Shown here one piece after another: positions 1-64,000 of a DNA stretch of 64,000 nucleotides. Position numbers and translations under genes: made by a program. The stretch is from Patiria pectinifera (Eukaryota; Echinodermata; Asteroidea; Valvatida; Asterinidae), in the NCBI GenBank assembly GCA_029964075.1, contig CM057135.1, forward strand, positions 15,092,863 to 15,156,862. The letters run 5' to 3'. The notes under the pieces were generated by a model. The model was not told where the DNA came from. It made no database searches and saw only the letters and a program-made list of their open reading frames with translations. How positions within the stretch are numbered: position 1 is the first letter of the stretch; each line of letters starts with the position of its first letter.

Positions 1-185
1 TGGGGCTATGCCGCTCCACTACAAGTACGTGTGAATGCTATCTATAGTTAGCAATTAGTAAGTCCACTTCAGTGTTTCTTTTTGTTCGTACGTGGCTCTC
101 TGCATCAACTGCATCTGCATCACATGCCCAGACAACCCTGGTCCTGTCGTGGCTGGGCTAGATATGAACGCAGAGTCACAACTTT

Positions 186-293
186 TGGTGACTCGACTCG
201 ACTCAAGTCCCTAAGGGTAAATGACTCGACTCGAGTCACGGCGAGCAAACGACTCGAGTCCTCACCAGAAGACTCGACTCGACTCGAGCGAAG
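186..293. repeat. Degenerate GACTC pentamer repeat
   Basis: The stretch is built from GACTC and its palindromic form GACTCGAGTC. A second, weaker patch of the same motif lies at about 790-870, so the two patches may bracket one older element. No coding potential beyond repeat translation is seen. Confidence 0.6.
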
Positions 294-1133
294 ATGATTA
301 GGCTCGAGTCCCAAAAATAAAAGCAAAGCTTTGCGAAAAATAATTGCATTGACTACGGTGCAACATTTATGTTCATGCTGCTTTGCGAATACAGTTACAG
401 CGGCCGATTGTAATGTCCACGTGTCACAGACTCCCATACCACATCATTCTGGAAGGCACAAAATACTATCCACCGAGGAACCGGATATTAAACACATTTT
501 CCAATTTGTTGTTTCATCATTGGCTTTGGGCGATTTCTTATAAAGTTCTTGGATTCGAACGCTATCTTAATTTATGCCCTCCTTTTAAAAATTAAATCGA
601 AACATACCGACTTTTAAATAATCACAAACAGTTCTGTACAATGCAATTTGGTTTTGATAAAATCTAAACCCGAATACAAACCAGATAGCCTTTACAAGAT
701 CGAACTTTCACTTCTTGTTAACTGTTTATGATACAAGTGACTTTCTCTCTTGTCTTTGTTATGTAGTTTTCAAATTGACTTAAGGTAAACATTTGACTCC
801 ACCCGACTCCACTCAAATTAAACTGATGACTCAACTCACTTCTTTGCTTGACTCGACTCGAGTCACAAAAATTAGTGACTTGTTACAACTCTGATTCACA
901 CCAGTTTCTGTGCTATCAGGTGCCCGGGAAAGACCGTTGAACACAGTGGTTTAGTGAATGGGTTGCTTCTGATCTGCACAGTCAGGTTACAGTCAGTCCA
1001 ATCATTTCCAGCAGTCATTATGATCGTGCTGTTGATGCCCATGAGGTAATTACACTTCAAGTATTGTTCCATGTGGTTTGAAACATTCTTCCCAGAGAAA
1101 CCTGCCATCCATCGGGATAACAATGTGTAGATT

Positions 1134-1700
1134 CCTTGGTATCAAATTTATGGGATTTATATTGCCACCACAATATCCAAGATGGCTGCTATCCATTGGG
1201 AGTACTCTGTCAACAATGATTTACTTGGATTCCTTGGTATCAAAAACATAGGGTTTGCTGCCAAAAGGGAATTCATATGACAATCAGGTCCGAAGTTATT
1301 ATACAAATAAGGTACTAAATGGCAGCCATTTTGAAATATCCAAGATGGCCGCCATCCATTCGGAGTACCCCATCAACAATGATTTACATGGGTGCCTTGC
1401 TATCAAAAACATAGGGTTTGCCATCAAAATGGACTTCATATGACAATCAGGTCCGAAGTTATGATACAAATTAGGTACTAAATGGCGGCCATTTTGAAAT
1501 ATCCAAGATGGCTGCCATCCATTGGGAGTACCCCGTCAACAATTATTTATTTGGGTTCCTTGGTATCAAACACATATGGTTTGCCACCAAAGTGGACTTC
1601 ATATGACAATCAGGTCCGAAGTTATGATACACATTAATTCCGAATTGGCGGCCATTTTGAAATCCAAGATGGCCGCCACGTGGTTGATTAAACAAAATGT
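1134..1700. repeat. 163-bp tandem repeat, about three copies
   Basis: The phrase CCTTGGTATCAAA and its derivatives start at 1134, 1232, 1395 and 1558, giving one partial unit and then two full periods of 163 bp. Each unit carries the pair CAAGATGG and GGCGGCCATTTTGAAA. The short ORFs here are repeat translations. Type of satellite unknown. Confidence 0.8.
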
Positions 1701-1884
1701 TACCAATGGATTTCTGGCTAAGGAAGGTAAACTCTATCCAAATATGACAAAAATTCCTTCTTTAGCAAAAAAAAAATGCAAAAGTACATAACAGCCTATA
1801 CTAAGTCATGATTGCTGTTGTATCGGAAAAAATACAAATACTAAAAAAGTTGAAAGTTATTTACCAAAAAAATTGTTATGTGCT

Positions 1885-3914
1885 TTGCAACCATTGATCT
1901 CCATATACACAGACTGGATAGGACATCGCGCCGTGTTTGTGCACGAATGCGCGGCCGAACAATGGCGGTGCGTTTACTGTCAGACGGGTAAACGCACATC
2001 GTGCTTTCACTTTGTTTACTTTGGAAAATGGATTATTGAGTGAAATTTTTCTTAGACGGGGGTTCAAGCGTTCCTCCAAAACAATCTTTAAAAAAAAATA
2101 ATAACTGAAAAAATAATAACTGAACGAATCCCTCCAAACAGCTTTCTTATTATGCATTTTCGAAATTCAAGAACCCCCCCCCTTCCATTTCCCTTATTTT
2201 TTTTTTAATCCCTCCTCCTCCCAAAAATGATCGTAAGTAAATTGCCATTTCATTTTTGGTACATTGGTCATTAGAGCACACTGAATTACTCCATCAACGA
2301 AATGAATAATTGTTTTAATAATATGCTAAAATAACATCACATTTTTTTAAACTGAACACTCACACGAGAAATTGTATGGAGATTCATTCAAATAATTGAT
2401 ATATTTATTAAAAAACCTGAACATACATCAATTACAATCTTAAAGGTAAACAAACCTTAATTTTACAAAATAATCAGTAAAAACTTCTTCCCGTTCCCAG
2501 GGAATGATCAGGGAATGACATCGTTCACCTCTTGTGATATTGTGTGAAAGGAGATGAATCACAAACCAAAATACTACTATACTAATTTTGTCAAAGAATA
2601 ATTCAAGCTACGCACGGTCTTGTTTATAATTAAATGTTTAGCTATACTTCTGAAAATAAATATAATTACTTGTAAGTGTAATGGGGATCGTTTTTGTGAG
2701 CGAATATGACCGTGTATATGGCTATAGCTAGTAATCTTATATAACGGCGTACACAACATAATTTCAAACCGTAAAAGTACTCATTGCTTTCTTCACCATT
2801 TCAAACTGTCAATAATGTGACAGTCATCTTGGGAGCTAATAAAAAATACTTGCGTTGAAGTCCACTTCTTTCCAAAACCAAAATCAATCAATGTTAACAG
2901 TTCGCCCAATATCGTAAAAGTTGATCAAGTCAAACGCTCAGATGCCTATCACAACGCGTGGTCCATTCATTGGATGATATAGTCGATTCCATCCTTCCGT
3001 GAAGATCTCCATTTTCGTCCGGCTCGGTCCTGCAGCTGGTGGTTTTTGCTATTATGGCTTTGTTGAAGTTCTTTGTTTGATATGAAGGTCAATCGGCCAG
3101 TTGTGCAGTAAGTTAGCATAAACCATCTCCTCGGTTTCTCTTTATAAAGAAAAATAATAGAAACTTTTCGGTAGGTGTTAAGCCAAGGTAGCTCTACTGA
3201 GTGGAGCGCTGGAACTTCGGTACCCTCCGTACAAGCTTGTACGGAGGGTATCGAAGTTCCAGCGCTCCATTGAGTAGAGCTAAAGCCAAGGCAGACATTA
3301 TTCAATCAAATTTTGCATATAAAAGTTATATAGGTTATTCGAATAAACTATTTTAAACAAGTCAACTTTTGTTCATTGCCATTGCCGGGTCAGTCAGGCA
3401 CGTTTAAGCCTATGTCTTAAAAAAAACATGGACGGCGACCAGCATGACAGGTCTAGATCGCATGTAATTTTAACAGAATATCTCGCTAGCTACCACACAG
3501 GCCTCCATCCCCTCAAACTCAGAGCGACAACATTAACGATATTATAATTTGCTATGTTCATATATGCCATGTTGTTTAGGCATTGTTAAAAGAACAACTT
3601 ACTTGCGAATAGTTGTCCTATTCTTCAACGCTCCTTACTTCCCGACTCCAGCAATCTAATGCTGCGCACACCTTCAAGTTAACTATACTCCTCGTCGATT
3701 TGGATCAATTAAGATCTCTGTTTCTTTTATTCTTTCAAAAATGACAAAGAAACCGAAGAAAACCCAACTTCATTTTTTAATCCTCCGTTCGAAAGTGTAC
3801 ACAACTCGAATGCGAAATTGTGTTCTTTACCCTTTTCAAAAAAACGCGCGCGCGGACGCACGTTCGTACGCGATGTCCTATCCAGTCTGTATATATGGAG
3901 ATCAATGTTTGCAA
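1885..3914. mobile_element. Unclassified 2-kb element with 46-bp terminal inverted repeats
   Basis: Positions 1885-1930 and 3869-3914 are inverted copies of each other, matching at 44 of 46 bases by eye, with TTGCAA at both outer ends. Such long matching inverted repeats 2 kb apart indicate a DNA transposon or MITE-like element. The interior holds no recognisable transposase. A small fold-back insertion (3189-3282) lies within it. Superfamily not assigned. Confidence 0.55.
3189..3282. mobile_element. 94-bp fold-back insertion with 9-bp target duplication
   Basis: The segment is a near-perfect palindrome centred at 3235/3236 on AAGCTT, with three mismatched pairs out of 47. It is flanked by the direct repeat AAGCCAAGG (3180-3188 and 3283-3291). 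The arms begin TAGCTCTACT and contain GGAGCGCTGG, which resembles the 5' half and A-box of a tRNA or tRNA-derived SINE head. It is therefore best read as a fold-back SINE-derived insertion. Confidence 0.65.
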
Positions 3915-4464
3915 CTGCTTATATCCTTCCTCAAAAACCTAGTCGACATGCATTTGTGTGAAAGCGCCCTCCGGGGTTGAAATTGTAAAAGGTTGTTGTG
4001 TGGAACGTGAGTCTTGTAACTGCAAAATTGTGTCGTTTTCTTCCGATTATTGTGAGTACTTTTCATACAATTTACGGGAAATATACCACACCAGTTAAGG
4101 GTGAATATTTATGTTTACCTTTCGATGGTGCAGACAACTTGTTTGGATTGCTGGATTTCTCGTAGTGTCTCAATTCTTCTTTTAGGATCTGAAAAAAATA
4201 ATTTAAACAGTTAAAAGTTTAAAACTTTGTTACGTACTGTAAAGCTCCCTCACATACTTTTTTTTTTAAAAGTCTAGTAAAAAACATAGCTTATAGTTTA
4301 CCTTTTCAGTGGGGGTTGCTTGATTAAAACAAGTGTAGATATTACTGCTCTGTATTTTTACTGCAGTCGTTGATGCTGATAGGCTGATGAACGTCTATCT
4401 GCTAGGTAGAATGACTGCTGAATGGCAGGGCTGTTCATTCGTCTACTTATATAACCCAAACAAT

Positions 4465-4654
4465 GATTTGTCATGATTATCACGGTGTTTCATAAGTGGT
4501 TGCAATTTTGGAAATCTCTAGAAAATTCCAATTGGAGACTATAACACATTGCACAATTGTGTGTTGTGGAAAACACCCATTGCACAATTGTGTTGTGTAA
4601 AACCCCAGTTCAAGTAAACTGTTTGATTTGTCATGATTATCACGGTGTTTCATA
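4465..4654. repeat. Direct repeat, 160-bp period, two copies
   Basis: An identical 30-bp phrase beginning GATTTGTCATGATTATCACG starts at 4465 and again at 4625. The intervening bases are related and rich in short palindromes of the type CACAATTGTG. Confidence 0.6.
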
Positions 4655-4962
4655 GTTACAATGACGTAGGTTATTTTCGGAAATTTGAGAATATTACACA
4701 ATGCACAATAATGTGTGTACTTAATGGAAAATTCCCATTTCAAGTATGATAGATTTTGACCGGCAAGGCCGCTCAAAATCTATTTATATGCATTCTCATG
4801 CACTCTCGAATAGTGTCAACTCACTTGCAATGTACTTGTACTTGTTTGTCCCTCTTTATTCCCGAGTCTAATTCTGAGGTCAGTGAATAAACATTTTGGT
4901 TTTATTCAAAAAAAAAATATTATCTAGTCCATATTTGAAGAGATAATATCTCTATATATTAA

Positions 4963-5178
4963 ATGGAGACCAACTCAAGGCCATCAGCTAAAGGCTATTC
5001 GCGGTGGGTTAAAGCTGCATTGAAGAGTTACGTTGATCAAAATAATATAGAGATCGATGAACGAGAAAATTATACTCGTCGAGACTATATTCAAGCCATA
5101 AGGGCTGAAGAGAGTAAATTTAAAAACTTGAGGAAAAAGACACTACATGAGCTCAAACAGATTGTAAAAAGACTTTGA
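4963..5178 (+). CDS. Small charged protein at the left edge of the outer virus-like element
   Basis: This is an intact 71-codon ORF with an ATG, rich in Lys, Arg and Glu, and predicted to be mostly helical. I do not recognise its family. It lies 350 bp upstream of the TFIIB-like relic on the same strand, and an AATAAA-like signal follows at about 5231, so it is plausibly a real gene of the outer element. The palindrome GAGATAATATCTC precedes the start. A nucleic-acid-binding role would fit the charge but is only a guess. Confidence 0.45.
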   Translation: METNSRPSAKGYSRWVKAALKSYVDQNNIEIDERENYTRRDYIQAIRAEESKFKNLRKKTLHELKQIVKRL

Positions 5179-5531
5179 TATTGTTGTTTTAAAGTTTATC
5201 ATTGTTTGTAAATCTTAGTAAAATTTGTATAAATAAATGGTTGTAAATATAATTTGTTTCTTCAAGGTTTTTTTGGTTTGTGTCAGAGTATTTTTTATTC
5301 CATAGAGGGCGCCATTTATGGGTGTGAGGGATATCAATTATAAACAGAGGGCGGTTTTTAATTTTTATGGTAAGGAGTTAATGTACCGATAAAAACAAAG
5401 GGCGCTATTTATAGGCGCTAAGGGATCTGATATCAATAAAGATAGGTGCTGTTCAATAAAAAAAAAACAGAGGGCGATATTTCAATCTTTATTTAAACAT
5501 GCAATCATTTTTATTTAAGTTTATTAAATAG

Positions 5532-5985
5532 ATGGAATACTTTGCGACGCCGCAACTTGGGGATAAGTGCGATCATCATATAATCATCGAGAATGGTTTT
5601 TTAATTTGTGAAACGTGCGGCGAAATAGTTTCACGTTACTTTGATTTTTCGGTGGAAAATGCGCAAGAAGATCGTATCAATTGGTCAATTTTCAAAAGAA
5701 ATAAAAGAAAAACTGTGGAGAAACTTATTTTTTCTGTGTGTCCATAGCAAGACTCAGACGATGTCCAAGAAATAATAAATATAACAAGCTCGTTAATTAC
5801 AAAACATTGAGGGGAAACAGATGTGTTAAACGGTCGTTAATAGCATCGTGTTACCATCACGTCGTTGGATTAGACAAAGAACGAGTTAGAAATTAATTTA
5901 AGTGACTCAAAATCAATTTAATAAAGCACTAAAAAGATACGATGACCACTACAATAAAAGTGGGGCCGAGGGTGACGCCCTAAGA
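5532..5985 (+). pseudogene. TFIIB-like transcription factor, broken
   Basis: The first 71 codons contain a zinc-ribbon pattern: Cys-x2-His at residues 13-16 (CDHH) and then CETCG about ten residues later. This matches the N-terminal ribbon of TFIIB-family initiation factors. Past the stop at 5745-5747, other frames continue with peptides resembling the first cyclin fold, including LRGNRCVKRSLIASCYHH near 5805-5860 and NQFNKALKRYDDHYN near 5915-5955. The gene is thus split by several frameshifts and truncated. TFIIB-like proteins are known from large DNA viruses, where they help direct viral transcription. Its place in the compact outer element supports a viral factor rather than a host gene fragment. 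The zinc ribbon is clear; the cyclin part is inferred from fragments. Confidence 0.55.
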
Positions 5986-6031
5986 GTTGAAATAGAGGTA
6001 TAACTCGGCGGATCGCTTTCATAATGTTTAT

Positions 6032-6682
6032 TTACCGAGAATCCGAACTTGTAAGTTTTTCGATGAGAGATTTTTTTTCTTTTGCCAGCCGTTCGTCTAC
6101 CCGTTTTTTAACTTCTTTTTCAAAGTCTGTATCATTTTTAATTTTTTGAAGCTTTGTGCTGGTCTTTGTTCTAATTTTTTGCTCAAGCTCGTTAAATTTT
6201 GCGAGCTCTCTCGTAATCAATCTAAACTCTTCGTGCGATATATCTCCGTCGTTGATGGCTTGAGACACGTATTCTTCAATCGTGTTAAGTTTGGAGTCTG
6301 CTTATATTTTAATCTGGTCGTGCTTTTTCAGCTCGGTGGATAATCGCCTAGACGCGATTCTAAGCAGAATATCTACACCAAAAGCGCCTATAAACGTTCC
6401 TTCTAGCACCAATCCAGCGAAGGCTGATATAACACCCAAGAGAGCGGGAATACTGACAGCCCCCGCTATAGCTCCCAATCCTTCTAATCCTATCTCTACG
6501 TAAATAATAGTGTCGATAACTCTCTTTATTTTTTTATAAGTGCGCTCTCGGTGGTCTCTCTCTTTCAAGATTAAAGATCGAATCTCTTCAATCTTTTTAA
6601 GTCTCTATACTTTTGTTTCTTCATTACTATTTAATCGGAGTACATCTCCAGAAATATCGGGGTATAATACATTATTACTCAT
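6032..6682 (-). pseudogene. Membrane protein with C-terminal helical region, two in-frame stops
   Basis: From an ATG at 6682 one reading frame runs to 6032 and is interrupted only by in-frame stops at about 6609 (TAG) and 6300 (TAA). Removing neither, one still sees a single gene of about 216 codons: a charged N-terminal helix, a glycine/alanine-rich hydrophobic stretch of about 45 residues around IGLEGLGAIAGAVSIPALLG, and a charged helical C-terminus starting SQAINDGDISHEEF. I recall relatives as uncharacterised proteins in cnidarian and other marine genomes. It probably sits in a membrane; function is unknown. Confidence 0.6.
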
Positions 6683-6707
6683 GTTTTAATATAACAAGAT
6701 TTTAAAA

Positions 6708-7675
6708 TTAAAAGATTTCCAACTCTATCATTATACTAACACCCTTGTTGTTGATGATCTGTCCTTTTTCACCTATGATTGAAAATGTCAGTTTGTCGAT
6801 TATACCGTTTTTAAGTTTTTTGAAATCCTCGACTCTATCAGGCTCGAAAAACTTCTCTGTTTAAACGCAATTTGAGTTTCACGTCGGTTACCGACAACGT
6901 CACCTTTTTAGATTCTATATTCGAAAACTTACCCCGGGTATAGAATTAAAAATGAAATTGAACCAATCGACGTCATACCACCCCGGTGGTATGGTGACCG
7001 AACCGGCGACTTCGGCACTAAATGACTCGGATAAATAAAATCTAAATCATCACCCGACTCGATAAGACTTCCCCGTATTGTCACACCAGCCTCTCTAATT
7101 GTTCTCATCCTAGGTTTGCTTATTATACCTTCGATATATTCTATCTTTTTACCTTCAAAGACTTGATGGTATCTTTCATATAAATTTCTTAATAAAAATA
7201 TAAGCGTATTGCGTTCTACACTGTGTAAGGCTTCTCGTTTTTTGTTGTACACAACTTCATGTGCGTCACTTATTTGATTTGTTTTTTTCCTGGATCGATT
7301 CTAAAGCAGAGTCTAGTCTATCTTCTTCGTACGCTTCTATAAGGTCGTTTATAACTCTATTGAAATAATTTTCGTCGTTAATTAAAAAGTCGTAGGGGTA
7401 CTCGGGTACCAATTGCGCGATAAAATCTCTATCCGTTCTTATTACCATATCTGGGTCGAGTTCACTGAGTCTTATAGAGTCATCACGTCTTTTAGCTGGT
7501 TGTCCGTCTATTTGCATATACCAATCAATCTCCGTGGCGCTGGAAATATTAAAATAAAATATCCGGGGTAAAACAACACCATTTTTATGCGTACAGATTT
7601 TTGACCGTTTAGATTATCTACGACGTCTTCTAATTTAAACGTCTGCTCATTTTGAAACAAGGGAAACGAATGCAT
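6708..7675 (-). pseudogene. Uncharacterised protein of the outer element, several frameshifts
   Basis: Coding peptides follow one another on the minus strand: an ATG at 7675 (MHSFPLFQNEQTF), then from 7540 a second frame (EIDWYMQIDGQPAKRRDD), then after an A-run near 7280 a third frame (HEVVYNKKREALHSVERN), and then pieces ending at a stop at 6708-6710 (KGVSIMIELEIF). The order and spacing indicate one former gene of about 320 codons with at least four frame changes. No catalytic motif is recognised. It is divergent from the gene starting at 7717, leaving only 41 bp for a shared promoter. Confidence 0.55.
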
Positions 7676-7716
7676 TTATTTTAAAGTCTTTGTATATTAA
7701 AACTGAAACTAAAATA
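7676..7716. promoter_or_regulatory. Divergent intergenic promoter region of the outer element
   Basis: Two divergent start codons, at 7675 on the minus strand and 7717 on the plus strand, are separated by 41 AT-rich bases containing TATATTAAAA. So short a gap implies a compact bidirectional promoter of viral style. No known factor site is recognised. Confidence 0.35.
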
Positions 7717-8896
7717 ATGAGTGATTTTGAGTCGTTAAAAAAAGCAGATACAATCGATAGCTGATCAGGTAACGAGACAAGTAAATCAAAATGTAGCTAT
7801 AACGACAAGCTACTACCCCAGCGCATGTACTAGACAGTCCGTATCTCACGGGCGAACTCGAGATTACGGTCAACGCATCTAACACGTTTTTAACCTCGTT
7901 CCCCGACTCAATCTCAGACTATAAAATATTTCGCCTCAATACCAACGATGCTTTACTTCGTTGGAAAATAGACCCCATGTCTTTTTATCAGAATCAGTTA
8001 AACTTTGCAATCTATTGCGCTACAACGGGCTGTACTTCACGGTTAGAAAGATATTAAACGACATGGCCATAGCAATACCGGGGGGAAGACTCGTTTGACG
8101 AAAGATCAAAAGACTTATGGCTTAGGTCGGCTTTTTCTTTGGAACGAAAAAACAAAATCGTTTGTACTCTTAATAAAAACACGGCCACACTCGATTTTTA
8201 TCAACCCCGCGGGTGATAAAAATTGGGGTTTAGACGATCCAAAAAAACACGATGCTTATTTTAAGCATTGGAAGGGCTATGTCGAACAAGACGACATCGT
8301 CAAAATGGCTTGGTTAGATTTTATACCCGCCAAGAGTTCGTTTACCTCCGTGAGAATCATAAAGATCAACGAATCGATCAGATCTTACGTGTACGCTTTA
8401 CTCGGTGCGCAGGCTCAAACAAAAACGAGCGTATTAACACCGGGCACTGGATGAGACGCTCAGAGACAATTTAACGTCATCGTTGAAGATATCATCAATG
8501 CAGTAGACGACAAGGAAACGAGTATCAATCAATTTCAAGACTCTTTGCAGTATGCCAGAACGCCTTTAAATTTTGTCGTGAAACCGGGCTTGTATTTAAT
8601 TCCATCGGATATGAACTTGAGGTTTGGAACGCACGACGGCTATAATAACAATCTTCACATAGCTACCCAAAGTATGAAAACTGGTTTGGTGCCAGATTTA
8701 AACTCACAACCTCAACCGGACGACTCTTTTGATGACACCGATGACGTCGCGCCACCAACACCTGCCATTAACACCTACAGCTTTAACCCCAGAACCCACG
8801 AAACTTCAAACTCACCAAGACAAAAAATTATCGTTGACGGTCGGAATGTTGGCTATCGTTGATATGGAAATTTTAGCTTACGAGGCAACGCGATAA
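7717..8896 (+). pseudogene. Probable structural protein of the outer element, broken
   Basis: An ATG at 7717 opens MSDFESLKKADTIDS and then hits TGA. Other frames continue with VLDSPYLTGELEITVNAS near 7830-7870 and RLNTNDALLRWKIDPMSF near 7940-7990. A long C-terminal section from about 8215 to 8862 is interrupted only by TGA at 8452-8454 and includes SIRSYVYALLGAQAQTKTS and LQYARTPLNFVVKPGLYLIP. A last frame change gives an end near 8896. I recall this protein family as abundant and uncharacterised in corals, brachiopods and hemichordates. It is the largest protein after the coiled-coil one and a capsid or other structural role is plausible, but that is inference only. Confidence 0.5.
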
Positions 8897-8914
8897 GTCA
8901 CACTCTAATCATAC

Positions 8915-8959
8915 AAAAAATAAGCCTTACCAACCTTGTGCTGGTAAGGCTTATTTTTT
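8915..8959. terminator. Perfect 18-bp hairpin between convergent genes
   Basis: Bases 8915-8932 (AAAAAATAAGCCTTACCA) pair perfectly with 8942-8959 around a 9-nt loop. An A-run on one side and a T-run on the other make it symmetric for both strands. It lies between the convergent genes ending at about 8896 (+) and 8951 (-), and the minus-strand stop codon is inside the stem. Placement and symmetry suggest a bidirectional 3'-end or termination signal. Confidence 0.6.
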
Positions 8960-9766
8960 TTTTAACTTGATTACAACTATAACTACCATCGTTTTTGCAG
9001 GTACGCAAACACCAAGGCTCCCACACCCAAAAACCAAGAAAAACAAAGCCCACACGTGTTCGGTCAACCGCGATACAGACTTACTCAGCGCATAAAATAT
9101 CCAACTTAGTACGCTGCATATGATACCTGGAAGAGCACCCAACGTGGTCGCTCCGAGTTTTTGAAGAGCAGATGCAAAATTAGCGAGTTGTTTTGAAATC
9201 CACTCTTTGATACAACCTTTTGGTGGATTAGGTGTTGGTGTTGGTGTTGGCGATGGTGTGGTTGGGGCACCCGCACCTCTCACGGTAGCGACGATGCTAC
9301 TCACTATCGTGCTGATGGCTAAACTAAAAGCGGCTAAAATACTCACTATGGTCACACCTTGTTCTCTAAACAGAGTTCTAATCTTTTCCGCCAGAGTCGT
9401 GTCGCCGCTTAATATTTTATTAATCGTTTCTTTGATTCTAGCGATCTGACTTTTGATCCCTCGTTCGTTGGCTTTTGTGGCTTCTAATCTGGCGGATCTT
9501 TCAACGTTCAAGTCGCTCAATTTATCGTTCAACTCTCGTCGACCCTCTTCGCTGTGAGATTCGTCGAGTTCTTGTCTCTTGGCTGCAATCTCTCGGTCCA
9601 GTGCAGAGAGACGCGCTAAATTAAGTTCAAGGTTACCTCTCAACGTCTGAAGACTTTTGTCTAAAAAGTAATTCTGTAATTCAATCCTTCTGTTTGAGCG
9701 CCGGTGTCGCATTGTAAATCGTCTATAATCTCGGTTACTTCGGAATGAGAAACAGCCCAATGCCAT
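8951..9766 (-). CDS. Coiled-coil and multi-membrane-span protein of the outer element
   Basis: This is the one long intact gene of the outer element: 271 codons from an ATG at 9766. Residues about 28-125 form a highly charged coiled coil. A conserved-looking segment TTLAEKIRTLFREQGVTIVS leads into a hydrophobic span at about 138-162. A Pro/Thr-rich spacer (TPSPTPTPTPNPP) follows, then an amphipathic segment and two further hydrophobic stretches at about 205-230 and 240-258. The C-terminus is basic. I recall relatives, always of unknown function, in many marine invertebrate genomes. The architecture fits a membrane-anchored virion or fusion/tail-like component, but nothing in the sequence proves that. 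It converges on the gene to its left, with a hairpin between them. Confidence 0.65.
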   Translation of the reverse strand: MALGCFSFRSNRDYRRFTMRHRRSNRRIELQNYFLDKSLQTLRGNLELNLARLSALDREIAAKRQELDESHSEEGRRELNDKLSDLNVERSARLEATKANERGIKSQIARIKETINKILSGDTTLAEKIRTLFREQGVTIVSILAAFSLAISTIVSSIVATVRGAGAPTTPSPTPTPTPNPPKGCIKEWISKQLANFASALQKLGATTLGALPGIICSVLSWIFYALSKSVSRLTEHVWALFFLVFGCGSLGVCVPAKTMVVIVVIKLKKK

Positions 9767-9989
9767 CTTTGATAAGACTTTATAATGCGAAGTAATATCT
9801 ATCTCTATTGAGTAGCAACAGCTTTTTAATTGACAAGTGTCAGTCTCTTGTATCTCACTGTAAAACTCCTACATTTTTAATGAATATTTCATATTCCAAC
9901 TCTTTTAATTTTTCACTTTATATTTACGGGTTATTACACAACTGACTCTTTAAATTGAATTTTATCAAAGAAGTTTATAATTTTAGCTG

Positions 9990-10197
9990 AAGGGATGATT
10001 ATGTATTTTTCCCCCTTAAATGTAATATTGAATATATTATATAAATTGTTATGTGTCAAAGTTTCGTGTTTCTTATTTGTATGTAAGCATTGTCTTTTAA
10101 CAATATTTGTAAATCATGTAAAACATTGTGCAATTCGGCCGCGAGGCTGCGATATGATGTTTTTAAATAAACCATTTAATAATAATAATAATAATCG
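9990..10197 (+). mobile_element. 3' end of a non-LTR retrotransposon with (AAT)n tail
   Basis: The sequence has the look of a LINE 3' untranslated region: GC-richer motif GCAATTCGGCCGCGAGGCTG, then AATAAACC, then a short ATAAT microsatellite tail at 10178-10197. The 5' boundary is uncertain and could lie anywhere from about 9790. It separates the intact coiled-coil gene from the remains of the gene hit by the Polinton. Confidence 0.55.
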
Positions 10198-10333
10198 GTG
10201 ACTCTGGGTAGTTCTGTCATGGGGATACTCTCAGGTTGTATCGATCGCAGTTGTTGATTTTGATCGTCACTGAGTGTCTTACGTTCGTAATGCGTAAAGC
10301 CTAAATCCTTTCTAATAAAATCTCTACCGTTTA
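10198..10333 (-). pseudogene. 3' part of the outer-element gene split by the Polinton
   Basis: The minus strand encodes an open stretch (INGRDFIRKDLGFTHYERK, then SDDQNQQLRSIQPESIP) that ends abruptly at the LINE tail. Its upstream side ends exactly at the Polinton target duplication. The other part lies at 25718-26057, in the same strand orientation and in a compatible frame across the duplicated TACCCA. See that entry for the remainder. Confidence 0.7.
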
Positions 10334-10399
10334 TACCCAAGTAGTAGGTGTGGCGTAAATCATGCCCCGTTTTGTGTGGTGGAGGTGGAGGGAATGAAT

Positions 10400-10632
10400 T
10401 GCGCATGCGTAGCATGCCTATGTATGAGGATGACGTCATAGGATGACGTCACAGGATGTGGGCGTGACTGGATGACGTCATAGGATGACGTCACGAGTTG
10501 ATACTGCGCATGCGCGTGGATTTTTTTTCTGTTTCTTTTTATTGTTTATGTTTTGGATGTGTATATGGCGCGCGTTAGCACTGCGCATGCGCGGACAAGT
10601 GCGGGCAAGTCTGGACAAGTCTGGACATGTCT
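10400..10632 (+). promoter_or_regulatory. Left promoter cluster: NRF-1, CRE and p53-family site matches
   Basis: Four perfect CRE/ATF sites TGACGTCA start at 10431, 10444, 10473 and 10486. NRF-1-type palindromes TGCGCATGCG occur at 10400, 10505 and 10582. Four head-to-tail decamers follow at 10593, 10603, 10613 and 10623 (GGACAAGTGC, GGGCAAGTCT, GGACAAGTCT, GGACATGTCT); the last three fit the p53-family half-site RRRCWWGYYY with no spacer. The cluster ends 226 bp before the WW-PC4 start codon. Binding is inferred from consensus only. Confidence 0.6.
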
Positions 10633-10857
10633 CAACGATGACATCATTGTTTTTAATAGCTAAAGCAGTGATTGGACGGATGGTTGTTTAGCAACCGCGC
10701 GCCTTATTTGATTGGTTGTAGGAGGGGTGGATCAAAACAAAACTACACCATTTCAAACCGTATTCATCATTTCGTCGTAAAGCGTTGAAGAGAGCACACC
10801 TTATTTTAGAAAGTCTACTGCTATTGCTAGTGTTTCCACTGTATTCGTGCTGCAATA

Positions 10858-11611
10858 ATGGTTGGTCACCCGGACTTGACGATGACGACAAATGTGGGGA
10901 GCACGATGTCTGGAGGTGGGGAGCACGCACCAGAGCCACCGACTCCGGAGGTGGTCGAGGAAGTCACTGTGGAAAGCAATGCCGGGAATGTTCTCTCCCC
11001 TGCCCTGATGGAAGCTGGTTGGAGAGTCGCTTACAGTGCGACCCACGGAAAGGTGTACTACTACAACTTTGTCACTCGTGAGCGTAAGTGGGACGCCCCC
11101 GGGTGTAGCGGATCTCAATGACGGAGCTGCCACACAGCCACAGCCCACCGGCTCTGCCGTAGTCCACCCTCAGCCCACCGGGCCTGCCGTAGTCCAGCCG
11201 CAGCCCATCAACGACATCTTAGCAGCAGCTGTGGCCCAGCTGAATGCCCCTGCCGCAGTACCACCGGTGCAGCAGCCTTCGCCTCCACTTACCGTTGCTT
11301 CTGGATCCAGTGACGCGGCTAGCACCAGTAGCAAGTCCACCAAAGCCAGTGTCAAGCGCAAGTTTGCCCCTGATCCCGACCAAGCTGAGAACGAGAGGAG
11401 TGCAGTCCGCTTCCAGATCGGAGGTGAGCGATACGCTGTCGTCAAGCGTTTTAAGGGTCGACCTTACGTGAACATACGCGAGTATTATACTAGCGGTAAC
11501 AGCGCAAAAATCCTTGCAGGCAAGAAGGGGATCAATCTCACTCCCGAACAATGGAGGAAACTGAGCATGCAGAGCAAGAAGATTTCCGAAGCCCTGAACA
11601 ATATGTACTGA
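10858..11611 (+). pseudogene. WW-PC4 fusion protein gene, left copy
   Basis: The ATG at 10858 opens a frame with a WW domain at about residues 58-82 (GWRVAYSATHGKVYYYNF, second Trp in KWDAP). A proline-rich spacer follows, and the C-terminus is a PC4-type single-stranded-DNA-binding coactivator domain (RFQIGGERYAVVKRFKGR, then YVNIREYY, then LTPEQWRKL). In this copy one extra C near 11092-11097 shifts the frame just after the WW domain, so the PC4 half is open but not in frame with the start. WW domains bind proline-rich ligands and PC4 binds DNA during transcription or replication; an early regulatory role is inferred. Confidence 0.75.
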
Positions 11612-11649
11612 TGACCTAACCCGATTTTCTTCGTTTGGTCACGTTGCAG

Positions 11650-12126
11650 ACGACGGCGATGATGACGACGGCAATTTGGAGCAAGATGCACGAAAGAGAC
11701 GGAGAAAGGTTCGATCATTGGTGGAGAGCATCTTGGCCAAACTGATCACGGACAATATCATCAGACTCGTTTACCAAAAAACTTGCACAGGAACCGTGCG
11801 AAGTTTGCGTCGAAGACTGGCCTAGTCAGTTTGACCATGCCTGTATGGCTTATGGAAAAGCTGTTGAGTCACACCTGTACGATTTTGTGGACGACTACTA
11901 CGAGGAGGCGGTATCGTGTGTGCAAGTCAGCCGAGTCGTTGACATCTACAACCAGATATCTGTTCAATTTGGTGCTGACTACACGTACGAGGGAGTGGAA
12001 GAAGAGATTGCCTCGATCGTCACTGAAACTCTGTACTCGTGGGAGACTGACTCCACAGACATTATTCAGTGGTACTACTGCGCGGATGGTTCTCGTGCGG
12101 TTGAACTCATGAACAGAATTATGTAA
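11650..12126 (+). pseudogene. Cys/DWPSQ-motif protein gene, left copy
   Basis: An acidic start (DDGDDDDG), a basic patch (ARKRRRK) and helices lead to the pattern Cys-x2-Cys-x2-DWPSQ-x2-His-x-Cys at about 11797-11846, which looks like a small metal-binding knot. I recall this C-x2-C...HPSQ...H-x-C pattern next to PC4 genes in marine invertebrate elements; the name and role are unknown. No in-frame ATG precedes it. A pyrimidine stretch and TTGCAG at 11644-11649 suggest a splice acceptor, so it may be a downstream exon of the same transcript. An extra A in the run at 11774-11781 shifts the frame in this copy. Confidence 0.5.
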
Positions 12127-13332
12127 TATGCACCGTGGACACTTATAATAAGCAATGGACTCTAGAAATAATTCATTCAGAGTATTAATAATTCATTCAG
12201 AGTCATGATTCGGTTGTAGGAAACTCAAAATAAAGAAGGAAAACTCCAAATTGCTGTCGTTCACCATTGCCGAACTGTTGAGTGTTTAAACGAATTGAAG
12301 TGTTATGAACTTTTAAGGATAATAGTCTAACAATTCAGAATCCATCTGTAAATATGTTCTGCCTGCAAAAGTGTTACCAGTGTTATGACCAAAACGAACG
12401 AATGATAATGTAAAAAGTTGTTATGACCTTGACTATACTTAACTACTTCATGTTTATTCACTGGACGATGTTATGTTCAGATGAGATGTTGTGTTAATAA
12501 ATAAGAAGTTGCGTTTGTTCCAGTTGAAATTCAACAAAAGTGTGTGTTTGTTTGCTTTGTTTTTCAATAGTTAAACCTCGCGTATATCGAACGCCGAGTC
12601 CAATCGATTAGGAGTCTCTAAAGTCGATGGAAATTATTGCAGTTTACCCTATACTAAGTAAAGGTAACAGTCAGACAAAAAAAAAAAAAAAAGACAACAA
12701 TTGATTTTTCTTTCGTTTCATCAACACTTGAACACGTGCTTTTATTTCTAATCAACAACATTAACATTCTGAGCATAATAATACATTTTAAATGAAGAAT
12801 AAACAACCACCAAAATAATGAGGGTCATCCCACGCGAGGCAATTTTCACAGGCAACTTATAGGCGACCAGTGGCAATGCAGAGAAAAAAGGGAACTTATT
12901 TATGACGCAAACAGCATTGTTCTGACCATATTTTTTTTCTGGCTCTAAGACAATAATGGTAAAATAAAAATTTGATTATTTGTGTGTGTGTGTTTTCTGT
13001 TTTCTGGAAACTGCCAGGAACTGGGTGCCTGTAAATTGCCGCGTGTGACATAACCCTACACGATAACGTATGTTACAATGAAGGCTTGGAACTCAATCAG
13101 TAACAATATTTACAAGTTCATCAACAGTAACCAACAAAGTTAACATTTTGAATAACACCTTAGGAATAAACTACTGTACAGTCCATGTCCATAAAGTACG
13201 TTTCGATGTAGAATTGAACCCAGAGGGTGCCCTCGTGACTGACATTGTTTCTAGACGTTCCTCGAGGCGTGTCTGTGATCGACTATTAAGAGGGCCATGC
13301 CCATTATTAAATACATGACGATAAACAGGCCC
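12127..13332. other. Non-coding inner part of the left inverted repeat
   Basis: The stretch is AT-rich and lacks a supported gene. It holds a direct repeat of AATTCATTCAGAGT at about 12170-12202, an A-run at 12678-12693, and a GT microsatellite at about 12980. The 164-bp segment 12337-12500 is absent from the right copy. Confidence 0.7.
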
Positions 13333-13376
13333 GTCAAAACAGTGTATACCTAATTAAGGTGGAGTTGCACAAAAGT

Positions 13377-13898
13377 CTATTGCATAAGAGCTCTAGAGAT
13401 CTGTCGGATGAGAAATGGTTCGTCATACACTTGGGTTTTGAATGCTGGAAAATGTTTGCGCACGAAATCATTGACAAGAATGTCATTGTCCGTGGTATCG
13501 GGAGAAAAGAGTCTCACAATGTTGCCCAAGTCCAGTCCTCTGCAACGGTGCAACAAGAAGAACACTGAATACTGTCCACACACTGCTGAAAGTGGTCCCT
13601 GTAAACGCTGGGTGTTGAATCGACATCGTCGGGTGTTCTTACGCAGAAAGGTTCGCAATTCAGGTAACTGAGGTGGGAGTCCATACGAATCGAAATACTC
13701 TCCCAATCCGTCTCTATCGATGTAGATGGCGATCCAGTGTTGGCCTGGCTTGGTGTGTGGGTCCGTATTCACCACCAAACCGCTCGGTCGGGGAATGTGC
13801 TGCTTTGTCGGGAGTTGATCGCGTGCAAACACACCCTTGAAATGATGCTTTGTGTAGCGATCCTTTTTCAAAATGGCAGCAATTTGCCCACTGTCCAT
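13377..13898 (-). CDS. PRO: Adenovirus-type maturation cysteine protease
   Basis: This 173-residue intact ORF starts at an ATG at 13898. It shows the adenain-like catalytic set: His54 in GQHWIAIYI, Asp70 in EYFDSYG, Gln100 and Cys107 in SAVCGQYSVFFL. In adenoviruses and Polintons this enzyme cleaves capsid and core precursors during particle maturation. It sits 14 bp downstream of the capsid gene on the same strand, the usual order in a virion-protein cluster. Length is close to that of family members and no lesion is seen. Confidence 0.9.
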   Translation of the reverse strand: MDSGQIAAILKKDRYTKHHFKGVFARDQLPTKQHIPRPSGLVVNTDPHTKPGQHWIAIYIDRDGLGEYFDSYGLPPQLPELRTFLRKNTRRCRFNTQRLQGPLSAVCGQYSVFFLLHRCRGLDLGNIVRLFSPDTTDNDILVNDFVRKHFPAFKTQVYDEPFLIRQISRALMQ

Positions 13899-13911
13899 GG
13901 TGAAATCCTAT

Positions 13912-15252
13912 CTAGCTCGTGTAGTCAAACACGACGTTGCGGGCTTGATCAATCTCCACAATGTTGTCGAATTCCGCGTACACAATAACGTTGACGGTTT
14001 TCTGGAGTGCGGTAGCAAAGTGCATCTCCAACCTGAGGTTGCCCCTCCGCACCAGGTTAAAGTGGCCTCCCGAGGACAGGTCTGGTGTCAAATCGAATGC
14101 GTACAGTGCGTATCCGTTGGCGAAGTCATCGCGAGTGATGCCGTTGCCTTCGTCCTTGTACATTTTATCAGTTCCCGAGAAGAGAGTGTGGTAAGCTCTG
14201 ACCACCTTCTCGGCTCCCGCGGTGAAATCAGGCTTCAGGGGTGTGTAGGGGATCTGTTCCCCGTCCAGGTACACACTCATGAAGTTGAGGTTCAAATGTT
14301 CGAAATTAAAGGGATTCTTGTTGTATCGTCCGTTGAAAGCCATGTTGCTCACACATCCAATAACCATACGGGTAGGGAGCTGACCGAGAAATACGTGATC
14401 CTGCGTGAGGGTCATACTTCCTTGGGGAATGGATAGTACTTTGCACAGGACACGCCTAATGGGGTACTTTGCCGTTCCCTTTTCCAAGGCTTTCGCATGT
14501 CCCAACATGACTGCGGAACTCAGTTTGACTCGCCTGACGAACACGGACGCCTCTAGAATTACCACTTTGTAGGCGGGGTTAGCCCCTGCAGCCATCAGGC
14601 AAAAGGCGTCGCTGCTTCGAATCAGTTTCAATTTCAGATCCACGCCGTTTAGCATATGCCTATCTTGGAAGAAGATATCACTGTGAATGGGTCCGATCAT
14701 GTCGATCACACGACTGCCCCGGATATAACGATTCCGCGTCTTTAACCCTTTGTTGACGACATCGTCATTGGCAAGGGGATCCGCTGCATCCATTTTCCCC
14801 GCTGTGTCCTTGAAGAACATGGACGCGGTCAGCTGGGAAGCCTTGGCATTCTCGTCGTAACTCAAGAGGGTTTCCAGGATAGCACGGTAGGAATAGGTAG
14901 GAGTAGAGGGGGAAATCATGCGTTCATTCACCGTCACGTCAATCTGGCTGAAGAGCGACTGTAAGAACAGGTTGACTGGGCCAACGTTTGCGTCTGCCGC
15001 CAAATTGCTACCGTCGGCGTTGACCACTTTGGCTTTGACGTACAACTGTGTCTGTGAGAGATCATTGTACTCCTCGCCTGCACCGGGAATGAAAAATTCA
15101 ATGGGTCCCCCGTCAGAAATATTGGCTATGGGATGGAACTCCACCCACTGTCCTTTTTCTATGCTTGTCTGCGTGGGTGGTAGAGCAAACAAATCCAGTT
15201 CGGTCAATGATCGTGCAAGAGGGACATGATGATCGACACGGCTAGAGTGCAC
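13912..15252 (-). CDS. MCP: Major capsid protein (double jelly roll)
   Basis: The frame stays open over 446 codons with family-typical segments: DLFALPPTQTSIEKGQWVEF near the start, SQTQLYVKAKVV, a central SYRAILETLLSYD, and the C-terminal VYAEFDNIVEIDQ. This is the Polinton hexon-like capsid protein that forms trimeric capsomers. The open frame has no ATG near its beginning. An ATG at 15227 is in the +1 frame and reaches a stop after about seven codons, so a small frameshift probably separates the start codon from the body. Otherwise the gene looks complete. Confidence 0.85.
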   Translation of the reverse strand: MHSSRVDHHVPLARSLTELDLFALPPTQTSIEKGQWVEFHPIANISDGGPIEFFIPGAGEEYNDLSQTQLYVKAKVVNADGSNLAADANVGPVNLFLQSLFSQIDVTVNERMISPSTPTYSYRAILETLLSYDENAKASQLTASMFFKDTAGKMDAADPLANDDVVNKGLKTRNRYIRGSRVIDMIGPIHSDIFFQDRHMLNGVDLKLKLIRSSDAFCLMAAGANPAYKVVILEASVFVRRVKLSSAVMLGHAKALEKGTAKYPIRRVLCKVLSIPQGSMTLTQDHVFLGQLPTRMVIGCVSNMAFNGRYNKNPFNFEHLNLNFMSVYLDGEQIPYTPLKPDFTAGAEKVVRAYHTLFSGTDKMYKDEGNGITRDDFANGYALYAFDLTPDLSSGGHFNLVRRGNLRLEMHFATALQKTVNVIVYAEFDNIVEIDQARNVVFDYTS

Positions 15253-15258
15253 AGCACA

Positions 15259-15684
15259 CTAATCAAAGATGTCCAGCGACCTTTTCGCTCGCTTGCCCTG
15301 TCTGGAAGTGACGCGTCTGCCTGTGGCATTTCTTTTTATACCCCTTCGGGTGTTGCTCCTGGCACGAGCCTTCAGGCTGTCCAGAGCACTGTTCGCAACG
15401 CGTCGTCCTGCATTGGTGATTCTGGTTCGGGCTGCCGTTCTGATATCTTTTCCTTGCAAGGCATCACTGGCAATATTCACTCCTGTGCGAAGAGCCTCCC
15501 GTCCCAGTGCCTTTGCTCCCGATTTTAAAAGTGGTACAGCTGATCGCAGAAGTCCACCGAGAATTCCTCCAAGTCCAAACCCTCTTTGCGTGCGAGCACC
15601 CTCGAATACCGGTAGTCCTTGGCCCACCTGTCGCACGTAATAGTCTTCATAGTGTTTGGGGTGTGGAACGTACGTCGTTTTCAT
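15259..15684 (-). CDS. Basic core protein (adenovirus pX/pVI-like)
   Basis: I chose the ATG at 15684, giving 141 residues. The N-terminus contains tyrosines and HPKHYEDYY, the middle has an amphipathic glycine/leucine segment GLGGILGGLLRSAVPLLKSG, and the C-terminal half is strongly Arg/Lys-rich (KARARSNTRRGIKRNATGRR). Such a layout matches the small core or membrane-lytic proteins placed between capsid and penton genes in Polintons and adintoviruses. It is only seven bases from the capsid ORF. Assignment is by composition and position rather than clear homology. Confidence 0.65.
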   Translation of the reverse strand: MKTTYVPHPKHYEDYYVRQVGQGLPVFEGARTQRGFGLGGILGGLLRSAVPLLKSGAKALGREALRTGVNIASDALQGKDIRTAARTRITNAGRRVANSALDSLKARARSNTRRGIKRNATGRRVTSRQGKRAKRSLDIFD

Positions 15685-15705
15685 GATGCACGGCGTGCTG
15701 TTCAA

Positions 15706-16562
15706 TCAATCAAAATATGCCGCGCGTTGTTGTCTAAAGTGTAGTTTCACGATCACTTTCCCGGTGATAAATGGTATGGGTTGGCCCGTATCGTCTCTTA
15801 TATCTATTTCAATGGTGTCCAGCAACTTCTGTTTCAGGGGAACATCATGAGGATTCGTGTAGGTTTTCGTCACGGTGTCTCCGTGCTGACCTTCCACATT
15901 CACGATGCGTAGTAAAGGCGCCCGTTTGTCTCCTACGGTCCCGTACTCGACAATGTCGGTGTAAACAAACAGTGAACGAAACGGTTGCATGTTGACCACT
16001 TGAGGAGCCTTTTGGAGGCCAGAGATGACGGATCCGTCTTCGAAGCCAAGCAGATGGGCCAACCTCCCGGTGAGTCTAATGGCAACATCTGACGGGGTCG
16101 AAACAATCATTTTTTGTATATATTTGTTCAAATTAGGTTTTTGCCCTTCACCGACGTCGGTGAAGGGCAAAAACCTAATTTGATTTATATCACCCCGACG
16201 CAAAAATTCCATCTTATATATTTGTTGTACTTGAAGATGACCCGTCCGTCGTGGCCAAGAGGGGGGTCGAATTCCTCGACTAAATCTTTTGGGCGTGCGT
16301 AAAAGCCTGGCTCTGCGCTGTGCCAGTGTATCAACCCTCGTGTTTCTTCTCCTGCATTGCAAAAGAGTTTATTTTCGCCTTCAAATACATTTAGCCAACG
16401 GTGAGGATAGATAAATTCCACCAAGCCCACTTCCCACGCCCCTTCAAAGGTGAAAAGAGACGGAAGCTTCACAAAGAAATGGGTGAGGGTGTTGTCAGGA
16501 TGGGTTGACATGGAGTTGTTGCTCGGAAGGGTGACGTAAAACGACTTCTCCTGTCTGGCCAT
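15706..16562 (-). pseudogene. Minor capsid (penton-like) protein, interrupted by an insertion
   Basis: The N-terminal part (ATG 16562, MARQEKSFYVTLPSNNS) and the C-terminal part ending VIVKLHFRQQRAAYFD at 15706 belong to the single-jelly-roll minor capsid protein that occupies vertices. They lie in different frames because of a 98-bp insertion (16129-16214 plus one copy of a 12-bp direct repeat). Apart from that break both parts are open. It stands between the core protein and integrase genes. Confidence 0.8.
16117..16226. mobile_element. Palindromic insertion with 12-bp target duplication in the minor capsid gene
   Basis: The direct repeat TATATATTTGTT occurs at 16117-16128 and 16215-16226. 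Between them lies a perfect palindrome, centred at 16155/16156 on CCGACGTCGG, covering 16128-16183 with no loop, plus 31 further bases. The net insertion of 98 bp shifts the host gene frame. No GT-AG borders fit, so an intron is unlikely. Confidence 0.7.
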
Positions 16563-16627
16563 GATGACTGTGGGGGTGGGCGGAAGGCCGGATGCAAAAT
16601 GACACTGACTGGCGATGGGTATGGGTT

Positions 16628-17650
16628 TTATAAGCTGTGTAGCTGAGAGACCCAGCTGTTAAATTTATCGGGATAGCCGAGCCACTTGACGAAGTACTTG
16701 GTCTTTCCTCGTCTACGCCGGGTCTTCAACACTTTTTCTACGGTGTATAAATCATCCTCTTTGACGATGCGCTGTAGTTCGTACTCGTAGAATGTCCCCT
16801 CCAATTGTTCTCCGTCGTAATCTTTCAGTCGATACACGGGTGGACGGCGCGGAATTCTGGAGCTGATGGTAAACACCTCAGTGGTCCAGTTCGGAAGGTA
16901 CCCCTTACGGAAGGGACGGGCGGCCATACTGATGCGGACTGTGTCCCCCACCTTAAATTTGAAAGCGTCGTCCTGGTACTTGGTATTAACGGAGCCGTAC
17001 AGGTTCTGTCTGACCATCTCCGCATTGGAGGCATTGACTGAAGCAGGGGCGGTCTTAATACTCCGGTAATGGTACGTGTTGTTGGCCGTAAAGTACTTCC
17101 ACATTTTTGTCTTTAGAGTCCTGTTGAAGCGCTCGACGACACTGGCTTTCGTTTCGTTGTGGGTCGTGAAAAAGTATATGTTGTGTTTACGGAGATAGGT
17201 TTGAAATACACGGTTGAGAAATTCCGAGCCTTTGTCTGTCTGAAGCAAAAGGGGTTTTCTTCCACGCTCGATAATGCGTTGGAAGGCGTCCACCAGTGTC
17301 TGTCCCTTCTTGTTCTTGAGGGGAATGACCCACGCATATTTGGAAAAAATATCAATGCACGTCAGCAAGTACCGATACCCTCCGTTGTATTGGCTAAGTG
17401 AAGAAAGATCGACCAGATCTGCCTGCCACTGGTGATCGATACCGTGCACCTCCACTATATTTCGTTTGAAATGCTTGCGGCTGGGTTTATGAAGCGTGTA
17501 GGTCGGTTGTCTCCTCAACCATTCCTTGACCTGATGCTTGGTGAGAGGCAGCCCTTCTCTTCTTGCGGCAGGGTAAACAGCATCCACACCACCGAAGGCA
17601 GCGGGGTGATGTGGGTCGTAATACACGGTCTTGAGGTAGTTTTCCGCCAT
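16628..17650 (-). CDS. INT: Retroviral-type integrase with chromodomain
   Basis: The ATG at 17650 gives 340 residues. The RNase-H-like core carries the DDE set: Asp78 in WQADLVDL, Asp139 in LLQTDKGSEF and Glu173 in ASVVERFNRT. The C-terminal chromodomain lies at about 301-338 (VEKVLKTRRRRGKTKYFVKW). The enzyme integrates the element and makes the 6-bp duplication seen at its borders. Around residues 192-197 the segment between the catalytic Glu helix and RSIKTAPAS looks shorter than in relatives I know, by roughly 15-20 residues in frame, so activity is doubtful. The upstream ORF overlaps its first 163 bases. Confidence 0.9.
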   Translation of the reverse strand: MAENYLKTVYYDPHHPAAFGGVDAVYPAARREGLPLTKHQVKEWLRRQPTYTLHKPSRKHFKRNIVEVHGIDHQWQADLVDLSSLSQYNGGYRYLLTCIDIFSKYAWVIPLKNKKGQTLVDAFQRIIERGRKPLLLQTDKGSEFLNRVFQTYLRKHNIYFFTTHNETKASVVERFNRTLKTKMWKYFTANNTYHYRSIKTAPASVNASNAEMVRQNLYGSVNTKYQDDAFKFKVGDTVRISMAARPFRKGYLPNWTTEVFTISSRIPRRPPVYRLKDYDGEQLEGTFYEYELQRIVKEDDLYTVEKVLKTRRRRGKTKYFVKWLGYPDKFNSWVSQLHSL

Positions 17651-18167
17651 CGACAAAGTCCGAGTTTTCAATGTCCAGCGTGCTGGTCATCGCTTTACGT
17701 TTGGTTTTTCGTTTTCCTTTTTTCGTTCCGGCACTGTCGTCGATGTCGTGAGGTGGAAGATGAGATGCTTCGGAAAACAGTTTGGATAGCCCGTAAGATT
17801 CTGTGGAGGGGAGATGGTCTACGTCTGCGTCGATGTCAACCTCTCGTTTCAATTTTGGGGGTCCCAGATCAGGTGAAGGTTTGGGGTGGGGAGATACCAG
17901 GCTTTCTGCCTCACTGTTCTTTGCGTGTAACGTCATTGTCAAGGGTGCCCTCCTCTGTCGATTTAAAGTAAGGTATCGTTGGAGCGTCTGATGATACTGT
18001 TTAACTTTCTCCTCCTCGGTAAGATCCTGTCTGTCTAAGAGTTGTCGCATATCTGCATCTAATCCGTGGACGATGCGTGTCGTCGGTGTCTGCTCGAGCT
18101 GCCTGGCCACCTGTAATTGAGCCAGAGTCTCGTGAGGGACCATGACCATCTTCTTAGCGTGCTGCAT
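17487..18167 (-). CDS. Uncharacterised Polinton protein upstream of integrase
   Basis: From an ATG at 18167 the frame encodes AKKMVMVPHETLAQLQ, then an acidic helical segment with LTEEEKVKQYHQTLQRYL, then a low-complexity charged region ending in KKGKRKTKRK. This N-terminal pattern (KMV-x-VP, then a helix ending YxxxLQRYL) recurs in Polinton genes of other invertebrates as I remember them, with unknown role. The last 54 codons overlap the integrase gene in another frame and read as low-quality sequence (CLRWCGCCLPCRKKRR), so the true end may have been lost by a deletion at the junction. Confidence 0.55.
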   Translation of the reverse strand: MQHAKKMVMVPHETLAQLQVARQLEQTPTTRIVHGLDADMRQLLDRQDLTEEEKVKQYHQTLQRYLTLNRQRRAPLTMTLHAKNSEAESLVSPHPKPSPDLGPPKLKREVDIDADVDHLPSTESYGLSKLFSEASHLPPHDIDDSAGTKKGKRKTKRKAMTSTLDIENSDFVDGGKLPQDRVLRPTSPRCLRWCGCCLPCRKKRRAASHQASGQGMVEETTDLHAS

Positions 18168-18180
18168 GATGTCGAAGGAA

Positions 18181-18512
18181 CTATTTGAACAGCACGCCAC
18201 CGAGAGCGCTTAGAATCGGCGTCAGCAGTGATCCCAAGAACCCGCCTTTTGACGAAGAATTTTCTTTTTCTTGTGAACACTCAGTTTCTTGGCACTAAGA
18301 GCACGAAGGTGACGGCTGTATTTACGCAGCCTTCTCTTTTCAGCGGGCTTTAGTTTGACATTACCGTTCAGAATGTTGAGGGCACACTCGCACAAGCAGG
18401 ATACTAATTCCTTGCTTGCACCGTCGATCACGCCCTGCCGCTGCTTAGCGTTACCCTTCAACAGGACGTGCAGGTAAGGAGCGTTGTGACGCACACGCTG
18501 GGACATTTTCAT
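18181..18512 (-). pseudogene. Small basic protein with hydrophobic tail, frameshifted
   Basis: The ATG at 18512 opens a basic protein (RVRHNAPYLHVLLKGNAKQR, then KLKPAEKRRLRKYSRHLRAL). The frame ends at 18222. In another frame the DNA goes on with SKGGFLGSLLTPILSALGGV and a stop at 18181, a glycine-rich hydrophobic tail of the kind I associate with this family. The shift falls in the A-rich run at about 18256-18270. The protein is widespread in Polinton-like loci of marine animals and its function is unknown; a basic, membrane-tailed virion component would fit. Confidence 0.6.
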
Positions 18513-18547
18513 ATGAATGGCACTTTTTTTCTCAGAACTGTTGTTAT

Positions 18548-19192
18548 TTATACTCTTGGCACGTACACAGTCGTGTACTCTCCCGAGAAGATATTCGACC
18601 TGAGCCTCATGTCATCGGGTGTCTCCGGTTTGAGATCAACGAAAAGGTATCCGTAGGGTTGGGATGTAGCATCGCGGTAGGCCTCTATCATGAAGTTAGA
18701 ACGGCCCGGATACATCTGTTTGCTTAAGTGAGTGATTTGCGATCCATCGCGGGGATTTTTAAACAGCACCATGTAGTGTGTATTTAGACTGATGGTTCTC
18801 ATTTCTTTCCCTTTGTAAAATAAATTTTGCAGAATCAACACCACCGACAAATTCCTATGGTGACTTCCTTTCGTGAAAAGTTCTGTCACTCGTTTGTTGT
18901 TGCCGCTTTCACTCATGAGATCATCTATCACGATTAGAGTTTTCTTGGATCGATCCAAGTGGGTGTAAACATCTTCGGGGATTCCTTCATTGAATTGGAT
19001 ATGGGGAAGTGCACTTGCTAAGTACGTATACGCATCTTGATACTCGCCGTAACACCACAAAATAGAATCAGGCTGGGGGTCGATGATGTTTTCACCAGTA
19101 GGCAACAACAGACGTTTGACAAACTGTGTCTTGCCACATCCAGTAGGCCCAGCTATGACACAGGTGAATGGGTGTTTCATTTGAACCGACAT
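18548..19192 (-). CDS. DNA packaging ATPase (A32/FtsK-HerA type)
   Basis: This is an intact 214-residue ORF from an ATG at 19192. The Walker A motif is AGPTGCGKTQF at residues 14-24, Walker B is TLIVIDDLMSES at about 84-95, and a conserved Gln in LILQNLF follows at about 121 as the sensor residue. The family pumps DNA into preformed capsids in Polintons, virophages and large DNA viruses. It heads the minus-strand cluster whose other members are virion proteins. No lesion is seen. Confidence 0.92.
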   Translation of the reverse strand: MSVQMKHPFTCVIAGPTGCGKTQFVKRLLLPTGENIIDPQPDSILWCYGEYQDAYTYLASALPHIQFNEGIPEDVYTHLDRSKKTLIVIDDLMSESGNNKRVTELFTKGSHHRNLSVVLILQNLFYKGKEMRTISLNTHYMVLFKNPRDGSQITHLSKQMYPGRSNFMIEAYRDATSQPYGYLFVDLKPETPDDMRLRSNIFSGEYTTVYVPRV

Positions 19193-19309
19193 GGTGTTAA
19201 ATGGTGAGGGATCGATGAAAAAGTCATAATTATACGTAAAATAGCCTCCCTAAAAAGAATACAAGCAGGGTTCTGTTTTTTCTTCTTTTTTTTTTTTTTC
19301 TTCTTGAAA

Positions 19310-19505
19310 TTACACGTCAAGGTAGATTGTGGACACACCGTCTGCCGCTACCTTTCTTTTGGGATAGAAATAGGTAAAGGCCGACTTCTCCTGGACGTAG
19401 GTGTACATGGCCGCATGATGCATACGGAATCCACGATTAACCCCTCCTGCAGCGCACTGGGATTCCAGGACTTGCAGATACAGCTCCTTAATGAGGGCGC
19501 CCTAC
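19310..19505 (-). pseudogene. C-terminal remnant of a larger minus-strand gene
   Basis: A 64-codon frame encodes IKELYLQVLESQCAAGGVNR and ends in YFYPKRKVAADGVSTIYLDV. It begins at a stop codon rather than an ATG and looks like the tail of a bigger protein. The pattern KR-x-V-x2-DGV-x-T resembles C-terminal tails that I recall from Polinton polymerase or polymerase-adjacent genes, but I cannot decide which. It could be all that remains of the lost polymerase. Confidence 0.35.
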
Positions 19506-19542
19506 TCCCTAGCAACGATACCCTTTTTCGTGCTTGTCAAAT

Positions 19543-19899
19543 ATGGATGTTGGGAAAATTATAGACGGGATTAAGAAGCGTCGAGGGGACGTCCAGCCGC
19601 TAGTGGACTCCCTGAGAGCCGCCATAGTCATGAGTGCTCAAGGGGAGGTGTACCGTCGCTGGTACAACGAGTTGGTCATTAAGTTGTGGAGGAGGGGGCG
19701 CATCCATACCAAGAATTTCATAATATGGGAGAGTGCGACGCTGTCGGAGGAAGTTGTACGAGACGTCCGCCTCCAAGTCATGGAGAACATGACTAATACT
19801 GAAAGGTATGACTTCCTCCAGTCGACAGAGATTCACCCAATCCTGGATGCCCTGGAGATACCAGAGGATTGGAAGGAACAGATTCAGTTTCGCAACTGA
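19543..19899 (+). CDS. Unknown 118-residue protein
   Basis: An ATG at 19543 opens a well-behaved frame (MDVGKIIDGIKKRRGDVQPL to PEDWKEQIQFRN). It is predicted to be helical, is rich in charged residues and Trp, and has no signal or membrane segment. The arrangement, helices ending in a conserved-looking FLQSTEIHPILDALEIP, is reminiscent of a death-domain-size fold, but I see no diagnostic motif. It is read opposite to the virion cluster and ends in a hairpin. Confidence 0.5.
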   Translation: MDVGKIIDGIKKRRGDVQPLVDSLRAAIVMSAQGEVYRRWYNELVIKLWRRGRIHTKNFIIWESATLSEEVVRDVRLQVMENMTNTERYDFLQSTEIHPILDALEIPEDWKEQIQFRN

Positions 19900-19912
19900 A
19901 TCTGTTCTTTCC
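19871..19912 (+). terminator. Hairpin overlapping the stop codon of the 118-residue gene
   Basis: Bases 19876-19889 (GAACAGATTCAGTT) pair perfectly with 19894-19907 around the loop TCGC. The stem extends by five further pairs with one G-T wobble. The TGA stop lies inside the 3' arm. A 3'-end processing or termination role is inferred from position. Confidence 0.45.
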
Positions 19913-20089
19913 AAGAACAACCCAACCGGCCCTTTTTAGGGCCACACGATGTTAAAAAGAGATTAGAAATCCATGTCTGTGTGAGTGTTTTGTTTTGTAA
20001 GCTTTAATTCGCAATACCGACGAAAGCGCCCCGCGTGCGCGCGGTAGTGTCGCGCGTGCACGCGCGCGCGTGCTCACGCGGACACTTTC

Positions 20090-20130
20090 AGACAAGTCCA
20101 GACAAGACGTAGACAAGTCCAGACTTGTCT
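20090..20130 (+). promoter_or_regulatory. p53-family-type decamers upstream of the zinc-finger gene
   Basis: Decamers AGACAAGTCC (20090), AGACAAGACG (20100, imperfect), AGACAAGTCC (20111) and AGACTTGTCT (20121) are packed together. The last two form a spacer-free 20-bp match to the p53-family consensus RRRCWWGYYY twice. They lie 162 bp before the zinc-finger ATG and resemble the decamers in the inverted repeats, which suggests shared control of the two regulatory transcription units. Confidence 0.5.
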
Positions 20131-20291
20131 GTCTCACTCGCACAACGTTACAATCGATCATACAGCACGGTTGTTATTCAGTGTGCACTTGGCCACTGTT
20201 GCATTCGCATCGCATTCATTGCCGACGTTTATTACACGATAGAAAACAGTGAGTGGTGGGGATTTGACCCACGGCATCGGAGTTGGAGGAA

Positions 20292-22938
20292 ATGGATCGC
20301 GTCGAGCGGGAGTGGGTAAACTGGCCGTTTGAAGGAAGCCCGGATTTAACATCGTCCCAGCTCATCACGGTGCAAGACATCGCCGATGCATTGATCGAAG
20401 CAGTAAGTACCCTATGACGGTGCATTTTTTGTTCAGTGTGCATGCATCCTCCTTGTCATAGCCTAGTACAGTTAGGCCTAGACTTATAATTTTTAGGCCT
20501 ACCTATATTTAGCCTAGACCTAGGCCTACGACCTGCATAGGCCTATTTTTTCCTGAAACTGCATGTGAACGAACTATAACAAAAGGGTCCAGCATGTCCA
20601 GTAGACTGTGACTGTAGGCTAGCTCCCCAACACGCAGCTCCCCAACACGCAGCTCCCCAACACGCAGCTTCCCAACACGTAGCTCCCCAGTACACGAGAC
20701 GACAGGTACGACTTATAATTCATTATTTTGTGATCCCAGTTTTGTTTTGTTTTGTTTAGTTTTTTCGGGGACCCGCTAGTACAATCTTTCGCGTGCGCGC
20801 ATTTGTGAGTGCATGGTTCATATACGCCATAATTCGATACGTTACTGAGTCCGCCGCGATAGCTCCGCCGTTAGTGTGACCGATTGCTAAGCGGGAGATA
20901 CCGGGTTCGAATCCGAGCGCGTCCACTTTACCTCAATTTTTTTTTTTTTTTTTTTTTTTAATTTTAAGGGAAATAAGGACCGAAATCCGCGTAAGTAAAA
21001 TCTCACCGGCGTGACCTGGCCTGTGGTGACGACGTTCTCATCGGGCCAGTTGTGATAGGTCTACCCAAAGTGTAGTTTTTTCCCCCATGTGTTACAAAAT
21101 CACATTCATTGCCTTCTTTTCATATTCAGAACGAGGCTCATCTTCCCGGTCCCGCGAGGACGCTTTCTCCCCCGAGCGAAACTTTTCGATCATGTCTCCG
21201 GGAAATGCAGAACGAAAATGAGGTAAGGGTGGTATTTAATTAAGGCCAAAAAGTTTTTAAATGTGTATGATGAACATTTTTCTGTACCGCCAATACATAT
21301 TTTTACAACTAGAGTGTTGTGTAATGTGACTGTTATTTTGTTTGTTTTTCCAATCATTCAGGAGTCTCCCATACTGATCCCGGATACGGAGGACCAAAGC
21401 ATTAAAGAGTTACTCATACACGGAACACCACCCCTACATTCATTGGATATTCGTGGTGATATTCGTATAATCTCACCGGCGTGACCTGGCCTGTGGTGAC
21501 GACGTTCTCATCGGGCCAGTTGTGATAGGTCTACCCAAAGTGTAGTTTTTTCCCCCATGTGTTACAAAATCACATTCATTGCCTTCTTTTCATATTCAGA
21601 ACGAGGCTCATCTTCCCGGTCCCGCGAGGACGCTTTCTCCCCCGAGCGAAACTTTTCGATCATGTCTCCGGGAAATGCAGAACGAAAATGAGGTAAGGGT
21701 GGTATTTAATTAAGGCCAAAAAGTTTTTAAATGTGTATGATGAACATTTTTCTGTACCGCCAATACATATTTTTACAACTAGAGTGTTGTGTAATGTGAC
21801 TGTTATTTTGTTTGTTTTTCCAATCATTCAGGAGTCTCCCATACTGATCCCGGATACGGAGGACCAAAGCATTAAAGAGTTACTCATACACGGAACACCA
21901 CCCCTACATTCATTGGATATTCGTGGAGGTGGAGCCATTTCTCCTCCGATGGACATGGACACATCAGAGCTCCCCCTTGACGATGATGACGATGATGACG
22001 ATGACGATGATAGTTCCATTATATCCCCTTCTCCAACGGGTACAGATGGGGACATCAAATACATCCGCGGTCCCACACAGAAGGAGAATCCTGTATCGCC
22101 AGAAGACATGGACAGCTCGACCCCGGTTAGTATGTAAAGTCTGTATATTCAATTCGATGACTGATAATGTATTTGAATATTTATGTAACATACTTTTTTG
22201 CATCAGTACAACATTGTATTGATTGATTGAGATATTTTTTTTTGATTATTATTTTTTTTAACCCATGCTCAGAATTCTAATGCACAACTGGGACACCGCA
22301 CCGACAACGCAAACGGTGAAACCACAGATCTCACCTGCTCGGTCTGTAATCAGAAGTTTACCCGCCGGGACAACCTGAAGCGACACAAGAAAAAACACAG
22401 CAAGACCGCCTTTCCCTGTCCTGCCTGTGAGAAGTCTTTCACGAGGCCCGATGCTTTGAAGAGGCACCGAAAGACTCATGCAAAACGACATACAGCGAGT
22501 CACCGGCAAGACACTGATGGCATCCATCAGGACGGTAATGAACACACGGGTTTGGGGCCTTCGGCCCCCAAAAAGAAGTGTACTAGGGACACTAAACAAA
22601 AGACCAAGAAAGATGTAAATGCCAGTACATCAAAAGTCCCAGATATGAGCAAAAATAAACCAGCCCCTTCCCCCAAGAAACAGAGCATTAAATGTTCGAC
22701 ATGCGGCAAGGGTTTCGGCCGACGTGACGCCATGCTGCGACACGTGAGAAAATACTGCCGGTCTGCCTCCACCACCCAAGAACGCGACCCGTCGCCAGAA
22801 AACCATCAACAGCAGCCTGAACATGACGAGCCCCTACTAGAAGATTCACCAATCTTGGGCCTGTTTATCGTCATGTATTTAATAATTGGCATGGCCCTCT
22901 TAATAGTCGATCACAGACACGCCTCGAGGAACGTCTAG
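20292..22938 (+). CDS. Spliced C2H2 zinc-finger gene, truncated into the inverted repeat
   Basis: Four exons, all phase 0, have good GT-AG sites: 20292-20402 (MDRVEREWVNWPF), 21600-21692 or its duplicate 21130-21222, 21832-22125 (with a run of 11 Asp) and 22273-22938. The last exon has three fingers: CSVCNQKFTRRDNLKRHKKKH, FPCPACEKSFTRPDALKRH and a C2HC-like CSTCGKGFGRRDAMLRH. Related Polinton polymerases, as I recall, carry such fingers in front of the polymerase domain, so this is probably the N-terminal region of a lost PolB gene or a separate DNA-binding regulator. From 22857 on, the coding sequence is inverted-repeat DNA and encodes an accidental hydrophobic tail (IVMYLIIGMALLIV). Confidence 0.65.
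20622..20690. repeat. 15-bp tandem repeat in intron 1
   Basis: About four and a half copies of AGCTCCCCAACACGC stand head to tail. The preceding 160 bases are rich in TAGGCC palindromes. Both lie in the first intron of the zinc-finger gene and have no apparent function. Confidence 0.75.
20852..20935 (+). other. tRNA-like sequence in intron 1 of the zinc-finger gene
   Basis: A perfect B-box (GGTTCGAATCC) and an anticodon-like loop TTGCTAA (anticodon GCT, Ser-type) are present, followed after about 12 bases by a long T-run that would stop RNA polymerase III. The acceptor and D stems do not pair convincingly, so it is a decayed tRNA or SINE head rather than a functional tRNA. Confidence 0.35.
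20999..21926. repeat. Exact 458-bp tandem duplication inside the zinc-finger gene
   Basis: Bases 20999-21456 recur at 21469-21926 with no difference that I can see, at a spacing of 470 bp. The unit contains exon 2 whole and the first 95 bases of exon 3 with its acceptor. The 12-bp filler repeats GATATTCGT from the unit end, which suggests a slippage or microhomology event. Identity shows that it is recent. Confidence 0.9.
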
Positions 22939-23921
22939 AAACAATGTCAGTCACGAGGGCACTCTCTGGGTTCAATTCTACATCGAAACGTACTTTATGG
23001 ACATGGACTGTACAGTAGTTTATTCCTAAGGTGTTATTTAAAATGTTAACTTTGTTGGTTACTGTTGATGAACTTGTAAATATTGTTACTGATTGAGTTC
23101 CAAGCCTTCATTGTAACATACGTTATCGTCATGTAGGGCTATGTCACACGCGGCAATTTACAGGCACCCAGTTCCTGGCAGTTTCCCAGAAAACAGAAAA
23201 CACACACACACAAATAATCAAATTTTTATTTTACCATTATTGTCTTAGAGCCAGAAAAAAAAATATGGTCAGAACAATGCTGTTTGCGTCATAAATAAGT
23301 TCCCTTTTTTCTCTGCATTGCCACTGGTCGCCTATAAGTTGCCTGTGAAAATTGCCTCGCGTGGGATGACCCTCATTATTTTGGTGGTTGTTTATTCTTC
23401 ATTTAAAATGTATTATTATGCTCAGAATGTTAATGTTGTTGATTAGAAATAAAAGCACGTGTTCAAGTGTTGATGAAACGAAAGAAAAATCAATTGTTGT
23501 CTTTTTTTTTTTTTTTGTCTGACTGTTACCTTTACTTAGTATAGGGTAAACTGCAATAATTTCCATCGACTTTAGAGACTCCTAATCGATTGGACTCGGC
23601 GTTCGATATACGCGAGGTTTAACTATTGAAAAACAAAGCAAACAAACACACACTTTTGTTAAATTTCAACTGGAACAAACGCAACTTCTTATGAATTGTT
23701 AGACTATTATCCTTAAAAGTTCATAACACTTCAATTCGTTTAAACACTCAACAGTTCGGCAATGGTGAACGACAGCAATTTGGAGTTTTCCTTCTTTTTT
23801 TGAGTTTCCTACAACCGAATCATGACTCTGAATGAATTATTAATACTCTGAATGAATTATTAATACTCTGAATGAATTATTTCTAGAGTCCATTGCTTAT
23901 TATAAGTGTCCACGGTGCATA

Positions 23922-24397
23922 TTACATAATTCTGTTCATGAGTTCAACCGCACGAGAACCATCCGCGCAGTAGTACCACTGAATAATGTCTGTGGAGTCA
24001 GTCTCCCACGAGTACAGAGTTTCAGTGACGATCGAGGCAATCTCTTCTTCCACTCCCTCGTACGTGTAGTCGGCACCAAATTGAACAGATATCTGGTTGT
24101 AGATGTCAACGACTCGGCTGACTTGCACACACGATACCGCCTCCTCGTAGTAGTCGTCCACAAAGTCGTACAGGTGTGACTCAACAGCTTTTCCATAAGC
24201 CATACAGGCAAGGTCAAACTGACTAGGCCAGTCTTCGACGCAACCTTCGCACGGTTCCTGTGCAAGTTTTTGGTAAACGAGTCTGATGATATTGTCCGTG
24301 ATCAGTTTGGCCAAGATGCTCTCCACCAATGACCGAACATTTCTCCGTCTCTTTCGTGCATCTTGCTCCAAATTGCCGTCGTCATCATCGCCGTCGT
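23922..24397 (-). CDS. Cys/DWPSQ-motif protein gene, right copy
   Basis: This copy keeps the reading frame that the left copy loses. It runs open from the acceptor-like site at 24397 to the stop at 23922, about 158 codons. The motif reads CEGCVEDWPSQFDLACM, so the His present in the left copy is Leu here, which would weaken any metal site. Translation start is unresolved, because the first in-frame ATG lies within the motif; splicing from the PC4 exon is the likeliest solution. Confidence 0.5.
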
Positions 24398-24435
24398 CTG
24401 CAACGTGACCAAACGAAGAAAATCGGGTTAGGTCA

Positions 24436-25183
24436 TCAGTACATATTGTTCAGGGCTTCGGAAATCTTCTTGCTCTGCATGCTCAGTTTCCTCCATTGTT
24501 CGGGATTGAGATTGATCCCCTTCTTGCCTGCAAGGATTTTTGCGCTGTTACCGCTAGTATAATACTCGCGTATGTTCACGTAAGGTCGACCCTTAAAACG
24601 CTTGACGACAGCGTATCGCTCACCTCCGATCTGGAAGCGGACTGCACTCCTCTCGTTCTTAGCTTGGTCGGGATCAGGGGCAAACTTGCGCTTGACACCG
24701 GCTTTGGTGGACTTGCTACTGGTGCTAGCCGCGTCACTGGATCCAGAAGCAACGGTAAGGCGAAGGCTGCTGCACCGGTGGTACTGCGGCAGGGGCATTC
24801 AGCTGGGCCACAGCTGCTGCTAAGATGTCGTTGATGGGCTGCGGCTGGACTACGGCAGGCCCGGTGGGCTGAGGGTGGACTACGGCAGAGCCGGTGGGCT
24901 GTGGCTGTGTGGCAGCTCCGTCATTGAGATCCGCTACACCCGGGGCGTCCCACTTACTCTCACGAGTGACAAAGTTGTAGTAGTACACCTTTCCGTGGGT
25001 CGCACTGTAAGCGACTCTCCAACCAGCTTCCATCAGGGCAGGGGAGAGAACATTCCCGGCATTGCTTTTCACAGTGACTTCCTCGACCACCTCCGGAGTC
25101 GGTGGCTCTGGTGCGTGCTCCCCACCTCCAGACATCGTGCTCCCCACATTTGTCGTGATCGTCAAGTCCGGGTGACCAACCAT
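24436..25183 (-). pseudogene. WW-PC4 fusion protein gene, right copy
   Basis: Same gene as at 10858 on the opposite end. Here the ATG (25183), the WW domain and the proline-rich spacer are in one frame, but a 5-bp deletion near 24757 relative to the left copy shifts the frame before the PC4 domain. The PC4 domain is itself intact down to the stop at 24436. The two end copies therefore carry different lesions. Confidence 0.75.
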
Positions 25184-25408
25184 TATTGCAGCACGAATAC
25201 AGTGGAAACACTAGCAATAGCAGTAGACTTTCTAAAATAAGGTGTGCTCTCTTCAACGCTTTACGACGAAATGATGAATACGGTTTGAAATGGTGTAGTT
25301 TTGTTTTGATCCACCCCTCCTACAACCAATCAAATAAGGCGCGCAGTTGCTAAACAACCATCCGTCCAATCACTGCTTTAGCTATTAAAAACAATGATGT
25401 CATCGTTG

Positions 25409-25627
25409 AGACATGTCCAGACTTGTCCAGACTTGCCCGGACTTGCCCGCACTTGTCCGCGCATGCGCAGTGCTAACGCGCGCCATATACACATCCAAAA
25501 CATAAACAATAAAAAGAAACAGAAAAAAAATCCACGCGCATGCGCAGTATCAACTCGTGACGTCATCCTATGACGTCATCCAGTCACGCCCACATCCTGT
25601 GACGTCATCCTATGACGTCATCCTCAT
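25409..25627 (-). promoter_or_regulatory. Right copy of the promoter cluster
   Basis: This mirrors the left cluster. Decamers start at 25409, 25419, 25429, 25439 and 25449, one more than on the left, and CRE sites start at 25558, 25571, 25600 and 25613. It would drive the right WW-PC4 copy on the minus strand. The changed decamer number shows that the array expands or contracts between the two ends. Confidence 0.6.
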
Positions 25628-25717
25628 ACATAGGCATGCTACGCATGCGCAATTCACTCCCTCCACTTCCACCACACAAAACGGGGCATGATTTACGCCA
25701 CACCTACTACTTACCCA

Positions 25718-26057
25718 TCTTTCTTACATTTAACGCTATAGTCCTCAGAGTCAAGAGAATCTGTCTGGTTTCCTTTGATCCGTTAACCTTAGTAAGCCTT
25801 TACCAGTGTCATAAAATAAACCTCCTGTTTTGAGAATAAATTGTTGGTATCTCGGAGATATTGGTTTACTGTATATGTTATAAGTATCGTAAAACTCATC
25901 AACGCGACCATTAGTGACCATGCTTCTTCCTTGATCTAAAACGTCATCTATGTCGGTAGTGAGGATTGGTGGTGCAGGAGTATCAAAGTTGTCGTCCAGA
26001 TTGGTCTCTGCCATCGTAACCATCAACGGGATCCAAGTCAAATCTTCCCTCAGCCAT
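25718..26057 (-). pseudogene. 5' part of the outer-element gene split by the Polinton
   Basis: An ATG at 26057 opens MAEGRFDLDPVDGYDG. After a frame change near 26010 the coding sequence continues as ETNLDDNFDTPAPPILTT and YNIYSKPISPRYQQFILKTG, then changes frame again near 25790 and runs into the Polinton target duplication. The matching 3' part is at 10198-10333. The protein is unrecognised, soluble-looking and acidic at its N-terminus. The Polinton insertion is therefore inside a viral coding sequence. Confidence 0.65.
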
Positions 26058-26079
26058 TTATTTAATAAACCTATTTAAA

Positions 26080-26338
26080 TTATGTCGTTTTCATTATACT
26101 GCCCGGTAGTCTACCCTGGGTTACCAACCAATTTTGCGTGGCCAGAGCTCCACTTATAATACCCGTCAATTTAACCGCATCTTCTACGCTTAGTTTGTCT
26201 AAGTCCGGCGCTTTCATTTTGAGTAGTTCATTTCCTACCATGGTGGTGCAGGAGTATCAAAGTTGTCGTCAAAAGACCCGATATGACGGCACCGTGATAA
26301 ATCGTATTTGCTTTTCCGTTGGTGTCAAAGTTACTCAT
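26080..26338 (-). pseudogene. Small hydrophobic protein of the outer element, frame-broken
   Basis: The ATG at 26338 opens MSNFDTNGKANTIYHGAVIS in one frame. A second frame, from about 26242, gives MVGNELLKMKAPDLDKLSVE and ends at 26080. The switch coincides with a 30-bp block (26241-26270) identical to 25967-25996 in the neighbouring gene. The protein was probably a single-span membrane protein of about 85 residues. Confidence 0.5.
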
Positions 26339-26371
26339 CGTTTTTAATATAACAATTTTTAAATTGCTGTT

Positions 26372-26731
26372 TTATTCCATGTCAAGCGTTTTGGGGGCGC
26401 TGAGTGTAGTGGGTTGCGTTACTACCGGCACTGGCTGTACTACCGGCGCAGTTGCCTTACTGTTTAATACCAGCAAACCCACTCCTATCATCGACGCTAC
26501 AGCACCCCACATGGCCCAAGAGTTGTAGTCTGGTGAGCTCGTAGCTTCGTCCGATGTTACGTTCATTTTTGTTAATTTTAATTTCATCTGTCTATTGTGC
26601 TCGGCTACAGCTTTACCCTGCTGAATTTGTTTAGGATTTTTAGTCTTGGTCACTCTTTTTATCGGTTGGGGTGTCTCTGTCTCTGCTGGTTGAGCCGCAA
26701 GCGTTGCTGTCGCTGCTTTCTGATCTTCCAT
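26372..26731 (-). CDS. Single-span membrane protein of the outer element
   Basis: This is an intact 119-codon ORF from an ATG at 26731. The N-terminal half is charged and Gln/Lys-rich (NPKQIQQGKAVAEHNRQMKL). One hydrophobic span occurs at about residues 71-93 (WAMWGAVASMIGVGLLVL), and a Pro/Val/Thr-rich tail follows. It would be a type II-like or tail-anchored membrane protein. Family of unknown function; neighbours are other small membrane proteins and the packaging ATPase, so a virion membrane component is plausible. Confidence 0.6.
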   Translation of the reverse strand: MEDQKAATATLAAQPAETETPQPIKRVTKTKNPKQIQQGKAVAEHNRQMKLKLTKMNVTSDEATSSPDYNSWAMWGAVASMIGVGLLVLNSKATAPVVQPVPVVTQPTTLSAPKTLDME

Positions 26732-26785
26732 TTATTATATTAGGTTTATTAAATTTCAAATGTTTTGTTGTGATAATCGTAGAAA

Positions 26786-26902
26786 CTAGGGGGATATTAA
26801 AGTTCCGTACTTGTAACAAACGTCGCTCAACATACCAGCCATACTCGCGCTTTTAATAGGAGCAGAACTCAAGTCGTTGGTGAGTTCTTCTTCAGAATCC
26901 AT
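26786..26902 (-). CDS. 38-residue acidic small protein
   Basis: ATG at 26902, stop at 26786. The product begins MDSEEELTNDLSSAPIKSAS and ends YKYGTLISP. It fits neatly between two larger genes on the same strand, with gaps of 15 and 54 bases, which supports it despite its size. Function unknown. Confidence 0.4.
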   Translation of the reverse strand: MDSEEELTNDLSSAPIKSASMAGMLSDVCYKYGTLISP

Positions 26903-26917
26903 AGTGACGTTATATCC

Positions 26918-27193
26918 TCAAACTTGTACGGGTGTAACAACGGATAACACTCGCGAAAATAGACTTAAAGTGTATGTGCCAACAGTTTGAACAATTTCAT
27001 TTCCAAATTTAGTTTCGTACAGATGATACAGCTTTTCGAGTTCTTTACTGTCAAGAGCGTCGATATGTTTAACGGTGTATTCCTTTCCCAAGTACTTTCT
27101 AGAGTTTCCGGCTGCTACGACACCGCACAAACGATCTTTATGTTCTGCGTTGTGATCTTGTTCGTTCGTTAAAGTAAGTTTTAGGTCCTCCAT
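26918..27193 (-). CDS. 91-residue helical protein of the outer element
   Basis: This intact ORF from an ATG at 27193 contains VVAAGNSRKYLGKEYTVKHI, then an ALDSKELEKLYHLYETKFG helix, and ends in a mildly hydrophobic helix (TYTLSLFSRVLSVVTPV). I recall relatives with the same YLGK...LYxxYE pattern in Hydra, sponge and coral gene sets, linked to virus-like clusters. Function is unknown. It is the best-conserved-looking small gene of the right half and shows no lesion. Confidence 0.6.
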   Translation of the reverse strand: MEDLKLTLTNEQDHNAEHKDRLCGVVAAGNSRKYLGKEYTVKHIDALDSKELEKLYHLYETKFGNEIVQTVGTYTLSLFSRVLSVVTPVQV

Positions 27194-27209
27194 TTAATTA
27201 GAAACGAAT

Positions 27210-27326
27210 TTAATTTTGTTGTAGCTTTTGCAACTTTGTTACAAGGTATTCGTAGGTGTAAAACGATAGATTAAACGATATGATGATAATAGCCAAAAAC
27301 TGCAAATACTTGAATATTGCTATCAT
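27210..27326 (-). CDS. 38-residue single-span membrane peptide
   Basis: ATG at 27326, stop at 27210. Residues 4-28 (IFKYLQFLAIIIISFNLSFY) form one membrane span, followed by a basic tail. It lies 16 bases upstream of the 91-residue gene on the same strand. Small size lowers confidence, but the spacing is operon-like. Confidence 0.4.
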   Translation of the reverse strand: MIAIFKYLQFLAIIIISFNLSFYTYEYLVTKLQKLQQN

Positions 27327-27371
27327 TTACTAACAGCAAAATGTATTTTGTTGACGTTTGTTGAATAGGTT

Positions 27372-27494
27372 GCTACTCACTTAACTATTAATTGCTACTC
27401 AACTAGCTATTAATTGTTACTAAACTAGCTATTAATTGTTATTCACCTAGCTATTAATTGTTACTCACCTAGCTATTAATTGTTACTCACCTAG
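27372..27494. repeat. 22-bp tandem repeat downstream of the packaging ATPase
   Basis: About five and a half copies of a unit containing CTAGCTATTAATTGTTACTC lie directly after the ATPase stop codon. The block separates the ATPase from the small-protein genes. Confidence 0.8.
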
Positions 27495-28079
27495 CTACTC
27501 AAGTAGCTCGTAACTAACTGGAGGTTCTGTGTATACGACCAATTTACTATATTTCACATCTCTCAAACGTCGTTTTATATAATCTCGTTCTTCAATCGGT
27601 ACGACGTCATTTTCGTCTAACGCTTGATCAAACGATGTTTTATCCTTGCAGTAAAATAAAGCCAACCAAGCCGTGTTTTCTCTATAATCTTTTAAAACGC
27701 TGTTGTACTTTTGAGTTAATAACCAAAAGCTATGTTTTACGTGTCTTCCACTAAACGCCATTTTGCTTAGCGCGCACGTCTTTTTACGATATTTAATCTC
27801 TTGATCCGAAGAGCAATCGTCCACGATAAACAACGTAGCAACATCTTCGAATATTTTGCTGTAAAAATCGATCGCTTCGTTGAGCGTCATCTTGTACAAT
27901 TCCGGATCGCAGAGATGTACATCGGATCTGCTTGAATCAACTTTCTTTCGATGTACGTTTTGTTTGTTAAATATGGTAGGGCAAATGATGACTATCGCTT
28001 CAAATGTGTTTTTATAGTCTGACTCTAACAGATCCAAAATCCATTTGGTTTTACCCGAATGGCCTGAGCAGCCGTTTAT
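27495..28079 (-). pseudogene. Packaging ATPase of the outer element, 5'-truncated
   Basis: The open frame begins at 28079, directly after a TGA, with no ATG. Its first residues hold a Walker A motif (GCSGHSGKTKW). Walker B is VATLFIVDDCSSD, and a polar segment FWLLTQKYNS follows as in A32/FtsK-like viral packaging ATPases. Only the extreme N-terminus seems lost at the right boundary of the element. It differs strongly from the Polinton ATPase at 18548, so the two elements belong to different lineages. The body has no internal stop. Confidence 0.8.
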
Positions 28080-28590
28080 TCAATATGCCAAACGTCTTGT
28101 TCGCGGCCGAAGCTGATAGCACAGAACTGCAATTATACTTAGCAAGTATAGTTAAAACAATCTTGTCCAAGTCTGCTCCCCTTCAAAGCTTCATAGCAGA
28201 ACCGCAATAATAAGCAATGCAGTACTGACACCGTTAGTTCCGGTCCAAAGCTGGTGACGCGGAACTCTGCAATTAGCCATGAGCAACATAATTAATATGC
28301 AAATACCATCATCAATAATGATACACAATGGAACCGTCATTAGGTATACAATTACCACGAGCAATATAATAAGAAGCAATTAATAATCAATTAAACCATA
28401 TCACAAGGGCCAACTATTAAAAGCAATATCTTAATACCAAAAGCAATGTTTATGTGGCCGTGTTTCGGCCTAAGCTTGCTAGCGATATTGCTCAAATAAA
28501 GACATATAAACTTCAAGTGTAACTTATGAATATATTAATCAGCAAAATAAGTAAGAGAATACAGACTGCATGCCTTTTGTGATTAATCCC

Positions 28591-29017
28591 TTAACCCTAA
28601 AGGTGCCTGGGGCGAAATCCGCCCCCCCCCCCTCAACATTTTCCCCGATAGCCTCTAAAGAATTTTTTTCGCGACCTGAGCTGTTATGACTTTTTAGCCT
28701 CGAGCTTTGCGCATCTTTTGATACCAAAAACACAAAAATCAGACCTCGGGTTGCCGCGTAGCGAAATTTTTTCCCGTGAAAACTGAATATTCGCATATAC
28801 GTCGTGTACACAGAGCAGAATTGACATTTGTCCATATTAATAATTAATTAGCCATAATTCCGAAACCCTTTGACCTATAGTAATGACATTTCTTGGGTAT
28901 GTTTAGGAAGAGTTGCTCTATGCATGTGCAGAGTTTCCACATTTTTCGTCACTCGATGGCTGAGATCTTGGGGAGGGGGCGGAATCCGCCAAAATAACCC
29001 GGCCCCTTTAGGGTTAA
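28591..29017. mobile_element. TTAA-flanked MITE, piggyBac-like
   Basis: Both ends read TTAACCCTAAAGG in inverted orientation, with TTAA at 28591-28594 and 29014-29017. TTAA target duplication plus CCCT termini is typical of piggyBac-derived MITEs. Subterminal inverted motifs AAATCCGCC and GGCGGAATCC support the pairing. At 427 bp it is non-coding. Confidence 0.75.
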
Positions 29018-29292
29018 ACATCTTGTGCCTGAATTACCGACAAAGGCAGGGGTCAAGTGTTTTGCCCCCCGGATCCCAGAAACATCATAAATAATCATTG
29101 GCCAATATCTGAGGCCTATTTGCGGTCTTGGAATGCAATTCCCGCCAAACAGCATGCTGCGGGACGGAGTTTCGCAACATGACCGCCGCCAAATAGACTC
29201 GGGTCGTATGCAACCGAGGATAAATGGACATAATCATGTCGGTTACTTAAAATAAACGAGAGAACCTTCATCGGTCAGGTGAACCTCATCTG

Positions 29293-29718
29293 TGGGGTGC
29301 TGTGGTCCTAATAATACGGTGTTCGACTCGTGTGCCGTGGTACATGGGTTCAAATCCTGACCGGGGGAACATGGTGCGTGTGCTCTTAAGCAAGGCACGT
29401 TACCGTTATCGCTTCGCCTTTCGGATAGGACGTAAGCCGTAGGTTCCGTGTTTTGTGCAATGCACATTAAAGAAACCAGTTACACCTATTGATAAGACTC
29501 AGTTACTAAGAGAATGGGGATTCGATACCCAGTGTTTTTGGCAGTGGCTGCAATATGCGCCGCAGAACCTTGTAAACCCTGAAATGTGCTAGAAAAAGGG
29601 TCTCATATTTCTCATAAACTTCATTTACCTTTCTATAAAAACTGACTCAATGTCCAGCGCCTTGAGTATACCCAATTGTTGGTAGATACCTGTGCTATAT
29701 AAGTATTATCATAATTAA
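29293..29718 (+). mobile_element. tRNA-derived SINE
   Basis: The head shows a B-box (GGGTTCAAATCC) at about 29347-29358, preceded by an A-box-like stretch. The body has GCTCTTAAGCAAGGCAC and a TTCGGATAGGACGTAAGCCG block that I know from SINEs of deuterostomes and other marine animals. The 3' end (GCGCCTTGAGTA, then CTATATAAGTATTATCAT) looks LINE-derived. Confidence 0.65.
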
Positions 29719-30147
29719 TTTGTCTGATCGTATAACCAAACAACGAATTGGAGGCAGCCAAAAATTAATGACTCCCTATATGCATTCCAGAACAGGGAAT
29801 TATGCGTAATGAGCGAATGACTAATGGCGGATTGCCTATAAGCGCATTTCGGTACACTGTTATGTAGGTGATGCTTGGCAGAATTTCGGAAAAGAAAATA
29901 ATGAAATAGGAAAGTGTCTCCGTACGTCCCGCCGTTCTTCCTCCCTGCATAGACACACTGGCCCGCCATGAGAATCAAGAGTTGCTTGTGTATACCAAGC
30001 CGAAGTCAATGGAGCCGACCTGTAACACTGCACTATAAAGTCAGGCAATGACGAAGCCGCAGACCATGCCTAGCGTAAAATTCAATGTACCGGGTCATCC
30101 GCATGTGTGCCAGCTTTTGCAATGGAGGATCTCTCTCAAGGGCGATG

Positions 30148-33100
30148 CCCAGCAAACAATTTGACGTTTACTGAACGTTTTCTGAACGTGCCTCTTTCGT
30201 TTTGAGAACGTTTTGAATAGACGTTTTAAAATCAGCCATTTGTGGACACTTTTGGACGTTTTAAAAACGGGCTTTTTTTTTTAGACGTTCTAAGAACGTT
30301 CTTTGAACTTACAAAACGTACTAACAACTTGCTAGTAGTTATCTAGGACCTAACACTGACCTACATAAACGGTTTGGACGATCAGACAACCAACTGACGT
30401 GCCATAAGCGTTCTAAGAACGTTTGTTGAACGTATTAAACGTATTAAAACGTACTACCAGTGACTAACGACGTAACAATGACCTACATAAAACGTTTTAG
30501 ACGTTCAAACAACCAACTGACGTGCCATAAACGTTCGTTGAACGTTCGTTGAACGTACAAAACGTATTAAAAACGTACTACTAGTGACTAAAACGTAACA
30601 AGGACCTACATAAAACGTTTTGGACGTTCAAAAAACCAACTGACACTAGATGATTCTGTGTTTTATCAACTTTATTCTTGGTCCTGAACTTCAAATTACA
30701 GAGCTCGAGGTTTCATGGATTTATATCCGTACATGTAGTTATTAGAAATTAAAATCAAATTATTTTTTTTAAAAGTTGTTAATGCGATTTATTACAAAGA
30801 GTTATTGTGCCGGAATATGTGCTGAATGAAAATGTCTGCGAGAATTTTTTGCTCGATGGCGTACTGGACAAAAGAAAATGTACAGGATTGTTTTTCTTTT
30901 GTGCTAAATGAGCTGTAACATCGATGTTTTTGCTACCTGAAATGGCATACACTTTTAATCATAAAACCCAGAAGAAAATTTAATTTGCATAAAAACAAAT
31001 TACACCAAAATACATGTACCCTTGAAAAAAGTTGGAAAATAAGGTTAAATTTGATACACCTGTTTATGCATAAATACCAGAGAAACATTTTACTAATTCA
31101 TATTGGTCGTTCGAGAGCTCGTCCCGTTGCCGGTTATAAAACAACTGATTAAGACCTGTGGCTGGTGTCCGACAATCATAGAGTAAAATAGCTGGGGAAA
31201 AACATTGAAATTGTTATAATATTTGACTTATTTTGACTTTTGGACCGAATTAGTTTTAACTTTTTGGGCCGAAAGGGTATTTATGAATGGCGATAAGTAT
31301 GTGCTTTGCCAGTATTATCCAGACTCCAACTGGTCTTTATCTTAAACATAGTGTTTAAAACTGGCAAAGCAAACATATATTTTCTTAACTAAATTTGTTA
31401 AAATATAAAAGTCTTCACTGGTCATCTGATCTTCATCTTCCTGAATATCCTCAGATTGAGCTGCTGCATTACTTCCAGGTTTCTACAGTGCAAACGAATC
31501 AAATAACAAAAAAATATATCAACTAAAGATAAACAGTTTGAGGAGTATTTTAGGGATTCCTTCTGCGAATCACTCAAAGGAACAAGATCACAATGCAGAC
31601 CCCTACGGGCTAAGTTCATAGTACAATATTTACAAAGGCAATCCCTACATGTTCACTTATACTTAAACCATACTGCCAAGTTGCTGATCTAGTCATTAAA
31701 ATGTTGAATGTCGATTGAATTTCACATGGGTTTGGCAAGCACAAACTGATGCTCGCAGTATGTAAAGGTTCTCAGCGCAAACAAAAATTGGCAGCTCATG
31801 TCATATAAAAACAAGTCATGAATTCTATTAGCATCTAATTGGAAATTGTGTACCCGTCACAACTCACAAATGTGTGAAGAAGGGTAAACAATTCCCATAA
31901 TCCCCACAAAGTTATAAACATTGAAATGTCATGTAATGGCAAGTTGATAATTCTTTGTAACATGCAAAAAAAAACACACGTGCGTATACGACATTTTCGT
32001 GTTAGTTTGTGGCTCATTCCTTATGTAGATTCTTCTACAGCGCATCCATGGAAGAAAAAAGAAAAATCATTTAAACAGTAACCAGGATATTTAGCACATG
32101 TGTGTAAAAAACGTCAATTTACAGAAATGATTTTACTTTGTAATTCATCCACCTGGAAGGTCTGGAGACTGTTTTCCCCAGTAGCCATTCTTGATTTCGG
32201 CCTCTTTGTTATATTAGAGTGGTTTCCTCATGCATTCCTCTTGGGGAAAAAATCAAAGGATAAAATGGCAAATGAACCAGTTAATTGAGCAGTTAATTGT
32301 CGTAAAATATATATACTCTGCTCCATTTTAATGCTGTGTTGATGCCTTAGTAGAAAAGAGTGTAAATTAATCAGTATTTTCTACTTTGACTTTTGGCTGG
32401 AGGAAAACTTTGTGAAGTTTATTCAAGGTTTCATCTTGTGGCAATACAGAGGTCCGAACTGGTTACCACATTTCCAACCTTTTTTAGTTTTACATGTTTT
32501 AGCCGAATTGGTTCAATGGAGGGGAACAGAACTGAAGAACCTATTTTGTGAAGCACACAAACAATAACAAACGTCAAAAGTCCGGAGCCCAAACAATAAC
32601 AAACGTCATATAAAAGTCCGGAGATATTTATGGACGTACCGTATACGTGGCTACAGCATGGCTAAACCTATAGCAATGTTTACGAGTGTGTATACATTGT
32701 ATACCGTTGCTACTATTTGTGTGAAAAAAACTTGCAATGATCAAGTCGACTTGTTCACAAATGAACTCGTTGTCGGCAAACTACATCAGCACACTTTTGC
32801 ATAAACATGATGAACAAATTCAAACCAATCTTCAAACTTGTCAAATCAGCTGACATGGCTGATTCTTATTTGTTAATTCGACCCTAAGTCAATTGACGAT
32901 ATACATTTAATGTGGGTCACAATAGTTTGTGCCCCATTTCCCTGCCTAAAACAAGCATTAGACAAAATACATGTGGTTCTTAAAAATTTTGAAATTCTCT
33001 TGCAACTTTGATGTTGAAGGAATCTGGTAATCATGAACTGTAACTGAGACCGTTCCATAACATTTTAACAGTTTGTTATTAACGTTAATAATATATCACT

Positions 33101-34695
33101 ATTCTATTCTGCAACATATCTAAAGTTGGTTTTAAATGAAACATTCTCTACTCACCAACCTTTTTCATCCTCCAAGTCTTCCATTATTCTTTCTAGCAGA
33201 GTAGAACTGCACCATCGTATCATGACCATGGAAATTGTGATCACGGTGATGTAGGCAACATTTATAAATGCATTAATGTCCATAAAATTCCATCATAAGT
33301 GTTTCCATAGGCATGCACTTTACAGCCAACATTCACGTTTTGAGAAACTGTCTTAAACCTCTTGTACAAGTACAACATTACCAGCAACCCATTCCTAGAT
33401 CTGTTCCTTGCTCTGTGGTCCAACTGACTGAATTCAAATCTGCCACACAGGGAGATTCAGGTATTGACTGGTATGGAAGGTTGTGTGTACTGTACGTTGG
33501 GTGAGACTGGGTCACCAGCGAAAGACAGTGGTTGTAATCTGACCTTGCACAGCAGGTGGTCACTACTCTGTGTGGGACTTGCCTGTTAATTGAATTCTGT
33601 GTAGCCGGATTTTTATTCTAACTCCTTGTGTTTTGTATAGCCTACTGCAGTACTGTATTGTACTGGTGAACACAATTTTGCTGAAAGTTGGAACAGAATA
33701 GTTCTAGATGACCACTGGCAAGACTGGTAGGATGACTGTATGGCCAGAGCAGAGTGTGTCGTTGTGTGTACGACAAGACTTTGAAACAGAACGACCGCAG
33801 CCTGTGCATACCTTGGCCAACCAGAGTGCCAAGACGTTTATGGGTCATTGTCTTTGACGCTTCGATCGGCTAGAATCTTGCGGGATCTTGCCCAAAGCAT
33901 ACTAAATTATTTTTAAATCATACCGGCATGAAATTTCAATTCTCGATTTGCACATAACAATACAAAAACATACAAATACAGAAAATTGACGATAAAAAAC
34001 AGACAATATTAAAACATTCAATAAAATAATATTAATTAAATAATTGCTTAAAATACAGAAAACCTTAACACACAGCGGATGCCGGGTATAATTGTCCGTA
34101 TATATCCGCTAGTAATTGAAAATGTGTAAATATATTAACATTGCACAAAAATGTAAGATTCCACAGCAATTCAAATTGATGGGTCTATTTGTTTCGTCTA
34201 ACGTCCAACAAACGTTTTTTTAAACGTCGCAAAAGATCGTCTCACTTGGGTAAATTTTCTAGTGTGTGCAAAACGTTTTCAGAACGTTTTTGAAAAAAAC
34301 CTCGGAATTGTACATTGTCTACGTTTTAAGCACGTTTTAAAAACGTCCTTTTGGACGAAGACGTGGGTTTGTTTGTTTAGTTTATTTACGTTTGAATGTA
34401 AGGTTTTTTAAACGTTTGGGAAATTACGTTTTCCAAACGTTACAAAAGACATTTTATTGTAGGTTCATTTTCTAACGTCCAACAAACGTTTTTTAAACGT
34501 CGCAAAAGATCGTTTCACGTGGGTAAATTTTCTAGCGTTTGCAAAACGTTTTTAGAACGTTCTTGAAAAAACCTCGGAATTGTGCATTATCTACAACGTT
34601 TTATCCACGTTTTAAAAACGTCCTTTTTGGACGAAGACGTAAGTGACCTACGTAGAACCTACCAAAATGGTTTTAAACGTTCTGTGTTTGCTGGG
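30148..34695. mobile_element. 4.5-kb DNA element with ACGTT-rich subterminal repeats
   Basis: The ends are CCCAGCAAACA (30148-30158) and TGTTTGCTGGG (34685-34695). Subterminal regions 30165-30650 and 34195-34690 are crowded with ACGTT, AACGTT and GACGTT motifs. On the right a block of about 175 bp is repeated at 34196 and 34472; on the left a unit of about 127 bp is repeated. The AT-rich interior (30.66-34.19 kb) holds no recognisable transposase, so it is non-autonomous. TG flanks both ends, a possible 2-bp duplication. Confidence 0.6.
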
Positions 34696-35832
34696 TGTCC
34701 GGCCACCCGCGCAAAACCAGTTCAAGAAAGCGTCTCCAACTATGCTCCAACCATGGAGATCCTTTTTACAGCTACACGCTCCTTTTCATAGCTCCATGTG
34801 CCAACTTTCCCAATCGGCCTGTCAGGTGGCGAAACTCATGAAAACAGAAAAGGAAGTTGAAAACTCCGTTAATACTGGGGAAATAGACCTTGTTTGAAAA
34901 TACTGGGCGAAATACGAGTGTAACGACGGTATATATATACGAAATAGCCTAAATGTGATGACCTGTCATTGTGAGGCCAGGCTGGCAAACTCAAGGGCAC
35001 GACGAAGGACTGCAAACTGAAGACGTGTGTGACCGCGCTCCCATCGAAATGAGACAAAAAATATGTGGAGCAAGTGGTAATGTGGAACCAGCAATAAATG
35101 TCATAGCCGCCTGCACTGCATGGCAAAGCATGGCATCACGAGTTTGCAAGGCTGGGATGGAAATAACGGAACCATAAACTTGGTTAGTTTTTGTAATACG
35201 CAGCTCCAGTTCAAACCTAAATGGAGTATCATTCACAACGGCGACATCGAGTGACATAGCGAGGAAGGCGAACTGCGGGACTAGGGCAGTAAAATGCAAA
35301 TAAACCCGTAAAATGCAACAAAAAAGGCCACTCGATAAAGGCGAGCATCAAAGTGATTGGTGCAAACAACCTCTATAGGCCGACACAATGCGGCATAAAA
35401 TACCAAAGTGATGGAGGTCGTCCATCAACGTTTTACTACAAAATGCTTTGTTTTTATTTTTTTTATTTTTTTTTTTGTTTGAGTATAACTCAGCTACTAA
35501 AAATTTGAAGAAAATCCAGATACGTATTAGGGTAATCGAAGCAGGGGCATAACCAGATACCGACAATATAATGAACTTAACAAGCTGCAGCTTGAAGAAA
35601 CAACGCTCGGCATCCAATTATTGGCGTGCACGGAACTAAAAAGATATCAAGCCATCCAATATAACAGGCTCGTGCGATGGGCCCGGGCAAAGGCATTTTG
35701 TAAAAGTTTGTTCATGCCAATAAATAAACTGAATATAAAACTTCAAACACTGTTCAAACAACAACCCCTCCACTGGACATCACAGTTTTCAAGGACATTT
35801 CAACAAATCCAGGCCCCCTCAACCAAGCTAAC

Positions 35833-38168
35833 ATGAATCAGTACAGCGGCAATCAAACCGGAACCAGAACCAGTCATCCTCTACACCTTAACCCCAGCGT
35901 TATCTATTATACCACCAGTGAACTTTTGTCTTTAAAACCAAGTCACGGCAAATCTACTGTGTCTCAATCAACGTTCAACCTTAACCTTATAAAATCGCTT
36001 GGCCTCCTTAAAAAAAGACGTAGATGTAGAGGTGGTCGTCGCATCAGAAAACCTATCCCTGTTATGACCACCAGCTATCGAAGAACCCAGAGTAATCGTA
36101 ATGTCAATAACCGTTCAAGATTTTTGATTACCATACCGACACTCCCCTACAATTGGAGAAATCACCGTCCGACTCCAGCGCCAACATTCAGTATCCCAAC
36201 AAGGTTCGGACTCTTCCAACAATCTTCTTGACTAATGCACAATCTTTAATGAACAAGTTCGATGAAGTGCAAGTTCTGTTCCAACAACACAATGTCGACA
36301 TTGGAGTAGTAACTGAAACTTGGTTCTCAACTTGCATCCCCGACAATCTGCTCAGTATCCAAAACTACAATTTGTTCTCTAAATGCCGAGACAATCAACG
36401 TGGTGGTGGAGTTGCCGTCTACGTGAGGGATCATATTCCTGCATCCGTTGTTGACAACATTATCGTTCCTGAGCAGCTTGAATGTATTTGGGTGAAAATC
36501 CAGCCAAGAAGACTTCCACGTGGTATTTCATCTATAGTAATTTGTGCCGTTTACATCACCACAAATTCTCCCCATCAGGAACTCTTGCAAGAACACATTC
36601 TACAGAACATTGATAATGTTAGGACTAATAACCCTGAGATTGGAGTTGTTATTTTAGGTGATTTCAATCGCATGAAAATCAATTCTCTAGTAAGGGGAAA
36701 TGACATTTTTCAAATTGTTGACTTCTACACACGTGCAGAAGCTACACTTGATTTAATTCTGACAAACTCCAAACTTGATTCATTGTATTGTAAACCTCAA
36801 GCTCTTGCTCCAATTGGCTCTAGTGATCATTTATGTATTATCTGGAAACCGAAACATCGCAAGATCGATAATACAAAAAGTACCAACACTTTCCGACCAA
36901 TGCATGATTCATGCATACGTTCCTTTGGGACATGGATTCAAAATCAAGACTGGAATTCAGTGTTTGATTGTACTAGTGTTCAGGATAAAACTGACGCCTT
37001 TTATCAGTTACTTGATTTTGCCTTGGATTCGTTTTGCCCTTTTAAAAGAACTAAATCTCACAACAATGATAAACCTTGGATCACTCCATACATCAAGCAA
37101 TTGATTTCCAACCGCCAACTTGCTTTTGCAAATAATGACCAACGTTGGCGTAAAATTAGGAATTTGGTCAAACGCGAAATCAGAAAGGCTAAAACTAATT
37201 TCTATGCTAATCGAGTCAGAAATCTACAACATTCTGATCCACATAAATGGCATCAACAAATTAAAACTATCACTAACTCTAAAAAATCAAATTTCAGTAT
37301 AGACATCCCAGGAATTGAAGTTGATAACGTCAAGGGCAAGGCAAACATCATTAATGCTTGGTTTGTTGGAGTGTCGGATGGACTTGATCCTTTGGACATC
37401 TCCAGCCTTCCTGCATACCTTCCAGCCGAGACCCCTGCACCTCTTTTATATCCCTGGGTTGTCTACACTGAACTTATGAAACTGAAAAGTTCAAAATCTT
37501 GTAGACCAGATCAATTTCCCCCCAAAATAGCTAAAGAATTTGCGTACGAATTGAGTGTTCCTCTCACTGATATTTTGAACTGTTCCTTCAGAACGGGAAC
37601 TGTTCCTGTCCAGTGGAAACAAGCTATAGTGGTTCCCGTTCCAAAAGCAATATCCCCCTAGAATTGATAAGTTAAGACCTATCTCACTCACATCTGTGTT
37701 TTCGAAAATTGCTGAAGGATTCGTTACACAGTGGGTTCAGCATGACATTCATGACAAAATTGATATCCACCAATTTGGAAATGTTAAGGGAGTCTCAACG
37801 AGTCACTACTTAATCGATCTAATTCATTATTTATTCCAAGGTGCCGAGGAAAGTCACAATGTTGGGACTGTAGTGCTTACGGACTTTTCTAAGGCGTTTG
37901 ATCTTGTAGATCACAACCTTCTTATTGACAAGATTATTCGTCTTGGTGTCCGAGGCTCTATAGTTCCATGGATTTGTGATTTCCTTCACAACAGAACGCA
38001 ATGTGTTAGAATTGATAATGTATGCTCTGATTATTTGGTCCTTAAAGGTGGTGTCTTACAGGGCACCAAATTAGGACCACTAGGTTTTCAAATCTTTGTT
38101 AATGATGCAGCTGATAAGGCGAACTGTAAATACCTCAAATATGTTGATGACCTAACATTCGCCGAAAA
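35833..38168 (+). pseudogene. L2/CR1-like LINE, 3'-truncated
   Basis: A basic leader (LLKKRRRCRGGRRIRKP) in one frame is followed at 36153 by a 502-codon frame with an apurinic-type endonuclease: FLTNAQSLMNK, ETWFS, GGVAVYVRD, ILGDFNRM and SSDHLCIIW. After a frameshift at about 37657, reverse transcriptase motifs follow: LRPISLTSVFSKI, TDFSKAFDLVDH, GVLQGTKLGPLGF and YLKYVDDL. The element stops abruptly near 38168, where antisense gypsy integrase sequence begins. At least two frameshifts make it inactive. Endonuclease plus YVDD and overall style fit the L2/CR1 group. Confidence 0.8.
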
Positions 38169-38503
38169 TATGACAGTACATGATCATGACAATTGTAAAG
38201 AATAGTATCTACTACAGTCTTTGGTATATACAATTGAACTATGTCTCGTTCAGGTACTTTGCGTGTCCTAGGAGTGTACCATACATGATATAAAATACCA
38301 CCATACACAAAATATTGGATCGCTTCTAGTAACAATTTACGAGCTTCCTTGTCATTTGTTGGCACAATATTGGATTCAAGAAGATCAATCATAGATTTTG
38401 CAAAAGCATCTTTCTGCTGTTCTTGTCTAACTTCATCCAAATCAAGATTATCGTAAACATCTGGCACTTTAGTTATGAAGTGAATCGCAAATAATCCCAG
38501 CAA
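38168..38503 (-). pseudogene. Ty3/gypsy integrase N-terminal fragment
   Basis: The minus strand encodes DEVRQEQQKDAFAKSMIDLL and then YGGILYHVWYTPRTRKVPER and LYIPKTVVDTILYNCHDHVL, the segment leading into the His-Cys zinc-binding part of gypsy integrases. It stops where LINE sequence starts. The same strand and spacing as the gag-pol relic at 39.9-42.1 kb suggest one former element, separated by about 1.35 kb of unrelated DNA (38504-39870) in which I recognise nothing. Confidence 0.65.
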
Positions 38504-39869
38504 GATAATCCTGGCGAATTAGTTCCAGCATATTAATCCCAGCAAATTAAAACCTAAATGAAAATGATAATGTTTTCAATTGTAAATACATGGGATTACA
38601 ATAAACACAATGTTTTGAATTCACTTGACAATAAAGTTATTAAAGCAACATGAATGTGTATACATGTAGTCTCACTGTGCGATATGGCACGGAGCTATAA
38701 AACTTACCCAGCACCTCGTCTATGAGCAGTTATAAAAATGTAAATCTCAGTACCGGGAGGCTACAGAGCTTCTGTAATACAATGTTAAAATTATAAAATA
38801 TAAATGACATATAAGGGGATGATATGATATTAAATAACCCACAAATTACATTTGAAATAGCACCTAAATGATTATTGTTATTGTTTTGTGAGCCCCTAAG
38901 ATATACATGTAACGTGCAACCTCGTCCCCAGTGCTTACTTTATTTCCAACCGCGTTTCCAATAGTAAACCCTGGATAGGAAACTTTCTTCCTGTATCCTG
39001 ATTGGATACCGCAATTGGCTAGTAATGGATTTTTATCGTGTACTTGGTGCTATATATTCACAACGTGCAGTACGTGTTTTCGCGATCATTCGTCCACGCC
39101 TTCTCAAAAATACTAATTTCCTTTCCAATTTGCTCATATTAATATGAAAAATGATACTGCATGTTGTCTCGATAAGATCGTAACAGTTTGATTTCAAAAA
39201 TCGTGTTTTCGTAACTCACGCCGTGCTCGCGCTGCTACGAATTGACTCTGTTTTTACCCCAGACACCGCATACAAAAACAAACGCTAATGTGTAACGCAT
39301 ATCCAGGCACCAGACTGTTCCTCATTTGCATACGTCTGCAAAAATCTTGCACATGCAAATGATCCAATACCAGGGTGAGAGAGCAGGTAGTGGTGGGCGC
39401 GCACTGCTCGACACCCTGGGTACGAGGTTGTGTAACGTGAGAATCATATGTACGCGCGCCACAGTGATAAGCTGGGGTCAAGGGTCATGCAAATCGAAAT
39501 AGTGCAATGCAGTATGTGTGCAACTTACATGCCCTGTGGCGCTACGTGTACAGTGCACAGAGAAACGTATCATGTGGAGAAAGTTTTCAGACTTTGTCCA
39601 CGGAGAAGACCATCAGAAAATTCCCATTTGTGTCTAAAATAAGTATGACATAACATAAAAATGAATATGAACATACCCAGTAGTTGATTATTGTTACCCT
39701 GGTATGCGTCAGCTGTCTGGCTCGATTCTGGGCGCTTATAAAATGAGAGGTTTTCGGCATCAATTTAGAAGGGCAGCTCACGAAAACGCATTAAGACGAG
39801 AGAGAGAGAGAGAAAAGTGGGCGGAACGTGAGAAGACGCTTATCAATATTCATGATCCCTACAGTTACA

Positions 39870-40878
39870 TACTTTTCATCTTTTGACCAATACGCTTATT
39901 GTACTGATACCTGATATTACGAGGTTCTGGTGTTGGATCAGATTTGAAATCACTACTACTAGTTACACGTGTTCCTCGGAACACAACTCTTGATCTCCAC
40001 TCGACTGCAAATTAATCGATATCTTATCATCATCAACATAAACGTTGGGTACTTGAGATCTAATAAGTGCATCAACATTCGCCTGTTTGGTTCCTGGTCT
40101 TTGTACAATATCACAATTTAATGATTGTAAATACAGTGACCAACGGGCCAAACGACCTGAGGAATGTTTATCCTTAAATAACCACTTCAGTGCTTGATGA
40201 TCAGTAATGACAGAGAATTTGCGAGGACCGATCAACTATGAGGAGAATTTCTTAATTCCCTCAACTAAAGCTAATGCCTCTAACTCAGTGATTGCATAAT
40301 TCCGTTCTGCTGCAGATAGTACAAGGCGCATTGTGAAGACCAAATGGCATAACATTGAATTAAAATAAACCATCTTGAGTGACAAATGCAGATTTCTTTT
40401 TAGCATCGTCTTCTAAGGCAATTTGCCAATAGCCTGAGGCTATGTCTAGAGTGGAAAAAAATAATTGCCGTTGCATATCAACATTGTCAAACGTATCCGA
40501 GATATTTGGCAAAGGAAAAGTGTCACGTTCGGTTATACGGTTTAAAGATCTAAAATCTACACAAAATCTATAATCACCCGACTTCGTTTTCACCATAACA
40601 ATGGGACTTGCAAACGGGGAAGAGGATTCAGAGATCCCACCATCCTTAAGCATCTTTTGAACATGTTCTCTTATAGTTTGTTGCAAAAGCGGTGAGTGTC
40701 TATATGGTCGTGATCTAACTGGTGGGTTATTTCCAGTATTAATATCGTGTTTTACGTTGTCATAAAAACCTTGTTTACTGTCCTTAGTCTGAAAAATATC
40801 AGAATACTCATTGAGTAGCGTGTTTATTTGAACCTTCTGATCTGGTTTTAAAGACTCTGCCACGTCTACCTTGCTCAA
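39870..40878 (-). pseudogene. Ty3/gypsy reverse transcriptase and RNase H, internal deletion
   Basis: Reverse transcriptase fingers and palm are clear: PPVRSRPYRHSPLLQ, SSPFASPIVMVKTKSGDYRF, CVDFRSLNRITERDTFPLP and DIASGYWQIAL. After FNVMPFGLHNAP at about 40330 the sequence jumps to SAAERNYAITELEALALVEG of the RNase H domain, then TDHQALKWLF. The catalytic YxDD box and thumb are gone, so an internal deletion of well over 100 codons removed the active site. Confidence 0.8.
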
Positions 40879-40889
40879 AATTTCATCTG

Positions 40890-41200
40890 AGGAACCATAG
40901 TACTCATAGGGATTCTAGTCTCTGATTCACATTCTACAAATGAATTATCAAAATTGGTCAACTTAGTGATTTCACTCGCATTAACAATGCAGAACGTCCC
41001 AATTTCAGTACGAGGGTACCCATAATTACAAGTTTTTTTTCGTCTGCTACTTTTGCTGAACCAATGTTCGCGTCACACAGGAACTTTTGTCAATGACTGA
41101 GTTGTTTTCAAAAACTGATTTGATATTAGATTAATTGTTGCACCAGTATCTATCAAACAATTTACAGTATCTTTACCAATAGAAATTGGAATAGTACTCT
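40890..41200 (-). pseudogene. Ty3/gypsy aspartic protease fragment
   Basis: The minus strand near 41085-41170 encodes KDTVNCLIDTGATINLISNQ, the DTGA active-site motif of retroviral-type protease. Frames change on both sides. It stands between gag and reverse transcriptase as expected. Confidence 0.65.
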
Positions 41201-41289
41201 GTAATTTCAACGGGATCATCAGTTTTCAAGGACTTGCCACCTACATCATTGTTTTTGACCCCTTTGTTTTGACATGTAGATGGCTGTAT

Positions 41290-42088
41290 TAGTTTAACCT
41301 ATGGCCGTCAATGTGAAATTTTGAAAAGCAATCGGCCTTCCTGTGACCATATTTTCCACATCTATGACAAATACCGTCAAATTTCACATTCTTTGAAAAT
41401 GGCACACGTGGTTCATTTGACTGTTTTGCCTTCTGTAATTTGACTGACCAGGGCCCTTGGGATACTTTTGGACCGACTTCACTTTTTTTTCAATGTGATT
41501 TAATTGACACTGCATCTTATTGATACTTTCTTCAATTTTGACAAGTTGGTCATCAGTATTAGTGTTAACAACACTGGTTGTCACCATAGTAGAATTTGAG
41601 ATTTTATCAATACTCTCACCTAATCTAGCAAAATCAATAGCTTCTACTATACTCGTAGGTTGCTTAGAAATGACAAATGCTCTAAGCGAGGGTCTTAATC
41701 CTCGAACTAATCTACCTACTTGTTCATTTTCTGAACATTTCAATTGACGACTCCACTGAAGAATGTCAGTTACATAAGCATCAATTGATTCAGATTCGCC
41801 TTGTGAATGGTCAGCGAGTTTTGCTTCGCGGACCCATCTAGCGCTTTCCCCTTCAAATACTTGTTTGAGGGAAGTGACCAGTTTAGAAAAGTCATTTTTA
41901 TCACTGTCTGACAATCCAGAATAACAAACAGCGGCTGGACCTTTTAATCGAAGGCCCAAAGCTAAAGCCTTTTTGTCGCTAGCAAAATCTCGCAATTTAG
42001 AGTATGTCTCGAATCTATTAAGAAAAAGGTCGAGATCTTCTGTTCCTGAATATGTGTCGTCAAACTTGCACTCATATTTACTAGCCAT
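41290..42088 (-). pseudogene. Ty3/gypsy gag with zinc knuckle
   Basis: An ATG at 42088 opens 234 codons of gag-like sequence (FLNRFETYSKLRDFASDKKA, GLRLKGPAAVCYS, ILQWSRQLKCSENEQVGRLV). After a frame change at about 41395 the zinc knuckle CHRCGKYGHRKADC (CCHC type) follows at about 41330-41375. This is the 5' end of the minus-strand gypsy relic. I could not identify an LTR upstream in 42.1-42.6 kb. Confidence 0.75.
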
Positions 42089-44847
42089 TTTGAAACAATT
42101 ACATTTAACACGTGTAGGCTAAATACAGAGTACGGGTTTTTCTATTTTTGTATTAACGACATTTATTCAAACAAACTACACTGGTCAAAATATAAAAAAA
42201 GATTACATTGTATAGTTACCATACAGACCAGCGGGTCTGTGTCCGCGTGTGGTCACGCCATGCTGTGTAGAGTCGGATCTTCCACCATATGTGATGGACG
42301 AACTTCAATCGGCCATCCGGGATTCAAGTTGAATGAAGGACTCGGTAAATTAAAGACGGTGAACACAGACTTTTTCCGTACTCAATATTATAATATTTTA
42401 TTAATTAAACAGAACAAGACCGAATCCATAAATACACAAACTGCAGTCTACACGGAGCTATGGTGACCACACGCCTCCGGAGCACAGACAACCAGCATGG
42501 GGCAAAACCGTGGGTTTTATACAGAATGAACACAGCTGGGTTATGTAATCAAATTCCAAGGGATTCAGTGAATTCGGATTAAGGAGCACATTTATTCGTT
42601 CCGGAATTACGTAAGTAAATAATCAGGTGCATCACACCACAAAAACCCCAGCAAATCAAAATCATCCGGATGAACAGGTTAAAAGCGAAAAGCTGATGTT
42701 ATATCGGACCGTATTAAAGTGCACCCTAGCTTATCTAAACTAGAAATCAGGGTTATTGCATCATCGAACTCGTGTAAATGACGGCAGTGATAGATGGGTC
42801 AACGAAGCCGTTCACTGAACTCCTATTTCTAGTATTGGGGTCGACAAATTAAGAATCAACCGAAATCAGATGCGTAGGTACCTGCTTTGGTATCATACCC
42901 ATTGGTGAACAACGTGAAACGGGAAGAGGCTCAGACAAAAACAGGACGACCCAAGTCAATCTCACAATCGATATTGTAATGAAAAATGTCTGCATGTTCA
43001 CGAGCAGACTGAGAAATGCGAGCGAAAGAACTAACCCGTGGTCCGGAAAAAATCTAGTTGAAAGTCATTAAAAACTTCCTCAAACGTGTGTTCATTGTAT
43101 CTATGGTAATGGGGGAAAAAGCGCAAAAATGGGAGCATTCGAATGAGTACGATCGCGCTCTGCTGGGACAAAAATTAGGCTGTTGTAAGACGGGTGCCCC
43201 GAGCAGTGTTAACCTAGTTTCGGCATCGATGTTTGCCCCAGAGCGGGACGGCAAACGCGCCTGCTGCTGGCGCAACTGAATATCATAATCTCGCCAGGCA
43301 TAGCCAACACGTCGGAATGCGGCAGAGCGAATGGTTTCCGCATATAACGGCAAATGACGAGCATGCGTAACTAAGGGTGTCGCAACAAATAAACCGAAGC
43401 AAAAAACTAGAAAGGCAGATGTCAACTAAACGGGGAGTTAGCTTATAATGATGACAAATCAGCCAAGCCGGCGACTCAAAGTAAAACAGTATTACTCAAA
43501 GAATCATCAGTAAACTCGAACCATGTACATGAAGTGACTGCAAAAGTGCGCCGAAGCCTACATACTCCCCATTTGCCTACATACTCCCCATTAATTATTT
43601 CCTGCAAATTAAGGGAGACTCCACACCCCAGATCATCACATACACTAGTTAAAGTGGCATCAATGGCAAAAGAGGAAAGAAGCAGTTGAATCAGCTATGT
43701 AATCAGCAATGGGAACTTGTAATCCACTAATTCAGGAGTAAGTTCGACATGAATGGACTTCCGCAACACCAAAGTCGTCATATAGACGAGTTCCCTCCAG
43801 GCCGACCGAAGCATGGTGAATGGCGCAGCTAGCAGACGGTCAAAAAGGATGCCGCTCCCCAGTCCCACGGTATACAATGGGACCTCGGTACTTGCAAGGA
43901 CTGTCAACTACGCGTTGTGTCCCGTGTCCAACCTGATGAACTCCCACGTCAACTGGTGGCTGGGATTGGAACCCGCCGGGCGGAAGATCGAGGCTGTCGC
44001 TGCCTTCACTTCACCCCATCGACCGGCCAAGAGGCAGCTTGCCCAACAAAAATATCAACTGGAATTTGTTCAGCAAGACAAAACTTTCTTGCCAGACCTA
44101 ACTGCGCGGCTGCTCAAGCAAAAGTGACCGTGTGCTCAAACTTTCAGTTACAGTTCAATTACAGTGAACTAGTTCATGCACTTAATCATTGTGGCCGCAA
44201 GGGGAGTGACTTGGAATGGCTAACCTTTTAACCAGCCCTGTCAACGGTCCAGCGGTGATAAATTATTTGAAGCTGCAATTCCATTTGCCTCAAATCGATT
44301 ATCCTTCTAAATAATGTCCGATTCCCCCTGACAAGTACTGTACGATTTATTCCTGCCAAATACTGTCCGATTCCCAAGCTAAACATTGTCCGATTTTTCC
44401 TGCCAAACACTGTCAGATTTCCCAAGCTAAACCATGTCCTATTCATCCTGCTAAATACGGTGAGATTCCCCCTGACAAGTCATGTCCGAATTCTTCCCGA
44501 TTCCAGCTGCCAAAGTGTCAATTTTTCCTGCCAAATACTGTCCGATTCCCCACGACAAGTACTAACCAATTTGTTCTGCCAAATACTGTCCGATTCTCTT
44601 AGCTAAACATTGCCCAAATTGTCCTGTTAGAGTGTCCGTTTGTTCCTGCATAATACTGTCCCATTCATCCTGCTCAATACTGTCCGATCCCCATGCCAAA
44701 TATTGTCGAATTCCACATGCCAATTAGTGTCCGATTTTTCCTGGCAAATACTGTCCGTTTTCCCCATCTAAACATTGTCCAATTTTTCTTGCCAAATACT
44801 GTCCAACTCCTCGTGACAAGTACTGTTCGATTTTTCCTGCTAAATAC

Positions 44848-45268
44848 TGTAACGGACAGTCTATGCACATTGTTGTTGTCATTGCTTTCTAGCGCTGGTG
44901 CTCCGGCGGAGGGGCTCCGGCGGCGCGCACCTGACCTGGTTTTGGGTCTGGCTGGCGCGCGCTCCGGAAACAGGCTCCGGAAATAGGTTGCTTAAGTGGG
45001 TTTCTTTTGTTGGGGGACGCGGGAAAGGTTTGGCAAAATGCCGGGGTCATTGCAAGTTGTTACAATTGTATACATTCGTTCAGACTGTGTGTATTTCTAT
45101 GCTGGGAATCAGCAGTCGTGGTTCTGGTAGCAGTGTGGCAGGTTGGCCACAGAGTTGTTGTGCCTAATAAATAAAAGATTCTTCAGAAGTTGGAAATCCT
45201 GTGTGTTTGTCCCCTTTCTTGCGTTTGGCCGGACTCGGAGGACAAGAACCCAATAAGGTCCCGTTACA
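44848..45268 (+). mobile_element. Solo LTR with 4-bp target duplication
   Basis: The 421-bp segment starts TGTAACGG and ends CCGTTACA, with ATAC on both sides (44844-44847 and 45269-45272). An AATAAATAAAAG polyadenylation-like signal lies at about 45164. It splits the minisatellite cleanly. No internal retrotransposon sequence remains, so it is a solo LTR. Confidence 0.8.
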
Positions 45269-45840
45269 ATACCATCAGATTTTTTCCGCCAAATAATGTC
45301 CGAGTCCATATTGTCAAATTCCAACTGCCAGATACTGTCCCATTCCTACTGTCCGATTGCCCCTGCCAAATATTTTCCATGACAAGTACTTCCCCTTTTT
45401 TTCCTGCCAAATGCTGTTCGGTTCCCTCAGCTAAACTTTGTCCGAGGTTTCCTGCTTAAGTGTCTGTTTGTTCCTGCCAAATACTGTCCGATTTCTCCTG
45501 CTCAATACTGTCCGATTCCGCCTGCAACATTACTAATTGTCCAATTCCACATGCCAATTCTGTCCAACTGCCCTGGCTAAACTTTGTCAAACTTTTCCTG
45601 CAAAATACTGTCGCATTCCCCATGACAAGTACTATTTTTCCTTCGAAATACTGTCCGGTTCCCCCAGCTAAACGTCCGATTTTTCCTGCTAAATACTGTC
45701 GGACTGACAAAGTGGAATTTTCACTGCCAAATATCTCATGACAAATTCCACCTGCCAAATCATGACAAATTCCACCTGCCAAATACTGTCCTAATGCACC
45801 TGCCAAATATTGTCCGATTCCACCTGCCAAAATTCTGGTT

Positions 45841-47994
45841 ATAACAAACATAAAGCCTTGGTCCCGTGTCAGAGTTGAGCCAGATTGAATTGTATATAAA
45901 TTAGATTGTGTAGTAGTACACTGTTCTTAACACTTATTCTGTACCCACTTTTTCCACACGTTTAGCAATATGACATGTTTAGATGTCCTTTTTCTGTGAC
46001 ACGCATTATCCGTTTGACATATTCAATGAATAATATGTGTAGCATTTAAACACCTTCCTAAGCGCATTTAGATATACAATCCTAAGCACATGTCCAAAAC
46101 GTAAACACGTTTAGTTTCACAACATTAAAAAGTGGTAAACGTTTAGAATTGAAACACATTCCTGAACGTTTGAAACTCTAAACACGTTCTGATGTGTTTA
46201 AATGCTAAACACTGTTTTTACAGTGTATATTTCCCCAATTTTGTCTGCTGTCACTAAAGTTTGTTGCACTATTTGTTTTGCTGGATTTACAAGTGTTAAA
46301 AATATTCATCTATGCTGTGATTTTATTGATTTGCATTTGAAGTAACGTGTATGGCTTTAGAATTTGGACCATGCATCTTAGACTCCAGAGGGTAAGTATT
46401 CACAATGGGACTGGTATTTAAACAATTGGGTGGGGCCTTTTAGTAATGTGCATTGGAGTGTGAGGCAGTGGTGTGGGTAGATATGTGTATACAAGTGTGC
46501 CTTCTACATCTACCCATGGTCAGTTGTTTCGCTGCCTATTGCTTTTGCAACATCGCCAGTGGTCAAGCTCTTTTCAATTTTAGCAAGCTATAATTTTCTA
46601 CACTTTCATCGGAGCCTTATTTGCTCTTCGGTTTATGCAATATTTGTCCCGAATTTGCTTCCTCGACAAGTATTAGTCTTTTGGGAGTGCGTTCAACTCC
46701 CCAGTTTGACTTTGGCACTGGTGACTGACTGCAGGCAACGACAGAGGCCACAAAGAATTTTCTTTTCCTTTATTTAATGTAAATTTGAAGGGCATTTAGA
46801 AATATTAAATACCAATGATGTACCGAGCTGGTTGATTAGTATTAGTAATTCTTTTGTTGAAGATTTTGCAAAATATATATTAATTGTCGCTACTGCTATC
46901 GGGATAGTGCATTTTTTATTAGGTGACCAATTTAATTGATACTGTATTTTCTAAGGGTTTTAGCATTATTGTACGTGTGTATTGAAATGCACAACTATTT
47001 TGAGTTGGGTCTATCAATTTTGCAGAGGGCACTAGTATGTTGTGGTTTTTGACCAGATGGTTTTGCCGCTAGACGTGTTTCGTCCAGTGTGGAGATGCTC
47101 TGTGATCTGGTGTGCATGGCCGAGGATTGATTTTGGCATGGCTACCTAGCACTTCGCTGTTGGGCATGGCTACCCTGTGTACTTAAGTTACAGCTACGGT
47201 GGATCTGCACATCCGGTGTGGACACATGAGCCAACGCAAGATAATAAATTGAACATTTGGTGGAGGGTTAAGGTTTTGTTTTTGACATTTCTTGCATTGA
47301 ATATTGAGTAATTGTGTTGCCTCAGTGGCGTAATTTGTGGCCTTGGTGGCATAATTTTGTTGCCTTAGTGGCGTAATCTTGTTGCCTTAGGTGTCGTAAT
47401 CTGCCTTGGTGGCGTAAGTTGCCTTTGTGGCATACTTTGCCTGTGTGGCTTAATTTGAAGGTTAAGCCTTGGTGGCATCTTGGGGAAATTTGCCTTGGTG
47501 GTTCATGTAGCTCAGCCCTTTTGGCAGAGTGAGTCGAATTTCTTTAATTTTTGGTGTAGGCTCTTGTTGTAGTCGTAAATTGAATTGTATTGATGTGTTA
47601 GTTAATAACTTGGTAATTGGAGCTCCTTAGTGTATTCGGTTATTTATCGGTGTATTGGATTTTATTGGATTATTATTGGTGTGTGGCTGCTTTCAAATTC
47701 GGGTTCATTTTTAAAGTCTTTTGAACGAGTGGAGAAAATTATTACCAAGATTTTAATATTGAAAAGAATTGTAAATAAAGAAATAGTGTATAGTGAACCT
47801 TGGGAGTGTAAACAAATTTGTATAGATTAATTTGACACTTGACTAGCCAAGTCTGTTTACTGACCGAGTTCTCACATCCCGACTGTGTATTTATGTGCAC
47901 AATGAATGGGACTGATGTTCCTCTTAATAATATTCTGACATAATAAACAATTTGGCTAGGTCCGAACGAGTTTGTTATCACGAGACTCGACTGT
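45841..47994. mobile_element. Unclassified insert inside the minisatellite array
   Basis: This 2.15-kb non-minisatellite stretch has weak inverted ends (ATAACAAAC at 45841 and GTTTGTTAT at 47970). At 46000-46220 lie ACGTTTAG-type palindromes resembling a MITE. At 47300-47510 is an irregular repeat of about 20 bp around TTGCCTTAGTGGCGTAA. No coding domain recognised; it may be composite. Confidence 0.4.
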
Positions 47995-48350
47995 ACTGTC
48001 CGATTTTTCCTGCCAAATACTGTACGATTCCCCGCATTAAGCATTGTTCAATTCATACTGCTAAAATACTGTCCGATTCCCGCTGCCAATTAATGACCGA
48101 TTCTTCCTGACAATTACTGTCCCCCAGCTAAACATTGTCCGATTTGTTTCTGCGAAATACTGTCCAATTCCACCTGCCAAAGTGTCAATTTGTCCTGCCA
48201 AATACTGTCCGGTTCCCTAAGCTAAACATTGTCTGAAGTTTCCCGCTAAAGTGTCCGATTGTTCCTGCCAAATACTGTCCCATCGTCCTGCTCAATACAG
48301 TCCGATTCCGCAGGCCAAATATTGTCCTATTTCACATGCCAATTACTGTC

Positions 48351-48988
48351 CAATTCGTCACCGACACCAAGAACTGACACCCGGTGGTCGGCGTTGCAGA
48401 AATACAAATCGGAGAAAAACGCTTTTAAAGGTTTGACACGAATTTACTCAGTAAAATATTGCATTTATCTTGGAGGTTTGAGTATCAATCAACGTAAAAA
48501 TGCTTTCACTACTCAATTATAAACGTTAGATTGTAAAAATCTGCTTAGTAAATTAGCAATTAAATGATTAAGATGGGTGTCGGTTCGTGAAAACCAAAAT
48601 GGACCCATTTTGGGAGAGTGCGCGCACACACTGCGCATGTGTGCGCGCACTCTTCCAAAACGCGTCAATTTTGGTTTTCACGAACTGACATTCACTAACG
48701 ATATTGCATGCGCGCACTCTCCTAAAACACGTAAATTTTGGTTTTCACGAACTGACACCCTGTGCAGTGTCACTTCGTGGTAACCAAAAATACCAGAATT
48801 GACAAATTTCTTGAAAATTCGTTAGTAAAATTCGCTTATTTTAGATGATTTCAGCAATTTTAACCTCGTCATGTTAAACTTCATGATACAAATTGCTAAT
48901 ATGTGCAAAAAAAGAAAATTTGAATTTTTATTTTTTTGTGTACACATGTGATGCAGAGGGTGTCAGTTCGTGGTGTCGGTGACGAATT
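48351..48988. mobile_element. MITE with CGTCACCGACACC inverted ends and an internal fold-back
   Basis: The ends CAATTCGTCACCGACACC and GGTGTCGGTGACGAATTG are inverted copies, about 31 bp in all with one difference. Inside, 48571-48693 folds on itself: GGTTCGTGAAAACCAAAAT pairs with ATTTTGGTTTTCACGAACTG-type sequence, and GAGAGTGCGCGCAC pairs with GTGCGCGCACTCTTC. A partial third copy of the motif follows at about 48710-48760. It is inserted in the 24-bp array. Confidence 0.75.
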
Positions 48989-49558
48989 GTTCCTGCCTGA
49001 TTCCACAAACTAAACATTGTCAAATATTTCTGCCAAACAATGTCTCATTGCCCTTGACAAGTACTGATCGATTTTTCCCGCAAAATACTGTCCGATTCCA
49101 CATGCCAATTACTGTCCTATTCTACTAGCTAAACATTGTCAAACTTTTTCTGCCAAACATTGTCCCATGAGATGTTCTGTTCAATTTTTCCTTCGAAATA
49201 CTCTCCGATTTTCCCCGCCAAATACTGTCTGATTCCGCATGCCAATGATAATATTGTCCAATTCCCCGTGCAGATGTCCGATTCTTCCTTCCGAGTACTG
49301 TCCGATTTCTCCAGCTAAACGCTGTCCGATTTTTCCTGCTAAAGACTCTCCTTTTTCCCCGCAAAAAAACTAACCGATTCCGACCGCCAAAGTGTTAATT
49401 TTTCCTACCAAACACTTTTCGATTCCCCCTGACAAGTACTGTCCTATGTTTCCTGCCAAATACTGTCCAATTCCCCCAGCTAAACATTGTCCGATCTTTC
49501 CGGCCAAAAACTGTCTGATTCCCCTGACAAGTACTGTCCGATTTTTTTCGCCAAATAC

Positions 49559-51719
49559 TGTCCGATGTTTCCTGACAAAGTGTCCAATTTATTCTGCCCA
49601 ATACTGTCCCATTCCTCCAGCTAAATACTGTTCGATTCCCCAAACTTAACATTGTCCGATGTTTCGTGCCAAATTTTCCGATTTATCCTGCCAAATACTG
49701 TCCCATTCCTCCTGCTGAATATTGTCCACCCGCCTGCCAATTACTCTCCGTTTTTTGCTGACAAATACTGTCCGATTCTTATTGCTAAACATTGTCAAAC
49801 TTTTCCTGCCAACCCTATGAGAAGTACTGTTCGATTTTTCCTGCTGAATACTGTCCGATTCCCTCAGTTAAACTTTATCCGAAGTTTCCTGCTAAAGTGT
49901 CCGATTGCTCCTGCCAAATACTGTCCCATTCCCCATGAGAAGTACTATTCGATTTTTCCTGCTAAATACTTTTCGATTTTTCCCGCCAAATTCTGTCTGA
50001 TTCCGATCCGATTTCCCCAGCTAAAAATTGTCAATTTTATTTTTCGGTCTAATACTGTCCGATTCGACCTGCCAAAGTGTCAATTTTTCCTGCCAAATAC
50101 TGTCCGATTCCCAAAGTTAATCATTTTTAAATGTTTCCTGCTAAAGTGTCCGATTGGTCCTGCCAAATACTGCCCCATTCCTACTGCTCAATACTGTCCC
50201 ATTCTCCCCGACAATCACTGTCCGATTTTTACTGCCAAATATTGTCCGACTGCACATACCAAATATGATACATGTTTTGTCCAATTCCACCTGACAAAGT
50301 GTCAATTTTTTCTGCCAAATACTGTCTGATTCTCTTTGTTAAACATTGTCCGAAGTTTCTTGCTAAAGTGTCCGTTTTTCCTGCAAAATACAGTCCCATT
50401 CATCCTGCCAAATATTGTCCAATTCCACATGCCAATTACTGTTTAAGTTTTCCTGTCTGATTCCCCCATGTAAACATTGTCCCATATGCCATGACAGCAC
50501 TGTTCGATTTTTCTTGCTAATTACTAATATTGTTAAAATATTGTTAAATTCCACCTGCCAAATACTGTCCCCATTCCTCCTGCTAAATACTGTCCGTTTG
50601 CCCCTGCTCAATATTGTCCGATTCCACCTGCCAATGACTGTCCGATGTTTCCTGACAAAGTGTCCAATTTATTCTGCCCAATACTGTCCCATTCCTCCAG
50701 CTAAATACTGTTCGATTCCCCAAACTTAACATTGTCCGATGTTTCGTGCCAAATTTTCCGATTTATCCTGCCAAATACTGTCCCATTCCTCCTGCTGAAT
50801 ATTGTCCACCCGCCTGCCAATTACTCTCCGTTTTTTGCTGACAAATACTGTCCGATTCTTATTGCTAAACATTGTCAAACTTTTCCTGCCAACCCTATGA
50901 GAAGTACTGTTCGATTTTTCCTGCTGAATACTGTCCGATTCCCTCAGTTAAACTTTATCCGAAGTTTCCTGCTAAAGTGTCCGATTGCTCCTGCCAAATA
51001 CTGTCCCATTCCCCATGAGAAGTACTATTCGATTTTTCCTGCTAAATACTTTCCGATTTTTCCCGCCAAATACTGTCTGATTCCGATCCGATTTCCCCAG
51101 CTAAAAATTGTCAATTTTATTTTTCGGTCTAATACTGTCCGATTCGACCTGCCAAAGTGTCAATTTTTCCTGCCAAATACTGTCCGATTCCCAAAGTTAA
51201 TCATTTTTAAATGTTTCCTGCTAAAGTGTCCGATTGGTCCTGCCAAATACTGCCCCATTCCTACTGCTCAATACTGTCCCATTCTCCCCGACAATCACTG
51301 TCCGATTTTTACTGCCAAATATTGTCCGACTGCACATACCAAATATGATACATGTTTTGTCCAATTCCACCTGACAAAGTGTCAATTTTTTCTGCCAAAT
51401 ACTGTCTGATTCTCTTTGTTAAACATTGTCCGAAGTTTCTTGCTAAAGTGTCCGTTTTTCCTGCAAAATACAGTCCCATTCATCCTGCCAAATATTGTCC
51501 AATTCCACATGCCAATTACTGTTTAAGTTTTCCTGTCTGATTCCCCCATGTAAACATTGTCCCATATGCCATGACAGCACTGTTCGATTTTTCTTGCTAA
51601 TTACTAATATTGTTAAAATATTGTTAAATTCCACCTGCCAAATACTGTCCCCATTCCTCCTGCTAAATACTGTCCGTTTGCCCCTGCTCAATATTGTCCG
51701 ATTCCACCTGCCAATGACT
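49559..51719. repeat. 1,080-bp tandem duplication within the minisatellite
   Basis: Bases from 49559 recur 1,080 bp later, from 50639, almost without change (differences seen near 49971/51051 and 49990/51070). As individual 24-bp units are highly diverged, such identity marks a recent duplication of a block of about 45 units. A less perfect block repeat of about 398 bp exists at 57849 and 58247. Confidence 0.9.
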
Positions 51720-53962
51720 GTCCGATGTTTCCTTGCAAATACTTTCCGATTCCCCCAGCTAAACATTGTCCCATTCATCCTGCTTAATACTATCCGATTC
51801 CCCCTGCCGATGTCCGATTTCTCCTGCCACTTACCGTCCGATTCCACATGCCAAATACTGTCACATTCCGGTTGCCCCTGCTAAATATTTCCCCATTTCA
51901 CCTGTCAAATACTGTCAGATTTTTTTAGTTAAACATTGTCCAAAGCTTCCTGCTAAAGTGTCCGATTTATCCTGCCAAATACTGTACCATTTTCCCACTA
52001 AATATTTTCCAATTTCACCTGTCCAGTACTGTCCGATTCCCCCTACTAAAAAAATTCCGATTTTTTTCTGCCAAATACTGTCCGATTCCCCAAGCTAAGC
52101 ATTGTCCCATTTATCCTGCTAAATAACGTCCGATTCCCCCTGACAAATACTGTCCGATTTTTCCTGCCAAACACTCTCAGATTTACCAAGCTAAACATTG
52201 TCCCATTCATCCTGCTAAATACTATCAGATTCCCCCGACAAGTCCTGTCCGAGTTTTGTCCGACTCCACCTGCCAAAGTGTCATTTTTACTGCCAAATAC
52301 TGTCCGATTCCCTATGACAAGTACTAACTAATGTGTCCTGCCAAATACTCTCCGATTCTCTTTGCTAAACATAGCCCAAAGTTTCCTGCTAAAGTGTCCG
52401 TTTTTCCTGCTCAATACTGTCCAATCCCCCGCCAAATATTGTCCAATTCCACATGCCAATAAGTGTCCGATTTTTCTTTGCAAATACTGTCAGATTCCCC
52501 CAGCTAAACATTGTCCCGTTCATCCTGCTAAATACTATCCGATTGTCCAATTAATGTCCAATTCTTCCTGCCAATTACTGTCCAATTCCACTTGCCAAAT
52601 ACTGTCACATTCCCTGCTAAATATTTTCCCATTTTACCTGTCAAATACTGTCCAATTTTTCCTGCCAAACACTGTCCGATTCTCCCAGCTAAACATTGTC
52701 CGATTTTTTTCTGCCACGTACAGTCCGGTTCTACCTACCAAAGTGTTAATTTCTTCTGCCAAATACTGTCCGATTCCCCCTAACAAGTACTGTCCAATTT
52801 TTCCTGCCAAACACTGTCGGATTCAACAAGCCCAACATTGTCTCAGTCGTCCTGCTAAATACTGTCATTTTCCCCCCTAACAAGTCCTGTCCGAATTTGG
52901 TCCGATTCCACCTGCCAAAGTGTAAATTTTCCTGCCAAAAACTATCCGATTCCCCATGACAAGAACTAACCAATTTGTTCTGCCAAATACTGTTTGATTC
53001 TCTTGGCTTAACATAGCCCAAAGTTTCCTGCTAAAGTGTCCGTTTTTTCCTGCTAAATACTGTCCCATTCATCCTGATCAATACTGTCCGATCGCCATAC
53101 CAAATATTGTCTAATTGCATGCCAATTAGTGTCCGAATTTTCCTGCCAAATACTGTCGGATTCCCCCATCTCAAAATTGTTCAATTTTCCTCCTAAATAA
53201 TGCCCCATTTTTCCTGCCAAATATTGTCCTATTGCACCTGCCCAATACAGTTTATTTTTTCCTGCTAATTACTGTCCAATTTTCCCCGCAAACTACTGTC
53301 CGACTCCACATACCAAATATGATATTGTCAAATTCCAGCTGCCAAATACTGTCCCATTCCACCAGCCAAAGTGTTTATTTTTCCTGCCAAACACTGTTCG
53401 ACTATCCGACGAGCACTGTCCAATTTTTCCTGCCAAACTCTGTGCGATTCCCCCTGACATGTATTGTGCGATTTTTCCTGCCAAATACAGTCCTATTCCC
53501 CCAGCTAAACATTGTTTAATTTTGCTGCCAAATATTGTCCGATTCCCCATGGCAAGTTCTTTCCAGTTTTTTGCCAAATACTGTCTGATTCCCCCTGCCA
53601 AATATTGTACGGTTCCACCACTCAATTACTGTCCGATTCCTCTAGCTAAACAACATTGTCCAATGTTTCCTGCTAAAGTGTCCGATTTATCCTGTCAAAT
53701 ACTGTCCCATTCCTCCTGCTGAAGTTTGTTCCTTTCCACCTGTCAATTACTGTCCGATTTCCCCAGCTAAGCATTGTCCATTTTTTTCCCGGCCAAATAG
53801 TGTCCGATTCAACCTGCCAAAGTGTCAATTTTTCCTGCCAAGTACTGTCCGATTCCTAAAGCTTAACATTGTCGATTGTTTCCTGCTCAAGTGTCCGAGT
53901 GTTCCTGCCAAATAATGTCCCATTCCTCCTGCTCACAACTGTGACGGAATAGGAATTAAGCT

Positions 53963-55672
53963 GAGCCCTTGTTGAACGTTTTTAATTTATATTTATCGAC
54001 TGGAATTGTACCAAATGAATTTAAAATTGCAAACGTAATGCCTGTATTCAAAAACGGTGACCCTAAATTAATTTGCAACTACCGTTCTATTTCAATATTA
54101 CCATGTCTCTCCAAGGTACTTAAGAGACTAGTTGCAAATCGCCTCTAAATCTTTATAACTCAGTACAATATTGTTTGTGACTCTCAGTACGGTTTCCGTG
54201 CTAATTTTTCAACTCAGATTGCCCTAATTGACCTTGCTGACAAAATCAACTCATCCATAGACAAATCAAATCACACCATAGGCTTGTTCTTAGACCTTTC
54301 TAAGGCTTTTGACACTATTAACCATGAAATTTTACCTTCAAAACTTAATAGGTATGGTGTAAGGGGAAGACCCTTGACTGGTTTAGAAACTATCTTTGTG
54401 ACGGGAAACAGTTGTTGAATGGAAAAATAATAAATCAACACTTAAGTCAGTTACTTGTGGCGTACCACAAGGCTCAATCTTAGGTCCACTACTCTTCCTT
54501 ATACATGTAAACGATATTTGTAACTCTTCGAAACTGTTATCTTTTATTTTATTTGCGGTTGACACAACCGTTTTTCTTAGTCACTCTAATTTAAGTGAGC
54601 TTGTTTTAATTATAAACAAAGAACTTAAGAATGTCTCCATTTGGTTTGAATGTAACAAATAATCGGTAAATGAAAAGAAACATGTTTTATGTTATTTTCA
54701 CAAAAGTACAATGATGTTGATATTAATATTTTTATAAATAAATCTAAGATAAGCCAAGTAGATCATTTCAAATTTTAAGGTGTCATACACTACCTAGAAA
54801 TGTCCTCTTCTCTATTTATAATACACTTGCATTACCCCATCTTCAATATGGAATTTCTAGCTTGGAAAAATACCCATAGTACTTATTTGAAAAAAAAAAA
54901 TTTATAGTACAGAAGAAGCTGATGAGAGTCATCACAAACTCCGGTTTCAGAGAACACTCTTTGCCCCTTTTTAGACAATATAAAACACTTAATATTTTTG
55001 AATTGTACAAATACCATCTAGGAATCCTAATGTTGAAATTCGATGGTAACCAACTACCTACAAATCAGGTCCATGTTTGTGAGGAATCTAGATGTCCATT
55101 TACATAACACAAGATCAGCAAAAAAAAATTCACATTGACAATGCTAGGACTGCATCATTCATGAAAACAGTTAGACACCAAGGCCCCCTTCTTTGGAATC
55201 AGCTTACCCCTTATACTCTTCTTTCGGGCTGTGCATCAATTAATTCAAAAGATAACTTAAAAACCTACTTATTTCCGGTATAATATATAAGACGTGCACC
55301 CATAATTCACATGTGTATAAGTCACTCTCCATCATAATCAAATGTTATATTGTAAATTAGTACATGTATATTTCAATTTCCTTCAGTTTTTCTACTAGTA
55401 TGCCAAGTAATTAATTAATTTATTGACCACTGTTTTAAATTATAGCTATAATTATTGTTTATTTCATGTTATTCACAAACGGGACCAGGCTCTGTATAAG
55501 CTTAGGCTTTTTTCCTGGTTCCCCCATCTGTCACCATTTATGTTTAATTGATCAAAGTGTTGTGCATGTATTAACATTCTATTAAGTTTAGTTATTGCTG
55601 TAGTAAGTAAACGGTTGGAATTCCATTATATAATTTGTGACAAATGGAAAATAATACAATACAATACAATAC
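53963..55672 (+). pseudogene. LINE reverse transcriptase fragment with (AATAC)n tail
   Basis: Starting within the reverse transcriptase (IANVMPVFKNGDPK, then FLDLSKAFDTINHEIL and CGVPQGSILGPLLFLIHVND), the coding sequence passes many stops and frame changes. It ends with LMRVITNSGFREHSLPLFRQ and LLWNQLTPY, then a 3' region and the tail AATACAATACAATACC at 55655-55672. The catalytic box reads AVDT rather than a DD form, another sign of decay. A 5'-truncated insertion of a CR1/Jockey-like LINE into the minisatellite. Confidence 0.75.
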
Positions 55673-55689
55673 CAACTGTATGTTTTAAA

Positions 55690-56190
55690 TACACTAGAAC
55701 ACTTGTGAGTCACCCACATTTTGCATATAAGGGATCCTTGTTTCTGATTGGTCAATTGAGCTTATGCACTGTTGTATGGCAAAGAGAAGTTGTGCACTAG
55801 CTTATGGGCTCTAAGTCTATAAAAAGGAGTTGCAGGGCTAGGATTCAGTCACTTGATCGCTTGATTCTCCAATGACTAGAATAATTGCTAGGGTCTTTGA
55901 TCAAGTGGAATGAAATTAAGACTTGATCACCGTACTTGATTACTGTTTCTGTTCACCAATTACTAGTCTGTCTTAGGGCATAGGGTCAAGTGATATAAGT
56001 TGTTCCACCCCCATTCCGACTCCGCCGACTCCACCCACATTTCGACCCCGCTAACTCCACTAACATTCCGACTCCGACTCCACTGACCTTCCGACTCCAC
56101 CCACTTACGACTCCACATTCCGATTCCCAGTTCCCACTTATTCCCCTGCTCCATTGCCCTGACTACCAGTCTACTGGTTGATCCCACAAC
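55690..56190. other. Spacer with ACTCCACC-type repeats
   Basis: Between the LINE tail and the resumed minisatellite lies unique-looking DNA, ending at 56010-56125 in an irregular repeat of CCGACTCCAC and CCACATTCCG motifs. No gene is seen. Confidence 0.4.
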
Positions 56191-59100
56191 GTCACAATAC
56201 TGTCCCATTCTCCCTGACAGTTACTGTCCGATTTTTCCTGCCAAATAATGTCTGATTCCCCCATCTAAACATTGTCCAAATCCCCATGACGAGCACTGTT
56301 CGGTTTTTGTTGCTAATTTACTCTCCGATTTTTTCCGGCCAAATATTGTCCAAATCCAACTGCCGGATACTGTCTCATTCCTCCTGCTAAATACCGTCCG
56401 GTTGCCCCTGTTCAATATTGTTCGATTCCACCTGCCAATGACTGTCCTATTTTTCCCTGCCAATTTCTCTCCGAGTTCCACCTGCTAAATACTATCCGAT
56501 TCCCCCTGCCAATTAATGTCCGATTCTTACTTCCAATTACTGTCAAATTCCACCTGCCAAATACTGTCGCATTCCTCCTGCTAAACACTGTCGGGATGCC
56601 CCTGCTGAATATTTTCCCATTTCACCTGTCAAGTACTGTCTGATTTTTCCTGCCAAATACTGTCCGACTCCCCCAGCTCAACATTGTCCGATTTTTTTCT
56701 GCCACATACTGTACGATTCCACCTACCAAAGTGTTAATTTCTCCTGCCAAATACTGTCCGATTCCCCCTAATAAGTACTGTCCAATTTTTCCTGCCAAAT
56801 ACTGTCCGATTCCCTAAGCTAAATATTGTCCGAAGTTTCCTGCCTAAGTGTCCGATTTATCCTGCCAAATACGGTACAATTTTTTTCCTGCAAAATATTT
56901 TCCAATTTCACCTTTCAAGTACTGTCCGATTCCCCCAGCTAAACACTGATTTTTTTTACTGCCAAATACTGTCCGATTCCCCGAGCTAAGCATTGTCCCA
57001 TTTATACTGCTAAATACTGTCCGATTTCCCCCGACAAGTCCTGTTCGATTTTTTTCCCTGCCAAATACTATTCGTTTCCCTAAGCTAAAAATTGTCCGAT
57101 TATTTTCTGCCAAAAACTGTCGGATATCCCAAGCTCAACATTGTCCCATTCCTGCTAAATACTGTCGGATATCCCCTCGCAAGTCCCTTACGCGTTTTGT
57201 CCGATTCCACCTGCCAAAGTTTCAGTTTTCCTGCCAAGTACTGTCCGATTCCCCATGACAAGTACTAACCAATTTGTTCTGCAAAAAAATTGTCTGATTC
57301 TCTTAACTAATAAAATGGCCCAAAGTTTCCTGTTGAAGTGTCCGTTTGTTTCTGCTCAATACTGTCTGATCCCCATGCCAAATATTGTCTAATTCCACAT
57401 GCCAATCAGTGTCCGAATTTTCCTGCCAAATACTATCCGATTCCCCCATCTAAACATTGTCCAATATTTCCTGGCAAATAATGTCCCATTTTTCCTGCCA
57501 AATATTGTCCTATTGCACCTGCCCAATACAGTTTAATTTTTCCTGCTAATTACCGTCCAACTTTTCCCGCGAAATACTGTCCGATTCCACATACCAAATA
57601 TGATATTGTTCAATTCCACCTACCAAAAACTGTCCCATTCCTCTTGCTAATTACTGTCCAATTTTTCCTGCCAACCAAATACTGTCCGATTCCCCCAGCT
57701 AAAACATTGTCCGAGTTTTCCTGCCAAATACTGTGCGGTTCCATCTGCCAAAGTGTTAATTTTTCCCGCCAAACTCTGTGCGATTCCCCCTGACATGTAT
57801 TGTGCGATGTTTCCTGCCGAATACTGTCCTATTCCCCCAGCTTAACATTGTCCGATTCCCCATGGCAAGTACTTTCCAGTGTTTTCTGCCAAATTACTGT
57901 CTGATTCCCCCTGCCAAATATTGCGGGTTCCACCTGTCAATTACGCTCCGATTCCTCTAGCTAAATACTGTCCAATTCCCCAACTAAACAACATTGTCCA
58001 ATGTTTCCTGCTAAAGTGTCCGATTTATCCTGCCAAATAGTGTCCCATTCCTCCTGCTAAAGATTGTCCGATTGCAACCTGTCAATTACTGTCCGATTTC
58101 CCCAGCTTAAACATTGTCAATTTTTTTCCGGCCAAATACTGTCGTATTCGACCTGCCAAAGTGTCAATTTTGCCTGACAAGTACTAATCGATTTGCTCTG
58201 CCCAATACTGTCTGATTCTCCCATCTAAACATTGTTCGATTTCTACTGTCCGATTCCCCATGGCAAGTACTTTCCAGTGTTTCCTGCCAAATACTGTCAG
58301 ATTCCCCTGCCAAATATTGCGGGTTCCACCTGTCAATAACTGTCCGATTCCTCTAGCTAAATACTGTCCAATTCCCCAACTAAACAACATTGTCCAATGT
58401 TTCCTGCTAAAGTGTCCGATTTATCCTGCCAAATACTGTCCCATTCCTCCTGCTGAAGATTGTCCGATTCCACATGTCAATTCTGTCCGATTTCCCCAGC
58501 TAAACATTGTCCAATTTTGTTTCCGGCCAAATACTGTCCAATTCGACATGCCAAAGTGTCAATTTTCCTGACAAACACTGTCCCGATTCCCAAAACTTAA
58601 CGAATGTTGTCGAATGTTTCCTGTTAAAGTTTCCGAGTGGTCCTGCCGAATACTGTCCCATTCTCCCCGACAGTTACTGTCAGATTTTTCCTGCCAAATA
58701 TTGTCCGATTCCACATACCAAATATAATACATGTATTGTCCAATTCCACTTGCCAAAGTGTCAATTTTTTCCGCCAAATTCTTTCCGATTCCCCACGACA
58801 AGTACTAACCAATTTGTTCTGCCAAAAACTGTCTGATTCCCTCAGTAAAACATTGTCCGAAGTATCCTGCTAAAGTGTCCGTTTTCCCGCTCAATACTGT
58901 CGGAACCACCTGCCATATATTGTCTAATTCCACATGCCAATTAGTTACCGATTTTTCCTGCTAAATATTGTCCTATTCCACCTGCGCAATACAGTGGAAT
59001 TTTTCCTGCTAAATACTATCCGAATTTCCCTGCCAAACACCGTCCGATTCCACATGCCAAATATGATACTGTCCAATTCATCTGCAAATACTGTTCATTT

Positions 59101-59889
59101 GATTCTACTAAATACTGTTCGATTCCCCCTGCCAAATATTGTCAGATTCCACCTGCCAATGTGTCATTTTTCTCCCTTCCAAATACTGTCCGATTCCCCT
59201 TGACAAGTACTGTGCAATTTTTCCTGCGAAATAATGTCCGATTTTTCCTGCCAAATGTTAATCATTTAATTTGTCAATTCTGCAGACCATTTTTTCCCTC
59301 TTACTTCTACATTAATCTCTAGTTCCTTGCTTCATTGACATTAAGACTGTTTCTTTTGATTCGTCTTTCATGTTCATGATGTTCTAGGTTTCCTCCATGT
59401 CTTTTGTTTGTTGTTGATGTACGATTAATGACTAAAAGACATGAGTTAATAACTGTCCGATTCCACCTGCCAAATAACCTGCCAAATATTGTCGGATTCC
59501 ACCTGTCAATTACTGTCCTTTTCGTCCAGTTAAATACTGTCCGATTCCAACTGCCATACATTGTCCGATTCCCCTTGCTTAATACTGTCCTTTTCCCTCT
59601 GGTAATGCTTTCCGATGTTTCCTGCCAACATCCATTTTTTCCTGCCAAATAGTGTCCGATTTTTCCTGCTACATACCGTCCTATTCCACCTGTCATATAT
59701 TGTTTGATGTTTCCTGCAAAAACAATCTCGTTTAGCAATCTCGTTTTTGTTTTTTTCGCGCCGGGCAAGAACCTCAGGGTTACATGCCCAGCATTAAAAT
59801 CGGAAACGACAGAGCGCAGGGCAGCCACAAGTGACTCCCTGCGCCGTCGTCTATTTCTTACCGACCGGCAAGAAAATTAAATAATAAAT

Positions 59890-60805
59890 AGCTTAATGTG
59901 GGACTTGACGTCCTCCAACCAGAGGAGTTCGTTTCCTTACCCCTCCTTGAGAGTCCGCCAGCCCGCATAAATAAGCCTTTCTAAAAATCCGTTTAAAAGC
60001 TGCAGTGTCGGCCAGGACGAATACATTACATTTCAAAACCCGACCGGCGCCGGCAATCTCCGGGAAAATAAATTTCTTTTCAACACAGTCGTGGTCACTG
60101 AAACAGCATGGCGAAGGCCCGCAAGACACGACACCCACTGAGCTGGATGTATGAAAACGGTCAAGCCGGTTAATGGTCGTGTTTTCACATTTCGCAATGT
60201 AAATAATTCGTGGACAGGTAGAAAGACCGCCAGCAGTCTTTAAAAGAAAAGTCCGAAATGAGATGACTGAGCCCCGCGGCACCGATCACACAAGATGTGG
60301 AATCTGAACCTCGGCGGTCAAGCTCTAAATCTAGGATACAATTAAAGTCTCCTGCTAAAATAACAGGACGACTACCCGTCAAAAAAGAAGACAAGTCGTA
60401 AAGACGAGTCGGCGCGCACTGGGGTCAGTCGGGGCATCAACTGTGCACAATCGCACACCTTTCCTCCCCAGGACCGTGCAAAATTCCAGAAACGATCCTG
60501 CCATCAGAACCGATGGAAAGAATAGAAAAAATCAAAAGGACTTTTGGCAGGCAAAAGGATGATGGTCCCACAGGAAGATGTACCAAAACTGACAGAAATC
60601 TCCCCTTCCACTCCGCCTGCCAAGAAACTAAATCGCCATTGCCGGAAATATGACACTCCAGAAGACAGGAAACATCATGCTCCCGACAAAGTCTAAAGAC
60701 GCGTCTCCTCTTCACAGAGTCACGCATTCCATTGACATTCAATGAAAGGAAACTGACCACGGTGTGTTGAAATGAACTCGGGTGGATCACCTTTCGGATT
60801 ACCAC
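59890..60805 (-). pseudogene. LINE endonuclease fragment, Tx1/L1-like
   Basis: The minus strand encodes FLSLNVNGMRDSVKRRRVFR, then ARPVILAGDFNCILDLELDR after a frame change, the AP-endonuclease motifs of L1/Tx1-type LINEs (LNVNG, GDFN). The usual QETH box reads LECHISG. Further 3' pieces continue to about 59890. No reverse transcriptase follows. Confidence 0.65.
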
Positions 60806-60927
60806 CCTAGTGTGGCAGCGGGAAGAGAGCTTCTGTACCCCACTTGCTTGTCTGTATCCGGGCCCTGGGGCTCGGACCGGCTAGTTTGTGCGTCCCCCAA
60901 AGAAGTTGTGCGGGGAACAGCACAAGT

Positions 60928-61122
60928 TTAGGATGAGCTTGCAGGCTCATCCACTTTCATCACAGAAATCTTCCCCACCACTCCGCTCCCCCTCCCCCTC
61001 CACCTCCCCAGTTCCGTCTTACCAGACCAAAGAAGGAAGAAAATGACCTTGTTGATCTTGTTTTCAACGGTGACTCGCAGCGCATAGACAGGAGCTACAA
61101 GAACTGTTTTGATAACTACCAC
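60928..61122 (-). pseudogene. LINE C-terminal fragment
   Basis: The peptide VVIKTVLVAPVYALRVTVEN followed by KINKVIFFLLWSGKTELGRW matches the post-polymerase region of Tx1-like LINEs (FLW-x-G box). It lies upstream, in minus-strand sense, of the endonuclease piece, so the order is not that of one intact element; two copies or a rearrangement are needed. Confidence 0.5.
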
Positions 61123-61689
61123 TTTGCCAATTAACGATAAAAAAGCGTTTACTCCAACTTTCCAAAGAAAATTGGAGTAATAGGAAGGCGATCCTCCCAG
61201 TTCTTGACAGCCATGTCTCCCTTACCGACCCAAAGCCGTTAATTTTAATAGGTTCTCTGGTCCATGATATGGGGTAGAGATTGCCAAGCTGCTCTCTCCA
61301 TTCTCCTAAAATAAGACCTTTAGACTTTGTTACATTAAATTCATTGAAAAATGCTCATAATATTAAACAATCTGTGAATAGAGAGAAGAAACATTTATTT
61401 ATTTACTTATTATTTGCAGTCTTACTTATGACCTCCCCAGTTAAAAAGAAACTGCTTTTCTTCAGGGCCCTGTACAAAAAAATAAAAGAAATAATTAAAA
61501 CTATAAACCAACTTATTAATAATTATTTAAAATAAGAAATAAAAAAATACAGTGATAAATTGTAAACATAAATTAATGTTATTTGTTTACGCAAATAATA
61601 TACAGTAATAGAAAAAAATACAAAAGATAAAAGCATGCTAAATTAATAACGTACAAACAGTAAAAAATGACACAAAATCCAGTAACATG

Positions 61690-62290
61690 TACAATTATTT
61701 CAGAATAAAATAATAAAACACATCCACTGGAAAACAAAAAACATAAAATGTTCCACAATTCAAAGAAGTAAAGTAAAAAAAATGGGACGTCATTAGAATA
61801 AACAATTAGGCACACTAGCAAATAAATGAAATATCATAACATAAGCAAGAGAGATGCAATCCCATAACAGTGTAAAGTAGACCATAATACGACTAATATA
61901 AAACACATCCACTTTAAAACCAAAAATTGAAATTATAAAACGCAACCACTGAAAAACCAAAAAAGGAAAATGTCCCACATTCAAAGAGGTGAAGTGAAAA
62001 AATAAAAGATAAAACGGGACGTCATTAAAATAAAAAATTAGGCACATCAGCAAATAAATGAAATATAACATAAGCAAAGAGAAATGCAAACACATACTAG
62101 TGTAAAGTAGACCATAATATGATCAATATAAAATACATGTACATCCACTTTTAAAACCAAAAAATAATATGACCAATAGAAAACACATTCACTGAAAAAA
62201 ACAAATAAATAAAATGTCCCACAATTCAAGAAAGTAAAGTAAAAAACGAATAAAACGGGACGTCATTAAAAAAACCAATTAGGCACATCA
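61690..62290. repeat. AT-rich tandem repeat, period about 232-241 bp
   Basis: The marker GGGACGTCATTA recurs at 61784, 62016 and 62257 with similar surroundings (TAGGCACA, AAATAAATGAAATAT, GTAAAGTAGACCATAATA). About two and a half copies are present. ORFs on the minus strand are low-complexity repeat translations. Confidence 0.75.
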
Positions 62291-62399
62291 CACAAAGATC
62301 AGATAACGTGCAAATTTTAAGTAAATGATAAAGCAAGTCTTAAATATCAAAACACAGTAATTGATAGCACAGATATTCGAACTAGGACAGAGTATTTGC

Positions 62400-62680
62400 C
62401 TTTTTTTGAGAAGCAGTTAGCTTCTGCCATCCCAGGGTCCCACGATATTGAAAAGAACGTTTGGCCGCTTTAGTCTTGGTAACAAAAGACAATTTGAGCA
62501 GCTAGACCAAACAACATCACAAAAATCAAATAGAGGCAAGCCCATGGCACTTTAAGTGAGTTGAGAAAGGCAAGGCTTGGCAGAACGTCTGAGAAAACCA
62601 ATTTCTTGGAGATCTTCTTAGCCGTGTGGTCAATATGGTTAGCCCGCGTTAGGTGTTCGTCCAGAAAAAAACATCCAGAT
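62400..62680 (-). pseudogene. LINE reverse transcriptase C-terminal fragment
   Basis: The minus strand encodes FLDEHLTRANHIDHTAKKIS and, after a frame change, CDVVWSSCS, the segment after the catalytic domain of CR1/L2/Jockey-type polymerases (LDEHLTW...HI, DYCDVVW). It is short and frame-broken. Confidence 0.55.
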
Positions 62681-62683
62681 AAT

Positions 62684-64000
62684 TGTACACTCTAAAAAAA
62701 AATTGCTCAATATTGGGTAAAATTACTACCTTTTCGAAAGTAAAAAGGGAACACGGTCGTCAACTTATGTACTTATTTTACACAACAGCTAAAGTGCAGA
62801 AAAGTACCCATTTCAGTGTAACTTTTACCCATAAATTGTGTTACGTGTTTGCACAACAAAGTGGGGTAAGAAAGTTTACCCATGTGACGACCATGTTCCC
62901 TTTTTACTCAATAATTGGGTAAACTTTACCGAACCCTCCTTTTACCCAAGTGTTGTGTCAGTTTCTTACCCAGATATTGGGTTCCAATCTTCACCCTACA
63001 CTGTTGGGTTCTAAAATTACCCATCACTTGGGTTGTTTTTAAATTAGTTGTTGTTGAGTGGTCGGGCACAACCCGACCACTGTCTGGAATTGTTCTCTTA
63101 AACCTTCTTTCTTTCCTATTTTCCGGACAATACTTCTCCGCGGGTTTTCTCCTCAACGGTATATGGTATGAACTTGTTACTTTCAACATAAATTAACCCT
63201 CATCCCTAGTAGTGCATATTACTCTGACGTCAAGATGAGTCATCGGATGTCAAATTACAAGCGATTTTCGTTGAAAAAATGACGAACTTCTTTCACCTAT
63301 AACTCTTGTACAACATGATCATGTTCCAACTGTGTAATCAAATAGACCATTAATTGATAAACATTTTTGTCGTGTACATGAACTCGCTTGACCTTTATTT
63401 CCGGGTCAACCGGAAGGTCAAAGTGGGCTAAATGATGGGCAGGGGTGTTAGAATTTCCCTTAATCAACTCATTCCAAAACAATTCCCCAGATGTCGGTCA
63501 CTTTACTCCGTGTTTCTAGATCTGAGAACACTGGAATATGAAACGCATACGTCATGTGCATGGAATTGTGGTTGGCAGAGCCGTGATTTACAAGCTGCAA
63601 ATACATGTGTAAATAATAAGCATGTCACTTCTCCAATCTCCCCGATATTAATCCTCATACATCAGCATCCCATTTGGAGGAAACAACACTGAAATTCATT
63701 TCACTGACTTACCTGGAACAAAGAAATCATGTCTTCAAAATTCCAAAATTGCATGCACAATATTGGGTAAACGTTGTCACGTGCGTCAGTTTACCCCACA
63801 CAGTGGTAACATTTTACTAATGTCGTGGTAAATTCTACTCTTTCGACGTGTACAATGAAAGAATTGTTACACAGTGGTGGGGTTAATTCATTTTCTTTTA
63901 CCCATCACTTGGGTAAAAAGACAATTTTGCTCAATATTGGGCAGAAATGACACAATGTTTTTACACAACATAAATTTGCACTTCCTTTTTAGAGTGTACA
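62684..64000. mobile_element. MITE with TGTACACTCTAAAAA ends, reaching the window edge
   Basis: TGTACACTCTAAAAA at 62684-62698 is inverted at 63986-64000. The outer parts are full of TTGGGTAA and TTACCCA motifs in both orientations. The middle (63.0-63.7 kb) is unique-looking. The right target duplication lies outside the window. Confidence 0.7.

What the first reader, a model, noticed from the sequence alone, without database searches (positions are those of the whole stretch)
4963..28079. Unnamed compact virus-like element with TFIIB-like factor and packaging ATPase
Excluding the Polinton and LINE, about 7.5 kb contains at least 12 closely spaced genes in divergent and convergent clusters: zinc-ribbon TFIIB-like factor, A32-type ATPase, coiled-coil membrane protein, several single-span proteins and a probable structural protein. 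No polymerase B, integrase or adenain-like protease is visible. The protein families seem common in marine animals but lack an assigned virus group as far as I know.
Basis: partly seen in the sequence, partly recalled or inferred. Interest (0 to 1): 0.9.

Follow-up and report, generated by a model that had tools for sequence, protein, structure and literature searches.

The report
Broken copy of an integrating virus
The "compact element" is a worn, cut-short copy of a DNA virus of about 15-17 kb that sits in hundreds of places in its host's genome and joins a Polinton-type copying and inserting kit to a shell and packaging kit like those of poxviruses and giant viruses.

The parts
4909..5166 (+). 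copy of the PolB N-terminus (residues 2-80) at the far end of the element, reading inward; taken as part of a terminal inverted repeat
   Evidence: tblastn 52% identity, E 3e-18; the outer end of this repeat was not located
5562..6000 (+). zinc-ribbon ('TFIIB-like') gene, broken over 3 frames; full form 157 aa
   Evidence: tblastn 82-91%; no profile support for TFIIB
6035..6685 (-). p218, membrane protein, with an inner stop
   Evidence: tblastn 90%; hydrophobic spans in the intact form; split ORFs
6711..7675 (-). p393 remnant, broken over 3 frames; possible minor capsid protein (guess)
   Evidence: tblastn; no family or PDB match
7717..8893 (+). p471 remnant, broken over 3 frames; intact form has a Pro-rich tail and a C-terminal membrane span
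8904..8970 (.). hairpin between the convergent p471 and p417 genes
   Evidence: inverted repeat, arms 29 nt, 83%
8986..9741 (-). p417, C-terminal part (coiled coil and membrane spans)
   Evidence: tblastn 84-100%; 928 relatives
10194..10339 (-). p417, middle part, left of the Polinton
   Evidence: tblastn 88%
10340..25711 (.). Polinton inserted in p417; not part of the element
   Evidence: inverted repeats; protease, chromodomain integrase, IVa2-type ATPase; AGTAGTAGG ends and TACCCA at 10334-10339 and 25712-25717
25757..26057 (-). p417, N-terminal part
   Evidence: tblastn 72-93%
26086..26338 (-). p80, frame changed at an inserted 30-bp repeat (26241-26270)
   Evidence: tblastn 90-95%; repeat
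26375..26731 (-). p127, single-span protein, open
   Evidence: tblastn 83%
26649..27193 (-). p192, two frames
   Evidence: tblastn 92-94%
27184..27326 (-). p50, small single-span protein, two frames
   Evidence: tblastn 89-95%
27370..27497 (.). 22-bp tandem array between ATPase and p50, also present in other copies
   Evidence: repeats of 22 nt at the same place in L014-L016
27498..28061 (-). A32-type packaging ATPase, lacking its first 13 residues; the element is cut here
   Evidence: tblastn 90% over residues 14-201

Best explanation
The window holds a truncated, decayed copy of a 15-17 kb endogenous double-jelly-roll DNA virus with a Polinton-type life cycle. Shown by computation: gene order, with the ATPase taken as +: PolB>, <integrase, p140>, MCP>, ATPase>, p50>, p192>, p127>, p80>, p417>, <p471, p393>, p218>, <zinc-ribbon (put together from stretches of different copies); AGTAG-ended inverted repeats; 5-bp duplications; hundreds of copies; mostly silent differences between copies. 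Inferred: PolB primes the linear DNA at the inverted repeats; the rve integrase inserts it with a 5-bp stagger; MCP and perhaps p393 form a shell around a membrane bearing p417, p471, p218, p140, p127 and p50; the ATPase packs the DNA; the zinc-ribbon protein helps read AT-rich T(A/T)TATTAAA boxes beside start codons. New copies arise from rounds of replication and re-entry, and inserted copies then decay.
Against: MCP model confidence is low (mean pLDDT 41) and covers mainly the first jelly roll; two of the 37 rows have rmsd above 16. MCP is broken or partial in 5 of 7 non-window copies brought in by the ATPase. p417 (0.69, 4 copies) and p218 (0.57, 2 copies) show little constraint in small samples, p417 probably with alignment artefacts. 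Ends were not found in 2 of 8 copies. No IMG/VR relative in six scans. No virion, transcript or free DNA form was looked for.
Confidence: 0.85

Rival explanations
1. It is simply a subgroup of Polintons/Mavericks or adintoviruses, differing by sequence drift.
For: PolB plus rve integrase, AGT-type ends, similar length; integrase 23% identical to the window Polinton's, E 1e-13.
Confidence: 0.3
2. A self-synthesising transposon whose virion genes are relics and do not matter for its spread.
For: High copy number; MCP broken in several copies.
Against: ATPase under constraint in loci not chosen by it (pN/pS 0.10); MCP open in 97 of 99 best copies; MCP breaks lie at different residues in different copies.
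Confidence: 0.1
3. A fragment of a large NCLDV- or poxvirus-like endogenous virus.
For: A32-type ATPase and NCLDV/poxvirus-like MCP fold.
Against: Bounded units of 14.9-17.0 kb with inverted repeats and target duplications.
Confidence: 0.03
4. The first reader's compact, polymerase-free 7.5-kb element.
For: No MCP, integrase or further PolB sequence of the element in the window; the integrase query matches only the Polinton's own integrase.
Against: The window copy stops inside the ATPase gene, and in other copies the missing half follows directly.
Confidence: 0.02

Closest known systems
Meld23486, a 'meldvirus' (Buck et al. 2024 preprint, PMC11071296; abstract, section 16, figure legends and passages seen)
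   Same: Adintovirus-like PolB and rve integrase joined to poxvirus-like virion genes; its hexon model resembles D13.
Polintons / Mavericks (PMC11071308, PMC8097293; passages)
   Same: PolB, rve integrase, packaging ATPase, DJR MCP, AGT-type inverted repeats, purifying selection.
   Different: 5-bp not 6-bp duplications; A32-type ATPase; no recognised protease.
Adintoviruses (as described in PMC11071296, section 16)
   Same: PolB plus rve integrase.
   Different: No chromodomain and no recognised adenain.
Cnidarian MCPs outside the Maverick-Polinton cluster (Bellas et al. 2023, PMC10120064; passages)
   Same: Shows that animal MCPs outside the main Polinton cluster had been noticed.
   Different: No sequences were compared; relation untested.
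Poxviruses and other Nucleocytoviricota
   Same: A32-type ATPase; MCP model resembles D13, p72 and PBCV-1 capsid chains.
   Different: 15-17 kb, integrating; no RNA polymerase subunit seen among the ORFs listed.

Membership tests
[quoted passage not shown]
   PolB motifs Exo I, Exo II, A, C in a 1344-aa protein; the motif B pattern used did not match; no Pfam PolB hit; protein priming itself untested
Polinton / Maverick | rve integrase | tested here: met
   PF00665 E 1.1e-11
Polinton / Maverick | inverted terminal repeats with AGT-type ends | tested here: met
   AGTAG ends in 6 of 8 copies
Polinton / Maverick | 6-bp target-site duplication | tested here: not met
   5-bp duplications in 6 of 6 copies with ends, adjoining 6-mers unequal (script, one base off for c8)
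Polinton / Maverick | Ulp1/adenain-type protease | tested here: inconclusive
   None in Pfam scan of 10 of 14 proteins; ATPase relatives scanned; p50, p80 and intact p218 not scanned in Pfam
Polinton / Maverick | double-jelly-roll MCP | tested here: met
[quoted passage not shown]
   p393 is a guess; no fold made
Adintovirus | integrase with C-terminal chromodomain | tested here: not met
   no Chromo hit, while the window Polinton's integrase has one, E 3.5e-9
Adintovirus | OTU-like domain in PolB | tested here: inconclusive
   only Cys- and His-containing patterns of my own choosing found; no fold made
Adintovirus | hexon recognisable by BLASTp | not tested
   no reference hexon was compared
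Meld23486-like meldvirus | PolB and rve integrase with a poxvirus-like virion module | tested here: met
   in kind only
Meld23486-like meldvirus | common descent with Meld23486 | not testable with these tools
Nucleocytoviricota / poxviruses | A32-type ATPase and DJR MCP | tested here: met
Nucleocytoviricota / poxviruses | large genome | tested here: not met
   bounded units of 14.9-17.0 kb

The most novel reading that the evidence does not exclude
A separate family-rank lineage of integrating animal viruses, not a Polinton: a protease-less, membrane-rich virion built from poxvirus/giant-virus-type parts and driven by a Polinton-type replicon. Replicon (terminal repeats plus polymerase) and integrase-virion modules trade as whole blocks while co-resident in one host genome, so the making of chimeric viruses can be watched among recent copies.
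Probability: 0.4. Interest if true: 0.8.

Novelty: new variant of a known kind. Interest (0 to 1): 0.62.

Why it matters
If right, a host genome carries some 430 insertions of a DNA virus (about 1% of the assembly, my estimate from 429 tag places and about 15.5 kb each) whose packaging and integrase genes are under purifying selection. The eight library searches showed only one comparable genome in print, in a preprint. It bears on two open points: whether the poxvirus/giant-virus shell-and-packaging module circulates in small integrating viruses, and how polymerase and replication origin stay matched when modules are exchanged; in the six copies with both ends, polymerase type and terminal repeats go together.

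Tried and rejected
Six IMG/VR scans (ATPase piece, P0010, A1, MCP, PolB, A4) and one GTDB scan (A1): no confirmed relative. PHROGs: only phrog_2666 (terminase) for two ATPases, E 1.6e-8 and 1.2e-7, was clear. PDB sequence search: PolB N-terminus to emerin's LEM domain, E 0.018, not pursued; nothing for MCP or p393. PolB also has a weak EndoVII match, below the curated cut-off. p471 model useless (mean pLDDT 33). TFIIB: no profile support. Idea of a shared or programmed frameshift in MCP: rejected, breaks lie at different residues in different copies. Foldseek searches could not be run; the fold comparison rests on the VIA second look alone.

Bias noted: loci L025-L054 were ranked by MCP similarity, so MCP pN/pS 0.075 is biased low; ATPase, integrase, p140 and p50 on those loci are fairer. 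Some loci are stretches of one copy (L002/L009/L025, L003/L011, L004/L010, L005/L012); identical pairs were skipped, others not. The ATPase-chosen set has the same overlap, so its MCP value (0.31; 3 sequences) and integrase value (0.02; 2 sequences) are not used. Copies with out-of-frame indels were dropped before counting (integrase 5 of 29, ATPase 10 of 29, p140 2 of 30, p50 4 of 29). One search read one strand only, so its 17 of 30 is superseded (33 open of 40 full-length, 41 loci with a hit). PolB pN/pS was not obtained (1 full-length match).
Full report
What is in the window. Homology searches show pieces of 11 genes between 4909 and 28061: PolB N-terminus, zinc-ribbon protein, p218, p393, p471, p417, p80, p127, p192, p50 and an A32-type ATPase. 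Names such as p417 give the length in amino acids of an open form in other copies (p471 is 467 aa in one copy). Only p127 and the truncated ATPase read open. A 15.4-kb Polinton (10340-25711) lies inside p417: inverted repeats; protease, chromodomain integrase and IVa2-type ATPase; the 6-bp duplication TACCCA is read from the flanks printed.

How far the family reaches. The 271-aa piece of p417 has 928 relatives at E <= 1e-3 among 3041 candidates; of the 120 listed, many are 420-450 aa long, nearly all from ENA, some in contigs of megabase size. The ATPase piece has 32 of 63 candidates, one intact piece of p471 6 of 67. No tool named the hosts; one p417 relative bears the name of a bacterial symbiont MAG of a marine animal, which I take as host contamination. 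That the host of the window is an animal is inferred, not shown. IMG/VR gave nothing in six scans.

The rest of the element. The window is G000:C7:15092863-15156862 of a 613,548,705-base assembly in 1020 contigs. The ATPase finds 718 first-look candidates there; 150 were scored and 149 of these have no inner stop. The MCP finds 990; 99 were scored and 97 have no inner stop. Both lists show only the best-scoring copies. A 31-bp tag occurs in 429 places with at most 2 mismatches, the reversed pattern in none. In L002 and L009, both from one copy, the sequence continues where the window copy breaks off: MCP (422 aa), p140, integrase (333 aa), PolB (1344 aa); L003 shows a broken MCP at the same place. 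None of these four is elsewhere in the window except the PolB N-terminal copy; the integrase query matches only the Polinton's own integrase, 23%.

Ends. For eight copies I fetched both ends. In six, the two ends carry an inverted repeat starting AGTAG, 93-99% identical over 161-366 bp, flanked by a 5-bp duplication: GTATT, TATAA, TTGCG, CATAC, ACATA, TAAAG. The 6-mers do not match (for c8 that script was one base off, one search shows it directly). In c1a and c1b no pair was found. The six lengths computed from these ends run from 14.9 to 17.0 kb. The repeats agree within a copy and fall into different types between copies.

Selection. In the 30 loci chosen by MCP similarity, pN/pS is 0.10 for the ATPase (19 copies compared), 0.15 for the integrase (24), 0.28 for p50 (25) and 0.30 for p140 (28). 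MCP gives 0.075 in 33 open loci, biased low. Smaller samples: zinc-ribbon 0.20 (4), p471 0.25 (3), p80 0.32 (10), p192 0.35 (12), p127 0.38 (11), p218 0.57 (2), p417 0.69 (4). Against the reading, of the 7 non-window copies brought in by the ATPase, MCP is whole in 2 and broken or partial in 5, at differing places. The simplest account is that changes build up mainly during functional rounds of replication and that copies decay one by one after insertion. Barreat and Katzourakis argued likewise for vertebrate Mavericks (PMC8097293, passages).

Module exchange. Copy c12 differs from c8, c1a and c20a by 11-21% across PolB (oriented bins 3101-7100), then by 1-6% (one bin 12%) from 7101 on, where integrase, p140 and MCP lie. 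The jump falls within about 100 nt of the PolB/integrase border (PolB ends at 7194). Copies c12 and c20b share a PolB type (99% over residues 3-610) while the others are 71-85% identical to it piece by piece. c12 and c20b also share one repeat type; c7 and c20a have a second, c8 and c22 a third. So replicon and virion modules have been recombined, and in the six copies with ends both repeats go with the polymerase type.

Promoter-like boxes. T(A/T)TATTAAA lies within 45 nt upstream of 5 of 14 gene starts; 2000 sets of random positions had a mean of 0.19 and a maximum of 2. With the zinc-ribbon gene this suggests, but does not show, a virus-specific transcription programme.

Comparison with the literature. 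Eight searches of the paper library listed no description that I recognised as this element; listings show titles and abstract starts only. The nearest is Meld23486 in Buck et al. 2024 (PMC11071296; abstract, section 16, figure legends and passages). Bellas et al. 2023 (PMC10120064, passages) note that cnidarian MCPs fall outside the main Maverick-Polinton cluster. Krupovic et al. 2024 (PMC11071308, abstract and passages) describe Polintons by pPolB, rve integrase, Ulp1-type protease, ATPase, MCP and mCP. The adintovirus paper of 2021 was not held. The element works like a Polinton but fails the 6-bp duplication, and a protease was not found; it also fails the adintovirus chromodomain feature.

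Verdict. The element is an integrating double-jelly-roll virus with an unusual combination of modules and several hundred copies, many nearly identical. I rate it a new variant of a known kind, interest 0.62.

Noticed in passing
G000 contig C7 (window at 15.09 Mb): Copies crowd on this contig: of the first 100 of 429 tag places listed in contig order, 56 lie in the first 6 Mb of C7 and 44 on C1-C6 together; 38 of 150 ATPase rows are on C7, none between 23.8 and 43.4 Mb. A non-recombining or sex-linked block is possible.
   Followed up: no
window 44302-59685: Long arrays of a diverged 24-bp unit with strong GC skew.
   Followed up: no
L009 2127-2703: A 577-bp near-perfect palindrome directly beside the left terminal repeat of copy c12, with matching 162-bp arms on both sides of that copy; probably an older foldback element used as target.
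   Followed up: partly
L011 1819-2413, L015 6965-7768: Tandem repeats of 72 and 83 bp near the ends of two copies, at or just beyond the conserved body.
   Followed up: no
window 25967-25996 and 26241-26270: An exact 30-bp repeat, the second copy sitting inside the p80 remnant.
   Followed up: no
window 1172-1678 and 30285-30644: Tandem arrays of 163 bp (3.1 copies) and 123 bp (2.9 copies) on either side of the element.
   Followed up: no
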